Assembly: GCF_003254525.1 (NCBI RefSeq)
Contig: NZ_QFYS01000006.1
Coordinates: forward strand, 186,001-250,000
Length of the DNA stretch: 64,000 nt
Direction of reading: 5' to 3'
Origin: Phenylobacterium kunshanense
GTDB lineage: Bacteria; Pseudomonadota; Alphaproteobacteria; Caulobacterales; Caulobacteraceae
Shown: one piece after another, positions 1-64,000 of the stretch
Numbering within the stretch: the stretch's first letter is position 1
Layout: the number at the start of each line of letters is the position of its first letter
Made by a program: the position numbers and the translations under genes
Notes under the pieces: generated by a model
Seen by the model: only the letters and a program-made list of their open reading frames with translations
What the model was told of the DNA's origin: nothing
Databases searched by the model: none

Positions 1-1770
1 GGTGAACTTCACCGCGTTGGAGAGGAGGTTCGAGAGCACCTGGGTCAGGCGCACGGTGTCCCCGGCGAAGCGCCGGTCGGCGCCCGGTGCGACGCTCCAC
101 CCGAAATCCAGCCCCTTGGCCTCGGCCGACGCCCGGTGCAGCTCGGCGATCCGGCCGACGAGCGTCGACATGTCGAAAGTGTCGTGGGTCAGCTTGATCT
201 CGCCGGCCTCGATCTTCGAGAAATCGAGGATATCGGTGAGCACGCGCTCAAGCAGCCGGCCCGACGAGACGATCAGCTCAGCCAGCTCGCGCCCGCGCGG
301 CGTCGCCTGCTCGCGCGAAAGCGTCTCGGAGACGGCGATGACGCCGTTCAGCGGTGTCCGCAGCTCATGGCTCATGTTGGCCAGGAAGCGCGACTTCTCG
401 GCGTTGGCGCGCTCGAGCTGGGCGGTGCGCTCGGCGACGCGGTCCTCCAGCGACGCCATCACCCCGTCGACCTTCTCGCGCTCGGACACCAGGGCGCGCG
501 CCAGCACGCCGATCTCGTCCTGGCGGCCGGCCTCAGCGCCCAGGTCCGGCCGGGCGATCTCGCCTGGCGCAGCCGGTTCGCAGGAGGCGGCCAGGCGCTG
601 CAGCGGCCAGGTGATCGTCCGGCGGGCCACGAAGATGAAGACCAGGATCTGGACCACGGTAGCGACAGCGCCGAGCAGCAAGACCCAGGAGGCCGATCTG
701 ACCGCGGACTTCGCCACCGCGGCCTTGGGATAGGCCAGCATCAGGTACCAGTCGGGCCCATGCAGCCGCCCGTAGGCGACGATCTGCTGGCCGTCGGGGC
801 TGTCGACCACGCCGCTCGCGCGACCGTCCCGTGCGATGACCGCCACCAGCGATTTCAGTCCGAGCCGCTTCTCGTAGGCGGCCAGGACGCTCTCCTTTGC
901 CTGACCGGGTGTGCGGAAGCCTGGGTACGAGATGAGCTCGCCCTTGCTGGTGACGATCAGCCCGGTAGCGCCGGGCAGCGACGTCTTGACCGCGTTCGCC
1001 AGGAAGCCCGTCAACTCAATCGACGACCCGAAGGCCCCCACATGACGACCGTCCACATAGACCGGCGTCAAACAGCCCGTGGCCAGCCGATCGCCCACCG
1101 TGTCCTGGACTAGCCGCTGCAGGCTGGTGCAGCGGGTGCGGCGCTGGGGATCGTTCGCCGGCTGGGTCAGGGAGGAAATCTCCTCCTGGGAGATGTCCAG
1201 GTCGGCGGGCGCGTCGTGCCGATAAAACATCAGCTTGTCGGGCCGCTGAGGCCCGAACATCACCAGCCGCGTCTTCGGCGGGGTGAAGAAGTAGAAGTTG
1301 TCGTAGTCCTTCTGAGCCGCCTGGCCGAAGTTGGCCACCAGCTCGAACGCCGCAACCAGCGTCCGTCTCTCGTCACGGGTCATCTCGTCGGGCTGGGTCA
1401 GAAGCGCGCCCATTCCGTAGATGTAGCTGCCGTTCTTCTGGACCCCGTCGAACCAGGCGTCCGCGCTCCGGCGCGAGCCATCCGGACGCTTCGGAAAGTA
1501 TTCGTCGGCGAGCCGGTCCACCTCGGCGTCAGACAGCCGCGCCATGCGTCGCGCCAGCTCCTCGCCGGCCGCCTCGTGCAGGGCGGCCAGGTTCGAGAAC
1601 CGTCGTTCGACGTTGCTGGTGCGCTCTGCGACGTAGTCCTGAAGGTAGGCCACCTGTCGGTTCGACAGTTCGCGCTGAAACACCAGGAAACCGGCCAGCG
1701 TGGTCAGGAGGGTCAGGATCAGGGACGTCAGGCCGATGCTGACCAGGAACCTGCGCGACAGTGATTTCAT
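1..1770 (-). CDS. Membrane sensor histidine kinase (5' part; continues past the left edge)
   Basis: Membrane-bound sensor kinase; 590 residues from the ATG at 1770 are visible and the frame is open to base 1. Residues about 8-31 form a first membrane segment. A large extracytoplasmic sensor region (Cache-like by layout) follows to about 355, then a second membrane segment at about 356-380, a HAMP-like linker, and a HisKA domain with the H-box SHELRTPLNGVI (His468 is the expected phosphorylation site). The last visible residues, NLLSNAVKFT, are the N-box of the ATPase domain, so the ATP-binding lobe and any receiver domain lie outside the window. The gene is divergent from the flavoprotein at 1862. 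The family and the topology are clear; the ligand and the partner regulator are not visible. Confidence 0.93.
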   Translation of the reverse strand, partial: MKSLSRRFLVSIGLTSLILTLLTTLAGFLVFQRELSNRQVAYLQDYVAERTSNVERRFSNLAALHEAAGEELARRMARLSDAEVDRLADEYFPKRPDGSRRSADAWFDGVQKNGSYIYGMGALLTQPDEMTRDERRTLVAAFELVANFGQAAQKDYDNFYFFTPPKTRLVMFGPQRPDKLMFYRHDAPADLDISQEEISSLTQPANDPQRRTRCTSLQRLVQDTVGDRLATGCLTPVYVDGRHVGAFGSSIELTGFLANAVKTSLPGATGLIVTSKGELISYPGFRTPGQAKESVLAAYEKRLGLKSLVAVIARDGRASGVVDSPDGQQIVAYGRLHGPDWYLMLAYPKAAVAKSAVRSASWVLLLGAVATVVQILVFIFVARRTITWPLQRLAASCEPAAPGEIARPDLGAEAGRQDEIGVLARALVSEREKVDGVMASLEDRVAERTAQLERANAEKSRFLANMSHELRTPLNGVIAVSETLSREQATPRGRELAELIVSSGRLLERVLTDILDFSKIEAGEIKLTHDTFDMSTLVGRIAELHRASAEAKGLDFGWSVAPGADRRFAGDTVRLTQVLSNLLSNAVKFT

Positions 1771-1861
1771 GGCCCGGCCGGGATTCCCAAGTCACGGGCA
1801 TTCTTGAACCTTTTTGGTTGAGACGGCGTAACCGAGCTTGGCCTTGCGCGTTGTGGCGGCC

Positions 1862-2779
1862 ATGGACCATCCGACGGACCTCGACTGCATCATTATCGGC
1901 GCCGGCCCGGCGGGACTGACCGCCGCGATCTACCTCGCCCGCTTCCGGCGCCGCTTCAGGGTGATCGAGACCGGAGAAAGCCGGGCCGGCTGGATTCCGC
2001 GCACGCGGAACCATCCCGGATTTCCGGACGGCGTGGGAGGCCGGACGTTGCTGGGGCGGATGCGACGACAGGCCGAGGCCTATGGCGCTGAGATCGTGCG
2101 CGGCAGCGCGCAATCTCTACGGAAGGTCCGGGACGGCTTCCGGCTGGCCACCGGCGCGGGCGAATTCTCGGCGGCGACGGTGATCCTCGCCACCGGCGTG
2201 CAAGACAACGCCCCCCCGATCCCCGGTCTGGAGGAAGGCGTCTTCCGGGGCCTGGTGCGCATCTGCCCGATCTGCGACGGCTACGAGGTGGTCGGCAAGA
2301 GCGTGGGCGTCATCGGCCGCGACGACCATGGCGCCCAGGAGGCCATCTTCCTGCGCACCTGGTCGGACCAGGTCGCGTTCCTCCATGTGGGCGAGGCGCC
2401 CCTGCCGCCGGCCACGGTCCGCAAGCTGAAGAGCGCCGGCGTGGAGGTCGTCCGCAGCGCTATCCGGGCCGTCCGAATCGAGCGGCGGCGCATCGTCGCC
2501 TTCGACCTCGGCGCGGGGGAATCCCGGTCGTTCGACTCCGTCTATTCGGCCCTCGGCGTCACGCCGCGCGTCCGGCTGGCCGAGGACGCCGGCGCAAAGC
2601 TCGACAGCAGCGGCAGGCTCGTGGTCGGGGACCACCAGGAGACCTCGGTGCCGGGCCTCTACGCCGCCGGCGACGTGGTCCGCGGCCTCAACCAGATTTC
2701 CACCGCCTGCGGGGAGGGCGCAATCGCGGCCACCGACGTGCACAATCGCCTGCGGCTGGCGCGGTCCGCCCGAAGCTGA
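1862..2779 (+). CDS. Thioredoxin-reductase-like NAD(P)/FAD-dependent oxidoreductase
   Basis: Cytosolic flavoprotein of 305 residues from the ATG at 1862; a TTG 24 bases upstream in frame is less likely. The FAD-binding motif [10 protein letters not shown] is at residues about 12-21. The redox pair appears as CPICDGYEV, a variant of the CATC motif of thioredoxin reductase, followed by a second dinucleotide-binding stretch (VGVIG). The end carries the family motif GLYAAGDVV, and the length matches the family. Family members reduce thioredoxin, ferredoxin or small disulfide substrates. The CPIC variant and a solitary location with no thioredoxin gene nearby make the true partner uncertain. Confidence 0.88.
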
Positions 2780-2807
2780 TCACATGGCCGCCGGGAGGGC
2801 GGGCGCC

Positions 2808-3986
2808 ATGACGTATCGGATCGGGGTGATCGGGCTGGGGCAGCGGATCGCGCACGTGATCGCGGCCATGCAGGAGGTCGGCTGGAATCTCCGCCTCGAC
2901 GCCTATGTCGACCCGGCGCCCGTCGGCGCGCCGATCCTGGCCGCGGCGGGCGTCTCCATGGGCCGCGCCTGCGCCGATCCGGCCGAGCTTTTCGCGCGCG
3001 GCCCCTACGACCTGCTGATGCTGGGCGCCCCGAACCACTTGCACCTTGAGCACCTGCTGGCGGCGATGGAGACGGGTGCGCCCATCTTCGCCGAAAAGCC
3101 GATCGTTCGGACCGAGGACGAGACCGAGGTGCTGGCGCGCCGGCTCGCCGACCGGACCGCGCCACCGGTGTACGTCGGGCTGGTGATGCGCTCCCTGCCC
3201 ATCGTGCGCGACGTGCTGGCGCGCGTGGACGCCGGCGACCTGGGCGAGGTGATCTCCATCGACGCCACCGAGCATCTGCCGCCCGAGCACGGCGGCTACC
3301 TGGCCCGCAACTGGCGGCGGCGGCAGGCCTGGGGCGGCTCGTACTTCCTCGACAAGGTGGTCCACGACTTCGACATCTTCGGCCGCATCGTCGGGGCCCG
3401 GCCCGAGCGGGTGGCCAGCTTCGGCGGCCGGCGGATCTTCACCCCGGACCGAAAGGACCCACCCCGCGCCTACGAGGATGGCTCGGCCGCCTACGCCCTG
3501 CGCGAGGCCGGCTGGTCCGGCGCGGAGGACGCCTTCGCCTCGGACATGGACGTCGCCGATCACCAGGTGGCGCTGGTGGAGTACGCCAACGACGTGCGCC
3601 TGTCGTTCCACGCCAACAGCCACACCTCGCTCACCGAACGACGCTGGTACGTGGCCGGGACCGAGGGGACGCTGATCGCCGACCTGGTGCGCAACCGCCT
3701 GATGGTCCGCAGGGCCCTGTTCCGCGGCAAGCCGGACCGGATCGACTACGGTGAGCGCACCGCCGACGCCCACAACGGCGCCGACCAGGCCATGGCGCGG
3801 GACCTGCTGGCCGCCCTGGAGGGCCGCGCCGCCTTCCCGGTGACCCCGTACGATTCCATGGAGGCAGGCCTCACCGTGATGGCCATCGACCGCGCGATGG
3901 CCGAGCGCCAGGTGGTGGACTGCACGCCGATGTGGGCGCGGTACGACGCGGCGGCGCGAGGGCCTTTCCGCGATCGGGACGGATAG
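2808..3986 (+). CDS. Gfo/Idh/MocA family oxidoreductase
   Basis: Predicted NAD(P)-dependent sugar or cyclitol dehydrogenase of 392 residues. The N-terminal Rossmann fold has GVIGLGQRIAHVI, and the family's catalytic-lysine motif is seen as AEKPI at about residue 101. The C-terminal domain carries the expected helix-strand region with conserved histidine and aspartate (KVVHDFDIFGRI). The start at 2808 has the purine-rich GGGAGGGCGG just before it and is preferred over an ATG 24 bases upstream. It follows the flavoprotein closely on the same strand, and its stop is directly adjacent to that of the convergent Lrp-type gene. The substrate cannot be read from the sequence. Confidence 0.88.
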   Translation: MTYRIGVIGLGQRIAHVIAAMQEVGWNLRLDAYVDPAPVGAPILAAAGVSMGRACADPAELFARGPYDLLMLGAPNHLHLEHLLAAMETGAPIFAEKPIVRTEDETEVLARRLADRTAPPVYVGLVMRSLPIVRDVLARVDAGDLGEVISIDATEHLPPEHGGYLARNWRRRQAWGGSYFLDKVVHDFDIFGRIVGARPERVASFGGRRIFTPDRKDPPRAYEDGSAAYALREAGWSGAEDAFASDMDVADHQVALVEYANDVRLSFHANSHTSLTERRWYVAGTEGTLIADLVRNRLMVRRALFRGKPDRIDYGERTADAHNGADQAMARDLLAALEGRAAFPVTPYDSMEAGLTVMAIDRAMAERQVVDCTPMWARYDAAARGPFRDRDG

Positions 3987-4412
3987 TCAGCGGTCGAACT
4001 TGGTCGACAGCACCAGCGAGGTGTTGGTCCGTTCCACGCCCTTGACCGCGCCGATCTCGTCGATGACGGCGTCCATCTCGGCGACGCCGGCGGCCTCCAC
4101 CGTGGCGATCATGTCGAACGGCCCGCTCACCGACTGCAGCCGACGGACGCCCGGCATCCGCTTCAGAGCGGCGTTCACCGCCGCCGCCTGCTTGGGCTCG
4201 ACGGTGAGCATGACGAAGGCATGGACCCGGCCCGCCTCGTAGGCCGGCGCCACCTTCACCGCATAGCCGGCGATGATCCCCGAGCGCTCCAGCCGGGCCA
4301 GGCGGCTCTGCACCGTGGTGCGCGAGAGGCCGAGCGCGCGCGCCAGTTCGGCCACCGGGGCGCGGGCGTTGTCGCGCAGGCGGGCCAGCAGATGTTCGTC
4401 CAGGTCGTCCAT
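3987..4412 (-). CDS. Lrp/AsnC family transcriptional regulator
   Basis: DNA-binding regulator of 141 residues from the ATG at 4412. The first 60 residues form the winged helix-turn-helix typical of AsnC (ARLRDNARAPVAELARALG, then LSRTTVQSRLARLERSGI), and the rest is the RAM ligand-binding domain (AFVMLTVEPKQAAAVNAAL). The length is normal for a stand-alone Lrp-like protein. It is divergent from the lysine-type dehydrogenase at 4535 with 122 bases between the starts, the usual arrangement for a local regulator of amino acid catabolism. Lysine or a lysine-derived intermediate as effector is inferred from context only. Confidence 0.92.
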   Translation of the reverse strand: MDDLDEHLLARLRDNARAPVAELARALGLSRTTVQSRLARLERSGIIAGYAVKVAPAYEAGRVHAFVMLTVEPKQAAAVNAALKRMPGVRRLQSVSGPFDMIATVEAAGVAEMDAVIDEIGAVKGVERTNTSLVLSTKFDR

Positions 4413-4534
4413 TTTCGGCGTTCCGCACAATAGGTCCGGCGATCCGCCCAGATTAGCGCAGCATTCCGACCAAGCGCCAGTTGAAAGCGGCGCCGGCCCC
4501 GCCGATTCTGGCTCGCAATTCGGAGGAGCTTCAC

Positions 4535-5644
4535 ATGATGCGCAAGGTCGCCGTCGTCGGCGCGGGTAAGATCGGATCCACGGTTGTCGACCTGCTGGTC
4601 GGCTCGGGCGCCTATGAGGTCCTGCTGGTCGACCAGTCGGCCGCCGCGCTGAAGCACTTCGACGGCCGCGCGCACGTCGAGACCGCCGCCATGGCCATCG
4701 ACGACGACCAGGCCCTGGCCGCCCGCATCAAAGGCTGCTTCGCCGCCGTGAACTGCGCGCCGTTCCACCTGACCACCGCCGTGGCCCGCGCCGCCAAGGC
4801 CGCCGGCGCCCACTACCTCGACCTGACCGAGGACGTCGCCTCCAGCCGCGTGGTCCGCGAGCTCGCCGCCGATTCCAAAACCGCCTTCATCCCTCAGTGC
4901 GGCCTGGCCCCCGGCTTCATCACCATCGCCGCGTGGGACCTGATCAAGCACTTCGACGAACTGCATGACGTGCGCCTGCGCGTCGGCGCCCTGCCGCGCT
5001 ATCCGTCGAACGCGCTGAACTACAACCTCACCTGGTCCACCGACGGCGTGATCAACGAGTACTGCGAGCCGTGCGAGGCCATCGTGAACGGCAAGCTGCG
5101 CGAGACGCCGGCCATGGAGGAGCGCGAGGAGTTCGCCCTGGACGGCGTGACCTACGAGGCCTTCAACACCTCGGGCGGCCTGGGCACCCTCTGCCACACC
5201 CTCGACGGCCAGGTGCGGAACCTGAACTACAAGACCATCCGCTATCCCGGCCACGCGGCGATCATCAAGGCGCTGCTCAACGACCTGAACCTGCGCAACC
5301 GCCGCGACGTCCTGAAGGACATCCTTGAGAACTCCGTCCCCGCCACCATGCAGGACGTGGTCATCGTCTTCGTCACCGTCTCGGGGATGAAGGAGGGCCG
5401 CCTGATGCAGGAGACCTACGTCAACAAGGTCTACGCCCAGGAGATCGGCGGCGAGGTGAAGAGCGCCATCCAGATCACCACCGCCGGCGCCATCTGCGCG
5501 GTGCTCGACATGCTGGCCGACGGCTCGCTGCCGGCGACGGGCTTCATCCGCCAGGAAGACATTCCGCTGGACGCCTTCCTCGCCAACCGCTTCGGGCGCT
5601 ACTACGCGCCGGAAGAGGTGTCCTTTCGCGCCGCCGCCGAGTAG
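4535..5644 (+). CDS. Saccharopine dehydrogenase family protein, probably lysine 6-dehydrogenase type
   Basis: Cytosolic NAD(P)-dependent enzyme of 369 residues with an N-terminal Rossmann motif VAVVGAGKIGSTVVDLL and a saccharopine-dehydrogenase C-terminal domain. The start at 4535 has GGAGGAG 9 bases upstream. The size fits lysine 6-dehydrogenase, which oxidatively deaminates lysine at the epsilon carbon to give piperideine-6-carboxylate. It is shorter than eukaryotic saccharopine dehydrogenases, and no lysine-ketoglutarate reductase gene is present. The next gene, 3 bases downstream, is an ALDH7-type dehydrogenase that would take the product to 2-aminoadipate. A true saccharopine dehydrogenase remains possible. 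Confidence 0.82.
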   Translation: MMRKVAVVGAGKIGSTVVDLLVGSGAYEVLLVDQSAAALKHFDGRAHVETAAMAIDDDQALAARIKGCFAAVNCAPFHLTTAVARAAKAAGAHYLDLTEDVASSRVVRELAADSKTAFIPQCGLAPGFITIAAWDLIKHFDELHDVRLRVGALPRYPSNALNYNLTWSTDGVINEYCEPCEAIVNGKLRETPAMEEREEFALDGVTYEAFNTSGGLGTLCHTLDGQVRNLNYKTIRYPGHAAIIKALLNDLNLRNRRDVLKDILENSVPATMQDVVIVFVTVSGMKEGRLMQETYVNKVYAQEIGGEVKSAIQITTAGAICAVLDMLADGSLPATGFIRQEDIPLDAFLANRFGRYYAPEEVSFRAAAE

Positions 5645-5647
5645 ACC

Positions 5648-7171
5648 ATGACCGTGCAATCCAAGATCACCTCCGCCGCGGCGGAAGCCGCCGCCGTCCT
5701 CGGCCGCCTGGGCGTTACCGAGTCCCTCTGGACCGGCGGGAACCGCCCCGTCCGCTCGCCCGTGACCGGCGAGGTCATGGCCCAGGTCCATGACGCCAGC
5801 GTAGCCCAGGTGAACGCCGCCATCGAGGCGGCCCACGGCGCCTTCCTGGCCTGGCGCAACGTCCCGGCGCCCCGCCGCGGCGAGCTGGTGCGCCTGTTCG
5901 GCGAGGAGCTGCGCGCGGCCAAGGCCGATCTCGGCGCCCTCGTGACCCTGGAGGCCGGCAAGGTGACTTCGGAGTCCCTGGGCGAGGTCCAGGAGATGAT
6001 CGACATCTGCGACTACGCGGTCGGCCTCTCCCGGCAGCTCTTCGGCCTGACGCTCGCCACCGAGCGCCCGGACCACCGGATGATGGAGACCTGGCACCCG
6101 CTGGGCGTGGTCGGCATCATCTCGGCCTTCAACTTCCCCGTGGCCGTGTGGTCGTGGAACTCGGCCCTCGCCTTCGTCTGCGGCGACGCCTGCGTCTGGA
6201 AGCCGTCCGAGAAGACCCCGCTGACCGCGCTGGCGGTGCAGGCCCTGTTCGAGCGCGCCTGCGCGAAGTTCGGCGACGTTCCCGCCGGCCTGTCGTCGGT
6301 GGTGATCGGCGGCCGCGAGGTCGGCGAGGCCCTGGTCGACCATCCCAAGGTCCCGCTGGTCAGCGCCACCGGCTCCACCGCCATGGGCCGCGCCGTCGGC
6401 CCGCGGCTCGCGCAACGCTTCGCCCGCGCCCTGCTGGAACTGGGCGGCAACAACGCCGCGATCATCGCGCCCTCGGCCGACCTCGACCTCGCCTTGCGCG
6501 GGGTCGCCTTCGCCGCCATGGGCACCGCCGGCCAGCGCTGCACCACCCTGCGCCGCCTGTTCGTACACGAGAGCGTCTATGACGCCTTCCTGCCGCGCCT
6601 GAAGGCCGCCTACGGCTCGGTGAAGGTGGGCGATCCGCGCGAGGCCGGCACGCTGGTCGGCCCGCTGATCGACGCGCAAGGTTTCGAGCTGATGCAGAAG
6701 GCCCTGGCCGACGCCAAGGCCGCGGGCGGCGCCGTCACCGGCGGCGAGCGCGTCGAGATGGGCGAGGCCTTCTACGCCCGCCCGGCGCTCGTGGAGATGG
6801 CCTCTCAGGCCGACGTGGTGAAGCGCGAGACCTTCGCCCCGATCCTCTACGTGATGAAGTATCGCGACCTGGCGGACGCCATCGCCCTGCAGAACGACGT
6901 GCCCCAGGGCCTGTCCTCGTCGATCTTCACCAATGACATGCGCGAGGCCGAGCTCTTCATCTCGGCGCGCGGGTCGGACTGCGGCATCGCCAACGTCAAC
7001 ATCGGCCCCTCGGGCGCCGAGATCGGCGGGGCGTTCGGCGGGGAGAAGGAGACGGGCGGCGGCCGCGAGGCGGGCTCCGACTCCTGGAAGGCCTACATGC
7101 GCCGGGCCACCAACACCCTGAACTACGGCAAGACCCTGCCGCTCGCCCAGGGCGTGACGTTCGACGTCTAG
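5648..7171 (+). CDS. ALDH7-type aldehyde dehydrogenase (aminoadipate semialdehyde / piperideine-6-carboxylate dehydrogenase)
   Basis: NAD-dependent aldehyde dehydrogenase of 507 residues. The general base is Glu264 in ELGGNN and the catalytic cysteine is Cys298 in GQRCTT. The C-terminal stretch AEIGGAFGGEKETGGGREAG followed by SDSWKAYMRR is diagnostic of the antiquitin/ALDH7 group, which oxidises 2-aminoadipate-6-semialdehyde (in equilibrium with piperideine-6-carboxylate) to 2-aminoadipate. It sits 3 bases after the lysine-type dehydrogenase, so the two are almost certainly one transcript. The pair would convert lysine to aminoadipate; later steps are not in the window. Confidence 0.92.
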   Translation: MTVQSKITSAAAEAAAVLGRLGVTESLWTGGNRPVRSPVTGEVMAQVHDASVAQVNAAIEAAHGAFLAWRNVPAPRRGELVRLFGEELRAAKADLGALVTLEAGKVTSESLGEVQEMIDICDYAVGLSRQLFGLTLATERPDHRMMETWHPLGVVGIISAFNFPVAVWSWNSALAFVCGDACVWKPSEKTPLTALAVQALFERACAKFGDVPAGLSSVVIGGREVGEALVDHPKVPLVSATGSTAMGRAVGPRLAQRFARALLELGGNNAAIIAPSADLDLALRGVAFAAMGTAGQRCTTLRRLFVHESVYDAFLPRLKAAYGSVKVGDPREAGTLVGPLIDAQGFELMQKALADAKAAGGAVTGGERVEMGEAFYARPALVEMASQADVVKRETFAPILYVMKYRDLADAIALQNDVPQGLSSSIFTNDMREAELFISARGSDCGIANVNIGPSGAEIGGAFGGEKETGGGREAGSDSWKAYMRRATNTLNYGKTLPLAQGVTFDV

Positions 7172-7178
7172 GCTGCGT

Positions 7179-7210
7179 CGCCCCCTCCAGCCTTCCACGC
7201 GGAGGGGGCG
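7179..7210 (+). terminator. Hairpin after the ALDH7 gene
   Basis: A 10-base stem, CGCCCCCTCC at 7179-7188 pairing with GGAGGGGGCG at 7201-7210, with a 12-base loop, starts 7 bases after the stop codon of the dehydrogenase. There is no T-run, so it may act as a weak or Rho-assisted terminator or as a 3' stabilising hairpin. Confidence 0.5.
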
Positions 7211-7232
7211 GCTGCCTCGCCAACCGAAAACT

Positions 7233-7246
7233 CAAACACCTGTTTG
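7233..7246. promoter_or_regulatory. Perfect palindrome CAAACACCTGTTTG, putative operator site 1
   Basis: A 14-base perfect palindrome of the form CAAACANNTGTTTG lies 62 bases upstream of the TTG start of the MoxR gene and 61 bases after the preceding stop codon. Two other sites of the same form are found at 15598-15611 and 32173-32186. The symmetry and the AT-rich half-sites in GC-rich DNA suggest a binding site for a dimeric repressor. The form fits the CAAAC-N4-GTTTG boxes described for PsrA-type TetR regulators of fatty acid metabolism; the regulator here is not visible. Confidence 0.65.
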
Positions 7247-7308
7247 CACCGCGCCGTCCCGCGCGGCACAATCGGGCTTTCATCGTTCGATTTCGAAAGC
7301 CTGAGACT

Positions 7309-8259
7309 TTGACCATTTCCCAGACGGCGGCGAATGCGCCCGCCGACCCGATGTCCTCGGTCGAGGCCCTGATCGAGGGCCTGGCCAGCGTCGGCTACAT
7401 CGCCTCCCGCCGCATCGCCACGGCGCTCTACATGGCGGTCAAGCTGGAGAAGCCGATTCTGGTCGAGGGCTCGGCCGGCGTCGGCAAGACCGAACTGGCG
7501 CTCTCAACCGCCAAACTGCTCGGCCTGCCCTTGATCCGGATGCAGTGCTACGAGGGCCTCGACGAGTCAAAGGCGCTGTACGAGTGGAAGTACGGCAAGC
7601 AGCTCCTCTACACCCAGATCCTCAAGGACCGGATGGGCGAGGCGCTGGCCGACGCCGCCGACATGGACGAGGCCATGGTCCGCCTGCACGGCATGGGCGA
7701 CCTCTTCTATTCCGAGCCGTTCCTCGAGCCGCGCCCGCTGATGCGCGCCCTGAAGGAAGACGACGGCTGCGTCCTGCTGATCGACGAGATCGACAAGTCG
7801 GACGAGGCCTTCGAGGCCTTCCTGCTGGAGGTGCTGTCGGCCTACCAGGTCTCGGTGCCCGAGCTGGGCGTGCTGAAGGCCAAGACGCCGCCGCTGGTGT
7901 TCCTGACCTCGAACAATGTCCGCGACCTGGGCGACGCCCTGAAGCGCCGCTGCCTGCACCTGCATATCCCGCTGCCCGAGGCGGCGCTGGAGGAGCGGAT
8001 CGTCGCCAGCCGCGTGCCGGGCATCGAGGCCAAGCTGACCCGGGAGCTGGTGGCCTTCGTCCAGTCCCTGCGCACCATGGACCTGCGCAAGGCGCCCTCG
8101 ATCTCCGAGACCGTGGACTGGGCCCGCGCCCTCGTGCTGCTGCACGCCGACAGCCTGGGCGCCGACGTGGTCCGCGACACCCTGAACGTCATCCTCAAGT
8201 TCGAGCAGGACATCGCCGCCGTCGAGCCCCAGGTGGTCGAGCTGCTGCACAAGCGCTGA
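7309..8259 (+). CDS. MoxR-family AAA ATPase (CoxD-like)
   Basis: Cytosolic AAA+ ATPase of 316 residues. Walker A is GSAGVGKTEL at about residue 55, Walker B is VLLIDEIDKSD at about 154-164, and FLTSNN is a sensor-1 type segment. MoxR proteins act with VWA-domain partners as chaperones that insert metal cofactors or remodel complexes, and the VWA partner follows 12 bases downstream. I used the TTG at 7309; an ATG at 7351 would remove only 14 unconserved residues, and neither has a strong ribosome site. A palindromic operator lies upstream at 7233. The CoxD resemblance is by family; no carbon monoxide dehydrogenase genes are present. Confidence 0.87.
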   Translation: MTISQTAANAPADPMSSVEALIEGLASVGYIASRRIATALYMAVKLEKPILVEGSAGVGKTELALSTAKLLGLPLIRMQCYEGLDESKALYEWKYGKQLLYTQILKDRMGEALADAADMDEAMVRLHGMGDLFYSEPFLEPRPLMRALKEDDGCVLLIDEIDKSDEAFEAFLLEVLSAYQVSVPELGVLKAKTPPLVFLTSNNVRDLGDALKRRCLHLHIPLPEAALEERIVASRVPGIEAKLTRELVAFVQSLRTMDLRKAPSISETVDWARALVLLHADSLGADVVRDTLNVILKFEQDIAAVEPQVVELLHKR

Positions 8260-8271
8260 GGTGGCGCGGCC

Positions 8272-9636
8272 ATGATGCAGCACACCCTCGAGGAGTTCTT
8301 CCGCGCCCTCCGCGCCGCGGACGTCCGCGTCTCGCCGGCCGAGGCGATCGACGCCTCGCGGGCGGTGGCGATCACCGGCTATGCCGACCGCGAGCTGTTC
8401 AGGGACGGCCTGTGCTCGGCCCTGGCGAAATCCGAGGACGAGGTCGGGCGCTTCGACCAGGTGTTCGAGACCTTCTTCGCCCGCGACGCGGTCCAGCTCC
8501 AGCCGCCTCCCGAGGAGGGCCATCAGGAACTCTCGGATGAGGACCGAGCCCAGGTGGCCGACAGCGCCCTCGCCAAGGCCGTACTGGAGGGCGACGCCAA
8601 CCAGGTCCAGCAGGCGATGGAGCAGGCCGCCACCCGCGCCGGCGTCGCCGAGATTCGCCTGACCACCCAGCGCAGCCGCATGACCCGCCGCCTGCTGGAG
8701 GAGATGGGCCTGGAGGAAATCGAGCGGATCATCGCCAACGCCCGCCGGATGCCCGACGGCAAGGGCGAGGGCCTGGCCGAGCGCCTGGAAGGCGCGCGCC
8801 GCAACCTGTTCGAACAGGCGCAGCTCTACGTCGCCCGCCAGCACGAGCTCTATGCCGCCGGCTCGGCCCAGGCCCTGCGCGAGGAGCGCCTGGCCCGCAA
8901 GCAGCTCAACGCCGACGGCGGGGTCGATCCGGTCGACTATCAGCTCATGCAGGGGCTGGTGCGGAAGATGGCCAAGCGGCTGGCCGCCAAGTACTCGCGC
9001 CGCCGCCACGTGGCCAACAAGGGCCACCTCGACGTCCGCAAGACCCTGCGCAAGTCGCTGGCCTATGGCGGCGTGCCGTTCGACATCGAGTTCAAGACCA
9101 AAAAGATCGACAAGCCGTCGATCGTGGCGATCTGCGACGTCTCCAAGTCGGTCGCCGCCGCCGCCCAGTTCCTGCTGACCTTCCTCTACTCTCTGAATGA
9201 GGTCGTCGACCGGATGGAGGCCTTCGCCTTCTCAGGCCGGATGATCAGCGTGAACGACATCCTCGACGACCACGGCGTCGAGCAGGCGATCTTCAAGGTG
9301 CTCCAGGAGATCGGCTTCCAGCAGACCGACTACGGCCGTTCGCTGCAGGACTTCGCCGACCAGCACCTCGACAGCCTGGACCGCCGGACCACGGTGATCT
9401 TCCTGGGCGACGGCCGCTCGAACTTCGCCGACCCGCGCCTCGACATCATGAAGCAGATCCACGACCGCTCGCGGGCGGTGATCTGGCTGAACCCCGAGCC
9501 CGAGAGCTACTGGGGCCAGGGCGACAGCGTCATGAACCGCTATGCCCGCTTCTGCCACGTGGCCAAGCAGTGCGGCACCATCGAGCAGTTGGAGCGGATC
9601 ATCGAGGACGTGCTCCGGAGCTACGTCCCCCACTGA
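8272..9636 (+). CDS. VWA domain-containing CoxE-like protein
   Basis: A 454-residue protein, probably cytosolic, whose C-terminal half is a von Willebrand A domain of the CoxE type. The MIDAS motif DVSKS is at residues 289-293 (ICDVSKSV), and the later TTVIFLGDGRSN supplies the distal metal site. The N-terminal part is helical and charged. In characterised systems the CoxE protein works with the MoxR-type CoxD in maturation of a molybdenum enzyme active site. Here the two genes form an operon of their own, and the nearest molybdenum hydroxylase genes are 6 kb away on the other strand. The gene ends 6 bases before the stop of the convergent transporter gene. Confidence 0.87.
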   Translation: MMQHTLEEFFRALRAADVRVSPAEAIDASRAVAITGYADRELFRDGLCSALAKSEDEVGRFDQVFETFFARDAVQLQPPPEEGHQELSDEDRAQVADSALAKAVLEGDANQVQQAMEQAATRAGVAEIRLTTQRSRMTRRLLEEMGLEEIERIIANARRMPDGKGEGLAERLEGARRNLFEQAQLYVARQHELYAAGSAQALREERLARKQLNADGGVDPVDYQLMQGLVRKMAKRLAAKYSRRRHVANKGHLDVRKTLRKSLAYGGVPFDIEFKTKKIDKPSIVAICDVSKSVAAAAQFLLTFLYSLNEVVDRMEAFAFSGRMISVNDILDDHGVEQAIFKVLQEIGFQQTDYGRSLQDFADQHLDSLDRRTTVIFLGDGRSNFADPRLDIMKQIHDRSRAVIWLNPEPESYWGQGDSVMNRYARFCHVAKQCGTIEQLERIIEDVLRSYVPH

Positions 9637-9642
9637 CGGTGC

Positions 9643-11142
9643 TCACGGCCCCAGGCCCGGCGCCGCCTGCGCCGCGCGCTTGGCGCGGAGATTGGCGACG
9701 ATCTGCTCATGACGCGCGCGCGTGATCGCGTAGGGCGCGAAAATCAGGGCGCCCAGGATGCACAGCGCCGCTGGCAGCGGCCCCCAGCCAATCACGAGCC
9801 CCTTGAGGACGTCTTCGGCCACGACCGCGTCCACCTGCCGGCCCAGGTCGCGGGGGAAACGCAGCAGATCAAGCGCGAATCCGCCAACCAGCGTACCTAC
9901 CCCCGCCGCGGCCTTGCCGGCGAACCCGAGCCCCGAGAAGAACAGGCCCTCGCGCCGGACGCCGAAGAGCTGTTCGTGCTCGTCGGCGGCGTCTGACATC
10001 ATCGACGGATAGGCGATGAAGATGAGTCCCGATGCGATCCCCACGAAGAAGGTGGTGGCGCACAGCCAGGGCAGGGCCTCAACGCCGGTCAGGGTGAACA
10101 CCTCGGCCACGCGCAGCACGGGCAGCACCGTGTAGGCCACGACGATTGCGGCGAGCCCCATCACCACCACCGCCTTCTTCTCCATTCCCCGCAGGAGCGC
10201 CGGCGTCATCGGGATGCCGATGAGAATGCCGAAGAGGTAGGCGTAGACCGTGTACTGGATCGTCTCGGGTCGTAGCTTCCACACGAAGACGTAGTTGTGG
10301 CTCTGCAGGGCGCTGTGCAGACCGGCCGCGCTCGTGAACAGCAGCATCGACAGGAAAAGGATCCGGAACGAGCGGTTACGGGCCATTTCCGTCAGTTCAC
10401 CCAGGAACCGACGCCCCATGGGCTCGGGCGCATGCACGGGCTGGGGCAGCCGTGCGGCATAGCGCCAGATGCCGGCGCAGCAGATCAGGCCGCCGGCCAG
10501 GACGATGGCGGCGATCGCCCAGCCGAAGCTGGGGTAGTTCCCGGGCCGCTGCAGACCGCCCTCGCCCGCGAAGAAAATGGAATAGGCCAGGGCATTGATG
10601 AGCACCGTCGCCAGCACGCCGGCGAGCAGGCGCCAGGCGACGATCCGCGCCCGCTCGGCGTAGTCGTCGCTCATCTCCCCGGCCAGAGCGAAGTAGGGGA
10701 TGTTGTAGACTGAGGCGAAAGCCCGGACGCTCATCTTGGTGACGGTCAGCCAGAGGAACAGCAGGAACGGCGTCAGGCCGGCGGGCGGCGAGAACAGCAG
10801 GCCCATGGTGACCATGGTCAGCGGCGCCCCGATCAGCATCACGGGAAGCCTGCGGCCGAAACGCGAGCGGACGCTGTCGGACCACGAACCGATCAGCGGA
10901 TCGGCGACCGCGTCCAGCACCAGGCTGATCGCCAGCGCGGCGCCGACCATGCTGCCCGACAGCCCCAGCACGGCCGTGTAGTAGAAGAAGATGAAGCCGT
11001 TGACGGCGAGATAGCCGGACTCGACGATCTGCCCGACGCTGTAGAAGAACTTCACCCCGCCGGGTGGCTTCGCATGAGCTGCGCTCTCCACGGCGCCATC
11101 ACTCGCGGGAATACTGCCGCCTACGCCTTCCACGACCGCCAC
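9643..11142 (-). CDS. GPH-family (MFS) cation symporter
   Basis: Inner-membrane transporter of the glycoside-pentoside-hexuronide:cation family, 499 residues with about 12 hydrophobic segments. The family loop after the second segment is seen as ADPLIGSWSDSVRSRFGRR. I chose the GTG at 11142 because GGGAGGA stands 8 bases before it; an upstream GTG at 11211 has no ribosome site. The gene is the last of three on the minus strand after the acyl-CoA carboxylase and the oxidoreductase, with a 75-base gap to the latter. GPH proteins usually carry sugars, but distant members carry other organic solutes. The link to an acyl-CoA pathway here makes a sugar substrate doubtful. Confidence 0.87.
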   Translation of the reverse strand: MAVVEGVGGSIPASDGAVESAAHAKPPGGVKFFYSVGQIVESGYLAVNGFIFFYYTAVLGLSGSMVGAALAISLVLDAVADPLIGSWSDSVRSRFGRRLPVMLIGAPLTMVTMGLLFSPPAGLTPFLLFLWLTVTKMSVRAFASVYNIPYFALAGEMSDDYAERARIVAWRLLAGVLATVLINALAYSIFFAGEGGLQRPGNYPSFGWAIAAIVLAGGLICCAGIWRYAARLPQPVHAPEPMGRRFLGELTEMARNRSFRILFLSMLLFTSAAGLHSALQSHNYVFVWKLRPETIQYTVYAYLFGILIGIPMTPALLRGMEKKAVVVMGLAAIVVAYTVLPVLRVAEVFTLTGVEALPWLCATTFFVGIASGLIFIAYPSMMSDAADEHEQLFGVRREGLFFSGLGFAGKAAAGVGTLVGGFALDLLRFPRDLGRQVDAVVAEDVLKGLVIGWGPLPAALCILGALIFAPYAITRARHEQIVANLRAKRAAQAAPGLGP

Positions 11143-11217
11143 GCTTGTTCCTCCCGAGCGGTTCTTGTTGGAACCGACGGTATCTGGACGTGACGGCGTG
11201 GCAACAGTCACGTCGCG

Positions 11218-12234
11218 TCAGGGTTCAGGAGAAACCTGGATCAGCAGCTTGCCGTCGTGATTGCCGGTGAACAGGCGCTGCAGAGAGTCCATGGCGCCCT
11301 CCAGGCCCTGGTCCACGTGAACCTTCCACTTCAGCTTGCCCTCGGTGACCCAGGGGATCAGCTCGGCCATCGCCTCCCCGGCCCGCGGCAGGAAATCCGT
11401 GACGATGAAGCCGCGGATGGTCAGGCGGTGCATCAGCACCCGCACGAAGTCGGTCGGCCCGGCGGGTCGGCGGTCGTCGTTGTAGGTCGAGATCATCCCG
11501 CACAGCGGCATGCGGCCGAAGTTGTTCATCCGCGAGACCACGGCGTCCATGATGTCGCCGCCGACGTTCTCGAAGTTCACGTCGATCCCGTTCGGGCACA
11601 GGCGGTCCAGGGCCGCGCCGACGTCTTCGTGCTTGTAGTCGATGGCCCCGTCGAACCCGAGTTCGCCCGTCAGCCAGTCGCACTTGGCCTTGCCGCCGGC
11701 GATGCCGATGACCCGCGCGCCCTTGAGCTTCGCGATCTGCCCGGCCACCGAGCCAACCGCGCCCGCGGCGGCCGAGACCACCACCGTCTCTCCGGGCTGG
11801 GGCTTGCCGATGTCGCACATGCCGAACCAGGCGGTCAGGCCCGTGGCGCCCAGCACGCTCATATAGGCCGTCAGCGGCACGCCCGGCAGCTGCGGCGCGG
11901 GCATCAGGAAGGCCCCGTTCGCGATCGTGTGGGTGCTCCAGCCGCCGAGGCCGGTGTTGACCACGTCGCCCTGCTTGAACCGGTCGGAGCGCGACCGTTC
12001 CACCACGCCCAGCGAGCCGCCGCGCATGGTCTCGCCGATCTGCACCGGCGGCATGTACTGGTCCTGGTCGCTCATCCAGATGCGGTTGGTCGGGTCGAGC
12101 GACAGGTACAGCGTGCGCACCAGCACCTCGCCGTCGGCCAGGTCGCGGATCGGCTCCTCGACCAGCTCCAGGTCGCCCGGCTTGATCTCGCCCGCCGGCC
12201 GGTTGCGCAGCACCCAGCGCTTCAGGTTCGCCAT
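11218..12234 (-). CDS. NADP-dependent medium-chain oxidoreductase (curA/leukotriene reductase type)
   Basis: Cytosolic, zinc-free MDR enzyme of 338 residues that typically reduces carbon-carbon double bonds of enones with NADPH. The N-terminal family region is RTLYLSLDPTNRIWM and the nucleotide-binding motif is AAAGAVGSVAGQIAKLKG. The ATG at 12234 follows a good ribosome site (GGGAGGAACGAGAG). The gene lies 73 bases after the carboxylase and is likely cotranscribed with it and with the transporter. Its natural substrate is not evident; a role in handling unsaturated acyl or ketone compounds fits the neighbours but is inference. Confidence 0.9.
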   Translation of the reverse strand: MANLKRWVLRNRPAGEIKPGDLELVEEPIRDLADGEVLVRTLYLSLDPTNRIWMSDQDQYMPPVQIGETMRGGSLGVVERSRSDRFKQGDVVNTGLGGWSTHTIANGAFLMPAPQLPGVPLTAYMSVLGATGLTAWFGMCDIGKPQPGETVVVSAAAGAVGSVAGQIAKLKGARVIGIAGGKAKCDWLTGELGFDGAIDYKHEDVGAALDRLCPNGIDVNFENVGGDIMDAVVSRMNNFGRMPLCGMISTYNDDRRPAGPTDFVRVLMHRLTIRGFIVTDFLPRAGEAMAELIPWVTEGKLKWKVHVDQGLEGAMDSLQRLFTGNHDGKLLIQVSPEP

Positions 12235-12307
12235 CTCTCGTTCCTCCCGTTGACCCTACCCTGCCCGCTGCGGCCGCGCTGGCAATGGTGACCCCGCGTC
12301 AGACCTG

Positions 12308-15300
12308 TCACCAGGTGTCGATGAACGGCCGCTTCTTGCCCGGCGCCCGGGGCGGGACGGGGCAGACCTTGAGCCCTCGCACAAGCCAGGCGCGCGTTTC
12401 GGCGGGGTCGATGACCGCGTCGATCTCCACCACCGAGGCCACGGAGAGGGCCTTGCCGGTCTCGTACATCCGGCCGACCAGCTTCTCAAACAGAGCCTTC
12501 TTCGCCGCCTCGTCGGGCTGGGCGTCCAGCTCCTTCTTGTAGCCGAGCCGCACGGCGCCCTCGAGGCCCATGGGCCCGAACTCGGCGGTCGGCCAGGCGA
12601 TGGTCATGGCCGGCGCCGAGAAGTCGCCGCCCGACATCGCCTGCGCCCCGAGGCCATAGCCCTTGCGCAGGACCACCGTGAACAGCGGCACGGTCAGGCT
12701 GGTGGCGGTGACCATCAGGCGCGAGCCGCGCCGGACCGCCGCGGTCGTCTCGCTGGCCGGGCCGACCATGAACCCTGGCGTGTCGCACAGCGACAGCACC
12801 GGCACGTCGAAGGCGTCGCAGAGCTGCAGGAACCGCCCGGCCTTTTCCGCTCCCTCGGAGTCGATCGCCCCGCCCAGGTGGCGCGGGTCGTTGGCGAACA
12901 GGCCCATCGGCCGGCCCTCGATCCGCAGGAAGCCGGTGATCATCCCCTTGCCGTAGCCGCCGCGCAGCTCGATCCACGACCCTGTGTCGGCCAGGGTGCG
13001 GATCACCTCGCGCACCTCGTAGGCCCGTACCCGGTTCTCCGGGATCAGGTGGCGAAGGCGCCGCTGGTCCTCGCAATCCCAGTCGCGCACCGCGCCCTGG
13101 AACATGCCCAGGATGTGCTTGGCCGCAGCCGTCGCCTCGGCCTCGTCCTCGGCCAGCACGTCGATGGCGCCGTTGGCGTACATGACGTCCGACGGCCCGA
13201 TCTCGTCCGGCGTGAAGACGCCGAGGCCGCCGCCCTCGATCATCGCCGGACCGCCCAGGCCGATGTTCGAGTAGCGGGTGGCGATGGTCACGTCCGCGCA
13301 GCCGAAGAAGATGGCGTTGCCGGCGAAGCAGCGGCCCGAGTTGATCGAGATCCTCGGCGCCAGGCCCGACAGTCGAGCGAAAGTGGTGAAGCTGGTGGTG
13401 TCCAGCGACGAGGCCGAGAGCTGGCCGCCGTCCACATCGCCGGGCCGGCCGCCGCCGCCCTCGGTGTACCAGATGATCGGCGCCTTCCAGTGCTCGGCGA
13501 ATTCCAGGATCCGGTCGGTCTTCTTGTGATTGAAATGGCCTTGCGTCCCCGCCAGCACGGTGAAGTCGTAGGCGAGGCCCACGCACCGCGCCTTGTCCTC
13601 GTCGAACAGCCGGCCGTTCACCTCACCGACGCCGGTGACAATGCCGTCGGCGGGCGTGTTGACCTGCAGGTCGGCCAGTTCACGCCGCCGCCGCTGGGCG
13701 GCGATGGCCATGGCCCCGTACTCCTGGAAGCTGCCCGGATCGAACAGGTCGTCCAGGTTCTCCCGCGCGGTCCGCTGGCCGGTCTTGCGCCGCCGCGCCA
13801 CCGCCTCGGGCCGCGCCGCGTCCAGGGTGATCCGATGGCGCTCGATCACCTCGGCTAGGTCGGGCCGGATGTGGTCCAGGTCGATGGCGGCCTCGGCGTC
13901 GTCCACGGTCGCGCCTGCCTCATCGACCTCCAGGAAGGCCAGCGGGTTTCCCTCGAAGACGGTCTCGCCGATCTCCACCGCCAGGGCGCGGACCACGCCG
14001 GCGGCCTCGGCCGCGATGACGTGCTCCATCTTCATGGCTTCCAGGATCACCAGCGCCTGGCCCTTGCGGACCGTCTCGCCCGCCTCCGCTGCGAGGCCGA
14101 TGACCGTGCCCTGCAGCGGCGAACGCAGCGCCGTCGTGCCGGCGGGCGCCTGCGGCTCGGCTCGTGCGCCGCCCGACGTCTCGCCCCGCGCCGCGGCGTC
14201 GAAATAGAGCCGCGGATGCGCCTCGGGCTCGCCGGTGAGCTCGGACATGTGCTGCTCGATGAAGCGGGTGTGGACCTCGCCGGCCGCCACGGCGGGATGA
14301 GCCAGCAGGTTCTGCAGGAAGGCGATATTGGTCGGGCTGCCCTCGATGCGGAACTCCGACAGGGCCCGGTAGGCCTTCGCCACCGCGCGGCTGAGGCCGC
14401 CGGCGCCGGCATGGACGATCACCTTGGCCATCAGGCTGTCGAAGCGGGCGCTCGTGAGATAGCCGGCGTAGCCGAAGCCGTCGACGCGCACGCCGGGTCC
14501 GGACGGCGGCTCGAACACCGACAGCGTCCCGCCCGCCGGTTTCGCCGACCCGTCCGCCGCCATCGTCTCCAGGTTCACCCGCGCCTGCACCGCATGGCCA
14601 CGCGGCTCCGGAATGCGATCCTGGGTCACCGCCAGCTCGGCCAGGGTGTGGCCGGCGGCGATCTGGAGCTGCAGCCGCACGAGGTCGAGGCCGGTGACCT
14701 CCTCGGTGACCGTGTGCTCCACCTGCAGGCGGGCGTTGCCCTCGATGAACACCGCCTCGTCGCCATCCACGAGGAACTCGATCGTGCAGAGGCCGCGGTA
14801 GCCGGCGGCCCGGCCCAGGGCGACGGCATGGGCGAACAGCCGCTCGCGCACGGCCGCCGGCAGCATGTCGGCCGGCGCGATCTCCACCACCTTCTGGCGC
14901 TGGCGCTGAAGCGAGCACTCGCGGTCGTAGAGGTGGCTCACAGCGCTCCCGTCACCGACGATCTGCACCTCGATGTGCCGGGCGTGCGGCAGGAACCGCT
15001 CGACGTAGAGGTCGCCGTTGCCGAACGCCGCCATCGCCTCCGACGCACATCGCGCGAACGCCGCCTCCAGCTCCTCGATCGTGGCCGCCGGCCGCATGCC
15101 CCGTCCGCCGCCGCCGGCCACGGCCTTGACCATCACCGCGCCGTTCGCGGCCAGGAACGCCTTTGCCTCGTCGAGCGTGGTCGGCCCATCCGTGCCGGAC
15201 AGCACGGGCACGCCGCAGCTCTGCGCCAGCGCCCGGGCGCGGCCTTTGTCACCGAACAGCTCCAGCGTTTCCGGTGTCGGACCGACGAAGATCAGGCCGG

Positions 15301-15586
15301 CCTCGGCGCAGGCGCGGGCGAAGGCCGCGTTCTCGGCCAGGAAGCCGTAGCCGGGATGCACCGCGTCGGCGCCCGCTGCCTTGGCCGCGGCCACCACCTG
15401 GGAGATGTCGAGATAGGCCGCTGGCCCCGAGCCCTTCAGCGCCACGGCCTGGTCGGTCTTGCGCACGTGCAGGGACGCCGCGTCGTCTTCCGAGAAGACG
15501 GCCACGGTCGACAGGCCCATCTCGGCCGCCGTCCGCGCGATGCGCACCGCGATCTCGCCCCGGTTCGCGATCAGAAGCGTCTTCAC
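12308..15586 (-). CDS. Single-chain long-chain acyl-CoA carboxylase (biotin carboxylase, BCCP and carboxyltransferase fused)
   Basis: A 1092-residue biotin enzyme with all three functions in one chain. Biotin carboxylase occupies residues 1 to about 450 (KTLLIANRGEIAVRIARTA, the glycine-rich loop GGGGRGMR, and EGNARLQVEHTVTEE). The biotin carrier domain is at about 490-560 with the biotinylated lysine Lys519 in EAMKMEH. The carboxyltransferase domain starts at about 610 (TARENLDDLFDPGSFQE). This domain order matches the long-chain acyl-CoA carboxylases known from Mycobacterium and Rhodopseudomonas, which carboxylate acyl-CoAs of varied chain length. I chose the GTG at 15586, which has GAGGGG at -7; the usual BC start sequence begins there. 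The operator CAAACACTTGTTTG at 15598-15611 runs into that ribosome site. Confidence 0.93.
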   Translation of the reverse strand: MKTLLIANRGEIAVRIARTAAEMGLSTVAVFSEDDAASLHVRKTDQAVALKGSGPAAYLDISQVVAAAKAAGADAVHPGYGFLAENAAFARACAEAGLIFVGPTPETLELFGDKGRARALAQSCGVPVLSGTDGPTTLDEAKAFLAANGAVMVKAVAGGGGRGMRPAATIEELEAAFARCASEAMAAFGNGDLYVERFLPHARHIEVQIVGDGSAVSHLYDRECSLQRQRQKVVEIAPADMLPAAVRERLFAHAVALGRAAGYRGLCTIEFLVDGDEAVFIEGNARLQVEHTVTEEVTGLDLVRLQLQIAAGHTLAELAVTQDRIPEPRGHAVQARVNLETMAADGSAKPAGGTLSVFEPPSGPGVRVDGFGYAGYLTSARFDSLMAKVIVHAGAGGLSRAVAKAYRALSEFRIEGSPTNIAFLQNLLAHPAVAAGEVHTRFIEQHMSELTGEPEAHPRLYFDAAARGETSGGARAEPQAPAGTTALRSPLQGTVIGLAAEAGETVRKGQALVILEAMKMEHVIAAEAAGVVRALAVEIGETVFEGNPLAFLEVDEAGATVDDAEAAIDLDHIRPDLAEVIERHRITLDAARPEAVARRRKTGQRTARENLDDLFDPGSFQEYGAMAIAAQRRRRELADLQVNTPADGIVTGVGEVNGRLFDEDKARCVGLAYDFTVLAGTQGHFNHKKTDRILEFAEHWKAPIIWYTEGGGGRPGDVDGGQLSASSLDTTSFTTFARLSGLAPRISINSGRCFAGNAIFFGCADVTIATRYSNIGLGGPAMIEGGGLGVFTPDEIGPSDVMYANGAIDVLAEDEAEATAAAKHILGMFQGAVRDWDCEDQRRLRHLIPENRVRAYEVREVIRTLADTGSWIELRGGYGKGMITGFLRIEGRPMGLFANDPRHLGGAIDSEGAEKAGRFLQLCDAFDVPVLSLCDTPGFMVGPASETTAAVRRGSRLMVTATSLTVPLFTVVLRKGYGLGAQAMSGGDFSAPAMTIAWPTAEFGPMGLEGAVRLGYKKELDAQPDEAAKKALFEKLVGRMYETGKALSVASVVEIDAVIDPAETRAWLVRGLKVCPVPPRAPGKKRPFIDTW

Positions 15587-15597
15587 TGGCGTCCCCT

Positions 15598-15611
15598 CAA
15601 ACACTTGTTTG
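15598..15611. promoter_or_regulatory. Perfect palindrome CAAACACTTGTTTG, putative operator site 2
   Basis: A 14-base palindrome immediately upstream of the long-chain acyl-CoA carboxylase. Read on the minus strand, its last G is the first G of the Shine-Dalgarno GAGGGG, and the GTG start follows 11 bases after the palindrome. The same fusion of palindrome and GAGGGG occurs at site 3 (32173-32186). A protein bound here would cover the start of the transcript or block transcription directly. An RNA hairpin is less likely because the stem would be short and AU-rich. Confidence 0.72.
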
Positions 15612-15677
15612 GGACGCATCATGCAAAGGCCGCAGCGAAGGTCGAGGAGTTTCCGCCTCTCCCTTCGCCCTACGCGC

Positions 15678-17900
15678 TTAGGCCTTCAGCATATCCGGCG
15701 TGATCGGCAGGCTCCGCACCCGCTTGCCCGTCGCCGCGAAGATGGCGTTGGTCAGCGCCGGGATCGCCGGCGGCAGGGCCGGCTCGCCCAGGCCGGTCGG
15801 GTTGAAGTCCGTCTTCAGGAACTTCACCTCAACCGGGCACGCCTCCGAGATCCGCATCAGCGGATAGTCGGTGAAGTTGCTCTGCTCAGCGGCGCCGTTC
15901 GCGATGGTGATCTGCTGGTGCAGCGCCTCGGAAAGGCCGTCCAGCACCGAACCCTGCACCTGGTTGAGCGCGCCCGCCGGATTGATGATCTGACGTCCCA
16001 CATCCGCAGCGACCCAGACCTTCTTCACCTTCACCGCGCCGTCGGGCGAGACCGCCACATGGGCGACTTCGGCGAAATAGCCGAGATGGCTGTAGTAGCA
16101 GCCGACGCCCATGCCTTCGCCCTTGGGCAGCTTGCCGCGATCCGCCCAGCCCGACATCTCGCCCACGGCCTTCAGCACGCCGCGCATGCGGCCCGCGCCA
16201 AAGGCGGCCGGCGGCTCGCCGACCACGTCCTTGTCACCCAGCAGCTTGAGCTGGAACGCCAGGGGATCCTGGCCGGCCGCGTGTGCCAGCTCGTCGATGA
16301 ACGACTGGAAGACGAACGCCAGCGCGTTGGACCCCGGCGCCCGCAGCGGCCCGGTGGGCACGCCCAACGGCATCGGCGAGACTTCATAGCGGACGTTCGG
16401 CACGAAGCGGGCCGGGAACTCGGCGGCGGACATGCCCGCGCTGGGCGCCGGGCCTTCACCGTGGCTGGGCGTGACGAAGTGGTCGGACAGCGCGATCAGA
16501 TTGCCCTGCGCGTCCACGCCGCCCTTCAGGAAGTGCCAGCCCGCCGGACGGTAGTGGTCGTGCTGCATGTCGTCTTCGCGCGTCCAAACCAGCTTTACCG
16601 GGGCCTTCGCCTCGCGCGCGATCCAGGCGGCCTCGACCATGTAGTCGTTGGCCAGACGGCGGCCGAAACCACCGCCGCCGCGGACCATGTGCACCGTGAT
16701 GTCCTCGGGCTTCAGCCCCAGCGTCTTGGCGCAGAGCTGGCGGCCCGGCTCGGGGTTCTGGGTCGGCGCCCACACCTCCAGCTTGCCGTCCTTGAATTCG
16801 GCGGTGCAGTTCTGCGGCTCGAGGTTGGCGTGGCTGAGGAACGGATAGGCGTAGGCTGCCTCCACCGTCTTGGCGGCCCCCTTCAGCGCCGCATCGACGT
16901 CGCCGTCATTGCGCGTCTGGCGCACGCCTTTGCCGGCAGCCAGCTCCTTGGCCTTGGCGGCGAAGCCCGCGCTGGATTGCGCCGCGCTGGGATGGTCGGC
17001 CCATTTGACGTTGAGGCGGTCGCGCCCTTTGCGCGCGGCCCACCAGCTGTCGGCCACCACGGCCACGCCGGGCATCAGCCCCTGGCCGATCTGGCCCGGA
17101 CCCGGCGTGAAGGCGTTCGGGTCGCCCTCGACGATGAAGGCGGCCTTCACGCCCTTGACGGCCTTGGCCGCTTCCAGGTCCGCGCTGGCGACCTTGGCGC
17201 CGAACACCGGGGCCTTGATGAAGGTCGCGTACAGCATCCCCGGCCGGCGCTGGTCGATGCCGAACAGCGGCTGGCCCGTCACGATCTTGGCGGTGTCGTA
17301 CTGCGGCTGCGGCTTGCCGACGATGCGATAGTCCTTGGCGTCCTTCAGCGGCACGGTCTTTGGATCGGGCGGGGTGACGCTGGCGCAGGCAAGAGCGAGC
17401 GAGCCGTAGGTCCGCTTCTTGCCCGAAGGCTTGTGCACCACATGGCCGGGCGTGGTCGTGCAGTCGCCAGGGCCACAGTTCCACGCCGTGGCCGCCGCCT
17501 GGATCAGCATGGCGCGCGCCACCGCGCCCACGCGGCGGAGCTCGTCCCAGTGCATGGGCGTCGCCATGCTGCCGCCGGCGAACTGGCGGCCGTAGGTCTT
17601 GGGATCGTTCGGGGCCATCTCGACCCGCACGTCCTCCCACGCCACGTCGAGCTCCTCGGCGATCAGCATGGGCAGCATGGTCTTCACGCCCTGGCCCACG
17701 TCGGGGCTCTTGGCGAGGATGGTCACCTGGCCGTTGGGCGCGACGGTGACGTAGGCGTTCAGTGGCCGCAGCGCGTCGTCCTGCGCGTGCGCCTTGCCGG
17801 CCATGGCGAAGCCTAGGGTCAGGCCGCCGGCGCCGACCGACACCAAGACCTCGCGGCGGTTCGCGCCCGACTCCGGCGGCGACTTGTCATGATAGGTCAT
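15678..17900 (-). CDS. Molybdopterin-binding subunit of a xanthine dehydrogenase family hydroxylase (IorB-like)
   Basis: Large catalytic subunit of a two-subunit molybdenum hydroxylase, 740 residues. The N-terminus is a probable Tat signal (twin arginine in NRREVLVSVGAG, hydrophobic stretch, then KAHAQ), so the folded enzyme is likely exported to the periplasm. Cofactor-contact motifs include GGGGFGRRL and the C-terminal GLGEPALPPAIPALTNAIF, whose glutamate is the expected catalytic base. The closest named type is isoquinoline 1-oxidoreductase beta subunit; many relatives are periplasmic aldehyde oxidases. The Fe-S subunit is encoded 3 bases upstream. No separate FAD subunit and no electron-accepting cytochrome gene are in the window. 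Confidence 0.92.
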   Translation of the reverse strand: MTYHDKSPPESGANRREVLVSVGAGGLTLGFAMAGKAHAQDDALRPLNAYVTVAPNGQVTILAKSPDVGQGVKTMLPMLIAEELDVAWEDVRVEMAPNDPKTYGRQFAGGSMATPMHWDELRRVGAVARAMLIQAAATAWNCGPGDCTTTPGHVVHKPSGKKRTYGSLALACASVTPPDPKTVPLKDAKDYRIVGKPQPQYDTAKIVTGQPLFGIDQRRPGMLYATFIKAPVFGAKVASADLEAAKAVKGVKAAFIVEGDPNAFTPGPGQIGQGLMPGVAVVADSWWAARKGRDRLNVKWADHPSAAQSSAGFAAKAKELAAGKGVRQTRNDGDVDAALKGAAKTVEAAYAYPFLSHANLEPQNCTAEFKDGKLEVWAPTQNPEPGRQLCAKTLGLKPEDITVHMVRGGGGFGRRLANDYMVEAAWIAREAKAPVKLVWTREDDMQHDHYRPAGWHFLKGGVDAQGNLIALSDHFVTPSHGEGPAPSAGMSAAEFPARFVPNVRYEVSPMPLGVPTGPLRAPGSNALAFVFQSFIDELAHAAGQDPLAFQLKLLGDKDVVGEPPAAFGAGRMRGVLKAVGEMSGWADRGKLPKGEGMGVGCYYSHLGYFAEVAHVAVSPDGAVKVKKVWVAADVGRQIINPAGALNQVQGSVLDGLSEALHQQITIANGAAEQSNFTDYPLMRISEACPVEVKFLKTDFNPTGLGEPALPPAIPALTNAIFAATGKRVRSLPITPDMLKA

Positions 17901-17903
17901 GGC

Positions 17904-18368
17904 TCAGGCCTCCTTCTGGCCGGAGGCGCGCTTGATGGCGGCGCGGATGCGGACGTAGGTGGCGCAGCGGCAGATGTTGCCGTTCATGGCCTCGTCGATC
18001 TGCTCGTCCGTCGGCTTCGGCGTCTTCGTAAGCAGCGCAGTGGCGCTCATGATCTGGCCAGCCTGGCAATAGCCGCACTGGGCCACGTCCAGCTCGGTCC
18101 AGGCGGCCTGGACTTTCTTCCCCACCGGGTTCGCGGCCATGCCCTCGATGGTGCTGACCTTCGCCTTACCCACGCTCTCCACCGGGATCTGGCACGAGCG
18201 CATCGGCTGGCCGTCGATGTGCACCGTGCACGCGCCACAGGCGGCGACGCCGCAGCCGTACTTCGTGCCCACGAGGTTCAGGGTGTCGCGCAACACCCAG
18301 AGCAGCGGCGTATCGCCGTCCACGTCGGCGCTCAGCGCCTTGCCGTTCACATTGAGGGTATAGGCCAT
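17904..18368 (-). CDS. (2Fe-2S)-binding subunit of the molybdenum hydroxylase (IorA-like)
   Basis: Small iron-sulfur subunit of 154 residues. The N-terminal plant-ferredoxin-type cluster is held by the cysteines of GCGVAACGACTVH and RSC, and the C-terminal helical cluster by QCGYCQAGQ and NICRCATY, the full eight-cysteine pattern of this family. It passes electrons from the molybdenum centre of the partner encoded 3 bases downstream. It has no signal peptide, so it is probably carried across the membrane with the Tat-signal-bearing large subunit, as known for this group. The ATG at 18368 starts directly at the conserved MAYTLNVNG region. Confidence 0.94.
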   Translation of the reverse strand: MAYTLNVNGKALSADVDGDTPLLWVLRDTLNLVGTKYGCGVAACGACTVHIDGQPMRSCQIPVESVGKAKVSTIEGMAANPVGKKVQAAWTELDVAQCGYCQAGQIMSATALLTKTPKPTDEQIDEAMNGNICRCATYVRIRAAIKRASGQKEA

Positions 18369-18470
18369 CGCCCGTCGTCTCCGCCTTGTGCGGTCATGCT
18401 ACCGCGCGGACCGGGCGGGGCAAAGCGCGGGTGAATGACAGAACGGCAATGTTCGTCGCGCCGTCGCCGC

Positions 18471-19187
18471 CTACGTCGACGGAAGCACCACCACCGCGTC
18501 CGACAGTTCGTTCGGATTGTCGTCCGGCCGGGCCGGGAACTTCTGCGCCAGCACCTCACCGCACAGGGCGATGGCGGCGGTGAAGCCCGCCGCCGGCTCG
18601 CCACGCCGCAATCCGCTGGTGAGCGCCGCCATGGCCTTGTCCCAGACGCCCGGCTCGGCCTCGGCGTGGATGCCCTCGTCGGCGATCAGCTCGGCCATAT
18701 GTTCCGCCGCCGAGACATAGATCAGGACACCGGTCCGCTCTCGGGTGGCGTGCAGGTTCTTTGAGAGGAACTGTTCCTCCGCCCGCTGGCGCACCCGTTC
18801 GCGCTTCAGGCCGCGCGGGGTGAGCGCTCGCCGGACAGGGCCGATGGCCACGATCAGCAGGGTCGCGACGAACAGCAGCACCTGCAGCAGCAGTGTGCCG
18901 ACCAGCGCCGCACGGACCGAGGCTTCACCGATGTCCTCCACCTGCGCCGCGCTCCAGCCGCCGAAGGCGCTGATGTCGGGCACGGTCACTTCGACGCCGC
19001 CCAGCAACAGCAGCGCCGGCGCCAGCAGGGCGACGCCGGCCGCCCAGGCCACGGGGGTGGCGTGATAGTCCGAGCTGTCCTCCGCCACGACGCAGTAGAT
19101 CTCGCCCGACGTCCGCGCCTCGGCGGCCCGCACGGCGGCTTCGATCGCGGCCAGGTCATCCGCCGAAAGCAGGGGCTTGCCGCTCAC
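18471..19187 (-). CDS. TPM-domain membrane protein (second TPM protein of the LemA operon)
   Basis: A 238-residue protein with an N-terminal helix and part of a TPM fold (SADDLAAIEAAVRAAEARTS, then GEIYCVV), two central hydrophobic segments at about residues 57-80 and 105-130, and a C-terminal cytosolic or periplasmic half (GVLIYVSAAEHMAELIADEG) typical of the TPM domain. The GTG start at 19187 overlaps the TGA of the preceding TPM gene by four bases (GTGA); an earlier start would run through the glycine-rich end of that gene in another frame. It is translationally coupled as the third gene of a lemA-TPM-TPM unit. The function of TPM proteins is unsettled; links to envelope and photosystem maintenance are described for relatives. 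Confidence 0.82.
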   Translation of the reverse strand: MSGKPLLSADDLAAIEAAVRAAEARTSGEIYCVVAEDSSDYHATPVAWAAGVALLAPALLLLGGVEVTVPDISAFGGWSAAQVEDIGEASVRAALVGTLLLQVLLFVATLLIVAIGPVRRALTPRGLKRERVRQRAEEQFLSKNLHATRERTGVLIYVSAAEHMAELIADEGIHAEAEPGVWDKAMAALTSGLRRGEPAAGFTAAIALCGEVLAQKFPARPDDNPNELSDAVVVLPST

Positions 19188-20008
19188 CAGCGTCCCGAGG
19201 CGCCGCCGCCTCCTCCCGATCCGCCGCCACCGGAAAACCCTCCGCCGCCGAAGCCACCGCCACCGCTCCACCCGCCGCCGCCGTGGCCGCGGCCCGAGTT
19301 CGACAGGATCAGCGGCAGCAGCCACCAGAGGCCGCTGTCGCGCCCCCGCCGACGGCCGCCGCCGAAGGCGCGCATCACCCCGCTCAGGACCCAGAAGACC
19401 ACGAGAATGGCGAAGATGATCGGGATGATGCTCCCGCCGCCGTCCGCCTCCCGGGCCGCCGCGGCGCGCTGGGCCTCGGCCTTGGCGACCTCGGCCTTCG
19501 CCTGGTCCTCGGGCAAGCCGATCTGACGCACGATGGCGCGGGTTCCGTCCACGACGCCCTTCTCGTAGTCGCCGGCCTTGAACGCAGGCAGCACGGCGCG
19601 CTGGAGAATCAGGCTCGACAGGGCGTCGGTCATCACCGGCTCCAGGCCGTAGCCGACCTCGATCCGCACCGACCGCTCGTTGGGCGCGACGATGAGGATG
19701 ATCCCGTCGTCCTGATCCTTGCGGCCGATGCCCCAGGTGCGCAGCAGCTGGTAGCCGTAGTCTTCGATCTCATAGCCCTGCAGGGTGGGCAGGGTGGCGA
19801 CCACCACCTGGTGGCCGGTCTGCTGTTCCAGCGCGGCCAGTTCATCAGTGAGCTGCTGCTCGGCGGCCGGGGACAGCAGTTTGGCCTCGTCCACCACCCG
19901 CCCGGTGAGCGGCGGGAACTTCGGCGCCGCCAGCGCAAGCGCCGGCAGCAGGAGCCCCAGGAGGAGCGCCAGCCAGACTCCGCCGCGCGGGGCGACCGCT
20001 GTCGTCAC
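19184..20008 (-). CDS. TPM-domain protein with signal peptide and Gly/Ser-rich tail (YgcG-like)
   Basis: A 274-residue exported membrane protein. Residues 1 to about 27 are a signal peptide (LALLLGLLLPALALAAP). The TPM domain follows at about 30-160 (GRVVDEAKLLSPAAEQQLTD, then GIGRKDQDDGIILIVAPNER). A membrane helix at about 192-212 (IIPIIFAILVVFWVLSGV) and a long glycine/serine-rich end complete it. The layout is that of the YgcG family. The GTG start at 20008 overlaps the stop of the lemA-like gene by four bases. The glycine-rich tail resembles low-complexity anchors seen in relatives; its role is not known. Confidence 0.87.
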   Translation of the reverse strand: MTTAVAPRGGVWLALLLGLLLPALALAAPKFPPLTGRVVDEAKLLSPAAEQQLTDELAALEQQTGHQVVVATLPTLQGYEIEDYGYQLLRTWGIGRKDQDDGIILIVAPNERSVRIEVGYGLEPVMTDALSSLILQRAVLPAFKAGDYEKGVVDGTRAIVRQIGLPEDQAKAEVAKAEAQRAAAAREADGGGSIIPIIFAILVVFWVLSGVMRAFGGGRRRGRDSGLWWLLPLILSNSGRGHGGGGWSGGGGFGGGGFSGGGGSGGGGGASGRW

Positions 20009-20664
20009 TTCGGCGGAGCCGATCCGGGCGCAGCGCCGGCGGGCTGTGCGCCAGCCGGTTGGGCGCCGAAGTCGACCGTCGGCGCGCTCTGCGCCGTGGC
20101 AGCGGCTTCGAACAGCTGCATCGGCTTCGACCCGCTGTGCACCGTCTTCGCCCAGATGATCTGCGGGAAGGTCCGCAGCGTCGTGTTGTAGTCGCGGACC
20201 GCCTCGTTGTAGTCGCGCCGGGCGATCGCGATGCGGTTCTCAGTGCCCTCGAGCTGGCTCTGGAGCGCCATGAAATTCTCGTTCGACTTCAGGTCCGGAT
20301 ATTGCTCCTGCAGCACCCGCAGCGGGGCGATGGCGAGCGACAGTTGCTGCTGCGCCGCCGCGTAGCGCGCGAAGGCCGCCGGGTCCTGGGTGATGCCCGC
20401 GTCGGACCGCACCTGCAGCGCCCCGGCCCGCGCCTGGGAGACGCCGATCAGGACACTGGACTCCTGCGCCGCATAGCCCTTCACGGTCGCGACCAGGTTC
20501 GGGATCAGGTCGGACCGTCGCTGATACTGGTTCTGCACCTCGGCCCACTGGGCCTTGGCCCGCTCTTCCTGGGTCGGGATGGTGTTGACGCCGCAGGCGG
20601 CCAGCACCAGCGGCGCGACCAGCAGAAGCGCCAGGCGCGAGACTCGACGGATCAGGCTGTTCAT
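20005..20664 (-). CDS. LemA family lipoprotein-like protein
   Basis: A 219-residue LemA family protein. The N-terminus has a signal and lipobox ending in LVLAAC (Cys24), so it is probably a lipoprotein. The LemA core follows (AKAQWAEVQNQYQRRSDLIP, then NLVATVKGYA), largely helical with coiled-coil character, and the tail is alanine/proline-rich. The ATG at 20664 has GGGGAG upstream; an upstream in-frame start would put residues ahead of the signal. It is the first gene of a unit with two TPM proteins, a pairing that recurs in many bacteria. The molecular role is unknown. Confidence 0.9.
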   Translation of the reverse strand: MNSLIRRVSRLALLLVAPLVLAACGVNTIPTQEERAKAQWAEVQNQYQRRSDLIPNLVATVKGYAAQESSVLIGVSQARAGALQVRSDAGITQDPAAFARYAAAQQQLSLAIAPLRVLQEQYPDLKSNENFMALQSQLEGTENRIAIARRDYNEAVRDYNTTLRTFPQIIWAKTVHSGSKPMQLFEAAATAQSAPTVDFGAQPAGAQPAGAAPGSAPPK

Positions 20665-20782
20665 CAGACTCCCCAAGGATGCACACGGCCAGTGAGGCCT
20701 GACTGTGGGCCGCGCCTTGATTGCACGCAACGCCCCAACGCGCACACGGCGAGATCGGCGCCGTGTATCCGAGCAGGAAACG

Positions 20783-21559
20783 TCAGCCGGCCACCGTCGC
20801 CGGCGTCACCACCGTCACCGACCACTCAGGCTTGGGCGGCCGCTGGCGAATCTTCTCGCCCTTCAGCCAGATGAACAGCGCCTCCCAGTGGATGGCGGCG
20901 ACCACGCCTAGGGTCATCCAGGGATGGGCAATCCAGGCCTTCAGGAGGTTGCGGTCGGTCATGTCCTGCCGGCGACCGGTGAAACCGGCGGCCAGCACCC
21001 GGCCCTCGGCGTCGTCCACGTCCACGAACACCTGCACCTCGTCGCCCGGCGGCCGCATGCGGAAGGCATACGAGAGGTCCATGTCCATGAAGGGCGACAC
21101 ATAGAAGCCCTTCTCGCAGGCCTGCTTCACAACCGGCGCGTTGTCGGCCGGGATGAGATAGCTGTGCCGCTCGCCGAAGGTGTTGTTCACCTCGTAGAGG
21201 ATGGCGCTCAGCGCGCCGTCAGGACGGTGACAGTAGTAGACCGTCAGCGGATTGAACCCCGTGCCCAGGATCCGCGGCATGGCCAGCATCCGCACCGGAC
21301 CGCCGTGGGCGATCCCGGCGGCGGCGAGCTGGGCCTCCACCTGCGCCTTCAGCGGGGTGTCCGAACCGTCGCCGTGCCGGCGCGGATCGAAGCCGACGAG
21401 GTTGAACCGGGCCCGCGAGAACAGCTTCAGGTCCCGGTCGAGCGTCTCCAGCTCGTCCAGGTCCAGTAGAAGCATGAAGATGCGGTACCGCAGCTTGTGG
21501 ACGCGGGGTTTGAGCCGGGCGTGGGTGACGAGCCCGGGATATATCCCGGAGGCCGGCAT
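20783..21559 (-). CDS. DUF1365 protein
   Basis: A 258-residue protein of the DUF1365 family. Recognisable parts are the N-terminal SGIYPGLVTHARLKPRVHKL with RYRIFMLLLDLDEL, the central LGTGFNPLTVYYCHRPDG and the later EKGFYVSPFMDMD. Its start is directly adjacent to the stop of the amine-oxidase-like flavoprotein (no gap), so it is cotranscribed with it. In Rhodobacter a DUF1365 gene stands next to the same kind of flavoprotein in a singlet-oxygen-responsive, lipid-related unit. The biochemical function of DUF1365 is not established. Confidence 0.9.
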   Translation of the reverse strand: MPASGIYPGLVTHARLKPRVHKLRYRIFMLLLDLDELETLDRDLKLFSRARFNLVGFDPRRHGDGSDTPLKAQVEAQLAAAGIAHGGPVRMLAMPRILGTGFNPLTVYYCHRPDGALSAILYEVNNTFGERHSYLIPADNAPVVKQACEKGFYVSPFMDMDLSYAFRMRPPGDEVQVFVDVDDAEGRVLAAGFTGRRQDMTDRNLLKAWIAHPWMTLGVVAAIHWEALFIWLKGEKIRQRPPKPEWSVTVVTPATVAG

Positions 21560-22897
21560 CTAGGCCGCCGCCTCCGATAGCGCCGGCTCGCGCACGTGGA
21601 TCCGGCCGTTGGGGTCCGGCACCGTCCATGGCCGCTCGACGCCGCCCAGCTGCTCGGCGACCGCAAGGCCCGACTGCAGCGCGTCCTCGTGGAAGCCGTG
21701 GCCGAAGTACGAGCCGCAGAACCAGGTCCGCCGCACGCCTTGCAGGTCCCAGATCTCCTTCTGGGCGGCGATGGCCGCGCCGTCGAAGAGCGGATGGTCG
21801 TAGATCTCGGTCCGGATCAGCTTGTCCGCCGCGATCTCCTTGTTGGGGTTCAGCGTGACGAACAGGTCCGGCGCGTCCTTCAGGCTCTGCAGGCGGGTCA
21901 TCCAGTAGCTGACCGCCCCCTCGCCCGGCTTGTCGCGATAGCCGATGTGGTTCCAGCTCGACCAGGCCCGCCGGCGCTTGGGCATCAGGCAGGTGTCGGT
22001 GTGCAGCGCCACGAGGTTCCGGCTGTAGCGGAAGCAGCCCAGGATCCGTTGCTCCTCGGGCGTCGGATCCTCCAGCAGCGACAGCGCCGTGTCGCCGTGG
22101 GTGGCGATCACGACCTGATCGAACCGCTCACGGCCGCCCGCCGCCAGGCGCAGCTCCACGCCGTTGGCGTCGCGCTTCACCCCGGCCACGCGGGCGCTCT
22201 TGCGCTGCTCGCCCGGGAAGTCGGCCAGCAGCTTTTCCACATAGGCCTTCGACCCGCCGCGCACGGTGCGCCACAGGCCGCGGCCGAAGATGCTCATCAT
22301 CCCGTGGTTCAGGAAGAAGCGGATCAGGGAGGCGGCCGGGTACTGGCCGATCTCCTTCAGCGGCGTCGACCAGATCGCCGCCGCCTGCGGCAGCAGGTGG
22401 TCGTCACGGAACGCCTGGCAGTAGCCGTTCGCCTCCAGATAGTCCTCCAGCGAGGTCATCGGGGTGTCGAGGCTCGCGAGGTCCTTCGGCGCCCGCCGGT
22501 AGAAGCGGGTGATGTCGCGCAGCATCCCCCAGAACCGGGCCGAGAACAGGTTGCGCTTCTGCGCGAAGACTCCGAGCGCGCCGTAGCTGGAATATTCGAA
22601 GTCGCCGTCGTCCAGCGACACGCTCAGCGACATGTCGGCGTTCACGCTGGGCACGCCCAGATGCGCCAGCAGCGCCGTGAAGTTGGGATAGTTGCCCTCG
22701 TTGTAGACGATGAAGCCGGTGTCCACCGGCACGGGGCCGTTCAGGCCCGGCGCCTCGGCGGTGTTCGCGTGGCCGCCAAGGCGCGGATCGGCTTCGAACA
22801 GGGTCACGTCATGTCGCTTCGCCAGGAGCCAGGCAGCCGAAAGGCCCGCGACACCGCTGCCGACCACGGCCACCCGCAGGCGGTCACCACCACTCAT
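21560..22897 (-). CDS. FAD-dependent amine-oxidase-like protein (COG2907 type)
   Basis: Flavoprotein of 445 residues with the N-terminal dinucleotide motif VAVVGSGVAGLSAAWLL followed by LFEADPRLGGHANT, and a C-terminal FAD-contact region (WFCGSYFGHGFHEDALQSGL). Relatives sit beside cyclopropane-synthase-like methyltransferases; one in Rhodobacter (UfaD) is reported as a desaturase in the making of furan fatty acids. I chose the ATG at 22897 because it begins at the conserved fold; GAGGG lies upstream, though a little distant. It is divergent from the DUF1295/methyltransferase operon across 144 bases. The role in membrane fatty acid modification is inferred from context. Confidence 0.87.
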   Translation of the reverse strand: MSGGDRLRVAVVGSGVAGLSAAWLLAKRHDVTLFEADPRLGGHANTAEAPGLNGPVPVDTGFIVYNEGNYPNFTALLAHLGVPSVNADMSLSVSLDDGDFEYSSYGALGVFAQKRNLFSARFWGMLRDITRFYRRAPKDLASLDTPMTSLEDYLEANGYCQAFRDDHLLPQAAAIWSTPLKEIGQYPAASLIRFFLNHGMMSIFGRGLWRTVRGGSKAYVEKLLADFPGEQRKSARVAGVKRDANGVELRLAAGGRERFDQVVIATHGDTALSLLEDPTPEEQRILGCFRYSRNLVALHTDTCLMPKRRRAWSSWNHIGYRDKPGEGAVSYWMTRLQSLKDAPDLFVTLNPNKEIAADKLIRTEIYDHPLFDGAAIAAQKEIWDLQGVRRTWFCGSYFGHGFHEDALQSGLAVAEQLGGVERPWTVPDPNGRIHVREPALSEAAA

Positions 22898-23041
22898 TCG
22901 AACTATCACCCTCAAGAAGCACGCAAGCGCCTGGTACGTGCGGTCTTCCCCCGTCCAGGTGCTTAGCAAATGCTACGCGATCATCACAGCGCCGGATGCG
23001 TCTGAGCGCGGATCATGTTCGTATGGCTGGGCGGAGGTCGG

Positions 23042-23836
23042 ATGCTGCTGCAACTGGTGCTGGGCGTGCTGGTCGCCATGCTGGCGGTGATGGTCGCGGC
23101 GTGGGCGTTCGGCCTGGCGCGCCGCAACGGCGGCTGGACCGACGTCTTCTGGACCTGGGGCTCGGGCGCGGTGCTGGCCGTCGCCGCCTTCTGGCCCGCC
23201 GTGGGCGACATCGAACCGGCCCGCCAGACCCTGGTTGCGGCCATGGTCGTGCTCTGGGCCACGCGCCTCGGCCTCTACCTGACCCCCCGCGTCGCCGGCC
23301 ATCCCGAAGACGCCCGCTATGCGAAGTTCCGCCAGGACTTCGGCCCCCGCTATCCGATGGGCATGCTGTTCGTGACCTTGCCGCAGGCGCCGGCGACGGC
23401 GCTGCTTTCGGTTTCCGTGCTCCTGGCCGCCCACTCCCCCGGTCCGGCGCCGGCCTTGCGCGACGCCGCGGCCCTGGCCCTATTCCTGGTGGCGATCGCC
23501 GGCGAGGCGGTCGCCGACGCCCAGATGAAGCGCTTCCGCGCCGATCCCGCCAACAGGGGCAAGGTGATCGACACCGGCCTCTGGGCCTGGTCGCGCCACC
23601 CGAACTACTTTTTCCAATGGCTGGGGTGGCTTGCCTATCCGGTCATCGCCCTCGACCCCGGCCGGCCGCTCACCTGGCTCAGCCTGACCGCGCCGGCGGT
23701 CATGTACGGCCTGCTGCGCCACGTCTCGGGCGTCCCGCCGCTCGAAGCCGCCATGCTGGAATCCCGCGGCGAGGCCTTCCGCGACTACCAGCGCCGCGTG
23801 CCCGTCTTCTTCCCGTCTCCCCCCAAGAAAGCCTGA
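23042..23836 (+). CDS. DUF1295 integral membrane protein
   Basis: A 264-residue multi-spanning membrane protein of the DUF1295 family, related in fold to steroid 5-alpha-reductases and isoprenylcysteine methyltransferases. The family's C-terminal signature is seen as GLWAWSRHPNYFFQWLGW, with the downstream SGVPPLEAAMLESRGEAF. I chose the ATG at 23042 with GGAGG four bases before it; an ATG at 23015 would add nine residues. It is the first of three genes with 7 and 14 base gaps. A lipid or sterol-like reduction is a family-level guess; the linked methyltransferase supports a fatty acyl substrate. Confidence 0.87.
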   Translation: MLLQLVLGVLVAMLAVMVAAWAFGLARRNGGWTDVFWTWGSGAVLAVAAFWPAVGDIEPARQTLVAAMVVLWATRLGLYLTPRVAGHPEDARYAKFRQDFGPRYPMGMLFVTLPQAPATALLSVSVLLAAHSPGPAPALRDAAALALFLVAIAGEAVADAQMKRFRADPANRGKVIDTGLWAWSRHPNYFFQWLGWLAYPVIALDPGRPLTWLSLTAPAVMYGLLRHVSGVPPLEAAMLESRGEAFRDYQRRVPVFFPSPPKKA

Positions 23837-23843
23837 GTTCCGA

Positions 23844-24869
23844 ATGAGCCTGACCGCCGCCATCATCGACACCTTCGAAGGCGCGCCCCTGCCCGACGTG
23901 GTTCGCAAGACCGCGATCCACCTGCTTGTCGCCAATGCTCGCCGCCAGCTCTCCGCGGCCGGAGCGGACGCGGACGCGGCCTTCGCCCGCGAGATGGCCG
24001 AGCGCCCGATCGCCGAGCACACCGACGCGGCCAACGCCCAGCACTACGAGGTGCCGGCGGAGTTCTTCCTGAACTGCCTGGGCCCGCAGCTGAAATACTC
24101 CTGCGCCCTGTACGCGAACCCCGGCGACACCCTGGCCCAGGCCGAGGAGCATGGCCTCGCCGAGACCGCCGCCCACGCCGACCTCAAGGATGGCCAGCGC
24201 ATCCTGGAGCTCGGCTGCGGTTGGGGCTCGCTCTCGCTGTGGATGGCCAAGGCCTATCCGAACGCCCGCATCACCTCGGTGTCGAACTCGGCCAGCCAGC
24301 GGGCCTTCATCCTGGCCCGGGCGCAGGAGCGGGGCCTCTCGAACCTGGACGTGATCACCTGTGACATGAACGACTTCCAGGCGGACGGTGAATTCGACCG
24401 CGTGGTCTCGGTGGAGATGTTCGAGCATATGGCGAACTGGAGGGCCTTGCTCACCCGCGTGAAGGGCTGGCTGAAGCCCGACGGTCGGCTCTTCATCCAC
24501 GTCTTCACGCACCGGACCACGCCCTACCGGTTCGACGTCGACGACGAGGCCGACTGGATCGGCAAGTACTTCTTCTCGGGCGGGGTGATGCCCAGCCACG
24601 GCCTGATCACCCAGTTCCCCGACCTGTTCACCCTGGAACAGGACTGGCGCTGGAGCGGGACCCACTACGAGAAGACCGCTTTGCACTGGCTTGAGGCCTA
24701 CGACCGCAACATCGCGAAGATCCGGCCGGTGCTGGACGAGGTCTACGGCGACCAGGCCACCCTCTGGCATCGCCGCTGGCGCCTGTTCTTCCTGGCCACC
24801 GCCGGACTCTTCGGCCACCGTGGCGGTGCGGAATGGGGCGTCAGCCACTACCGGCTGAGGCCGGCGTGA
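23844..24869 (+). CDS. Cyclopropane-fatty-acyl-phospholipid synthase family methyltransferase
   Basis: SAM-dependent methyltransferase of 341 residues. The SAM-binding motif is LELGCGWGSLSLWMA at about residues 117-131, preceded by the substrate-region motif NAQHYEVPAEFFLNCLGPQL with KYSCALY and followed by VSVEMFEHM. It resembles the cyclopropane synthase group and the related UfaM/coclaurine-methyltransferase branch, which add a methylene or methyl to an unsaturated acyl chain in membrane phospholipids. The protein is shorter than classical Cfa at the N-terminus. The operon with DUF1295 and DUF2177 and the divergent flavoprotein/DUF1365 pair points to membrane lipid modification; the product (cyclopropane, methylated or furan) cannot be decided. 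Confidence 0.9.
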   Translation: MSLTAAIIDTFEGAPLPDVVRKTAIHLLVANARRQLSAAGADADAAFAREMAERPIAEHTDAANAQHYEVPAEFFLNCLGPQLKYSCALYANPGDTLAQAEEHGLAETAAHADLKDGQRILELGCGWGSLSLWMAKAYPNARITSVSNSASQRAFILARAQERGLSNLDVITCDMNDFQADGEFDRVVSVEMFEHMANWRALLTRVKGWLKPDGRLFIHVFTHRTTPYRFDVDDEADWIGKYFFSGGVMPSHGLITQFPDLFTLEQDWRWSGTHYEKTALHWLEAYDRNIAKIRPVLDEVYGDQATLWHRRWRLFFLATAGLFGHRGGAEWGVSHYRLRPA

Positions 24870-24883
24870 GGCGGGGGGAAATC

Positions 24884-25285
24884 ATGCTGAGACTGATCGC
24901 GACCTACCTGGCGACCGCGGTCGCCTTCGCGGCCATGGACTATGTCTGGCTGACGCAGGCGGGCCCCAAGGTCTATTTCCCGACCCTCGACCCCGTCGCC
25001 CTGCGCGAGGCGCGGATCGGACCCGCGGTGGTCTTCTACTTCGTCTACATCGCCGGCGTCCTGGCCCTCGCCGTCTGGCCGACCCGCGACAAGCCGCTGA
25101 TCAAGACCACCCTCACCGGCGCGATGCTGGGCGCCCTCTGCTACGCCACCTACGACCTCACCAACCAGGCGACGCTGAAGGTCTGGTCCACGCACATCAC
25201 CCTGATCGACATCACCTGGGGCACGTTCCTTACCGCCGTCGGGGCGACCGCGGGCGGCTGGACGCTCCGAAAGCTTACGCGCTGA
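24884..25285 (+). CDS. DUF2177 membrane protein
   Basis: A 133-residue integral membrane protein with four hydrophobic segments; the family is recognised by FAAMDYVWLTQAGPKVY and the later CYATYDLTNQATLK. The ATG at 24884 has GGGGGGAA just upstream and follows the methyltransferase by 14 bases. DUF2177 genes are commonly found with this lipid cluster and with anti-sigma/ECF systems in alphaproteobacteria. Its function is unknown. Confidence 0.9.
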   Translation: MLRLIATYLATAVAFAAMDYVWLTQAGPKVYFPTLDPVALREARIGPAVVFYFVYIAGVLALAVWPTRDKPLIKTTLTGAMLGALCYATYDLTNQATLKVWSTHITLIDITWGTFLTAVGATAGGWTLRKLTR

Positions 25286-25293
25286 GGGAAGGC

Positions 25294-26226
25294 CTAGGAT
25301 TCGGCCCAGGCGGCGAGCACGCCCAGTCGGGCCAGCCGGTTGAACAGACGCTCGATGTTGCCGGCGTTCTCCTGCAGCAGGGCCGCGGCCGCGGGGTGCT
25401 CTACGACCGCCGGGCCTAGCACGGTCCCCTCCCGTGAGCGTCGGCAGTATCCTGCCCGCTCCAAGGTCAGCAGTCGGCGGCGGACGATTTCAGGCGAAAG
25501 GGCCATGAGATCCGTAAGCACCGCCGTCCGCACCGGCACGAGCGGCCCGGCCGCCTCCCCGTCTGGAGGCAGGTTGGCCCGCGCCACATGCAGCAGGAGA
25601 AGACCGTCCACCGGATGGCCGACGCGGCTCGTGACCGCCTCGATGCAGCGCATCAGGTACTCGGCGAGGACGCGGTTCGCGACACGCACCGGCGGGGAGA
25701 CGCCGTTGAGATCGATGACATCGCCCACCGTTTCGCTGCCTGCGATGGGGATCGGCGGCAACGCCTGGGCGTCGGTCAGGTCGCTATAGAAGCGCCGGAG
25801 CCGCTCGTATCGGGCCAAGCTCAGGGCCTTGAACGCCGGTGACTCGAGGCGCGTCTGGGAAACCAGCACGCCGCGCGGCGTCATCACGAAGACGCCCTGG
25901 CGCGCCAGCCGAGCCACCCGCCGCCGGACTGTCTCGAACGGCAAGCGCAGGGAATGGGCGACCGCATTGATGCTGACGGGGCGTCGCACCCCTTCGGGCG
26001 GGGCGTCGTCGAGCGCGCCATAGGCGAACTGCAGGCCCACATCCTGCTTCACGGGCGCGACATTGGCGTCGAGTATCGCGGCGATCAGCAGCCGGTCGAT
26101 GATATCGCCCCCGGCGCGGCTGAGTTCGATGGAGTCGACCAGGTAGTCGAGTGACAGGCGCGACAGCCGCCGCAACGCATCGGCGTCCCACGACCCGGCG
26201 GCCTCTGGCCCAGGCGGCGCAACCAT
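25294..26226 (-). CDS. Putative transcriptional regulator with two winged-helix-like segments
   Basis: A 310-residue protein, probably cytosolic, with no named family that I recognise with certainty. It looks internally duplicated. Each half has a helical segment describing a small group (YLVDSIELSRAGGDIIDRLL; YLMRCIEAVTSRVGHPVDGL), then a likely helix-turn-helix (INAVAHSLRLPFETVRRRVA with RLARQGVFV in the first half; LTDLMALSPEIVRRRLLTLE with RAGYC in the second). It is divergent from the acyl-CoA synthetase at 26397 with 170 bases between, so it may control that gene. The DNA-binding role is inferred from the helix pattern; no ligand domain is obvious. Confidence 0.7.
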   Translation of the reverse strand: MVAPPGPEAAGSWDADALRRLSRLSLDYLVDSIELSRAGGDIIDRLLIAAILDANVAPVKQDVGLQFAYGALDDAPPEGVRRPVSINAVAHSLRLPFETVRRRVARLARQGVFVMTPRGVLVSQTRLESPAFKALSLARYERLRRFYSDLTDAQALPPIPIAGSETVGDVIDLNGVSPPVRVANRVLAEYLMRCIEAVTSRVGHPVDGLLLLHVARANLPPDGEAAGPLVPVRTAVLTDLMALSPEIVRRRLLTLERAGYCRRSREGTVLGPAVVEHPAAAALLQENAGNIERLFNRLARLGVLAAWAES

Positions 26227-26396
26227 TGGCCAAGCGTGGCGGGAGTTGTCGCCGCTGACAAGGCGACCACATGCCTGCCGCTACATGTCGCCGCCGCAAC
26301 GTACTCGGCGTTGTCCGCCCGCCTTCCGCCGTGTCATGGTCGTTTTCGAAGAACGGGAATGACGCCGCCTCAAGACGGCGCACGGAGGAAGACGGG

Positions 26397-27980
26397 ATGG
26401 AAGCGGTGAAGGAACGGGAAAGCGTGGCCGAGCGGCTGGAAGCCGCCGCGCTCAACGGCATGACCATGGCGGTCTGGGCCGATGTACAGCCGAACAAGGC
26501 GGCCGTGATCGACCCGGACGGCGCGACGCGATCGTTCGCCGAAGTGAACGCCAACGCCAACCGCCTCGTGCGGCTGATGCGCAAGGCGGGCCTGAAGGCC
26601 GGCGACGGCGTGGCGCTGGTGATGTCCAACCGGCACGAGTTCCTGGAGATCCAGTCCGCGACCCTGCGGGCCGGCTTCCGGATCACCCCCGTGAACTGGC
26701 ACCTGACCGCCGAGGAGGTCGCCTACATCCTCAACGACTGCGAGGCCCAGGCCCTGTTCGGCGAGGCGCGGATCGCCACCGTCGCCCCCGCTGCGGCCCA
26801 GGCGCCGAACCTGCGCCTCAAGATCGCCGTGGGCGGCGGCCTCGATGGCTTCACGAACTACGATCAGGCGCTGGCCGGCCTCGACCCGTCCGACATCGAC
26901 GACCCGGTGCTCGGCAACCAGATGCTCTACACCTCGGGCACCACAGGCCGGCCGAAGGGCGTGTTCCGCCCGACGCCGGTGGTCACGCCCCAGGCCATGT
27001 ACGCCATGCGCGGCTACGACGCCCACTCGGTGCAGCTCTGTGCGGGCCCCGCGTACCACGCCGCTCCGCTGGCCTTCGACGTACGAGCCGCCATGGGCGC
27101 CGGCGCAACCCTGGTGTTCCTCGACAAGTGGGATTCGGAACACACCCTCCGCACCATCGCCGAGCGCAAGGTCACGCACATGCACCTGGTGCCGATCATG
27201 TTCCAGCGCCTGCTGGCTCTGCCGGCCGAGGTGAAGGCGAAGTACGACGTCTCCAGCGTCCGATACATCGTTCACGGCGCGGCCCCGTGCCCGCCCGAAG
27301 TGAAGTACGCGATGATCGAATGGTTCGGTCCGGTGCTGAGCGAATACTACGCCGGCTCCGAGGGCGGCGCGGGCTTCATGATCAACTCCGAGGAGTGGCT
27401 GAAGAAGCCCGGCTCCGTCGGCAAGAAGCCCGAGCTGCTGGGCTCAAAGATCCTCGACGAGGCCGGGAACGAGTGCCCGCCGAACGTCTCGGGCACGATC
27501 TATCACCAGCTCCCGCCGGGGGGCGGCTTCACCTACTACAAGGACGAGAAGAAGACCCAGGCGTCCCGCGTCGGCGACTACTTCACCATGGGCGACATGG
27601 GCTACTTCGACGAGGACGGGTACCTGTTCCTCACCGGCCGCAGCGCCGAGACGATCATCTCCGGCGGGGTGAACATCTATCCGCAGGAAATCGACAACGA
27701 GCTGATCAAGCATGAGGCGGTCGCCGACAGCGCCACCGTGGGCGTCCCGCACGACGAGTGGGGCGAGCAGGTGAAGGCCGTGATCCTGCTGAAGCCGGGC
27801 TACGAGCCCTCCAGCCTGCTGGCCGACGAGATCCTGGCCTTCGCCCGCGACAGCCTGCCCAGCTTCAAGGTCCCCCGCAGCCTCGACTTCGTCACCGAGC
27901 TGCCGCGCTCCGAGGCCGGCAAGATCCAGCGCGGCAAGGTGCGGGCGCCTTACTGGGAAGGCCGCGCGCGGCAGATCTGA
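26397..27980 (+). CDS. Acyl-CoA synthetase (AMP-binding family)
   Basis: Adenylate-forming ligase of 527 residues that activates a carboxylic acid, probably a fatty acid, to its CoA thioester. Motifs in order are the P-loop YTSGTTGRPKGV at about residue 178, the A5-type segment SEYYAGSEGG, TGRSAETIISGGVNIYPQEI in the C-terminal hinge, and the catalytic lysine in SEAGKIQRGKV. The ATG at 26397 has GGAGGAAGACGGG before it, an excellent site, so the longer open frame upstream is not used. It is divergent from the putative regulator at 26226. The substrate cannot be stated more closely. Confidence 0.92.
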   Translation: MEAVKERESVAERLEAAALNGMTMAVWADVQPNKAAVIDPDGATRSFAEVNANANRLVRLMRKAGLKAGDGVALVMSNRHEFLEIQSATLRAGFRITPVNWHLTAEEVAYILNDCEAQALFGEARIATVAPAAAQAPNLRLKIAVGGGLDGFTNYDQALAGLDPSDIDDPVLGNQMLYTSGTTGRPKGVFRPTPVVTPQAMYAMRGYDAHSVQLCAGPAYHAAPLAFDVRAAMGAGATLVFLDKWDSEHTLRTIAERKVTHMHLVPIMFQRLLALPAEVKAKYDVSSVRYIVHGAAPCPPEVKYAMIEWFGPVLSEYYAGSEGGAGFMINSEEWLKKPGSVGKKPELLGSKILDEAGNECPPNVSGTIYHQLPPGGGFTYYKDEKKTQASRVGDYFTMGDMGYFDEDGYLFLTGRSAETIISGGVNIYPQEIDNELIKHEAVADSATVGVPHDEWGEQVKAVILLKPGYEPSSLLADEILAFARDSLPSFKVPRSLDFVTELPRSEAGKIQRGKVRAPYWEGRARQI

Positions 27981-28049
27981 AGCCCGCCCCTGGCGGTTTC
28001 CGGACGTCGCATCTAGGGTCCCCCAAACCTGTTTTTCGGGGGATTCCAG

Positions 28050-29342
28050 TTGAAGACGTTCGCCCTGGCTGCACTCTGCGCCGCCGCCATCGCCCTGCCC
28101 GCCGCCGCCCAGACGGCGGGGACTACCTTCGTCCAGGCCGGACGCGTTCTGGTCGACCCCGCGAGCGGCAAGGTCGAGACGCAGAAGACCCTGGTGATCC
28201 AGGGCGGCAAGGTGGTGCGGGTCGCCGACGGCTACGTCTCCGAGCCCGGCGGCAAGGTCGTCGACCTTAAGGATCGGTTCGTCCTGCCCGGCCTGATCGA
28301 CAGCCATGTCCACATCACCGGCCAGCAGAACCCGAACAGCCGCCTGGAAGAGGTGACCCAGTCGGGCGCCGAGCAGGCGATGGTGGGCGCCCGCTACGCC
28401 CGCAAGACCCTGATGGCCGGCTTCACCACCGTGGCCGACCTCGGCGGCGACAACGAGGCCGTCTTCGCCCTGCGCAAGGCCACGGCCCTCGGCGACGTTC
28501 CCGGACCGCGCATCGTCGCCGCCGGCTCGGCGATCTCGATCCACGGCGGCCATGGCGACGTGAACGGCTACCGCGAGGACGTGATGCACGTGCTGCGGCC
28601 GGAGTCGGTCTGTTCCGGCGCGGCCGACTGCTCGCGCGCGGTCCGCGAACAGGTCTGGAAGGGCGCCGACGTCATCAAGATCACCGCCACCGGCGGCGTG
28701 CTCTCGAACACCGCCGCGGGCCTGGGCCAGCAGTTCTCGGACGAGGAGCTGAAGGCGATCGTGGACTCCGCGCACCGCATGGGTCGCCGCGTGACGGCCC
28801 ACGCCCACGGGGGCGACGGCATCACCAGCTTCCTGAAGGCCGGCGGCGACTCCATCGAACACGGCACCTGGCTCGACGCCGAGGGCATCGCGCTTCTCAA
28901 GAAGAACGGGGGCTACCTCGTGCCGACCCTGATGGCGGGCGACTTCGTGGTCGGCATCGCCAAGGGCCCGAACAACTTCTTCACCCCCGCCCAGACCGCC
29001 AAGGCGCTGCAGGCCGGACCGATGATGCTGGATATGACTCGGCGCGCGCATCAGGCCGGCGTCAAGATCGCCTTCGGCACCGACACCGGAGTCTCGGCCC
29101 ACGGCGACAACGCCGGCGAGTTCGCCCTCCTGCTGAAGGCGGGCATGACCTCGCTGGAGACGATCCAGGCCGCCACGGTCAACGCCGCCGACCACCTGCA
29201 GCTGGGCCAGGTCGCCGGCCGCCTCACCCCCGGCTACAGCGCCGACCTGATCGCCGTGGACGGCGACCCGACCAAGGACGCCACGATCCTGACCAAGGTC
29301 GGCTTCGTGATGAAGGACGGGGTCGTTTACAAGGCCGAGTGA
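28050..29342 (+). CDS. Exported amidohydrolase family protein
   Basis: Metal-dependent hydrolase of 430 residues with a signal peptide (KTFALAALCAAAIALPAAAQ). The amidohydrolase metal-site motif is HVHITGQQN, with IKITATGG, the later histidine region (AHAHGGDGI, DSIEHGTWLD) and the conserved aspartate in AFGTDTGVSAHGD. Related Caulobacter enzymes cleave Xaa-Pro or Xaa-Arg/Lys dipeptides, so a periplasmic dipeptidase is a fair guess. The TTG start at 28050 is supported by GGGGGA six bases upstream. It follows the acyl-CoA synthetase by 69 bases on the same strand but need not be functionally linked. Confidence 0.88.
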   Translation: MKTFALAALCAAAIALPAAAQTAGTTFVQAGRVLVDPASGKVETQKTLVIQGGKVVRVADGYVSEPGGKVVDLKDRFVLPGLIDSHVHITGQQNPNSRLEEVTQSGAEQAMVGARYARKTLMAGFTTVADLGGDNEAVFALRKATALGDVPGPRIVAAGSAISIHGGHGDVNGYREDVMHVLRPESVCSGAADCSRAVREQVWKGADVIKITATGGVLSNTAAGLGQQFSDEELKAIVDSAHRMGRRVTAHAHGGDGITSFLKAGGDSIEHGTWLDAEGIALLKKNGGYLVPTLMAGDFVVGIAKGPNNFFTPAQTAKALQAGPMMLDMTRRAHQAGVKIAFGTDTGVSAHGDNAGEFALLLKAGMTSLETIQAATVNAADHLQLGQVAGRLTPGYSADLIAVDGDPTKDATILTKVGFVMKDGVVYKAE

Positions 29343-29351
29343 CGCCGCTGC

Positions 29352-29373
29352 GTCGGATGGGAAATCATCCGAC
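29352..29373 (+). terminator. Hairpin GTCGGATG-CATCCGAC after the amidohydrolase
   Basis: An 8-base perfect inverted repeat with a 6-base spacer begins 10 bases after the stop codon of the amidohydrolase. It has no T-run, so it is only a possible terminator; it could also be an operator of the aminotransferase gene at 29423. Confidence 0.4.
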
Positions 29374-29422
29374 ACCAAGCGTGTTTGGCCGCGGCGCGCG
29401 ACGCAGGGCATAAGCCGCGGCC

Positions 29423-30583
29423 ATGATCCCGTTCATCGATCTCCAGGCCCAGCGGGCCCGCCTCGGCCAGCCGCTGGAGGACGCGATCCTCAAGGTGGTC
29501 CGCTCGGGCGCCTACGTCATGGGCCCCGAGATCGCCCAGTTCGAGGCCGAGCTCGCCGCCTTCGGCCAGGCGCCCTTTGCGCTGTCGTGCGGCTCGGGCA
29601 CCGAGGCCCTCGTGCTGCCGCTGATGGCCTGGGAGATCGGACCCGGGGACGCGGTCTTCTGCCCGTCCTTCACCTTCGCCGCGACCGCAGAGGCGATGCC
29701 GCTTGTGGGCGCCTCGCCGGTGTTCGTGGACGTGCTGCCCGACACCTACAACCTCGACCCCGCCAAGCTCGACGCCGCGATCCAGGCCGTGAAGGCCGAG
29801 GGCAAGCTCACGCCCCGTGCCGTGATCGCCGTCGACCTGTTCGGCCAGCCCGCGAACTATCCGGCCATCGCGGCCGTCTGTGCGCAGCATGGCCTGAAGC
29901 TGATCGCCGACAGCGCCCAGGGCTTCGGCGGCACGCTCCGGGGTCACCACCCGATCCACTGGGCGGACGTGACCACCACCTCGTTCTTCCCGGCCAAGCC
30001 GCTGGGCTGCTACGGCGACGGCGGGGCGGTGCTGTGCAAGGACGTGCGCCTTCACGACCTGCTGGTCTCCTTGCGCGTCCACGGCCAGGCGGTGAAGTCC
30101 GACCTGGAAGGCCGCACCTTCGACCATGACCCCAAATACCTGAACATGCGGGTCGGGATGAACAGCCGGATGGACACCATCCAGGCCGCGGTGCTCTTGC
30201 AGAAGCTGACCATCTTCGCCGACGAGATCGAGGCCCGGAACAACGTCGCCGCCCGCTACGCCGAGGGCCTCGGCGACGTGGTCCGCACGCCAGCCGTGAT
30301 GGACGGCGGCGTCTCCGTCTGGGCGCAATACACCATCGAGACCGACGACCGCGACGGCCTGGCGGCCCACCTGCGGGGCGAGGGCGTTCCGACGGCGGTC
30401 TACTATCCGATCCCGCTGCACAGACAGGCGCCCTACGCCCGCTATCCGCAGCCCGGCGGCCTGCCGGTGACGGAGGCCGCGGCCGGGCGGGTCATCAGCC
30501 TGCCCATGCACGCCTACCTCCAGCCCGAAACCCAGGACGTGATCATCTCGGCGATCCGCAACTGGGTGAAGCGGAACGGCTAG
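29423..30583 (+). CDS. DegT/DnrJ/EryC1/StrS family aminotransferase
   Basis: PLP-dependent sugar aminotransferase family protein of 386 residues. The N-terminal motif IPFIDLQAQRA is typical, CGSGTEAL binds the cofactor phosphate, DSAQGFG carries the aspartate that pairs with the pyridine, and FFPAKPLGCYGDGG contains the PLP lysine. Such enzymes transaminate keto groups on nucleotide sugars for polysaccharide or lipopolysaccharide. No nucleotide-sugar genes stand beside it, so it is an orphan here and its substrate is open. The ATG at 29423 starts straight at the conserved region. Confidence 0.93.
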   Translation: MIPFIDLQAQRARLGQPLEDAILKVVRSGAYVMGPEIAQFEAELAAFGQAPFALSCGSGTEALVLPLMAWEIGPGDAVFCPSFTFAATAEAMPLVGASPVFVDVLPDTYNLDPAKLDAAIQAVKAEGKLTPRAVIAVDLFGQPANYPAIAAVCAQHGLKLIADSAQGFGGTLRGHHPIHWADVTTTSFFPAKPLGCYGDGGAVLCKDVRLHDLLVSLRVHGQAVKSDLEGRTFDHDPKYLNMRVGMNSRMDTIQAAVLLQKLTIFADEIEARNNVAARYAEGLGDVVRTPAVMDGGVSVWAQYTIETDDRDGLAAHLRGEGVPTAVYYPIPLHRQAPYARYPQPGGLPVTEAAAGRVISLPMHAYLQPETQDVIISAIRNWVKRNG

Positions 30584-30613
30584 GCCGGCGGCTCCCTTTG
30601 CGTGCGCTCGGAT

Positions 30614-30640
30614 GACAATTCCCCTCGGCGGGGAATTGTC
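30614..30640. terminator. Strong 11-base hairpin between the aminotransferase and the PEPxxWA gene
   Basis: GACAATTCCCC at 30614-30624 and GGGGAATTGTC at 30630-30640 pair perfectly over 11 bases with a TCGGC loop. It lies 30 bases after the aminotransferase stop and 74 bases before the next start. No T-run follows (TCTAG), and half of the stem is AT-rich, unlike usual terminators here, so a protein-binding palindrome is also possible. Confidence 0.55.
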
Positions 30641-30714
30641 TAGCTTCCGGCCGGCAAATCACGCCTGAACGTCGCCACCGGCGAGGGTGCGCCGGCATTG
30701 AGTCGGGGATTCTG

Positions 30715-31368
30715 ATGAAGTTGAAGATCGCAGCCGCTTTCGCGGCCTTTTCCATGCTGTCCGTCGGCGGCGCGGCCCAGGCCGCCGTCATCTACGACAA
30801 CTTCACCCGCAGCGAATACCACGCTCAAATCTCGAACTACGGCTACACCGCGGTCTTCCAGTCCAACATTGACCAGACGATCAACCAGATTGGCTCCCGT
30901 CTTCGAGGCGGCGAATCCGACGTCAAGTTCGTGATCATCGATCTGGGCAATGGCGTCGACCCGACTTCCACTGGCCAGACCGTGTTCAGCGATGTGAGCC
31001 ACGTCGTCGCCGGCGAAGGGTACGACTGGTTCTATTCCGATCTGTTCTCCTTCAACCTCAACGCTGGACGCTGGTACGCCGTCGGCGCCGTCGGCGCGCC
31101 AGGCTCTCCCCTGTACGTGAGCGGTGACTACGCCGCTCCGATCAACCCCGGCCCGACGTTCACGGCCTATTCCAACCGGAACATGAACGTCATGAGCTAC
31201 GACAACCCTGACAGCAATCTCGGTTTCGCCTGCTGCAACTTCCACACCCGGCTGCTCACCAGCGACAGTGTAGGCGCGGTGCCCGAGCCGGCGACCTGGG
31301 CGCTGATGATCCTCGGTTTCGGCAGCGCGGGCGCGATGCTCCGCCGGACCCGCTTCGCCGCGGCCTGA
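30715..31368 (+). CDS. PEPxxWA-CTERM sorting domain protein (1 of 5)
   Basis: Exported protein of 217 residues with a signal peptide (residues 1 to about 23, cleavage after AAQA) and a C-terminal sorting tail: VPEPATWALMILGFGSAG followed by a hydrophobic stretch and an LRR-type basic end. The middle domain is beta-rich (YDNFTRSEYHAQISNYGY) and has no family I can name; two adjacent cysteines occur in GFACCNFHT. Proteins of this type are thought to be recognised at the tail by an exosortase-like enzyme and delivered to the cell surface or matrix. No sorting enzyme gene is present in the window. Confidence 0.88.
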   Translation: MKLKIAAAFAAFSMLSVGGAAQAAVIYDNFTRSEYHAQISNYGYTAVFQSNIDQTINQIGSRLRGGESDVKFVIIDLGNGVDPTSTGQTVFSDVSHVVAGEGYDWFYSDLFSFNLNAGRWYAVGAVGAPGSPLYVSGDYAAPINPGPTFTAYSNRNMNVMSYDNPDSNLGFACCNFHTRLLTSDSVGAVPEPATWALMILGFGSAGAMLRRTRFAAA

Positions 31369-31394
31369 GGCCCGGCGCGGACATGTTCGACGAA

Positions 31395-31422
31395 GGGGCT
31401 CCGGCGGCGACGCCGGAGCCCC
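31395..31422 (+). terminator. Intrinsic terminator between convergent genes
   Basis: A 12-base GC-rich stem (GGGGCTCCGGCG and CGCCGGAGCCCC) with a GCGA tetraloop, preceded by AA and followed by TTT, lies 27 bases after the PEPxxWA gene stop. It also faces the stop of the convergent VOC gene at 31445, so it can serve both directions. Confidence 0.8.
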
Positions 31423-31444
31423 TTTCGCATAGGGAGGTCGGTGG

Positions 31445-32125
31445 TCAGGCCTCCAGCGAGCCGGTGATCGACGCGCGCTGGGACAGCTCGATCCAGTTGC
31501 CGTCGGGATCGCGCACCATCGAGATACGCGCCGTTGTTCCCAGCGTCACGGGCGCCAGCGCCTCGCGCCCTCCAGCCGCCAGGACCTTGGCGTGCTCGGC
31601 GTCAACCTTGAAGACCTGGAGGGTGATGTAGCGCCAGCCCGGCCCCTGCATCTGGGCGTCGGCCGGCGCATCCGGATCGGCCTCCAGCAGGACGAGGCTC
31701 TCGCCGGCGCGGAACACGCCCGGCCGCTCCTCCGGCAGACCCAGGGCCTGGCCATAGAAGCGCCGATGGACCTCGACGTCGCGCACGCCGAGCCGCACGC
31801 CGATCTGGGTGACGCCCTCGAAGCCCGGTGGGACGAGCGTGACCCGATTGCCTTCGGGATCGGCCATGGCCTTCGGGGCCGCCAGCCCTTGGCGCGCGAT
31901 CAGCAACTCGCGGTAGCCGCTGGGCGGGGTGGCCGGCAGCGGCGCCTCGTGGTGGTTGATCTTCAGCACGCTACCGAGCACGTCGTGCCGGTGCTGGTCC
32001 TGGCCGCGCCGGATCGGCAGTACGTGATCCAGCGGAACGCCCACCTCACCCTGCCAGAACGCCAGCATGGGCTGGAGGTCGTTGGTCGCGAGTCCGATGT
32101 CGATGCGCGGCTTGGCCAGTTCCAT
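31445..32125 (-). CDS. VOC family protein with two glyoxalase-fold domains
   Basis: Cytosolic protein of 226 residues made of two vicinal-oxygen-chelate modules, one at about 1-100 (RIDIGLATNDLQPMLAFWQG) and one at about 110-226 (RLGVRDVEVHRRFYGQALGL, ending with VRDPDGNWIELSQ). Candidate metal ligands include the histidines of KINHHEAPL and the C-terminal glutamate. Members of this superfamily are glyoxalases, ring-opening dioxygenases or antibiotic-binding proteins; nothing here singles one out. The ATG at 32125 has GGGGAGGG before it. It is divergent from the quinone oxidoreductase at 32200, and an operator-like palindrome lies between. Confidence 0.87.
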   Translation of the reverse strand: MELAKPRIDIGLATNDLQPMLAFWQGEVGVPLDHVLPIRRGQDQHRHDVLGSVLKINHHEAPLPATPPSGYRELLIARQGLAAPKAMADPEGNRVTLVPPGFEGVTQIGVRLGVRDVEVHRRFYGQALGLPEERPGVFRAGESLVLLEADPDAPADAQMQGPGWRYITLQVFKVDAEHAKVLAAGGREALAPVTLGTTARISMVRDPDGNWIELSQRASITGSLEA

Positions 32126-32172
32126 GGCACCCTCCCCTTGCGTCAGCACCATCGGCATGGAATGTGTGAAGT

Positions 32173-32186
32173 CAAACAGATGTTTG
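32173..32186. promoter_or_regulatory. Perfect palindrome CAAACAGATGTTTG, putative operator site 3
   Basis: A 14-base palindrome in the divergent region between the VOC gene (start 32125) and the quinone oxidoreductase (start 32200). Its last G is the first base of GAGGGG, the ribosome site of the oxidoreductase, exactly as at site 2. The shared string TGTTTGAGGGGA at both sites argues for a common design rather than chance. Confidence 0.72.
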
Positions 32187-32199
32187 AGGGGATGGGCCG

Positions 32200-33165
32200 A
32201 TGAAGGCTGCGGTCTACTACAAGAATGGCGGTCCCGAGGTTCTGCGCTACGAGGACGTTCCCGACCCGCAATGCCATCCCAAGGGCGTCGTGATCCGCGT
32301 CGAGGCGGTGTCGATCGAAGGCGGCGACACCCTGAACCGCTTCCGCGGCCCCCTCGTCACCCATCCCCACATCGTGGGCTACCAGGCCGCCGGCGAGGTG
32401 GTCGAGGTCGGCGCCGAGGTCACCACGCTGAAGGTCGGCGACCGGGTGTGCACCACCGGCGCTTTCGGCAGCCACGCCGAGCTGCGCGCCGTGCCGGCCC
32501 GCACCGCCTGGAAGATCCCCGACGGCCTCAGCACGAAGGAGGCGGCGGTCATCCCGGTCACCTTCGGCACCGCCGACGACTGCCTGTTCGAGTTCGGCCG
32601 CATGAAGAAGGGCGAGGTCGTCCTCGTCCAGGCCGGCGCGTCCGGCGTGGGCGTAGCCGCGATCCAGCTCGCGGCCCGGGCGGGCGCCTCCATGGTCCTG
32701 GCGACCGCCTCGTCGGACGAGCGGCTTGAGAAGCTGAAGGCCTATGGCCTCACCCACGGCATCAACTACCGCACCCACGACGTCGTGCAGGAGGTCATGC
32801 GCCTCACCGACAAGAAGGGCTGCGACGTGATCGTCGATTCCGTCGGCGGCCCCACCCTGCAGTCGTCGATCCTCAGCCTCGCCTACCGCGGCCGGGTGTC
32901 GATGGTGGGCCAGGCCGGCCGCGAGCCCATGACCGTGGACGTCGGCTCGATGATGGGCGGCAACCGCAGCCTCTCGGGCGTGTTCCTGGGCGCCGAAATC
33001 AACACTGACCGGGTGCAGGCCAACATCCAGCGCCTGATCGGCGACGTGGCGAAGGGCGAACTGAAGGTGCTGATCGACCGCGAATTCCCGCTGTCGCAGG
33101 CGGCCGAGGCGCACCGCTACATCGAAAGCCGTCAGGCGGTGGGACGGGTCCTGCTGATCCCCTGA
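32200..33165 (+). CDS. Zinc-independent quinone oxidoreductase (MDR family)
   Basis: NADPH-dependent oxidoreductase of 321 residues. The N-terminal GroES-like domain includes VGYQAAGEVVEVGAEVTTLK, and the nucleotide-binding domain has QAGASGVGVAAIQLAARAG. The cysteines that bind structural zinc in alcohol dehydrogenases are absent, as in quinone reductases of the QOR type. The ATG at 32200 follows GAGGGG by 8 bases, and the operator palindrome abuts that site. Control by the same regulator as the acyl-CoA carboxylase would place it in lipid or electrophile metabolism; this is inference. Confidence 0.9.
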   Translation: MKAAVYYKNGGPEVLRYEDVPDPQCHPKGVVIRVEAVSIEGGDTLNRFRGPLVTHPHIVGYQAAGEVVEVGAEVTTLKVGDRVCTTGAFGSHAELRAVPARTAWKIPDGLSTKEAAVIPVTFGTADDCLFEFGRMKKGEVVLVQAGASGVGVAAIQLAARAGASMVLATASSDERLEKLKAYGLTHGINYRTHDVVQEVMRLTDKKGCDVIVDSVGGPTLQSSILSLAYRGRVSMVGQAGREPMTVDVGSMMGGNRSLSGVFLGAEINTDRVQANIQRLIGDVAKGELKVLIDREFPLSQAAEAHRYIESRQAVGRVLLIP

Positions 33166-33171
33166 CGGCCT

Positions 33172-33264
33172 CTAGCCGAAGATCTTCAGCCACAGGCCTG
33201 CAAGGCCAAGCAGGATGAACGCCCACATCGCCAGGGACAGCAACAGGGGAACGATCACGCGCAT
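33172..33264 (-). CDS. Small single-span membrane protein, 30 residues
   Basis: A 30-codon frame (MRVIVPLLLSLAMWAFILLG, then LAGLWLKIFG) encodes one hydrophobic helix with a basic N-terminus. Codons favour G/C at the third position like the neighbouring genes, and GAGGGG lies 12 bases before the ATG, somewhat far. It fills the space between the quinone oxidoreductase stop and the hydrolase gene, on the opposite strand. I do not recognise a family. Expression is likely but not proven. Confidence 0.5.
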   Translation of the reverse strand: MRVIVPLLLSLAMWAFILLGLAGLWLKIFG

Positions 33265-33407
33265 GCTTCGGCTCGGCCCCTCCCCGCGGGCGATTCTGGC
33301 GACCATGATTGGCGCACAAGATTTCGGAAGACCAGCCGATTCACGTGCAGGGATTGTCGCAGCAGCCAGGACACAACTCTCAAGGTACGCGGCAGGGAGG
33401 ACTATTG

Positions 33408-34247
33408 ATGCCTAGAGCGCGAAACGGCGCCGTCGAGATCGAGTACCAGAGCTTCGGCGACGACCGGCCGGAAACGGTGCTGCTGGTGAATGGCCTGGGG
33501 TCGCAAATGACCCGCTGGCCCGAGGCGTTCTGCGAGAAACTGGTGGCCAGGGGCTACCGCGCCATCCGGTTCGACAACCGCGACACGGGGCTCTCCACCT
33601 GGTTCAAGTCGGGCGACCGTTACATCCTGAAGGACATGGCCGCCGACGCAATGGCGGTGCTCGATGCGGCCGGCGTGAAGCAGGCCCACATCGCCGGCGT
33701 CTCCATGGGCGGCATGATCGTGCAGCGCATCGCGATCGACTATCCGGCGCGGGTTCTGTCGCTCACCTCGATCATGTCGGCGCCGTCGGGCGACGTGGTC
33801 GCCACGCCCGAGGCCATGGCGGTGATCAGCAACCCGCCGCCCGATCCGGCCGCGGACTACGAGGCCTTCGTGGCCCACGGGGTGAAGAACGCCCGCGTCA
33901 TCGGCAGTCCGGCCTATCCCTGGACCGACGCCGAGCTGCGCGAGCGCGTGGTCGCCGAGCACGCCCGAGCCTTCAACCCGGCCGGGGTGGGCCGTCAGCG
34001 CCAGGCCATCGGCGCCGACGGCGACCGGACCGAGGAGCTGCGCAAGCTCAACGTCCCGACCGTCGTCCTCCATGGCGAGGACGATCCGCTCGTCCAGCCG
34101 GTCGGCGGGCGCGAGACGGCGGCGGCCATCCCCGGCGCCGAATTGCGGATGATCCCCGGCATGGGCCACGACGTGCCGCCGGCTCTCTACGACACTTTCG
34201 TCGACGCCATCTGCGCCGCAGCCAGCCGCGCCAAGACCAACGCTTGA
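33408..34247 (+). CDS. Alpha/beta hydrolase
   Basis: Serine hydrolase of 279 residues. The oxyanion strand is [14 protein letters not shown], the nucleophile elbow is GVSMGG, the acid is the aspartate in [10 protein letters not shown], and the histidine lies in GMGHDVP, a complete catalytic triad. The ATG at 33408 has GGGAGG seven bases upstream. It stands 17 bases before an SDR gene and then a phosphatase gene that overlaps by four bases, so the three are likely one transcript. The substrate is unknown; esterase or lactonase are possible. Confidence 0.9.
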
Positions 34248-34264
34248 GTCATCAGAGGAACATC

Positions 34265-35050
34265 ATGGGACGTCTTTCCGGCCGCTCGGCCGTCATCACC
34301 GGCGCGGCCAGCGGCATCGGCCGGGCCTCGGCCAAGCTGTTCGCCGCCGAGGGCGCGCGCCTGATCATCGCCGACAGGGCCGAGGCCGTCGCCGAAACCG
34401 CCGAGGCGATCAAGGCCGCCGGGGGCAAGGCGGTCGCGGTGGTCGGCGACGCCGGGGACGACGCCTTCGTGAAGGGTCTCGTGGAGCGGGCCAAGGCCGA
34501 GTACGGCGCGCTCGACATCTTCTGGGCCAACGCCGGCATCTCCGGCGGCTTTGCCCCGCTGCACGAGCAGACGGCCGACTACTGGGCCGAGATCCTGCGG
34601 GTGAACCTGATCGGCGCGTTCCTGGGCGTGAAGTACGCCTCCGAAGCCATGATCCCCCAAGGCAAGGGTTCGATCATCTGCACCGCCTCGGTGGCGGGCA
34701 TCCGCTCGGGCGCCGGCGGCCCGGCCTATTCGGCCTCGAAGGCGGGGGTGATCAGCCTCGTCCAGACCGCCTGCAACGAGCTGTACGGCACGGGCATCCG
34801 CGTCAACGCCGTGGCTCCCGGCCTCATCGAGACCGGCATGACCAAGCCCATCTTCGATGGCGCCCGCGCCCGCGGCAACGAGGACAAGATCGGCCAACTC
34901 AACCCGACCACCCGCTACGGCCAACCGGAAGAGATCGCCGCGGCGGCCCTGTTCCTCGCCTCGGACGACGCCTCCTACGTCAACGGCCAGACCCTGGCGG
35001 TGGACGGCGGCCTGTCGACCTCCCACCCGGTCGTCCGCCGCAAGAAATGA
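34265..35050 (+). CDS. SDR family oxidoreductase
   Basis: Classical short-chain dehydrogenase/reductase of 261 residues with the cofactor motif [10 protein letters not shown], the structural NAG (WANAGISGG), the active-site serine region and the YSASK catalytic pair (Tyr and Lys), and VDGGLS near the C-terminus. An aspartate after the second strand (IADRAE) suggests NAD rather than NADP. The ATG at 34265 has AGAGGAA upstream. Its stop overlaps the start of the phosphatase gene (ATGA). Confidence 0.93.
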
Positions 35051-35640
35051 TCATCCTCCTGCGCCATGGCGAAACCTTCTGGAACCGGGAACGCCGGATC
35101 CAGGGTCACACCGAAAGCGACCTCACGCCGCTCGGCCTGCGGCAGGCGGAAGCCATGGCGCGGCTCGCCGCCGACCTCGTCGCCCGCGAGGGCGGTGGCT
35201 GGCGGCTCGTCGCAAGCCCGATCGGCCGGGCGCAGCGCACCGCCGAGGCGGTGGCCCGCGCCACCGGTCTCACCGTCGAGACCGACGCCCGGCTCGCAGA
35301 GGTCTGTTGCGGCGAGTGGGAAGGGCGGCTCCGGGCGGAAGTCGCGGAGATCCATCCCGAGCGCTTCGCAACCGGCGAATGGTTCTTCGGCGCGCCGGGC
35401 GGCGAGACGTTCGAGGACGTCCACGCCCGGGCCGCAAGCTGGCTCGCCGACCTGCCGCCGGAGAGCGAGCGTCGGGTGATCGCCGTCAGCCACGGCGTTA
35501 CGGGCCGCCTTGTGCGCGGGGCCTATGCGGGGCTGGATCGCCACGCCACCCTGGCGCAGGACGTGCCGCAGGACGCGATCTACCGCCTTCAAAACGGCCA
35601 GATCGACCGCTTCGACTGCGAGCCCGTCGAACCGGTCTAA
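35047..35640 (+). CDS. Histidine phosphatase family protein
   Basis: Phosphoglycerate-mutase-like phosphatase of 197 residues. The catalytic RHG motif is [20 protein letters not shown], and the second histidine is in [12 protein letters not shown]. The length is typical of the small cytosolic group. It overlaps the SDR gene by four bases. Many such enzymes act on small phosphorylated metabolites; no specific substrate can be read. Confidence 0.9.
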
Positions 35641-35649
35641 GAAGGCCTG

Positions 35650-37149
35650 ATGCGCCTCCTCGCCCTCACCGCCACCGCCGTCCTCCTGATGGGGGCGGGC
35701 AAGCCCGAGACCGTGGATTATCGGCTGGGGGTCGCGGCCGACGGGAAGCTGGACGTCGAGTTACGCTTCCGTGGCGAGCCGGATGGCGAGACGCAACTCA
35801 TCATCCCCCAACGGCTGGCCTCGGGCCTCGCGGTCTCTGGCGCCCAGCTGACGGCTCCGGCCACGCTCCGTCACCGCCCGGGTGCGAAGATCGCGATCCG
35901 CTACCGGTCTCCCTCGTCGCCCAACGGCGTCGCGGCGCTGGGCGAGTCCCTCTTCGCCGCGCCCTCCGGCCTGGAGGGCGCAGCCGCCACCTTCCGATGG
36001 TCGCGCCTCCCAAAGGGTTGGGCGACGGCGACGGACCTGGAACACGGCGCGATGGGACGGGCGCTGACGGTGGCCGCGGTCCGCCAGTCTGTGATTGTCG
36101 CCGGGCCCGACCTGCATGTGGCGCAGCGGACGCTTTCGAACGGAGTCCTGCGCGCCGCCCTGCGGGGCCGCGACGCTACGATGGCCGAACAGCTCGCGGA
36201 TGCAGCCGTCCCCGTGATCGTCGCCCACCGCGCCTATTTTGGCGACGGGGCCGGACCGGTCCTGGTGGTCCGCACCCCGGCGGCCGACCAGCCCCTGAAC
36301 CGCGGCGACGCCGTGGCCCTCCCCGTCGCTGGCATCTCCGACAGAGGTCTGCAGCGCGCCATCGCCTCTGCGTACGTCCGCGCCTGGGTCCCGGAACGGC
36401 TCGGCCGCATGGAAGAGGCGCCGAGTTCAGCGCGACGCTTGGCCGACGGGATCGCCGGCTTGGCCGCGGAGCGGAGCCTGCTCCGATCAGGCCTGCTGAC
36501 CCCGGATTCAGCCGTCGGCCAGCTCGCCGAGGCCGACACCGCCCGCGACCCCGGCTCGCGCGCCCTGATACTCGCCCTCAAGTGGGACGAGGACATTCGG
36601 CGCAAGACCGGCGGCAAGGCCGACCTGGACGACGTGATCCTGAGGATGCGCGATCACTACCAACAGTTCCCGCCCGGCCAGGGACCGGACGTGGTCACGG
36701 GCCTCGTCTCCGCCGCCTGGGTCGTGGCGCAGATCGACCTCAGGCCCGACATCGCCCGCTATGCCGACGGCGGGGCGGTGATCCCGCTGCCGGAGCAGAT
36801 GTTCGACGGCTGCCTCGACGCCCGGGTGACGGTGACGCCGGGGTTCGACGCCGGCTTTGACCATGCGGCGTCGCAGGCTTCCAAGGTCGTGAAGGGCGTC
36901 CGCCGTCGGGGTCCCGCCTGGAACAGCGGCCTGCGCGACGGCATGCGGATCGAGTCGCTGAAGCTGACGCCCGGCGACATGACGCGGGAGATCGAGCTGA
37001 TTGTCCGGCCGGCGCGGGGCGGCCGCGCCCGCACCATCCGCTTCTGGCCCTATGGTGATGTCGACGTGGAGACGCGTCGGCTCCAGCTCGCGCACGGCCT
37101 TGCCGGCGAGGCGCTGGCGGCCTGCGGGCGCAAGATCGCCGGCCTCTAG
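35650..37149 (+). CDS. Probable inactive M61 (glycyl aminopeptidase-like) peptidase homologue, exported
   Basis: A 499-residue protein with a short signal peptide (RLLALTATAVLLMGAGKP). The order of parts matches M61 peptidases: an N-terminal beta domain, a helical catalytic core, and a C-terminal PDZ-like segment (PAWNSGLRDGMRIESLK). The core retains ALKWDEDIRRKTGGKADLDD and ERSLLRSGLLT, typical M61 sequence. Where the zinc motif HEXXH-type stretch should be, the sequence reads IASAYVRAW (residues 238-246), so both histidines and the glutamate appear replaced (Ser240, Ala241, Arg244), and the expected glutamate ligand is Asp266. By eye this is a catalytically dead member. It follows the phosphatase by 9 bases. 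Confidence 0.72.
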   Translation: MRLLALTATAVLLMGAGKPETVDYRLGVAADGKLDVELRFRGEPDGETQLIIPQRLASGLAVSGAQLTAPATLRHRPGAKIAIRYRSPSSPNGVAALGESLFAAPSGLEGAAATFRWSRLPKGWATATDLEHGAMGRALTVAAVRQSVIVAGPDLHVAQRTLSNGVLRAALRGRDATMAEQLADAAVPVIVAHRAYFGDGAGPVLVVRTPAADQPLNRGDAVALPVAGISDRGLQRAIASAYVRAWVPERLGRMEEAPSSARRLADGIAGLAAERSLLRSGLLTPDSAVGQLAEADTARDPGSRALILALKWDEDIRRKTGGKADLDDVILRMRDHYQQFPPGQGPDVVTGLVSAAWVVAQIDLRPDIARYADGGAVIPLPEQMFDGCLDARVTVTPGFDAGFDHAASQASKVVKGVRRRGPAWNSGLRDGMRIESLKLTPGDMTREIELIVRPARGGRARTIRFWPYGDVDVETRRLQLAHGLAGEALAACGRKIAGL

Positions 37150-37221
37150 GCCCCCCAGAATGAGTAGCGGTGAGCGGCGCGTTGGCGCCTCCGTTAACCG
37201 CGCCCGTGCGTAGGTCGGCTG

Positions 37222-38367
37222 ATGCGTATGCGTCCGACCCTTCTTGTCCTCACCGCCGCCACCGCCCTGGCCGGCGCGCGCGTGGCCGCGGCCGATCCTT
37301 TGCCCCCCGCCTCCAATGCCGCCCAGGTGAACGGGGGCCTGCAGGCGATGCGGGACTACAACCTGATCGTCCTCAAGGACCTGAAGTCCACGTCCGAGGT
37401 CCAGGGCCGCACGTTCGTGGGCGGCAACCTTTCGGGCGGGTCCTCCAACTATTTCACCAAGCCCGGCGGTCAGTCCGGCACGGCGCTCACCGTCGGCGGC
37501 GACGTCACCGGTGGCGCCAAGAACGTGGGCAACGGCGGCAACCTCAAGGTCGGCGGCGACCTGACGTCGGGCGCCAATATGAATGGCGGCGGCCAGGTCA
37601 TGGTGGGCGGCGACGCCAAGGGGGTGAACGCCAATGGCGCCTCGGTCTATGCCGGCGGCGACGTGAAGAACACCAACGCCCAGCACATCTACCACGGCGG
37701 TTCGGTGTCGAATTCGAATGGCGCGAAGCACGGTGGCGACGACACCACCGATGGCCTGCAGGACCTGATCGACGACCAGACCGGCGCATTCGCGACCGAC
37801 CTGCTCGCGACCTCGGCGTACCTCTCCGGCCTGACGCCGACGGACGTCCTGACCTATTCGGCGAATGGGCAGCAGGCGATCTTCGATCCAGGCGCAGGCG
37901 CCGGCGTGGCCGTGTTCTCCCTGGCGAACCTGGAACAGGCGCTGAAGACCCGCAGCCAGCTCGTCTTCAACGCACCGACGACCTATGACGCGGTGATCGT
38001 CAACGTCGCCGGGACCACCGTGAAGCTGCCCAGCAGCATCAACTTCAATGGCCCGACGGGACTCGGCACGCGGGTCATCTGGAACTTCTGGGAGGCGACC
38101 AGCGTCGATCTGGGATCCAAGAGCTGGTACGGCTCGATCCTCGCGCCCAACGCCTACCTCAAGACCAACAACTTCGTCGAAGGCACGGTCGTCGCCCGGG
38201 ATATGTACCAGAACGGCGCGGTGCGGATGGGCGCCTTCGCCGGCAGCCTCAGCATCGACGAGATGCGGACGGCCGTGCCCGAACCGGCGACCTGGGCGAT
38301 GATGATCCTCGGCTTTGGCGGCATCGGCGCCGTCCTGCGCCGCCGGCGCCTGCCGCTCGCGGCCTGA
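37222..38367 (+). CDS. Choice-of-anchor A protein with PEPxxWA tail (2 of 5), glycine-rich insert
   Basis: Exported protein of 381 residues: signal peptide (to about residue 24), a choice-of-anchor A domain (RDYNLIVLKDLKSTSEVQGR, later NFNGPTGLGTRVIWNFWEAT and SKSWYGSILAPNA) and the sorting tail VPEPATWAMMILGFGGIG. Residues about 90-165 contain several copies of a VGGD-type repeat (TVGGDVTGG, KVGGDLTSG, MVGGDAKGV, YAGGDVKNT), suggesting a small beta-helix. The next gene is a shorter paralogue without most of this insert. Surface or matrix location is expected from the tail. Confidence 0.88.
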   Translation: MRMRPTLLVLTAATALAGARVAAADPLPPASNAAQVNGGLQAMRDYNLIVLKDLKSTSEVQGRTFVGGNLSGGSSNYFTKPGGQSGTALTVGGDVTGGAKNVGNGGNLKVGGDLTSGANMNGGGQVMVGGDAKGVNANGASVYAGGDVKNTNAQHIYHGGSVSNSNGAKHGGDDTTDGLQDLIDDQTGAFATDLLATSAYLSGLTPTDVLTYSANGQQAIFDPGAGAGVAVFSLANLEQALKTRSQLVFNAPTTYDAVIVNVAGTTVKLPSSINFNGPTGLGTRVIWNFWEATSVDLGSKSWYGSILAPNAYLKTNNFVEGTVVARDMYQNGAVRMGAFAGSLSIDEMRTAVPEPATWAMMILGFGGIGAVLRRRRLPLAA

Positions 38368-38497
38368 GCAGCCCCGCCCGACCGAGCCCGCGCCCGTGTG
38401 CAGCGCAGCAATTCGTTGATCGCCTCCTGCGCGAAGCAGATTGCGCACGCATGCTGCAGTCGCTAAGGCCGACGAACTCTCGTCGGGGGACACCAAT

Positions 38498-39502
38498 ATG
38501 AATCTGCGGAAGACCGCGGCGTCGCTGGCCGTTTGCATGGGCGCACTCACGGCGGGCGCGGCCCACGCGGGCGTCACCGAGATGAACGCCGCCCTCGACG
38601 CGATGGGCCGCTACAACCTCATCGTCCAGGGGAACGTCACCTCGTCGAGCGAGGTCGAGGGACGCGCTTTCGTCGGCGGCTCGGTGCTGGGGAACGCCAG
38701 CAACTACAATCTCGACAACCTTTCGGGCGCCGGCCTGACCGTCGTCGGCAATGTGGACGGCGGGAAGAAGAACGTCCGCGGCGACATCCTTGTGGGCGGC
38801 AACGTGGTGAGCGGCGTCGAATTCCAATCCCCGGCGCCGCATACGCTCACCTACGGCGGCACGCTCGCCAACACCAACATCAACGGCAATGTGGTCATCC
38901 AGGACCCCGGTCTCGGCGCGTCCCTGGCGGCGGAACGCGACGCCATGTTCGCGGGCCTCAACGAGCTGTCGCTCTACCTGGCCAGCCTCGATGAGACGCA
39001 CACGGCCACGCCCGTCAGCGGCAACCTGACGTTCAATCCCGGCGCAGGGTCCGGCGTCGCGGTCTACAGCATCGCCGACCTGCCCGCCGCCCTCGGCGCC
39101 ACCAGCAACCTGCAGTTCGCCTTCCCCACCAGCTACGACGCGGTCGTGGTCAATGTGGCGGGTTCGAACATCGCCCTGCCTGGCGGGTTCAACTTCAACG
39201 GTCCCTCGGGACTGGGCACGAAGGTGATCTGGAACTTCTACGAGGCCACGAGCCTGAATTTCGGGTCCAAGAGCTGGTACGGATCGGTCCTCGCCCCGAA
39301 GGCCTCCGCATCGATCGGAAACTTCATCGAAGGGACGGCGGTCTTCGCCAGCCTCAACCAGAACGGCGAGATTCACACGCCGGGCTTTGGCGACTGGAGG
39401 TTCCAGGCCGTCCCGGAGCCGGCTACCTGGGCGATGATGATCCTGGGGTTCGCCAGCATCGGCGCCGCGCTCCGCCGGCGCCCGGCAGCGGTCGCCGCCT
39501 GA
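38498..39502 (+). CDS. Choice-of-anchor A protein with PEPxxWA tail (3 of 5), paralogue of the previous gene
   Basis: Exported protein of 334 residues: signal peptide (RKTAASLAVCMGALTAGAAH), choice-of-anchor A domain (GRYNLIVQGNVTSSSEVEGR; FNGPSGLGTKVIWNFYEATS; SKSWYGSVLAPKA) and tail VPEPATWAMMILGFASIG. It matches the preceding gene across the domain, so the two arose by tandem duplication. The ATG at 38498 has GGGGGA eight bases upstream. It lacks most of the glycine-rich repeat of its neighbour. Confidence 0.88.
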   Translation: MNLRKTAASLAVCMGALTAGAAHAGVTEMNAALDAMGRYNLIVQGNVTSSSEVEGRAFVGGSVLGNASNYNLDNLSGAGLTVVGNVDGGKKNVRGDILVGGNVVSGVEFQSPAPHTLTYGGTLANTNINGNVVIQDPGLGASLAAERDAMFAGLNELSLYLASLDETHTATPVSGNLTFNPGAGSGVAVYSIADLPAALGATSNLQFAFPTSYDAVVVNVAGSNIALPGGFNFNGPSGLGTKVIWNFYEATSLNFGSKSWYGSVLAPKASASIGNFIEGTAVFASLNQNGEIHTPGFGDWRFQAVPEPATWAMMILGFASIGAALRRRPAAVAA

Positions 39503-39526
39503 CGGTCAATGGACGGGGCCTCGGCC

Positions 39527-39730
39527 TCATTTCCACGGCGGCAATCCCTCCCGTCTGGGCGCGAGCCATCGCCAGGCCATGATGGCTCCGCAGGCCGCCG
39601 CGGCGCCGAGCGCAAAAGCCGCCGCGAGCCCCGCCGCGCCGGCGCGGAACTCGCCAGGCTCCATCCAGTGGACGAGTTCGCCGTCGGCGGGCGTCGTCTC
39701 GGTGGAGAATTCGTCTGTTTCCACGCTCAT
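39527..39730 (-). CDS. Small membrane protein, 67 residues
   Basis: A 67-codon frame with an acidic N-terminal half (SVETDEFSTETTPADGELVH) and one hydrophobic helix at about residues 32-52 (GLAAAFALGAAAACGAIMAW), ending in a basic tail. GGAG lies 10 bases before the ATG at 39730. It is convergent with the choice-of-anchor A gene and divergent from yebC. No family is recognised with confidence. Confidence 0.6.
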   Translation of the reverse strand: MSVETDEFSTETTPADGELVHWMEPGEFRAGAAGLAAAFALGAAAACGAIMAWRWLAPRREGLPPWK

Positions 39731-39843
39731 GAGCGTCGCTCCGGGTTGCCGCCAAGCTAACCCGCTGCCGCCTCGGGGGTTCCGCCCGCCCGCACCGCCG
39801 GTGTAGAAGCAGCGCCTGCATCCACGGCTGACTCCAAGGGACC

Positions 39844-40590
39844 ATGGCCGGACATTCAAAGTTCAAGAACATCATGCACCGCAAGGGCCGCGCCGACTCG
39901 GCCCGGTCCAAGCTGTTCTCCAAGCTCTCGCGCGAGATCACCGTGGCGGCCAAGGCTGGCCTGCCCGATCCCAACATGAACGCGCGCCTGCGCCTGGCCG
40001 TGGCCAACGCCAAGGCCGAGTCCATGCCCAAGGACGTGATCGACCGGGCCATCAAGAAGGCGGCTGGCGGCGACGCGGAGTCCTACGAGGAAATCCGCTA
40101 CGAGGGCTTCGGCCCCGGCGGCGTCGGCGTCATCGTCGAGGCCCTGACCGACAACCGCAACCGCTCGGCCTCCACCGTCCGCTCCACCTTCACCAAGTGT
40201 GGGGGCAACCTGGGCGAGACGGGCTCGGTATCGTTCATGTGGGACCGGGTCGGTCAGATCGTCTACGGCGCCGACGCCGGTTCGGAAGACAAGGTCATGG
40301 AGGCCGCGATCGAAGCCGGGGCGGACGATGTGGAATCCGATGAGGACGGCCACACGGTCTACACGGCCTTCGAACAGCTCTCGGAAGTGTCCGCCGCCCT
40401 GGAAGCGGCCCTCGGGCCTGCCAAGTCGACCCAGCTCGCCTGGCGGCCGAAGGCGCTCACGCCCCTGTCGGGCGACGCGGTGGCCACGCTCATGAAGCTG
40501 ATCGAAACGCTGGAGGACGACGACGACGTCCAGAACGTCTACTCCAACGCCGACATCTCGGCCGAGGATCTGGAGAAGCTCGCCGGCTGA
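39844..40590 (+). CDS. yebC: YebC/PmpR family regulator
   Basis: A 248-residue protein of the YebC/TACO1 family, seen from the start [20 protein letters not shown] and the following [18 protein letters not shown]. Family members bind DNA or ribosomes; YebC-type proteins are now also linked to translation of proline-rich stretches. In many relatives yebC lies directly before ruvC; here about 10.7 kb of other genes stands between. Its stop overlaps the next ATG by one base. Confidence 0.96.
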
Positions 40591-40799
40591 TGGCCAAGCC
40601 CCCGCCCGAGGACGACCAGCGCATCACCGACCTCAACCGGTATCGCAAGGCGAAGGAAGCGGAGCGCAAGCGGCCGCCCCCCAAGCCCCCGCGACCGCGG
40701 GAGGGGCTTCTTGGCTCCAATCCGAAGGCGGGATTGATCCTGGCGATCGCGGTTATCGTGCTGCTGGCGCTCTTCGTCGTACCGATGTTTCTGAGGTGA
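40590..40799 (+). CDS. Small tail-anchored membrane protein, 69 residues
   Basis: A 69-residue protein with a charged, proline-rich first half (RYRKAKEAERKRPPPKPPRP) and one C-terminal membrane helix (LILAIAVIVLLALFVVPMFL). The ATG shares a base with the yebC stop (TGATG), so the two are translationally coupled. No family or function recognised. Confidence 0.82.
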   Translation: MAKPPPEDDQRITDLNRYRKAKEAERKRPPPKPPRPREGLLGSNPKAGLILAIAVIVLLALFVVPMFLR

Positions 40800-40853
40800 T
40801 AGGCGCCGCGGCGTCCACCTCGCTAAGGTAGCCTCCACATCGGGGGGACCACC

Positions 40854-41336
40854 ATGAAGACCATCGCCTGCCTCGCCGCCTGCATGGCCGCGCTTTCCGT
40901 CGCCGCTCCGGCCCGGGCCGCTGGGGACTACGTCTCGATCGTCCAGGAGACCGAGATCAACGCCCCGGCCGCCACGGCATGGTCCAGACTCAAGGGCTAC
41001 TGCGACATCGGCGCCTGGCTGAAGGCGCCGTGCGAGATCACTTCGGGCAAGGACGGCGAACTGGGCGCGGTCCGCAAGATAGCCAACCGGATCGAGGAGG
41101 TGATCGTGGCGGTCACTCCGATGTCGTACACCTACGCCGACGTGGACACGAAGATCCTGTACCACGGCACGGTCGAGATCCGGCCGGTGGACAACGCGAA
41201 ATCCAAGCTCGTCTACACCCTGTTCTTCGACCAGACCTCGATCCCGGCGGAGCAGAGGGACGCCAACAGGACCCGCCGCCAGCAGATGTTCGCCGGCGTG
41301 ATGGCGACCATGAAGACGATCGCCGAGGCGAAGTAA
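40854..41336 (+). CDS. Exported SRPBCC (polyketide cyclase-like) protein
   Basis: A 160-residue protein with a signal peptide (cleavage near PARAAG, residue about 23) and a START/SRPBCC fold: VQETEINAPAATAWSRLKGY is the typical first strand and helix of the family. The pocket ligand is unknown. The ATG follows GGGGGGACC. It ends 3 bases before the stop of the convergent permease. Confidence 0.85.
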   Translation: MKTIACLAACMAALSVAAPARAAGDYVSIVQETEINAPAATAWSRLKGYCDIGAWLKAPCEITSGKDGELGAVRKIANRIEEVIVAVTPMSYTYADVDTKILYHGTVEIRPVDNAKSKLVYTLFFDQTSIPAEQRDANRTRRQQMFAGVMATMKTIAEAK

Positions 41337-41339
41337 GCG

Positions 41340-42653
41340 TCAGAACGGGAAGAACGCTGGGATGGCCAGCATCCCCGCTCCCCAGGTGATCAGGTTGAGC
41401 GGCAAGCCCACACGCAGGAAGTCCAGGTAACTGTACCGCCCCATCTCGTAGACCAGCACGTTCGTCTGGTAGCCGAAGGGCGTGGCGAAGGCGGCGCTCG
41501 CGGCCAGCATGATGGCGATCAGGAAGGGCTGCGGGCTGACGCCCAGGCTTTCGGCCAGCGCAACCGCCAGCGGCGTGGCCAGGACGGCTACGGCCGCATT
41601 GGACAATACCTCGGTCGCGAACAGCGTGACGCCGTACAGCAGCGCCAGGGCGACCAGGGGATGCAAGCCCTGAACGGCCGTGATCAGGCCGTTCGTGGCG
41701 GCGCTGGCGAGTCCTGAGACCTCAAGCGAAAGGCCGACGACGACCATGCCCGCAATGAGCAGCAGGATCTCGGGACGCAGGCCGCGATAGGCTTCGTCGG
41801 CGCTGATGACCCGCATCAGGATGAGCCCCACCGCACCGGTGAAGGCGGCGGCCGCGATCGGCGCGTAGCCGAGCGCGGCGACCACCACCACAGTCACGAA
41901 GACCACCAGCGATATGAGTCCCTTTCTCAAGTCGAGTGGTCGCGGCTGGGCGAACAGGGTCGGGTCGCCCACCGACCCTGTCTGGGCGTGCGAGGCTTCG
42001 GCGAGCGCGTCCCTGGACTGTTCATCCTCGCTGGACGGGCCGCTTCCCTTCAGCAGTCTCGGCGCCGCCAGGAGGAGGTAGGCGCCCCCGGCCAGGGCCA
42101 CCACCAGCGCCACGGGCGTGATGTCGAAGAGGCCGAACCCCGGCTGGCCTGCGCTCCGCGCCATGTCGTTGACGAGCAGGTTGGTCGACGTACCGATCAG
42201 CGTGCAGGCGCCGCCCAGGATGGTCACGTATGACAGCGGAATCAGAAACCGGCGCGGCGACAGCCCCTGAGCGTTGGCCACATCCCGAACAACGGGCGCC
42301 GCAAGGACGACGATGGGGGTGTTGTTGAGAAAGGCGGACGCCCCGCCGCATATGCCGATCACCAACCAGATCCCAAGCGCGCCCAGACGCCGGCAAAGGC
42401 GGATGGCGAGCGCGATGAGCGCGTCGAGCACGCCCGACAGCTCCAGCGCATAGGCGATGACGAACAGCGACGCCAAGGCGATCAGCGCTGGACTCGCGAA
42501 GGCGCTCTGCGCTTCGACGGGGCGGACCACGCCCAGACCAAGGAGCGCGGCGGCGCCCGCCAGCGCCACGACGTCGGAGCGCACGCGCCCCCATATCAAG
42601 GCCGCCACCACGACCACCAGCACGGCCAGCGCAGCAGTTTGGTCGAAGGTCAT
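41340..42653 (-). CDS. SLC13 family permease
   Basis: Inner-membrane transporter of 437 residues with about 11-12 hydrophobic segments. The family's helix-hairpin motifs are [17 protein letters not shown] and the related [20 protein letters not shown], each with the SNT-like core that binds sodium and substrate. The soluble RCK/TrkA domains found in some related permeases are absent; a short charged loop ([20 protein letters not shown]) separates the halves. Dicarboxylate, sulfate or citrate are the usual substrates. Confidence 0.88.
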
Positions 42654-42699
42654 GCGCCCGAGCGTAGGCCATCGGACGTACGGCTGCTATCGTTGGGCC

Positions 42700-43497
42700 A
42701 TGCGTTATCCGCCGACCCGTTCGGTACGCCGGCTGACCGCCGTGGCGTTTGCGTCATTCCTGGCCGCCTGCTCCCGCGCCGAACCCGAGCCCGCAACGCC
42801 GAGCCCTGCGGCGCCAGCGCCTCTCTCGCCGGCGGTCCCTGCGCCTCTTCCCGTTCTCTCACGCGCCGACCTCATCGCCGTGGCCGCCACGGCCGCCGAG
42901 GCGCACGCAGCGGGCGCAGCGTATCCGCAGGACGTGGCCGCCCTTGCCGGCCGCCGCTTCGAGGCCCGCCAGCCATTTGGCTGCGCCGGACCCCGCCCAT
43001 CCGAGACCGCGGATGGTTATGTCATCGACGAAGACCGCAGGGCGATGACGATCCAGATGACCGCGACGTCGTGGTCCGATGAGGGGTGGCGGCAGGCTTT
43101 CTCCGCCCCCGACTCCCCAGCGGAAGCGCTGGAGGGATTCTGGCTGCGGCGTCCCTGGATCACGTCGGCCGCATGTCCGGCCTCCAGCGGCGTGGAAGGT
43201 CCCGCAAGCGGCGAGAGCCTCGGCCTGGTCCGCGTCTTCGCCGCCGGTGGGTCCCGGATTCCTCGGCGGGGCGAGCGCCCCTATCGCACGACGGTGAAGC
43301 TTGAACCGGACGCCCCGCCTCCGGCCATGCCCCTGCAACTGGTCGTGCGCGGCAAGATCGCCGACGCAGGGGGCCGGCCGATCCGGTGCCGGGCCGGCGG
43401 GCCCGACCAGCGGCCGGTGTGCCTCGTGAGCATCACGCTGGAGCGCGTCTCCTTCGAGACGGCCGACGGCGCCACGGTCGCGGATTGGCGGGAATAG
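42700..43497 (+). CDS. Putative lipoprotein of unknown function
   Basis: A 265-residue protein with a lipoprotein signal (TAVAFASFLAAC, cysteine at residue 22), then a proline/alanine-rich linker and a globular part containing paired cysteines (PFGCAGPRP, TSAACPAS, IRCRAGG, RPVCLVS). No family recognised. The ATG at 42700 stands at the signal; longer in-frame extensions run over the permease gene on the other strand. Confidence 0.75.
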   Translation: MRYPPTRSVRRLTAVAFASFLAACSRAEPEPATPSPAAPAPLSPAVPAPLPVLSRADLIAVAATAAEAHAAGAAYPQDVAALAGRRFEARQPFGCAGPRPSETADGYVIDEDRRAMTIQMTATSWSDEGWRQAFSAPDSPAEALEGFWLRRPWITSAACPASSGVEGPASGESLGLVRVFAAGGSRIPRRGERPYRTTVKLEPDAPPPAMPLQLVVRGKIADAGGRPIRCRAGGPDQRPVCLVSITLERVSFETADGATVADWRE

Positions 43498-43499
43498 GC

Positions 43500-43778
43500 C
43501 TACCGCCGCACCAGGTTCTTGCGCAGCACGGCCGCGATGATCAGCACGAAGGCCGCGAGGCGCAGCAGATAGATGTAACCCTGGTGCTCGTCCGGAATGT
43601 CGAGCATGACCGGGGCGGCCTGGTTGGCCGCCAGCAGGGCGAAGGCCACGGCGAAGGCGGCGAACAGGCCGTCGCCCGTGCGGCGCCAGAACTTCAGGAA
43701 GAAGAGGCCGACCGCCAGGAAGCCGAGGCAGAGGGCGCCGGCGGAGAAGGCCGCGATGGTCGGATCTGGCTGGGTCAC
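43500..43778 (-). CDS. Small membrane protein, DUF5985-like
   Basis: A 92-residue protein with three hydrophobic segments and the sequence GLFFLKFWRRTGDGLFAAFA, typical of a small three-helix family (DUF5985, by memory). The GTG start at 43778 overlaps the TGA of the preceding gene by three bases inside GTGA, and a purine-rich site precedes it. It is the third gene of a tightly coupled unit. The function is unknown. Confidence 0.75.
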   Translation of the reverse strand: MTQPDPTIAAFSAGALCLGFLAVGLFFLKFWRRTGDGLFAAFAVAFALLAANQAAPVMLDIPDEHQGYIYLLRLAAFVLIIAAVLRKNLVRR

Positions 43779-44050
43779 CGCTCCGCCTCCCAGATGAAGC
43801 CGTAGAGCAGGACGCCGACGGCCAGCGCCGAGGCGGCCTGGCGCATCGGCCAGAGATAGAGATCGGGAAAGACGATCAGGTCGCTGACCAGGAAGAGGTT
43901 GTTCAGCGCCAGGAAGACGAAGCCCAGCGCCGTCCAGAACAGGAGCCGGGATCGTGTCTCGCGCCAGGCGGCAAGCAACAGGAACGCACACAGCGCGCTG
44001 GCCGCCAGGCACAGGGCATAGACGAGGGAAGGTCCGAGTTCCGCCGCCAT
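43775..44050 (-). CDS. Small membrane protein, DUF5985-like, sister of the next gene
   Basis: A 91-residue protein with three hydrophobic segments (SLVYALCLAASALCAFLLLA; LLFWTALGFVFLALNNLFLV). It resembles the gene product at 43500-43778 in size and layout (the aromatic-basic-aromatic loop after helix one, then an asparagine in helix two), so the pair is probably an old duplication. The ATG shares one base with the stop of the gene before it. The function is unknown. Confidence 0.77.
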   Translation of the reverse strand: MAAELGPSLVYALCLAASALCAFLLLAAWRETRSRLLFWTALGFVFLALNNLFLVSDLIVFPDLYLWPMRQAASALAVGVLLYGFIWEAER

Positions 44051-44415
44051 CACTTGTCGCCTCGCCATTTGAACGCGTCGGCCAGACCCTGGACGGGATC
44101 CGGTCGCGCGATGAGATTGATGATGGTGACGGGACGTTCGCGGTAGGCCGCCTCGAGCCTGGCGGCGAGCGCATCGATCACGGGGCTGGCCGGCGCATAA
44201 CGCCACGCCCCTTCCCCGCTTATCGCCAGCCCGCTCCGCTCGAACGCGGCGAGATTGTCCTGCACCAGATTGATGGAAGCCCGGAGCTCAGCGACCAGCT
44301 GTTCCGGCGACCAGGCGCGATCAGCGTCGCGGCGCAGCACGAGCAGCAGCTCGACCGCCCAGACCGAGCGCATATGCTCGCGGACGAAGCTGGCCAGCTC
44401 CGCGCTATCCGGCAC
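44050..44415 (-). CDS. Putative winged-helix-like protein upstream of two DUF5985-like proteins
   Basis: A 121-residue protein. The first half looks like a helix-turn-helix (MRSVWAVELLLVLRRDADRA, WSPEQLVAELRASINLVQDN, then ALERSG-like LAAFERSGLAI), and the second half is a helix that may mediate pairing. A GTG at 44415 has GGGGGG seven bases upstream and is preferred over a TTG 15 bases before. It is cotranscribed with two small membrane proteins. A sensing or regulatory role is inferred. Confidence 0.65.
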   Translation of the reverse strand: MPDSAELASFVREHMRSVWAVELLLVLRRDADRAWSPEQLVAELRASINLVQDNLAAFERSGLAISGEGAWRYAPASPVIDALAARLEAAYRERPVTIINLIARPDPVQGLADAFKWRGDK

Positions 44416-44443
44416 GTCGTCGCCCCCCAAAAAACCAGACCCT

Positions 44444-44466
44444 GTCCGCCAAGCACCCTGGCGGAC
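44444..44466. repeat. Perfect 8-base inverted repeat in the divergent region
   Basis: GTCCGCCA at 44444-44451 and TGGCGGAC at 44459-44466 with a 7-base spacer, 29 bases upstream of the GTG at 44415 and about 95 bases before the gene at 44561. It could be an operator or a stem in a leader RNA. Confidence 0.45.
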
Positions 44467-44560
44467 GCGACAGCAACGCGCAGCCTCGCTGGCGGTTCCG
44501 GATTCGACCGGCTGGCGGCCGCTGGGCTAGAAGGTGCGCAGGCTGGGGAACGGAACACGC

Positions 44561-44710
44561 ATGCAACGTCGGAAGGTCGATCGCGCCCAGCGCATGCGCG
44601 CGCGGCGGATCTGGTGGGAACGCAACGGCGCCTTCGTGCGGGGATTCCTGGTCGGCGTCGCCCTGACGGCGTTCGTCGCGTGGCTGCTGCAGCTTCTGGT
44701 GTTCAGATAG
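44561..44710 (+). CDS. Small single-span membrane protein, 49 residues, overlapping EcsC gene
   Basis: A 49-codon frame with a basic N-terminus (QRRKVDRAQRMRARRIWWER) and one hydrophobic helix (FLVGVALTAFVAWLLQLLVF). A purine-rich stretch GGGGAACGGAA precedes the ATG. Its 3' end overlaps the likely start of the EcsC gene in another frame by about 31 bases, suggesting coupling. No family recognised. Confidence 0.62.
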   Translation: MQRRKVDRAQRMRARRIWWERNGAFVRGFLVGVALTAFVAWLLQLLVFR

Positions 44711-45453
44711 TCCGCGCGACCCCGCCAGCCGACCTCACGGACGAGGCCTACGAGCGCTGGGCGCGCGGCGAGGTCGATCGCTGGCGCTCGGACGTGCTCC
44801 GACCGCCCGGCCCCCTCGACCGGGCCGCCCGTGAAATGCAGGGCCGGATCAACCGGCTCATCCCAGAGAAGGTGCATGCGACGGTCACGACGGTGATCGA
44901 GGGCATGACGCGAACGATCCTCACGGGCGCGGACCTCACGACTGCCCCGGCGCTCATCGGCGCGTCGCTGGCGGAACGCGACCGCCGGGCGCTGGCGGCG
45001 ATCAGCAGCTACCGGGCGACGGCGGCGGTGGAAGGCGGCGTCACGGGCGCCGGCGGCTTCTGGATGGCCCTGGCCGACTTCCCGGCCCTCCTGGTCATCA
45101 AGATCAAGCTGCTGTTCGACCTCAGCGCCGTCTACGGCCACGAGGCCGACCACTTCGAGGAGCGACTGTTCATACTGGGCCTGTTCCAGCTCGCGTTCTC
45201 CGGCGCCGAACACCGCGCCGCCGTGTTCCACGAACTGGAGGGCTGGAGCGCCCGGCAGCATCCCGCAGACTTCGAACACTTCGACTGGCGCGCCTTCCAG
45301 CAGCAATATCGCGACTACATCGACCTGGCGAAGCTGGCCCAGATGATCCCGGTGGTCGGCGCACCGATCGGCGCGATCGTGAACTGGCGGCTGCTGGAGC
45401 GGCTGGGCGAAACCGCGATGAACGGCTACCGAATGCGATGGCTCGAAGGTTGA
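44680..45453 (+). CDS. EcsC family protein
   Basis: A protein of about 257 residues with the EcsC family sequence: LTDEAYERWARGEVDRWRSD at the start, a central GVTGAGGFWMALADFPALLV and the later MIPVVGAPIGAIVNWRLLER. It has two hydrophobic, glycine-rich segments that may associate with the membrane. The start is uncertain: I give GTG 44680, which overlaps the small upstream gene, because no ATG occurs before the conserved region. EcsC proteins have no clear function; in Bacillus the gene is linked to an ABC exporter. Confidence 0.8.
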   Translation: MAAAASGVQIVRATPPADLTDEAYERWARGEVDRWRSDVLRPPGPLDRAAREMQGRINRLIPEKVHATVTTVIEGMTRTILTGADLTTAPALIGASLAERDRRALAAISSYRATAAVEGGVTGAGGFWMALADFPALLVIKIKLLFDLSAVYGHEADHFEERLFILGLFQLAFSGAEHRAAVFHELEGWSARQHPADFEHFDWRAFQQQYRDYIDLAKLAQMIPVVGAPIGAIVNWRLLERLGETAMNGYRMRWLEG

Positions 45454-45457
45454 CCCG

Positions 45458-45937
45458 ATGCGCTGGCTTTCCCTGCTAACCACCGCGACCGTCCTGGCGG
45501 CCATGCCGGCCGCCGCCCAGATCCGCGAGGCGGACGTCCGCGCCTTCGTCGCCCGGCAGGAAGCCGCCTGGAACGCCAGCCAACTCGATCGCTACTTCGC
45601 CAGCTTCACGGCCGATGCAACCTTCACCGACCAGGCCTACGTCGGCGACAAGCCCCCCGTGCCCTACGGCGCCAGCACGCTCGACCAGGCCCGCGCCAAC
45701 GCCCGCAAGGCCTTCGCGGGGACTCCAACGCCGCGGGAGGCCGGGCGGGTGTTGCGGGTCGAGATGGCTCCCGACGGGCGCTCGGGGCGCGTCGTCTCGG
45801 TGGTCGGCTCCACGGTCTGGGACCAGGGCCGCGCCCGACGGCTTTGCGCCACGCGCGTCCAGGCCTTGATCGAGACAAACGCCGGACTGCGGGCCGTCAG
45901 CCGGACAGACACCTACGTGAAGTGCCGGAGAGGATGA
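45458..45937 (+). CDS. Exported NTF2/SnoaL-like protein
   Basis: A 159-residue protein with a signal peptide (SLLTTATVLAAMPAAAQ) and an NTF2-like cone: VRAFVARQEAAWNASQLDRY, then FASFTADATFTDQAY. The two C-terminal cysteines (RRLCATRV, YVKCRRG) could form a disulfide. It starts 4 bases after the EcsC stop and is likely cotranscribed. The ligand is unknown. Confidence 0.75.
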   Translation: MRWLSLLTTATVLAAMPAAAQIREADVRAFVARQEAAWNASQLDRYFASFTADATFTDQAYVGDKPPVPYGASTLDQARANARKAFAGTPTPREAGRVLRVEMAPDGRSGRVVSVVGSTVWDQGRARRLCATRVQALIETNAGLRAVSRTDTYVKCRRG

Positions 45938-45969
45938 CGCCGCCGGCGCCGCGAGGCTAACCTGGCTGC

Positions 45970-46704
45970 ATGCTCCACGCTGTCCTGCCCGGCCTTGCCG
46001 CCGCCCTCGCCCTCGCCTCCGTTGCGATCGCCCAGACGCCCACGGCTCCTCCGCCGCCAGCCACGCCCGCCCCGAGCCCGCCGACGCCCCCCGCCAATCC
46101 GCGCGTGAAAGTCGAGACGGCCGCCGGCGCATTCGTGGTGGAGCTCTATCGCGACAAGGCGCCGGTCACCGTGGCCAACTACCTCCGGTACGTGGACCGC
46201 GGGCTCTTCAGCGGCGCGGCCTGCTACCGGGCGAGCAAGCCGAAGGACTACAAGGGCGACGACTACGGTCTGGTGCAATGCGGCCTGCAGAACGACCCCA
46301 GGAAGGTGTTGCCGCCCATCGCCCACGAGCCGACGACAAAGACCGGCCTGACCCATGGAAAGGACGGGGTGATCTCCATGGGGCGCCATGCGCCCGGCAC
46401 CGCCCAGGCCGACTGGTCCATCATGCTGGGGGACATGAGCTATCTGGACGCCGACCCCAAGAACCCCAGGGCCACCCCAGGCTTCGCCGCCTTCGGTCAG
46501 GTGGTCGAAGGGCTCGAGGTCATCCGCAAGATCATCGTGATGCCGACCGACCCCAACAAGGGCGAAGGCGCCATGCACGGCGAGATGCTGGTCAGACCCG
46601 TGCGGATTCTCAGGGTGAGCCGCGTGCCAGCGGCGCCGCCCCCGGCCCCGCCGGCGCCCGCGACTACGCCGTCCCCAGCGGCTGACGGGCCACCCTCAAT
46701 ATAA
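45970..46704 (+). CDS. Exported cyclophilin-type peptidyl-prolyl isomerase
   Basis: A 244-residue periplasmic isomerase: signal peptide (residues 1 to about 21), a proline-rich linker (TAPPPPATPAPSPPTPPA), the cyclophilin fold at about 45-215 and a second proline-rich tail. Family features are VKVETAAGAFVVELYRDKAP, HGKDGVISMGRHAPGTAQAD and ATPGFAAFGQVVEGLEVI. The phenylalanine-histidine-arginine of the classic active site is CYR here (AACYRASKP), so activity could differ. Confidence 0.86.
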   Translation: MLHAVLPGLAAALALASVAIAQTPTAPPPPATPAPSPPTPPANPRVKVETAAGAFVVELYRDKAPVTVANYLRYVDRGLFSGAACYRASKPKDYKGDDYGLVQCGLQNDPRKVLPPIAHEPTTKTGLTHGKDGVISMGRHAPGTAQADWSIMLGDMSYLDADPKNPRATPGFAAFGQVVEGLEVIRKIIVMPTDPNKGEGAMHGEMLVRPVRILRVSRVPAAPPPAPPAPATTPSPAADGPPSI

Positions 46705-46720
46705 GATTTTTGTCTTGATT

Positions 46721-46736
46721 TGAGAATTGCGTCTCA
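46721..46736. promoter_or_regulatory. Inverted repeat TGAGA-N6-TCTCA in an AT-rich promoter region
   Basis: TGAGAATTGCGTCTCA lies 36 bases upstream of the SnoaL-like gene that forms an operon with a TetR regulator. The flanking stretch 46701-46740 is markedly AT-rich for this genome and includes TTGATT just before the repeat as a possible -35 element. Autoregulation by the TetR protein is a natural guess. Confidence 0.5.
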
Positions 46737-46771
46737 TTAGTGGACGTCTCCACAACCGATGGAGACGCGCC

Positions 46772-47191
46772 ATGTCGCTCACCCACGCCCAGATGGACGC
46801 CCGTATCGACGAACATTTCGGCTATGAACAGGCCGACGACGTGGAGGGCGTGCTCGCCACCCTGACGCCCGACGCCGTCCACGATATCGTCGGCTCGCCC
46901 ACGGGCCCGACCACCGGCCCGGATGGGGCCCGCGGCTTCTACGAGGCGCTGTTCGCGGACCTGGCGGATGGCAGGATCCGCACCGTGAGGCGGCTCTACG
47001 GCGACGACTTCCTGGTCGACGAGAGCGTCTGGAGCGGCCGCGCGCCCGGCCGCCCGTTCGGCGTCGAAGGCCGCAATCGGCCTCTTGAATTTCGCCTGCT
47101 GCACGTCGTCGAGTATGCCGACGATGGCCGCATGAAGCGCGAGAACGTCTGGGTCGACCTCGCCGCGATCCTCCAGCAGCTTCCCCAGTGA
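46772..47191 (+). CDS. Nuclear transport factor 2 / SnoaL-like protein
   Basis: A 139-residue cytosolic NTF2-fold protein (MDARIDEHFGYEQADDVEGV; later WVDLAAILQQLP). Such folds serve as isomerases, cyclases or dehydratases for small hydrophobic molecules. The ATG at 46772 has GGAG eight bases upstream. Its TGA overlaps the GTG of the TetR gene (GTGA), so both are translated together. Confidence 0.8.
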   Translation: MSLTHAQMDARIDEHFGYEQADDVEGVLATLTPDAVHDIVGSPTGPTTGPDGARGFYEALFADLADGRIRTVRRLYGDDFLVDESVWSGRAPGRPFGVEGRNRPLEFRLLHVVEYADDGRMKRENVWVDLAAILQQLPQ

Positions 47192-47772
47192 GCCAGGCCG
47201 TCAGCAACCGCGCCCTGCGCACCCGAAGGGACCTGCTGGACGCCGCCAGCCGCCTGATGCGCGACGGGCGCACCCCCACCTTCGAGGAGATCGCCGAGGC
47301 GGCCAGCGTCTCGCGCGCAACGGCCTACCGCTACTTTCCCGGCCTTGAGGCGCTGCTGTTCGAGGCCGGGCTGCACGTCGCCGTGCCCCGCGCCGAAGAC
47401 CTGTTTGGCCCCGGGGCGCCGACGGATCCGGCGGAGCGGCTGGAGCGGCTCGACGATGCGCTCTTCACCATGCTGGAGGCGAACGAGCCAGCCATGCGCG
47501 CCCTGCTGGCCGGCAGCCTGCAGCCAACGACAGACGCAGACGCGCCAGTGCGCCAGAACCGCCGTTCGCCGCTGATCGACGCCGCCCTGGATCCGGTGCG
47601 GGACCAGTTCCAGCCGGACGCCTTGCGCCACCTGAAGGCCGCGCTGGTCCCGCTGCTGGGTGTCGAGGCGCTTGTCGCCTTCAAGGACGTGCTGGGCGTC
47701 GACAAGGACCAGGCGCGCGCCGTCCGTCACTGGATGATACGGGCGCTCGTGGCCGCGGCGCGCAAGGCGTAG
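47188..47772 (+). CDS. TetR/AcrR family transcriptional regulator
   Basis: Regulator of 194 residues with an N-terminal TetR helix-turn-helix (TFEEIAEAASVSRATAYRYF) and a variable helical ligand domain. The GTG start at 47188 overlaps the stop of the SnoaL-like gene. The inverted repeat at 46721-46736 in front of the operon is a candidate binding site. It is not evidently the regulator of the CAAACANNTGTTTG sites, whose half-site differs from this operator. Confidence 0.9.
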   Translation: MSQAVSNRALRTRRDLLDAASRLMRDGRTPTFEEIAEAASVSRATAYRYFPGLEALLFEAGLHVAVPRAEDLFGPGAPTDPAERLERLDDALFTMLEANEPAMRALLAGSLQPTTDADAPVRQNRRSPLIDAALDPVRDQFQPDALRHLKAALVPLLGVEALVAFKDVLGVDKDQARAVRHWMIRALVAAARKA

Positions 47773-47792
47773 CTTGCCGACGCCGAGGCCGA

Positions 47793-48416
47793 CTAAGCCA
47801 GCGCGTGATAGACCAGCGTCAGGCCCGAGATGCTCGCCCGCTCCTCCAGCGTCACCACCGCGGGGTCGAGCTGACGGCGCGCCGCCTCCGTCAGCAGGAT
47901 CATCCCGCCCTGGGCGACGTCCTCGCCCAGCTTTGAGGCGAGATTGACCTCGTCGCCGAACAGGTCGTGCGCGCCCAGCACCAGCAGGTCGCCGAAGCCG
48001 ATGCCGATCGAGGCGTAGAGCCGGCGGGTCGCGGGCAGCAGGACATTCACTGTCGCGAGCTGGCGCATAATCTCGCGTGACGCGGCCACCGCCTGCTCCA
48101 CCCGCTCGAACAGGCAATAGAGATTGTCGGCCTCCGCCTTCACCATCGTACCGCCGCAGGCCTCGATGGTCGGCACCGCCAGAAACCGCATCTGGTGGAT
48201 CATCAGCAGAAACGAGACGATGCCGTGAACCTGGGTCGTGCGCGAGAAGCCGCTCATGTCCAGCACCATCACCGCACGCCGCTGGGTGAAGTCGCGCTCG
48301 ATCTCCTCGGAGATCTGAACCCGCTGTTCAGGGTGGTCGATGATGCGCGACAGCAGCTCGTCGAGGCGCGCGCGGCTGGCGCCTTCTGGCGCCGGAGGTG
48401 AGGCGAGTTCGCTCAT
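47793..48416 (-). CDS. Adenylate/guanylate cyclase domain protein (class III, soluble)
   Basis: A 207-residue protein consisting of a single class III cyclase domain. The first metal aspartate is in VMVLDMSGFSRTT and the second in MVKAEADNLYCLF. The later motif GDEVNLASKLGED has the asparagine expected for transition-state binding, but lysine where arginine is usual, so activity is uncertain. No sensor domain is attached. It is divergent from the M50 protease gene, with 83 bases between the starts. Confidence 0.83.
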   Translation of the reverse strand: MSELASPPAPEGASRARLDELLSRIIDHPEQRVQISEEIERDFTQRRAVMVLDMSGFSRTTQVHGIVSFLLMIHQMRFLAVPTIEACGGTMVKAEADNLYCLFERVEQAVAASREIMRQLATVNVLLPATRRLYASIGIGFGDLLVLGAHDLFGDEVNLASKLGEDVAQGGMILLTEAARRQLDPAVVTLEERASISGLTLVYHALA

Positions 48417-48499
48417 GGGCGCAGGAAACCCCTACAGCAGAGCTTTCGCAACAGCCGACCGGCCTTGCCAGCCCGCCGGCGACGGACGATCTCTGCGCG

Positions 48500-49291
48500 A
48501 TGACGTTCGAGACCGATGCGCCCGCCGCGGCGAGCCCTGCCGCGGCGAAGCCGCCGAACAACCTCGTGGGGCTGAGCCTGCTCGCGATCTTCGTCGGCCT
48601 GGGCGCGGGTCTCGCGCTGTGGCCGGACGGGCCGACGCCGCTGACCTTCGGCTTCGTGCTGACCGGATGGATCCTGGCCGTCATGGCGCACGAGTTCGCG
48701 CACGCCGGCGTCGCCTACCTCGCCGGCGACCATACGGTGGCCGAGAAGGGCTATCTGTCGTTCGACCCGCGCCGGTACGGCGATCTGGGAACCAGCCTCA
48801 TCCTGCCCCTCATCGCCCTGGCGCTGGGCGGCATCGGCTTCCCGGGCGGCGCGGTCTACCTGCGCAACGACCTGATGCGCAGCCGCAGCTGGCGCGCGGC
48901 CGCCTCCCTGGCCGGGCCGGGAGCGACGCTGGCGGTGCTGCTTGTGCTGGCCTTCGTGCTGAACCTCTGGGGCCGGGTCGCCCTCCCGGGTCCGCTCTTC
49001 GCCGCCGTGGCCATGCTGGCCTTCCTGCAGGCCACCGCGCTGGTGCTGAACCTGCTGCCGCTACCAGGGCTCGACGGCTTCAACGCCCTCCGGCCGTTCC
49101 TTCCCAAGACCTGGGCCCCCGCTGTTCACAAGCTGGAGGGGCTGGCGCTGGTGATCCTGCTGGGCGCCGTCTTCTTCATCCCGGGATTCAGCGCGGGCCT
49201 GTTCGCCGTGGCCGTCACCCTGGCCGCCTTGCTCGGCGTGCCGCCCGAGGCGATGCAGGCCGGCTGGGACGCCTTCCACTTCTGGCGCTGA
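48500..49291 (+). CDS. M50 family (site-2) metalloprotease
   Basis: Integral membrane zinc protease of 263 residues. The active-site HEFAH is in LAVMAHEFAHAGVAY, and the third ligand is in NLLPLPGLDGFNAL. It has about six hydrophobic segments and no PDZ domain, as in the short group of site-2 proteases. The ATG at 48500 begins at the conserved part; the frame is open further upstream but overlaps the divergent cyclase gene. The substrate is unknown. Confidence 0.9.
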   Translation: MTFETDAPAAASPAAAKPPNNLVGLSLLAIFVGLGAGLALWPDGPTPLTFGFVLTGWILAVMAHEFAHAGVAYLAGDHTVAEKGYLSFDPRRYGDLGTSLILPLIALALGGIGFPGGAVYLRNDLMRSRSWRAAASLAGPGATLAVLLVLAFVLNLWGRVALPGPLFAAVAMLAFLQATALVLNLLPLPGLDGFNALRPFLPKTWAPAVHKLEGLALVILLGAVFFIPGFSAGLFAVAVTLAALLGVPPEAMQAGWDAFHFWR

Positions 49292-49299
49292 ACGCCAAA

Positions 49300-49326
49300 G
49301 GGCCCCGGCGCGCGGCGTCGGGGCCC
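49300..49326. terminator. GC-rich hairpin between convergent genes
   Basis: GGGCCCCGGCG at 49300-49310 and CGTCGGGGCCC at 49316-49326 pair over 11 bases (one G-T pair), 8 bases after the M50 gene stop and 40 bases from the stop of the convergent PEPxxWA gene. No T-run on either side, but the position suggests a two-way terminator. Confidence 0.6.
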
Positions 49327-49366
49327 CCTCGGGGATGCGCCTGGGGTCAGGCGCCGGGGAACTGGT

Positions 49367-49987
49367 CTAGGCGAACGCGCTCTGGCGACGCCGCAGCAAG
49401 GCGCCGGCCGCGCCGAAGCCCATGATCATCATCGCCCAGGTCGCAGGTTCCGGAACCACGCCGATCTCCCGAGCCCCGCCGAAGCGGACCTGGCCGACAC
49501 CGGTGATGTCGCCGCTGGTCTGGAACTCCACGCTGCTGATCCGCGTGCCGCCGGTGCCGTAGGCGTTGATGAACCCGCCGTTGAAGTTGTTGAAGGTTTC
49601 CGTGGTCCCATCGTTGGTCAGGATCGTCACGGACCAGGTGTCGTTGTTTCCGGTCGGATCCTTCAGGTCGACCTCGAACGAGCTGAAATCGTAACCGTCG
49701 AGGCTGAACCTCAGGAAGTCGAGGCCCGAGCCGACGGTCGGGACGATCCAAACCACGCCGCCCTGGCTGCTGGTCTTGATGTCCTCGGCGCCTTCAACGA
49801 CGACACCGATGCTGGTGTTGTTGATGACCCCGTAGACGAAGTTGTCGCCACCAGCTTCCTGGGCCCAGTCGACGTTCTTGTTGGCCGGCCCGTTTGCGCC
49901 GGTGTCTATGACCACGGCCGCTGACGCCGAAGCCGCTGCCGCGAGAATCGTCACGCCGGCCAGACTGCCGAGTAGAGTCTTCATCAT
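49367..49987 (-). CDS. PEPxxWA-CTERM sorting domain protein (4 of 5)
   Basis: Exported protein of 206 residues: signal peptide (LLGSLAGVTILAAAASASAA), a beta-rich middle (SGLDFLRFSLDGYDFSSFEV; GTTETFNNFNGGFINAYGTG) and the tail VVPEPATWAMMIMGFGAAG with a basic end. The ATG at 49987 follows GAGGG by 7 bases. The domain is not one I can name. Surface delivery is expected from the tail. Confidence 0.87.
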   Translation of the reverse strand: MMKTLLGSLAGVTILAAAASASAAVVIDTGANGPANKNVDWAQEAGGDNFVYGVINNTSIGVVVEGAEDIKTSSQGGVVWIVPTVGSGLDFLRFSLDGYDFSSFEVDLKDPTGNNDTWSVTILTNDGTTETFNNFNGGFINAYGTGGTRISSVEFQTSGDITGVGQVRFGGAREIGVVPEPATWAMMIMGFGAAGALLRRRQSAFA

Positions 49988-50287
49988 GGCCAAGCCCTCA
50001 GCTGAAGTTCCCTATGCCGAGGGAAGGTCGTTAACACTTTCGCCAAACGTCGTTCACCACCCATAGGTATACTCACAACGACGTGACTCAGCCTGAGCGC
50101 GACGGTCAGTCAACTTCACGACGTTCAGTCGCTCATAGGGGGAAACCTGGCGGAATCTACCGCCCTGGACGTGCATCCGTCTGGCTGCCGTCCCTGAGAC
50201 ATTTGACGCTGAGCCTGAGATCTCGCCCAACAAGAAAGGCCCCGGCGTTTCCACCGGGGCCTTCTGTCATTTGCTTGCAGGAGAGTA
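49988..50287. other. 300-base gene-free stretch upstream of the PEPxxWA gene
   Basis: It holds the promoter region of the minus-strand gene at 49987 (an AT-rich part around 50020-50075 with GTTAAC and TATAC) and, at its right end, the terminator of the next PEPxxWA gene. I see no convincing reading frame or RNA gene. Confidence 0.6.
50236..50263 (-). terminator. Intrinsic terminator of the PEPxxWA gene at 50288
   Basis: On the minus strand AAGGCCCCGG pairs with CCGGGGCCTT over 10 bases with an 8-base loop, followed by TCTTG. It begins 24 bases after the stop codon of the gene. Confidence 0.7.
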
Positions 50288-51064
50288 CTAGGCGAGCGCC
50301 AGCCGGCGCTGGCGCCGCAGGACCGCACCCGCGCCACCAAAGCCCAGGATCATCAGCGCCCAGGTGCCCGGCTCGGGGATGGCGCCGGTCTGAACGAAGG
50401 CGTCGCGGGCGGCGATGTTAAACGTCGCACCGGTGCTGGTGACGACATCAGCCGAGAACCAGAAGCCCGCCGGATGAACCGTGCCGCCGCCGTTGCCTCG
50501 CCCATTGCCGTTCGGGACCGTAACCTCGGAAGTGGACGTGAAGCTCGGCCCAGTGCCCATCGCAGTCAGCTTGCCATCCACGATCGTGGCGCCGACGCCC
50601 GCAAAGGTGAGGCCGCCCGCGCCCAGGTTCGTCACGCGGAAATGCAGATCGGTCGGATCGTACGCCCCGCCGCCTTGCACGCCGCCGCAGCAACCGATCT
50701 TGTTGGTGTAGATGCCAAAGTTGTTGTTCTGGAAGGCGCCGTACCCGCCATCCACGAACTGCTGGCCAGCCACCTCGTTGAACACGGTGACTTCGAAGTC
50801 GCCCGTAAGATTGAAGGTGAATGGGGCCTTGTTGCTGCCGTTGCCGGTGTTCACGAAGCCGACTTGAGGGGCGAACAGCGTCACCACCACGTCCACCGTG
50901 TCCGGCGAGATTTCCGTGAGGGTGACTTTGCCGAGCGGGGCCACCTTCGTGAAAGGCGCGTCGTTCTTGTACTCAAGATACGACACATAAGTCGCCGCCG
51001 AAGCCGAGCCGGCGATGGCGAGCGCCGCAGCGCCGACGACGCCAGAAACCAGATGCTTGAACAT
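50288..51064 (-). CDS. PEPxxWA-CTERM sorting domain protein (5 of 5)
   Basis: Exported protein of 258 residues: signal peptide (HLVSGVVGAAALAIAGSASA), a beta-rich middle and the tail AIPEPGTWALMILGFGGAG with an arginine-rich end. The middle has a double cysteine (KIGCCGGVQGGGAY) and a glycine/asparagine-rich loop. The ATG at 51064 has GGGGTATC before it. No domain name can be given. Confidence 0.87.
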   Translation of the reverse strand: MFKHLVSGVVGAAALAIAGSASAATYVSYLEYKNDAPFTKVAPLGKVTLTEISPDTVDVVVTLFAPQVGFVNTGNGSNKAPFTFNLTGDFEVTVFNEVAGQQFVDGGYGAFQNNNFGIYTNKIGCCGGVQGGGAYDPTDLHFRVTNLGAGGLTFAGVGATIVDGKLTAMGTGPSFTSTSEVTVPNGNGRGNGGGTVHPAGFWFSADVVTSTGATFNIAARDAFVQTGAIPEPGTWALMILGFGGAGAVLRRQRRLALA

Positions 51065-51310
51065 GCGATACCCCGAAATGGCACGTATTTGCAGTTTAGG
51101 TATCGGCGGTACAACTTTCGCGCCACTACCTGGAGGCTGCAATTGCGCTCGGGATTCGCTGGAAAGGCGTTTTTCGAGGAATTCCAGGCACTTTCAGAGG
51201 CGCCGACTTACCCAATCTGGGGGCCTGGCCGCCCCCTTCGCTGGTCGTCCTTTACCACCCCTTCACCATTCCCAGGCGTCTCTCGTTCCGGCATCCTAGC
51301 CGAACAGACG

Positions 51311-51811
51311 ATGAACGCGACTCGCCCCCTTCGCATCCTGGGCCTCGATCCCGGGCTCCGTCGCACCGGCTGGGGCGTCATCGCCTGCGAGGGCGCGCGG
51401 ATCAGCCATGTGGCCCATGGGGTGATCGCACCCAACGACAGCCTGCCCTTCTCAGAACGACTGCTCATCCTCTTCGAAGAGATCTCGGCCGTGGTCGCCG
51501 CCCACGCGCCGGACGAGGCGGCCGTGGAAGAGACCTTCATGAACACCAACGCCCAGTCGGCGCTGAAGCTGGGCCACGCCCGCGCCATGGCCCTGGTGGC
51601 GCCGGCCCGGGCGGGGCTCCCCGTCGCCGAGTACGCGGCCAGCGTGGTCAAGAAGGCGGTCGTGGGGACCGGCGGAGCCGACAAGGCCCAGGTCGGCTGG
51701 ATGATCGCCCGGCTGCTGCCCACCGCGGGCAAGACCAGCGCCGACGCCGCCGACGCCCTGGCCGTCGCCATCGCCCACGCCCACACCCGCAGCGCACGCC
51801 GGGTGGCCTGA
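51311..51811 (+). CDS. ruvC: Crossover junction endodeoxyribonuclease RuvC
   Basis: Holliday junction resolvase of 166 residues. Acidic active-site residues lie in ILGLDPGLRRTGWG (Asp), AVEETFMN (Glu) and the C-terminal DAADALAVAIAHAH (Asp pair). It cuts junctions that RuvAB moves. The ATG at 51311 starts at the conserved region; the frame is open upstream through the preceding gene on the other strand and is not used. It is separated from ruvA by a rhodanese gene in the opposite direction. Confidence 0.97.
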   Translation: MNATRPLRILGLDPGLRRTGWGVIACEGARISHVAHGVIAPNDSLPFSERLLILFEEISAVVAAHAPDEAAVEETFMNTNAQSALKLGHARAMALVAPARAGLPVAEYAASVVKKAVVGTGGADKAQVGWMIARLLPTAGKTSADAADALAVAIAHAHTRSARRVA

Positions 51812-51828
51812 CCGGCCGGGCCGAATTG

Positions 51829-52734
51829 TTAGGGCGCGTCCGCGCTGACGGCGCCGTCGCGGCGGGACCAGTCCTCGTATGAACCGTCGTACAGCAGCAC
51901 CTTCAGACCAAGGGACCGGGCCGCGAACAGCGTAGCCGAGGCCTGCTGGCCCACATGGCAGTAGGTGATGACGGTGTCGCCAGGCTTCACGCCGGCGGCC
52001 TTGAACCGCGCGGCCACCTCGTCCGCCGGCGCGAGCGTCAGGTCGGGCGTGGTGACGGAGACGAACGGCACGCTGCGGGCGCCGGGGATGTGGCCCGCCC
52101 TGTGGGGCCGCGCCGGCGTACCGCCGGCCTTCGCTCCGGAGTAGAATTCGGGCGCCCGCGCATCGACCACGGCGTAGCCCTTGGCGTCGGCGTGGCGCTG
52201 CACGAATGCCGCGTCCACGATCATGGGACGCATCTTCAGCGCGGAAAGCTTGCCGGGCTTCACCACCGGCGCCTCGCTGGAGAGCGGCAGGCCGGCTGCA
52301 CTCCAGGCCGGCAGCCCGCCCTCGAGCAGGCGCGTGCGTGCGCCGAGACCGGCCATGTCCAGAGTGAACACCACGCGCGTCGCGGACTGGATGCCGTCCT
52401 TCGTCGGGACGACCACGATGCGCGAGCGATCCGAGACGCCCAGCGCGGCGAGCCTGCCGCGAAGGGTCTCCGCATCCGGCATCTCAAGGATCAGGCTGTC
52501 CGGTCCCTGGGCCGGCGCCGCCACGTCGGCCAGGCTCACCAGCCGCGCCCCGGGGATGTGGCCCGCCGCGTAGCCCGCCTTGTCCCCGACCTGGAGGATC
52601 ACGAGGTCGGGATCGGCCAGCCGCTTCGCGAGCCACTGGGGCGAGGCCACCAGCCGATCCCGCGGGCTCCCCGCTGAGGCCGGAGCCGCAAACGCCAGCG
52701 TCAGGGCCAGCACCGCCAGGATCATGCGCATCAT
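51829..52734 (-). CDS. Exported two-domain rhodanese (sulfurtransferase)
   Basis: A periplasmic sulfurtransferase of 301 residues: signal peptide ([19 protein letters not shown]) and two rhodanese domains. The N-terminal one lacks the active cysteine ([12 protein letters not shown] at that place), and the C-terminal one has it in [13 protein letters not shown]. The active loop CHVGQQAS is of the thiosulfate sulfurtransferase kind. The start at 52734 has GGAGG five bases before it; an ATG 12 bases upstream is also possible. It is inserted between ruvC and ruvA on the opposite strand. Confidence 0.88.
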
Positions 52735-52888
52735 CACCGCCTCCATCCTCTGTGATCCTAGCCGCCCGAGCTGGCCAGATCACGCGCCGCATAAGCCGCG
52801 CATCATTCCCCCTGAGTCCGCCCTGCGGTACCTGTTGGGAACACATGCCGAACCTGATTCGCCCCTGCCGCCGTCGGGAGCGCGCCGC

Positions 52889-53503
52889 ATGATCGGGCGC
52901 CTGCGCGGAACCGTGGCCGAGATCGGGGAAGAGGAGGCCCTGATCGACGTGATGGGCGTGGGCTACGTCGCCCGTTGCGGCAGCCGCACGCTCTCGCGCC
53001 TGCCGGAGATCGGCCAGGAAGCCCTGCTGCATGTTGAAAGCCATTGGGGCGAACAGACCGGCCTGACCCTCTACGGCTTCCTGACCCGCGACGACCGGCA
53101 GGCCTTCGTGCTGCTCCGGACCATCCAGGGGGTGGGCCCAAAGGCGGCGCTGGCGGTGCTGGACGTCCTGCCGCCCGCCGAGCTCGCCGCCGCCGTGGCG
53201 CGCGACGACAAGGCCGCTGTGGCGCGGGCCAACGGCGTCGGGCCGAAACTCGCCCTGCGGATCGTCACCGAGCTGAAGGGTAAGCCGATCCACGACGGCC
53301 CTGTGGCGGCCTTCCACGCGACCATCCCCAGCGCCCAGCCCGCGAAGCCCTCGGCCTCGGGCGAGGCTGTCGCGGCGCTGATGGGCCTGGGCGTCGCCGA
53401 GCCCGCCGCCCGACGGGTCGTCGAAGCCGCCGCCGTCCGGCTGGGCGAGGACGCCGAGCCGCCCGCCCTGATCAAGGCGGCCCTGCAGGAGCTGGGACGG
53501 TGA
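52889..53503 (+). CDS. ruvA: Holliday junction branch migration protein RuvA
   Basis: A 204-residue protein with the OB-fold start [20 protein letters not shown], helix-hairpin-helix segments ([34 protein letters not shown]) and a C-terminal UBA-like domain III that contacts RuvB. It binds the four-way junction as a tetramer. The stop overlaps the ruvB start by four bases. Confidence 0.97.
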
Positions 53504-54528
53504 CCCGCATCGTCTCGGGCGACGCTCAGCCGTTCGAGCCGACGGACAAGGCGCTGCGCCCCCAGACGCTCGCCGAGTTCGTCGGCCAGCAGCAGGCCAA
53601 GGCCAACCTGTCGATCTTCATCGAAGCGGCCAAGCAGCGGGCCGAGGCGCTGGACCATGTGCTGCTGTTCGGACCGCCGGGCCTCGGCAAGACCACCCTC
53701 GCCCAGATCGTCGCCCGCGAACTCGGCGTGAACTTCCGCGCCACGTCGGGGCCCGTGCTCGCCAAGGCCGGCGACCTCGCGGCCATCCTGACGAACCTCG
53801 AACCGCGCGACGTCCTCTTCATCGACGAGATCCATCGCCTGGCCGCCAACGTGGAGGAAATCCTCTATCCGGCGATGGAGGATCATGTCCTCGACCTGGT
53901 GATCGGCGAAGGCCCGTCGGCGCGATCGATCCGCATCGACCTCGCGCCGTTCACCCTGGTCGCCGCCACCACCCGCGCGGGCCTCCTGGCCACGCCCTTG
54001 CGCGACCGCTTCGGCATCCCGATCCGCCTGGAATTCTACACTCACGAGGAACTGCAGAAGGTGCTGATGGGCGCCGCGGCCAAGATGGGCATGGCGCTGA
54101 CGCCCGAGGGCGCGCTGGAGATCGCCGCCCGCTCGCGGGGCACGCCACGGGTGGCCGGGCGGCTCCTCCGCCGGGTCCGTGACTTCGCCGCCGCCGACGG
54201 CGCCGAGGTCGTGGGCCGGGCGGCGGCCGCCTCGGCGCTTGCCCGCCTGGATGTGGACGAACAGGGCCTGGACGCCCTGGACCGCCGCTACCTGCGGGCT
54301 CTGATCGAGAACTACGCCGGCGGTCCGGCGGGGGTGGAGACCTTGGCCTATGCGATCGCCGAGGCTCGCGACGCGGTCGAGGACGTGATCGAGCCGTTCC
54401 TGCTGCAGCAGGGCTTCATCCAGCGCACGCCGCGCGGCCGGATGGCCTGCGCCAAGGCCTACGACCACCTTGGCCTCGCCGCCCCGAAGGGCGTCGGCCA
54501 GCCGCCGGCCGGAGACCTCTTCGAATGA
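53500..54528 (+). CDS. ruvB: Holliday junction branch migration DNA helicase RuvB
   Basis: Hexameric AAA+ motor of 342 residues. Walker A is [13 protein letters not shown], Walker B FIDEIHRL, sensor 1 [10 protein letters not shown], and the winged-helix DNA-binding end is [17 protein letters not shown]. The GTG start at 53500 overlaps the ruvA stop (GTGA); its own stop overlaps ybgC (ATGA). Confidence 0.98.
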
Positions 54529-54965
54529 ACGCCGAGCCCAGCGCCGGCTGGGTGGACGGCCGCGAGCACGTCCTGCCGGTCCGGATCTACTATGAGGACA
54601 CCGACTTCACCGGCGTCGTCTATCACGCCAACTACCTGCGCTATTTCGAGCGGGGCCGGAGCGACTTCCTGCGGGTGATGGGCGTCAGCCATCAGGCCCT
54701 GCTGGCCCAGAACGCCGCCTTCACCGTCACCCGGATCGAGGTGGACTATCGGCGCGCGGCCCGCGTGGACGACGCCCTCCTGGTCCGCACCACCTACGAT
54801 GCGGTGAAGGGGCCGCGGCTGTTCATCGGCCAACGCATCCTGCGCGGCGAGGAGCTGATCGCCGAGGCGGTGGTCCAGGCCGCCTGCATCGACGCCGCCG
54901 GCCGTGCGCGCCGGCCGCCGGCCGGGCTGACCGAAGCGATCACGCCCTACCTCGCCGCGCCATAA
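54525..54965 (+). CDS. ybgC: Tol-Pal associated acyl-CoA thioesterase
   Basis: Hot-dog-fold thioesterase of 146 residues with the family motif [20 protein letters not shown] (Asp is catalytic), as in YbgC. It is thought to act on short acyl-CoA or acyl-ACP thioesters in the inner membrane region together with the Tol system. It joins ruvB by a four-base overlap and precedes tolQ by 49 bases. Confidence 0.95.
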
Positions 54966-55014
54966 GTTCGCCACCTAAGCCCGCCAACCAGAGCCGAGAC
55001 GACCAGGAGACACG

Positions 55015-55719
55015 ATGGACCCGGCCACCGCCGTCAGCCCCGAGAGCTTCAGCATGGTGTCGCTGTTCCTGCGCGCCGACTGGGTCGTGAAACTGGTGAT
55101 GATCGGCCTGGCGCTCGCCTCGCTCTGGTCGTGGACGATCATCATCGACAAGCTGGTGAAGTTCGCCCGCCTCAACCGCGAGGCCGACCGGTTCGAAGAC
55201 GCCGTCGCCTCGGGCCGCAGCCTGGAGGAGGTCGCCGCCGAAGCCGGGGAACGACCGAAGCACGCCCTGCCCCGCATGTTGCAGGGCGCCCTGAAGGAGT
55301 GGCGGGAGTCCCGCGCCAAGGGGTCGGCCAGCGAGGGCCAGATCGCGCTGCTGATCCAGCGCATCGACCGTCAGCTCGACACCACCATCGCGCGCGAGGC
55401 GGCGCAGGTCGAAGCCGGCCTCGGCTCGTTGGCCATCGTCGCCACGGCCTCGCCGTTCGTCGGCCTGTTCGGGACCGTCTGGGGGATCATGGGGTCCTTC
55501 CAGGCCATCGCCATCCAGAAGAACACGTCGCTGGCCGTGGTCGCGCCCTCGATAGCCGAGGCCCTGTTCGCCACCGCCATCGGTCTCGTCGCCGCCATCC
55601 CGGCCTACATCTTCTACAACAGCTTCTCGACCGCTGCGGGAAAGTACGCGGCCCGCCTCGAAGGCTTCGCCGACGACCTCTCCACCGCCATCCAGCGGCG
55701 GCTGGCGGAGCGGGCCTGA
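55015..55719 (+). CDS. tolQ: Tol-Pal system proton channel TolQ
   Basis: Inner-membrane protein of 234 residues with three membrane helices (about 18-40, 135-160, 170-195); LGSLAIVATASPFVGLFGTV with WGIMGSF is the conserved MotA/TolQ/ExbB segment. With TolR it uses the proton gradient to drive TolA for outer membrane constriction at division. The ATG at 55015 follows AGGAGACACG. Confidence 0.97.
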   Translation: MDPATAVSPESFSMVSLFLRADWVVKLVMIGLALASLWSWTIIIDKLVKFARLNREADRFEDAVASGRSLEEVAAEAGERPKHALPRMLQGALKEWRESRAKGSASEGQIALLIQRIDRQLDTTIAREAAQVEAGLGSLAIVATASPFVGLFGTVWGIMGSFQAIAIQKNTSLAVVAPSIAEALFATAIGLVAAIPAYIFYNSFSTAAGKYAARLEGFADDLSTAIQRRLAERA

Positions 55720-55720
55720 T

Positions 55721-56230
55721 ATGGCGCTCTCGGCCAACGACGCCTTCGCGGCAGGCGGCGGCGCGAAGCGGCGGCGACGCTACGGGCGCGGGCGGCGCGG
55801 CGCGCTCAGCGAGATCAACGTCACGCCCCTGGTCGACGTGATGCTGGTGCTGCTGATCATCTTCATGATCTCGGCGCCTCTGCTCACCGCCGGCGTCCCC
55901 GTGGAGCTGCCCAAGACCGAGGCCGGCGCCATGCAGGACGTGCCCGACCCGATCACCATCTCCATCCGTTCGGACGGCCGCCTCTATGTGGGCGAGACCG
56001 AGACGCCCTTCGCCAGCCTGTCGCCCCGCCTCAAGGAAATGGCCAGCGACACCACCCGTCCCATCTATGTCCGCGCTGACGGGCGGGCGAGCTACGAGGT
56101 CGTGGCGCGGGTGATGGCCTCGCTTTCCACGTCGGGCTTCACCTCGATCAACCTGATCACCGACACCGGCGGCCCATCCTCGGGCAGCGAAGGCTCCGAC
56201 GCGACGGCGGGGGAGGAGGCCGCTCCGTGA
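55721..56230 (+). CDS. tolR: Tol-Pal system protein TolR
   Basis: ExbD/TolR protein of 169 residues. A single membrane helix contains the essential aspartate, Asp39, in EINVTPLVDVMLVLLIIFMI. The periplasmic part is the usual beta-alpha domain, followed by a serine/glycine-rich acidic tail (GGPSSGSEGSDATAGEEAA), longer than in enteric TolR. It starts one base after the tolQ stop. Confidence 0.97.
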   Translation: MALSANDAFAAGGGAKRRRRYGRGRRGALSEINVTPLVDVMLVLLIIFMISAPLLTAGVPVELPKTEAGAMQDVPDPITISIRSDGRLYVGETETPFASLSPRLKEMASDTTRPIYVRADGRASYEVVARVMASLSTSGFTSINLITDTGGPSSGSEGSDATAGEEAAP

Positions 56231-57027
56231 CGACGGCCCGCGCCCGGCGGTTCGAGGTCTCCCCGGCGGCGCTCGGCTCCATCGCCCTGCACGCGGCGGT
56301 GGCGGCTGCGTTCATGGTGAGCTGGGGCAGTCGGGACCTGAAGGTCGGATCGGTGGTGCCGGTGACGATCGTTTCGAGCGCGCCCGACGTCGACACCCGT
56401 CCTGCCGTCCAGGGTCCTGAGACGCTGACGGCGCAGACCGAGGAGCCGGTGGCCGAGGCGCCGCCTGAGCCGGCCCCGCCACCGCCGCAACCCGCGCCCC
56501 CGCCGCCCTCGCCCAAGGCCGCGCCCAAGCCCGCCGAGAAGGCCCCCGCCCCCGCCCCAAAAGCGGCCGCGAAGCCGGCGGAGAAGAGCCTGGACCTGGA
56601 CGCCCTCGCCGCCAGCCTGACGCGGCCGGCCCGGAACGCGCCCCAGCGCCCATCCTCGGCCGCCCAGGGCGCCAGCCGCCCCGAGACCGCCCCCGTCGCA
56701 CGCCAGACCACCGGCTCCGGTCTCGCCGCCGGCGCGGCGCTGCAGGGCCTGGCCGAGGAGCTCCAGCGTCGATGGAACCCGAACTGCGAGGTCGAGGGCG
56801 GACGCGACGTCCTGGTCCGCGTGACGTTCCGCCTGGGCGTCGGCGGCCAGGTGGTCGGTGACGTGAGTTCGGAGATCAGGGGCGCACGCACGCCGGTCTC
56901 CCAGGCCGCCGCCGAGCGCGCCGTGCGCGCCGTCTATGCGGCCGCGCCCTTCCGGGGCTTGCCCCGCGAATTCTACGGCGACCGCATCGCGGTCAACTTC
57001 AACGCCCGAGAGGCCTGCGACCGATGA
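56227..57027 (+). CDS. tolA: Tol-Pal system protein TolA (TonB-like)
   Basis: A 266-residue protein with an N-terminal membrane helix ([18 protein letters not shown]), a long proline/alanine/lysine-rich periplasmic rod (about residues 75-150) and a C-terminal TolA domain with two cysteines ([16 protein letters not shown]). It connects the TolQR motor to Pal/TolB. The rod is shorter and richer in proline than in E. coli. The GTG start overlaps the tolR stop. Confidence 0.9.
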
Positions 57028-58346
57028 CCAAGACCGCCCGCAGCCACGCCGGCCAGATCATGGCCCTGCTGTTCTCGCTGCTCTGCGCGATCACGGCGCT
57101 CGCGCTGGCGAGCCCTGCCCGCGCGGAGATCGAGATCAACGTCAACCGCGCCGACGTCCAGCCCCTGCCCATCGCCGTACCGGCCTTCGGCGGCGGCCAG
57201 GTCGGCGCCGACGTCTCGCAGGTGATCGCCGCCAACCTGCAGCGCTCGGGCCTGTTCCGGCCGCTGGACCCTGCCAGCTTCATCGAGAAGGACCTCACCG
57301 CCGCCGTCCAGCCGCGCTTCGGCGACTGGAAGACGATCAACGCCCAGGCCCTGGTCAACGGCCAGGTCACTGTCGAGGGTGGCCGCCTGCGGGTGGACTT
57401 CCGCCTGTGGGACGTGTTCGCCGAGCAGCAGCTCCTGGGCCTGCAGTTCACCTCCAGCCCTGAGAACTGGCGCCGCGTGGCGCACAAGATCTCGGACGCG
57501 GTCTACGAGCGGCTGACCGGCGAGAAGGGCTATTTCGACACCCGCGTGGTGTTCGTCGCCGAGAGCGGCGCGCGCGGAAAGACGATCAAGCGCCTCGCCA
57601 TCATGGATCAGGACGGCGCAAACCCCAGCTACCTGACAGGCGGCGACTCCATCGTGATGACGCCGCGCTTCTCGCCCACCAGCCAGGAAATCACCTACAT
57701 GGCGCTGCGGCCGGATTCGGCCTCCGTCTATCTCTACAACCTGGAGAGCGGCCGGCGGGAAAGCCTGGGGTCGTTCCAGGGCATGGTCTTCGCACCGCGC
57801 TTCTCCCCCGACGGCGGCCGCGTCGCATTCTCGGTCGAGCGGGGCGGCAACAGCGACATCTATGTGATGAACCTGTCGAACCGTTCCTCCAGCCGACTGA
57901 CCTCGGACCCATCCATCGACACCTCGCCGTCGTTCTCGCCCGACGGCGCGCGGATCGTGTTCAACTCGGACCGCTCGGGATCGCCGCAGCTCTACGTCAT
58001 GGGCGCGGACGGCTCGGGCGCGCGGCGGATCTCGAACGGCGGCGGGCGCTATACGACGCCGGTGTGGAGCCCGACCGGCGAGTTCATCGCCTTCACCAAG
58101 CAGGCCGGCGGCCAGTTCCATATCGGCGTGATGCGGCCCGACGGCTCGGACGAGCGGCTGCTGACCACCAGCTATCTGGACGAAGGCCCGACCTGGGCGC
58201 CCAATGGCCGGGTTCTGATGTTCTCGCGTGAAACCCCCGGCGGCCCGCCCAAGTTATGGAGCGTGGATGTCACGGGCCGGATCCTTCAGCCAATGCCTTA
58301 TCCCGGGGCGGGATCGGATCCAGCATGGTCGCCTTTGCTTAACTAG
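57024..58346 (+). CDS. tolB: Tol-Pal system beta-propeller protein TolB
   Basis: Periplasmic protein of 440 residues: signal peptide ([16 protein letters not shown]), an N-terminal alpha/beta domain, and a six-bladed propeller with repeats such as [42 protein letters not shown] and [14 protein letters not shown]. It binds Pal and TolA. It overlaps tolA by four bases (ATGA). Confidence 0.97.
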
Positions 58347-58413
58347 TCTTGCGCCCCAATCCCGCCCGATACATCTCGATAGTGATTCGCAACCTCGACC
58401 GCAGGAGACCCAG

Positions 58414-58974
58414 ATGGTCCGCAGCTTGAACGGCTACACCCTGGTCCGGCTCGCCCTTGTGGGCGTCGCCGCCACTTCGCTGGCGGCCTGCGCCAAGAAG
58501 GCCCAGCCCACTTACCCGGTGCAGCAGCCGCCGGCCCAGACCCAACCGCAGACACCGCTGCCCCCCGGCCCCGGTCCGGTGGACCAGCAGTCGACGGCCC
58601 CGGTCCCGGGCTCGGCCCAGGACTTCGTCGTCAACGTGGGTGACCGGGTCTATTTCGACACCGACTCGCACGACATCCGCGCCGACGCCCAGCCGATCCT
58701 GGACGCCCAGGCCGGCTGGCTGCGCCAGTACGGTTCGGTCCGCGTGCGCATCGAGGGGAACGCCGACGAGCGCGGCACGCGGGAATACAACCTCGCCCTC
58801 GGCGCACGCCGCGCCAATTCGGTGCGCGAGTTCCTCGTGAACCGCGGCATCGCGGCCGACCGCATCGCCACCATCTCGTTCGGCAAGGAGCAGCCGCTCG
58901 ACGCCGGCAGCGGCGAGGAGGCCTGGCAGAAGAACCGGAACGCCCGCACCGCCATCGTCTCCGGCGCCCGCTAG
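58414..58974 (+). CDS. pal: Peptidoglycan-associated lipoprotein Pal
   Basis: Outer-membrane lipoprotein of 186 residues: lipobox SLAAC (Cys26), a proline/glutamine-rich linker and an OmpA-like domain with the peptidoglycan-binding EGNADERGTREYNLALGARR. The start at 58414 has GGAGA six bases upstream. A 67-base gap after tolB may hold its own promoter. Confidence 0.97.
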   Translation: MVRSLNGYTLVRLALVGVAATSLAACAKKAQPTYPVQQPPAQTQPQTPLPPGPGPVDQQSTAPVPGSAQDFVVNVGDRVYFDTDSHDIRADAQPILDAQAGWLRQYGSVRVRIEGNADERGTREYNLALGARRANSVREFLVNRGIAADRIATISFGKEQPLDAGSGEEAWQKNRNARTAIVSGAR

Positions 58975-58981
58975 CCCGACG

Positions 58982-59824
58982 ATGCGCGCACGACTCTCCC
59001 TGATCCTGGCCGCGCTCACCGTCCTCGCGACGGCGGGTCCGGCCGTGGCGCAGACACCGCTGCCCGAAGCCGCGGTCGATCCGCTCGACGCCCGCGACGC
59101 CCGGCGGGTGGAGCGGATGGAGAAGATCGTTCGCGAGCTGCGATCCATCGTCTTCCAGCTGCGCGACTCCGGGAAGCCGGTCGTCGTGCAGCCGGCGGAC
59201 ACCGACGCCCGCATGCTGGAGATGGGCGAGCGCCTGAAGGACCTCGAAGAGACCCTCCGGCGCCTTAACGGGTCCCTCGAGACAACCACCTTCGACCTCG
59301 ACCAGGCGAAGCGGGAGAACGCCGCCCTGAAGGCCCAGGTCCAGGCCCTGTCGGACAAGCTGGCGAAGATCGAGGGTGATCTCGCGGCGGGTGCGACGCC
59401 TGCCGCCGCAGAGGCCGCAACCGCGGTCCCCGCCGGCGATCCTGCCAAGGACTTCACCGAGGCGCGGCAGCTTATGCTGGCGGGCGATTACGACGCCGCC
59501 GAAGCCGCCTTCTCGGCCTATGTGGCGAACCATGCCGACGCGCCCCGCGCCCCCGAGGCCAGCTACTGGTGGGGCAAGACGCTCAGCGTCCGCGGCGCCC
59601 ACGCCGACGCCGCCAAGGCCTACATCGGGGCCATCCGCGGCTGGCCCCAGACTTCGTGGGCGCCCGACGCCGTGGTCGAGCTCTCTCGGTCTCTCGTCGC
59701 GCTCAAGAAGCCGGCCGACGCCTGCCAGACCCTGGCCGAGTTCACCCGCCGCTACCCGAAGGCGCCGGCCAACGTGGCAAGCCGCGCTGCGGCGACCCGC
59801 ACCCAGGCGAAGTGCGCGGCCTAG
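58982..59824 (+). CDS. ybgF: Tol-Pal system protein YbgF (CpoB)
   Basis: Periplasmic protein of 280 residues: signal peptide (LILAALTVLATAGPAVAQ), a coiled-coil segment (about 35-130: MEKIVRELRSIVFQLRDSG; MGERLKDLEETLRRLNGSLE) and C-terminal tetratricopeptide repeats (DFTEARQLMLAGDYDAAEAA). It coordinates peptidoglycan synthesis with Tol at division. The tilS start lies inside its last codons. Confidence 0.95.
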   Translation: MRARLSLILAALTVLATAGPAVAQTPLPEAAVDPLDARDARRVERMEKIVRELRSIVFQLRDSGKPVVVQPADTDARMLEMGERLKDLEETLRRLNGSLETTTFDLDQAKRENAALKAQVQALSDKLAKIEGDLAAGATPAAAEAATAVPAGDPAKDFTEARQLMLAGDYDAAEAAFSAYVANHADAPRAPEASYWWGKTLSVRGAHADAAKAYIGAIRGWPQTSWAPDAVVELSRSLVALKKPADACQTLAEFTRRYPKAPANVASRAAATRTQAKCAA

Positions 59825-61011
59825 AGGCCGCCGTCCGAGCGGTCCTCGACCGACGCCTCCGGCGATCCGGCCCGCCCCTTGCCGTCGCCCTGTCGGGGGG
59901 CGGAGACTCCCTGGCGCTGACGCTCATGGCGGACGCCTGGGCGCACGCGCAGGGTCGCGAGCTCGTCATCCTGACCGTGGATCATGGCTTGCGGCCCGAA
60001 AGCGTCACCTGGACGGAACGCTGCGCCGGCCTGGCCGCGCGGCTTGGCCGACGCTTCGAGGCGGCGGTCTGGACAGGCGAGAAGCCGACGACCGGTCTGC
60101 CGGCCGCGGCCCGGTCTGCCCGGCACCGCCTGCTGGCGGAGGCGACACGCCGCGCCGGCGCCAAGGTGCTGCTGATGGGCCACACGGCCGACGACGTCAG
60201 CGAGGCCGCCGCTATGAGAGCCGCCGGGTCGACCACCCCCTCGCCGCGCGAATGGTCCCCCTCGCCAGCCTGGCCGGAGGGTCGGGGGATCTTCGTCCTT
60301 CGCCCCCTGCTCGGGGTCTCGCGCGCCGACCTCAGAAGCTGGCTCGAGGCGCGCGGCGAAACCTGGATCGAAGACCCTGCAAACGACGATCCGCGCTTCG
60401 CCCGCAGCCGCGCGCGAGCGGCCGGCGCGCCCTGGGTCGAGCCAGTGGACGAGGAGCCCCCCCTCGCGCTCGCGGCTCTCGCGTCGGAGGCGGGCGGGGT
60501 CATCAGCCTGCCGCGAAGCGCCCTGGCGGCTGCATCCGAGCCCGAGGTCACGCGGCTGGTGTCCTTGGCGACCGTCTGTGCAGGCGGCGGCTCCCACCTC
60601 CCGGCGGCGAGCCGGGTCGCGCGCCTTGCGGCGGCCTTGCGAGACGGCGACCCCGTGGTCGCAACCCTGGCCGGCGCGCGCGTCGAAGCCGACAGCGCGG
60701 AGTTTCGGGTTTTCCGCGAAGCCGGCGAGGCCCGACGGGGGGGACTCGCCGACGGGATACGCCCCTGCGTTTGGGACGGCCGCTTCGAGCTGCATGGCGA
60801 CGGTCCCGTGCGGCGGCTCGCCGGCGCAGCCCGGCGGCTGTCGCCCACGGAACGGGCCAGCCTGCGCGGCCTGCCGCCGGCCGCGCGGGGCGCACTGCCG
60901 ATCTCTATGGATGACGGCGCCGCGAGGCTCCTCGCCGCTGCCGAAACGCCCAGCCTGGTGGGCGCGCGGCTGCGCGCCGCCGCGGGCCTGATTCAGCGCG
61001 AGCCCGACTGA
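59812..61011 (+). CDS. tilS: tRNA(Ile)-lysidine synthase TilS
   Basis: Enzyme of 399 residues that puts lysine on C34 of tRNA-Ile so that it reads AUA. The PP-loop is VALSGGGDSLALTLMA, the later HTADD and the family motif DPANDDPRFARSRAR follow. The GTG start at 59812 overlaps the cpoB end by 13 bases. The C-terminal TilS domain is divergent. In Caulobacter ftsH usually follows; here a hydrolase on the other strand ends inside the gene's last 19 bases. Confidence 0.94.
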   Translation: MRGLEAAVRAVLDRRLRRSGPPLAVALSGGGDSLALTLMADAWAHAQGRELVILTVDHGLRPESVTWTERCAGLAARLGRRFEAAVWTGEKPTTGLPAAARSARHRLLAEATRRAGAKVLLMGHTADDVSEAAAMRAAGSTTPSPREWSPSPAWPEGRGIFVLRPLLGVSRADLRSWLEARGETWIEDPANDDPRFARSRARAAGAPWVEPVDEEPPLALAALASEAGGVISLPRSALAAASEPEVTRLVSLATVCAGGGSHLPAASRVARLAAALRDGDPVVATLAGARVEADSAEFRVFREAGEARRGGLADGIRPCVWDGRFELHGDGPVRRLAGAARRLSPTERASLRGLPPAARGALPISMDDGAARLLAAAETPSLVGARLRAAAGLIQREPD

Positions 61012-61856
61012 AGCACGTGCTCGACGCCGCGGACGACGGCGTCCGCGTAGCGGGGGCCCAGCAGGTTGGCGTGGGTCGCCGCTTCCACGTGTTCGACGTA
61101 GCCGCTCCGCGAGCGCCGCGCCGGCGCTTCCTGAATGTGCTTGAGCGCCCGGCGTGACCTGACGGCCCCGGCGGTCACCACGGCGACGGGCAGGTCCGTA
61201 GGCAGGTCGATGGCCCCGGCCATGACGGATGTCGCCGGCCAGCACATGACCTCCGCGGCCGCCGCGTGGGCGTGGGGCGCTGAGGCGTGGATACGCCGCT
61301 TCTCGGCCGCCGACGCCCCGGGCAGGCCGATCAGGTTGCCGCTGACGTAGGAGACCGGAACCATCAGCCCGACCTTCGCGCCATAGCTCACCGCCTGCAG
61401 CACCCGTCCGAAGCCCCGGATCGCGGCGGGCCCACCGGGAAGACTGAAGACGTCCGGCGTCACCGCATCCACCAGCACGAGGCCGGTCAGGTCGCGCTCC
61501 CGCTCAAGCGCGAAGAGGCGGACCATCAGCCCGCCCATGGAGTGTCCGCACAGCAGGATGGGGCCGGCCTCGCCCAGCACCCCCAGCAAGGCTTCCAGGT
61601 CGTCGTTGATCGACCGGCCGTCGCGGGGCGCCGGACCAGGGTCGGAGTGGCCAAGGCCGGCACGATCGTAGGACAGGCTGCGAAGGCCCTTCTGAGCCAG
61701 CTTCTCCTGCACGACCGCCCAGTCCGTGGCGCAGCCGAAGGCGCCGTGCTCGCACACGATCAGGGGATGATCGCTGGACGATGGCCCGGCGCGGACCGTA
61801 CGCAACGCGCGGCCGCCGATGTCCACACGCTGGCCCCGGTAGGTTGGCGGGCTCAA
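60993..61856 (-). CDS. Alpha/beta hydrolase
   Basis: A 287-residue hydrolase with the oxyanion region VCEHGAFGCATDW, nucleophile elbow GHSMGGLMV and a C-terminal histidine in HVEAATHANLLGP. The TTG start at 61856 overlaps the TGA of the M23 gene (TTGA), so the two are translated together. Its last 19 bases overlap tilS in the convergent direction. The substrate is unknown. Confidence 0.86.
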   Translation of the reverse strand: MSPPTYRGQRVDIGGRALRTVRAGPSSSDHPLIVCEHGAFGCATDWAVVQEKLAQKGLRSLSYDRAGLGHSDPGPAPRDGRSINDDLEALLGVLGEAGPILLCGHSMGGLMVRLFALERERDLTGLVLVDAVTPDVFSLPGGPAAIRGFGRVLQAVSYGAKVGLMVPVSYVSGNLIGLPGASAAEKRRIHASAPHAHAAAAEVMCWPATSVMAGAIDLPTDLPVAVVTAGAVRSRRALKHIQEAPARRSRSGYVEHVEAATHANLLGPRYADAVVRGVEHVLQSGSR

Positions 61857-62743
61857 AGGGCGAGCTGCGCCCGCGGGCGGCCGTCGGGGCCAATGGACAA
61901 CTGCTTGAGCCCGTCGATCTTCTCGGCCTTGGCCGCATCGCGCGCCAGGCCTTCGAGATTGCGCTCGGCGGCGACGAGGTCCTGGGCGTCGGTCGTGGCG
62001 CGGCGCACGACGATGGGCTTGCCTTCCTTCGCCGCCATCAGCGCGCGCTTGCTCTCGGGAATGAAGGAGACGTAGGCCATCCGCACCCGACCGGAATAGC
62101 GCTTTGCCTTGTCGAGTGGCAGATCGCCCGCTTCCGCGAACGCACGCCCCAGGAACATGGCGGGATCGAGCGGCCGGTCCTGCGGGTCGCGGATTTCGAA
62201 GTGCAGATGCGGGCCGGTCGACACCCCCGTCGATCCGATACGGCCGAGCGGTTCGCCCGCCTTGATCGGCAAGCCCGGCTTCACCCCATCGCGGATGCCG
62301 CCAAGGTGAGCATAGAATGTCGTGAGGCCTGCCGCATGCCGGACGGCGACGTAGCGTCCGTAGCCTCCCTTGGTCCCCGCCTCCACGACCGTGCCGTCCG
62401 CGACGGCCACAACCGGCACGCCGCTGTCGGCCGAGATGTCGACGCCTTCGTGAAGGCGGCCATTGCCCTCCCAGGGAAGCTGGCGCAGGCCGAAGGGCGA
62501 GACCACCGCGTGCCCCGGAACCGGCTCCTCGAACGCGATGAGCACGTCGTCCTCGACGGGCTGACGCACCGTGGCCGGCGCACTGGTCAGGACGGCGCGA
62601 GCCGCCGGCCTGGACGCCGGCTCAGGGGTCAGGAGCGAGGCATGCGCCACCGCAAAGGCGGCCAGCCCCGCGACCACGACGATCCCGGCTTCCGCCGCCC
62701 GTCGCCGCCCACGTCTGCCACCGATGCCGTTGCGGTCCGCCAA
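61853..62743 (-). CDS. M23 family metallopeptidase
   Basis: A 296-residue envelope peptidase with an N-terminal membrane helix (AGIVVVAGLAAFAVAHASLL) and an M23/LysM-type zinc domain: first ligands in GRLHEGVDISA (His, Asp) and the HLHFE motif in STGPHLHFEIRD. Such enzymes cut peptidoglycan crosslinks or act as regulators of other hydrolases. A TTG at 62743 is the only plausible start near the conserved region. The stop overlaps the hydrolase gene. Confidence 0.88.
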   Translation of the reverse strand: MADRNGIGGRRGRRRAAEAGIVVVAGLAAFAVAHASLLTPEPASRPAARAVLTSAPATVRQPVEDDVLIAFEEPVPGHAVVSPFGLRQLPWEGNGRLHEGVDISADSGVPVVAVADGTVVEAGTKGGYGRYVAVRHAAGLTTFYAHLGGIRDGVKPGLPIKAGEPLGRIGSTGVSTGPHLHFEIRDPQDRPLDPAMFLGRAFAEAGDLPLDKAKRYSGRVRMAYVSFIPESKRALMAAKEGKPIVVRRATTDAQDLVAAERNLEGLARDAAKAEKIDGLKQLSIGPDGRPRAQLAL

Positions 62744-62877
62744 CCCAGAGTCTCCACCACCGCGATCCTGCCCGCCGTTTCCAACGCGGGACCGGTCGGC
62801 AGGCTGCCGGGCGTTCTAGGCAAAATCCGGGCCGGCGGCAAACCGGCGCCCCCGACAGGCGAACATCCTCCGGAGAC

Positions 62878-64000
62878 TCAGAACTGGAAGCGGATGGTCG
62901 CCCGGACGTCATACTCCTCGTAGTCATCGTCCAGCGTCGCTCCGCCGTTGACGGCGTAGAGGACGCGCGCGGCCCCGCCCCGGAACCCCGCGCGCACGAC
63001 GGCGCCGCCCTTGAACGCATCTTCCGGTGACAGCGTGAAATCCTGACCGCCTTCGAAGTGGGCGGTGGTCTTCCCGGGACCGCCAGCGAGCTTGGTGCGA
63101 TAGCCGCCCTTGATCTCGGGCGCGAAGTAGACCTCGTCGCCGAACCGCCAGCCGATCGCCAGCAGGGCTTCGCCGGTCAGCATGTCGGCAGAGCGCTTGT
63201 CGACCGTCAGGTTGAAGCCGGCGCTTTCGCCCTTCTCCCTGTACCCATCCTCCGCAAGCCGCAGGTAGCTCGCCGACAGCTCGGGGCGGGCGTAGAAGGG
63301 GCCGGCCCGGAACTCGTAGGAGGCGCCGGCGTAGGCGTCGACCATCCAGGCGTTCCAGCTGGCCTTGGCGCGCAAGCCAAGATCCTCGGCGATGAGGCGC
63401 CTGTCGCCCTCGAGGAAGGCGTAGCCGAAACCGCCGCGCACCGCCGCCTGGAGCGGGCCCCCATCGACGCGCCAGTAGAGGCCGGCGCCGATCAGGTTCA
63501 TCGAGGTTTCCTCGCCGGCGGCCGAGCCCCGGTCTTTCACGTCCGCTGTGACGAAGCTGACGTTGGCGCCGAGGGCGTTGGCCTCGCCCTGCAGGTCATA
63601 GCCGGCCGCGAAGCCAAAGCCCTGGCTCTTGAATCCCATGGCGTCGACCCGGTCGCGGCGCATGTTGAAGACCACCTCCTGGGCCCACACGCCCGAGCCG
63701 GACGTCGTGTCGATGGCCATCGGCTGGGCGACGGCGGAAGAGACGGCGGAGGAGATCGCCGCCGCCGACATCAGCACGCCGCCGGAGTGATCCGGCAGCA
63801 TCTGGTCATACAGGTTCTGGAACCCGGCCCTGGCGCTCTGGCCCAGGAAGGCCTGTTCGATGGCCTCGTCCTTGTCGAGGGAGGCGAGGATGGCCTCATA
63901 GGCCTGGCCTCCGGACCGGTTGAGTCCCAGTTCGGCCGCCGTCTTGGGGCGCAGATCGACATAGAGGGCGCCCGCCGAAGTCTCGGCGCGCAGCGCCGCC
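62878..64000 (-). CDS. Autotransporter-type outer membrane beta-barrel protein (C-terminal part; continues past the right edge)
   Basis: The reading frame is open to base 64000 (373 residues visible), so the gene begins outside. The last 300 residues are an autotransporter beta-barrel: SGSGVWAQEVVFNMRRDRVD at the barrel start, alternating strands such as GAGLYWRVDGGPLQAAVRGG, and a final phenylalanine (ATIRFQF), the BAM-recognised end. The passenger domain is not in the window. Before the barrel there is a helical linker (YEAILASLDKDEAIEQAFLG). Confidence 0.9.
   Translation of the reverse strand, partial: AALRAETSAGALYVDLRPKTAAELGLNRSGGQAYEAILASLDKDEAIEQAFLGQSARAGFQNLYDQMLPDHSGGVLMSAAAISSAVSSAVAQPMAIDTTSGSGVWAQEVVFNMRRDRVDAMGFKSQGFGFAAGYDLQGEANALGANVSFVTADVKDRGSAAGEETSMNLIGAGLYWRVDGGPLQAAVRGGFGYAFLEGDRRLIAEDLGLRAKASWNAWMVDAYAGASYEFRAGPFYARPELSASYLRLAEDGYREKGESAGFNLTVDKRSADMLTGEALLAIGWRFGDEVYFAPEIKGGYRTKLAGGPGKTTAHFEGGQDFTLSPEDAFKGGAVVRAGFRGGAARVLYAVNGGATLDDDYEEYDVRATIRFQF

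Follow-up and report, generated by a model that had tools for sequence, protein, structure and literature searches.

Three exact copies of a short palindrome in a 64,000-nucleotide stretch of the Phenylobacterium kunshanense genome, the whole of which we refer to as the window, are very probably operators of a PsrA-type TetR repressor that would be released by a long-chain acyl group and whose gene lies outside the window, in a coxE2-tetR operon under its own control. The operator sites, their conservation, the association of TetR with operator and the target genes are read directly from the sequence. In the mechanism we propose, a TetR homodimer would bind CAAACANNTGTTTG and its R/Y variants near the promoter or start codon and block transcription. 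In the presence of a fatty-acid substrate, long-chain acyl-CoA or fatty acid would most likely bind the repressor and free the DNA. Release would induce genes for the long-chain acyl-CoA carboxylase, acyl-CoA dehydrogenases, an enoyl-CoA hydratase and an acyl-CoA synthetase; for NAD(P) transhydrogenase and NAD(P)H/flavin oxidoreductases; for a lumazine synthase led by an FMN riboswitch; and for two MoxR/CoxE pairs.

A pattern search of the window found CAAACANNTGTTTG at positions 7233, 15598 and 32173, as originally predicted, and the claim that no further copy is present in the window holds even genome-wide (4,184,663 bases, or 4.18 Mb, on 46 contigs), where the backwards pattern, serving as a control, does not occur at all. 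With up to two mismatches the window contained four matches, whereas 100 shuffles averaged 0.33 and never reached four. The three palindromes stand out as the strongest within a wider family, CRAACRNNYGTTYG, hereafter the strict pattern, which is represented by 19 sites in the genome versus 2 for the reversed control. Seventeen of these lie upstream of genes, many of them for fatty-acid, flavin or NAD(P)H enzymes, and two lie within genes, bearing out the expectation that sites elsewhere in the genome mostly precede genes. Nine of the 17 upstream sites sit just 11 to 36 bp before the likely start codon, a placement that fits a repressor better than an activator. When up to two mismatches to CAAACANNTGTTTG were allowed, the whole genome yielded 43 sites versus 18 for the control, including 22 two-mismatch sites outside the strict pattern. 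Four of these 22 were inspected; three precede SDR, MaoC-like and nitronate-monooxygenase-like genes, named by reading, and the fourth (C34:201116) lies in an unclear frame.

As expected of a PsrA-type regulon, fatty-acid metabolism is represented among the candidate targets. Their sites suggest regulation of the acyl-CoA carboxylase, of a pair of acyl-CoA dehydrogenases and of genes resembling those for acyl-CoA synthetase and enoyl-CoA hydratase, the latter named by reading its translation. Redox candidates comprise quinone oxidoreductases, the nitronate monooxygenase family, NAD(P) transhydrogenase and an old-yellow-enzyme family gene with a divergent P450, and glutathione-transferase-like genes are among the candidate targets in relatives. 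Further candidates are the FMN-riboswitch-led lumazine synthase gene (ribH) and the two MoxR/CoxE pairs, the operator of moxR2 being located at C11:81532. A regulon confined to the 25 kb spanned by the exact palindromes was rejected because degenerate operators occur on many contigs and relatives have exact copies at scattered positions.

Matches to Pfam and PDB confirmed that the three palindromes in the window precede a MoxR/CoxE operon, an acyl-CoA carboxylase and a quinone oxidoreductase. Operator 1 (CAAACACCTGTTTG, 7233 to 7246, exact match) is located 62 bp upstream of the likely TTG start (7309) of moxR1 (7309 to 8259, plus strand), which encodes a MoxR-type AAA ATPase with an AAA_5 domain, its nearest NCBIfam model being MadB, below cut-off. 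It is followed by coxE1 (8272 to 9636, plus strand), encoding a VWA protein (PF05762, VWA_CoxE) and presumed partner of MoxR1. Among 30 scored moxR loci, equivalents of operator 1 with one to three mismatches were detected in seven relatives, at about -61 to -74 relative to the estimated start of moxR. With up to two mismatches, 8 of the 30 loci had a site and none matched the reversed control; at up to three mismatches, the control matched too (2/30).

Operator 2 (15598 to 15611, exact match, CAAACAAGTGTTTG on the strand of the gene) ends 11 bp short of a GTG at 15586, the likely start codon of a single-chain long-chain acyl-CoA carboxylase of 1092 aa (12308 to 15586, minus strand), identified by its Pfam domains and by its best PDB match, 4rcn, "long-chain acyl-CoA carboxylase" (1071.6 bits, residues 3 to 1070 of 1092). 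An alternative in-frame ATG at 15622 would place the operator inside the gene, yet conservation starts at the GTG. An oxidoreductase gene with ADH_N_2 and zinc-binding dehydrogenase domains (11218 to 12234, minus strand) probably forms one operon with the carboxylase gene, judging by gene order and strand. Operator 2 was retained with up to two mismatches in six relatives; 27 loci were scored, our own included, 3 of 30 having been left unscored for want of a recognizable start, and the lower-ranked among the 27 may be paralogs.

Operator 3 (CAAACAGATGTTTG, 32173 to 32186, exact match) is found 13 bp upstream of the ATG of a quinone oxidoreductase gene of the zinc-binding dehydrogenase family (32200 to 33165, plus strand, assigned by domain matches). 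Genes for an alpha/beta hydrolase (33402 to 34247, plus strand) and a short-chain dehydrogenase (34268 to 35050, plus strand), each with a domain match, are probable members of the same operon. On the other side, a glyoxalase-like gene (31445 to 32125, minus strand; matched in Pfam over the frame as far as 32119, its start being read from the frame) diverges from the operator with its start (about 32125) roughly 47 bp away, and is a possible second target; it was absent from the target list of the original prediction. The quinone oxidoreductase was found in 32 genomes, and loci from 30 were scored, with G014 and G023 left out. Operator 3 is present at 27 of these 30 loci, our own included, and lost at three, all in genomes of one clade that lack the TetR. 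The anticipated retention of the sites upstream of orthologous genes was found for operator 3, but operators 1 and 2 are kept only in a minority of relatives.

The original prediction also placed no regulator beside the three sites. Indeed, the sole TetR match in the window (47188 to 47772) has no PsrA match and a differing recognition helix, and a local regulator was rejected. The likely regulator is a TetR encoded on another contig (C40, 124629 to 125285), in a coxE2-tetR operon with an operator in front of coxE2. This tetR gene does have the site in its own promoter, the feature that was to be looked for, although the promoter belongs to the operon as a whole. The N-terminal HTH of the protein (PF00440, 56.3 bits versus a cut-off of 24) is nearest to that of PsrA among all those compared, and its recognition helix, AGVNLASVNYHFGSK versus AGVNLAAVNYHFGSK in PDB entry 2fbq, is of the PsrA type and unique among the 43 HTH matches in the genome. 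The best PDB match is likewise 2fbq (E value of 4.5e-20), deposited as "probable transcriptional regulator," which we take to be PsrA (PA3006). The best NCBIfam model is the PsrA equivalog NF053516, at 107.3 bits, which misses the cut-off of 300; the designation PsrA-type is thus correct, but PsrA is not. The predicted control by a PsrA-type TetR is supported by the form of the box, the helix and the TetR gene with its own site, but not by this cut-off. The short name of NF053516 hints that the model may be tuned to Vibrio. PsrA is also the best NCBIfam model of two paralogs in the same genome, with weaker scores (66.9 and 62.5 bits), and the two nearest paralogs carry other recognition helices.

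Among the best 80 of 568 relatives, 70 tetR loci in named genomes were scored, the remaining 10 having short upstream DNA, with coxE being recognized by a looser motif. The operator was located just before coxE at 38 of 39 coxE-linked loci, the exception, L224, departing from the pattern at a single position. The other 31 loci, many from Caulobacter, had no coxE found upstream and no strict site within 1.7 kb, although some have weaker sites near tetR; L230, with coxE and operator farther upstream, was counted in this group. The control pattern was found upstream of tetR at none of the 70 loci. Across the genus, 32 TetR-bearing genomes contained 413 operator sites versus 43 for the control, whereas four genomes without the TetR had 9 versus 8, and 24 genomes of other families had 128 versus 129. 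Orthologs were called from 74% identity upwards, that of G006 being in two pieces, and the 36% match in G021 was counted as none. A rank test of site excess against TetR presence gave a p value of 0.0007, independent events not being counted. The three other TetR-less genomes form one clade, so their joint absence counts as one event. Genome G030 is just 82% complete. G021 has four strict sites (control, 0) and kept operator 3, yet no TetR ortholog was found; since its assembly is 77% complete and it groups with the TetR-bearing G022, the available sequence may simply lack the gene.

Chance palindromes could be invoked insofar as the two intragenic strict sites equal the control count of two, but shuffles, the control pattern, conservation upstream of orthologs and co-occurrence with TetR rule out this origin for practical purposes. 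It is also unlikely that the sites serve another regulator, a different TetR or a MarR, with the coxE2-tetR operon as merely one target. A TetR gene may itself be a downstream target, PsrA-like paralogs are present, and two exact sites in the relative G011 (L056) have MarR-like genes and a gene resembling enoyl-CoA hydratase in their vicinity, with names assigned by reading. The MarR-like neighborhood is a single case. Against this explanation, only this TetR has the PsrA recognition helix, that of the two nearest paralogs being different, all 42 remaining HTH matches are more than 2 kb from any strict site, and the site excess tracks the presence of this TetR.

A more serious, if still less favored, possibility leaves repressor and operators as proposed and assigns induction to another compound, such as an oxidized or unsaturated lipid, a terpenoid or a xenobiotic electrophile. 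Such an inducer would suit the many targets that are redox enzymes outside core beta-oxidation, but the acyl-CoA synthetase-like, acyl-CoA dehydrogenase pair, enoyl-CoA hydratase-like and acyl-CoA carboxylase genes are targets as well, and a PsrA-like TetR of Stenotrophomonas was reported to bind long-chain fatty acids (PMC13104628). Release by a long-chain acyl group remains our preferred reading.

It is tempting to speculate, albeit tentatively, that the two MoxR/CoxE pairs are at the core of Phenylobacterium lipid catabolism, maturing or inserting the cofactor of an acyl-CoA-oxidation enzyme or electron-transfer complex. If so, this would explain why the repressor shares an operon with the chaperone subunit CoxE2, and the coxE2-tetR operon would set lipid sensing and enzyme maturation jointly. 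The matches listed in our literature searches contained no description of such a regulon in Phenylobacterium or Caulobacter and, in the portions of text available, no mention of PsrA-type control of MoxR/partner systems. Our analysis names a candidate regulator and its operator for lipid and redox metabolism in Phenylobacterium, possibly extending to Caulobacter, along with about twenty candidate operons, and provides a physiological lead for two uncharacterized MoxR/CoxE pairs.

The proposed system resembles Pseudomonas PsrA in operator form, recognition helix (GVNLA[A/S]VNYHFGSK), an operator in its own promoter and acyl-CoA metabolic targets. The reported PsrA box is C/GAAACN2-4GTTTG/C, which CAAACANNTGTTTG fits letter for letter, as the original prediction of a PsrA-type box implied; the PsrA site of Pseudomonas putida rpoS is TTCAAACN4GTTTGAA, and the Stenotrophomonas PsrA-like TetR has similar inverted repeats in its own promoter (PMC13104628, in part). 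In contrast to Pseudomonas PsrA, the Phenylobacterium TetR falls under the NCBIfam PsrA cut-off (107 versus 300 bits), its autoregulatory site precedes a coxE2-tetR operon, and MoxR/CoxE pairs, transhydrogenase and FMN-riboswitch ribH are candidate targets. Other TetR proteins that regulate proteobacterial fatty-acid or acyl-CoA genes, namely, FadP, FabR and LiuQ, are comparable as TetR regulons of acyl metabolism, by description and not by sequence; of the classes surveyed, only betaproteobacteria are described as having FadP and LiuQ (PMC5343134, in part). MoxR/VWA pairs are described, in the portions of the literature available, as maturation or metal-insertion chaperones, and the pairing of MoxR with VWA_CoxE (PF05762) in a target operon is akin to that of NorQ/NorD, CoxD/CoxE and RavA/ViaA.

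All three exact palindrome copies claimed in the original prediction, at 7233, 15598 and 32173 in the window (operators 1, 2 and 3), were recovered by pattern search. A whole-genome search found no further exact copies in Phenylobacterium kunshanense, and the backwards pattern, which served as control, had no matches in this genome. By our own estimates, which define gene starts throughout, the likely moxR start of the moxR/coxE operon lies 62 bp past the end of operator 1. A likely GTG start (15586) of the long-chain acyl-CoA carboxylase follows the end of operator 2 by 11 bp, and an ATG follows that of operator 3, at the quinone oxidoreductase gene, by 13 bp. AGGGGA stands directly after both operators 2 and 3 and can be used as a ribosome-binding site. 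Directly upstream of the carboxylase gene, on the same strand, is a molybdopterin-binding oxidoreductase gene (15678-17900), whose product might be a client of the MoxR/CoxE pair encoded close by.

Exact sites were present in 32 of 60 genomes: in 25/36 within the genus (46 sites versus 0 for the control) and in 7/24 from other families (8 versus 3). Recurring targets were quinone oxidoreductase, SDR, nitronate monooxygenase, acyl-CoA dehydrogenase, transhydrogenase and glutathione transferase genes, those lacking a Pfam call being named from sequence. Two exact palindromes in G011 (L056:4001 and 6224) lie near two MarR-like genes and one enoyl-CoA hydratase-like gene, named by reading. Counting the own locus each time, operator 3 was matched within 150 bp with at most 2 mismatches in 27/30 loci (control 1/30), operator 2 was kept in 7/27 scored loci (control 0), and operator 1 occupied the same place in 8/30 loci with up to 3 mismatches allowed. 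Operators 1 and 2 are thus recent or easily lost.

From related forms that stand near such genes in relatives we derived the strict pattern CRAACRNNYGTTYG, which matched 19 sites in the P. kunshanense genome, versus 2 for the control. Two are intragenic, in a recombinase-like gene (contig position C11:322452) and a trehalose-phosphate-synthase-like gene (C22:661763), both named from reading, and 17 lie upstream of genes. The latter comprise the three at the window operons and sites before the coxE2-tetR operon on C40 (16 bp away), a second MoxR-like gene identified from its translation (C11:81532, 33 bp), a divergent acyl-CoA dehydrogenase pair (C4:9621 and 9657), two nitronate monooxygenase family genes (C2:103538 and C33:195988), an AMP-binding acyl-CoA synthetase-like gene (C11:47573), an enoyl-CoA hydratase-like gene (C33:54595), a second quinone-oxidoreductase-like gene (C22:187499), a flavin oxidoreductase gene divergent from that of an MscS channel (C11:646059), NAD(P) transhydrogenase alpha (C36:256699), a gene without Pfam match followed by an SDR (C46:146326), a TonB receptor gene divergent from an SMP-30 gene (C40:4719), and lumazine synthase (C5:53435, 252 bp). 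An operator-containing region between divergent acyl-CoA dehydrogenase genes is common to three genomes (L026, L059, L045). Outside the strict pattern, five one-mismatch sites were found, one intragenic and four upstream of an old-yellow-enzyme/P450 pair, ABM plus acyl-CoA dehydrogenase, APH, and a CobS-like AAA gene (L044:5565, corresponding to C1:22564 in the own genome, G000; 35 bp). The CobS-like protein is a third MoxR-like ATPase, and this site may be due to chance.

The coxE2-tetR operon points to a regulator. In the relative G017, an exact site is followed by coxE2 and then tetR; the P. kunshanense orthologue of this TetR (C40:124629-125285, 84% identity) is likewise encoded behind coxE2, with an operator before coxE2. 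The best 80 tetR loci were taken from a scan of named genomes; many of them bear Phenylobacterium or Caulobacter in their titles, and the 70 with enough upstream DNA were scored for coxE and operator. Among these, coxE lay upstream of tetR in 39, and the operator just before coxE in 38 of the 39; the sole miss, L224, carries CAAACGCTCGTTGG there, one pattern position off. None of the 31 loci without coxE upstream had a strict site within 1.7 kb, and some had weaker sites near tetR. In many of L228-L258, which include many of the Caulobacter loci, a CGAACGNNCGTAAG-like palindrome, perhaps a variant operator, precedes the estimated start of tetR by ~65-85 bp.

Operators and TetR also co-occur across genomes. 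A TetR orthologue (at least 74% identity) was found in 32/36 genus genomes, which together hold 413 strict sites versus 43 for the control (7-20 sites per genome). The four genomes without it (G007, G021, G030, G035) hold 9 versus 8, and the 24 genomes of other families 128 versus 129. G007, G030 and G035 possess the quinone oxidoreductase gene and lack operator 3; since they form one clade in the oxidoreductase tree (support 0.99), the joint absence of TetR and operator is one event, not three. G021 kept operator 3 despite having no detected TetR orthologue, but this genome is 77% complete and groups with the TetR-bearing G022, so that its TetR gene is probably missing from the assembly only.

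At nine of the 17 strict sites that precede genes, 11-36 bp separate the end of the operator from the probable start codon, and because this gap leaves scant promoter space, the TetR would repress by occlusion. Judging by the riboflavin and transhydrogenase targets, the supply of cofactors may rise along with the flavin and NADP enzymes. An FMN riboswitch (RF00050, 78.7 bits; L046:5213-5385, minus strand, on C5) lies between the strict operator and lumazine synthase, and both therefore seem to control this single operon. In the relative G034, an exact operator precedes a ribH-like gene by about 300 bp.

A literature search for the consensus string together with TetR returned no paper, and the titles and opening abstract lines of the matches listed named no Caulobacterales regulon of this kind; a study of proteobacterial fatty-acid regulons published in 2009 may mention relatives. 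The TetR combines the Pfam domains TetR_N and TetR_C_30, and its best PDB match is 2fbq (E 4.5e-20), which we take to be PsrA. PsrA is also its best NCBIfam model (107.3 bits, under the cut-off of 300), with which two paralogues score 66.9 and 62.5 bits. Among 43 HTH matches in the own genome (40 in one comparison, two in another), GVNLASVNYHFGSK is unique to this TetR. The ligand, probably a long-chain acyl-CoA or fatty acid, is suggested by the relation to PsrA and by the targets. According to PMC13104628, PsrA boxes have the form C/GAAACN2-4GTTTG/C, and the Pseudomonas putida rpoS site is TTCAAACN4GTTTGAA.
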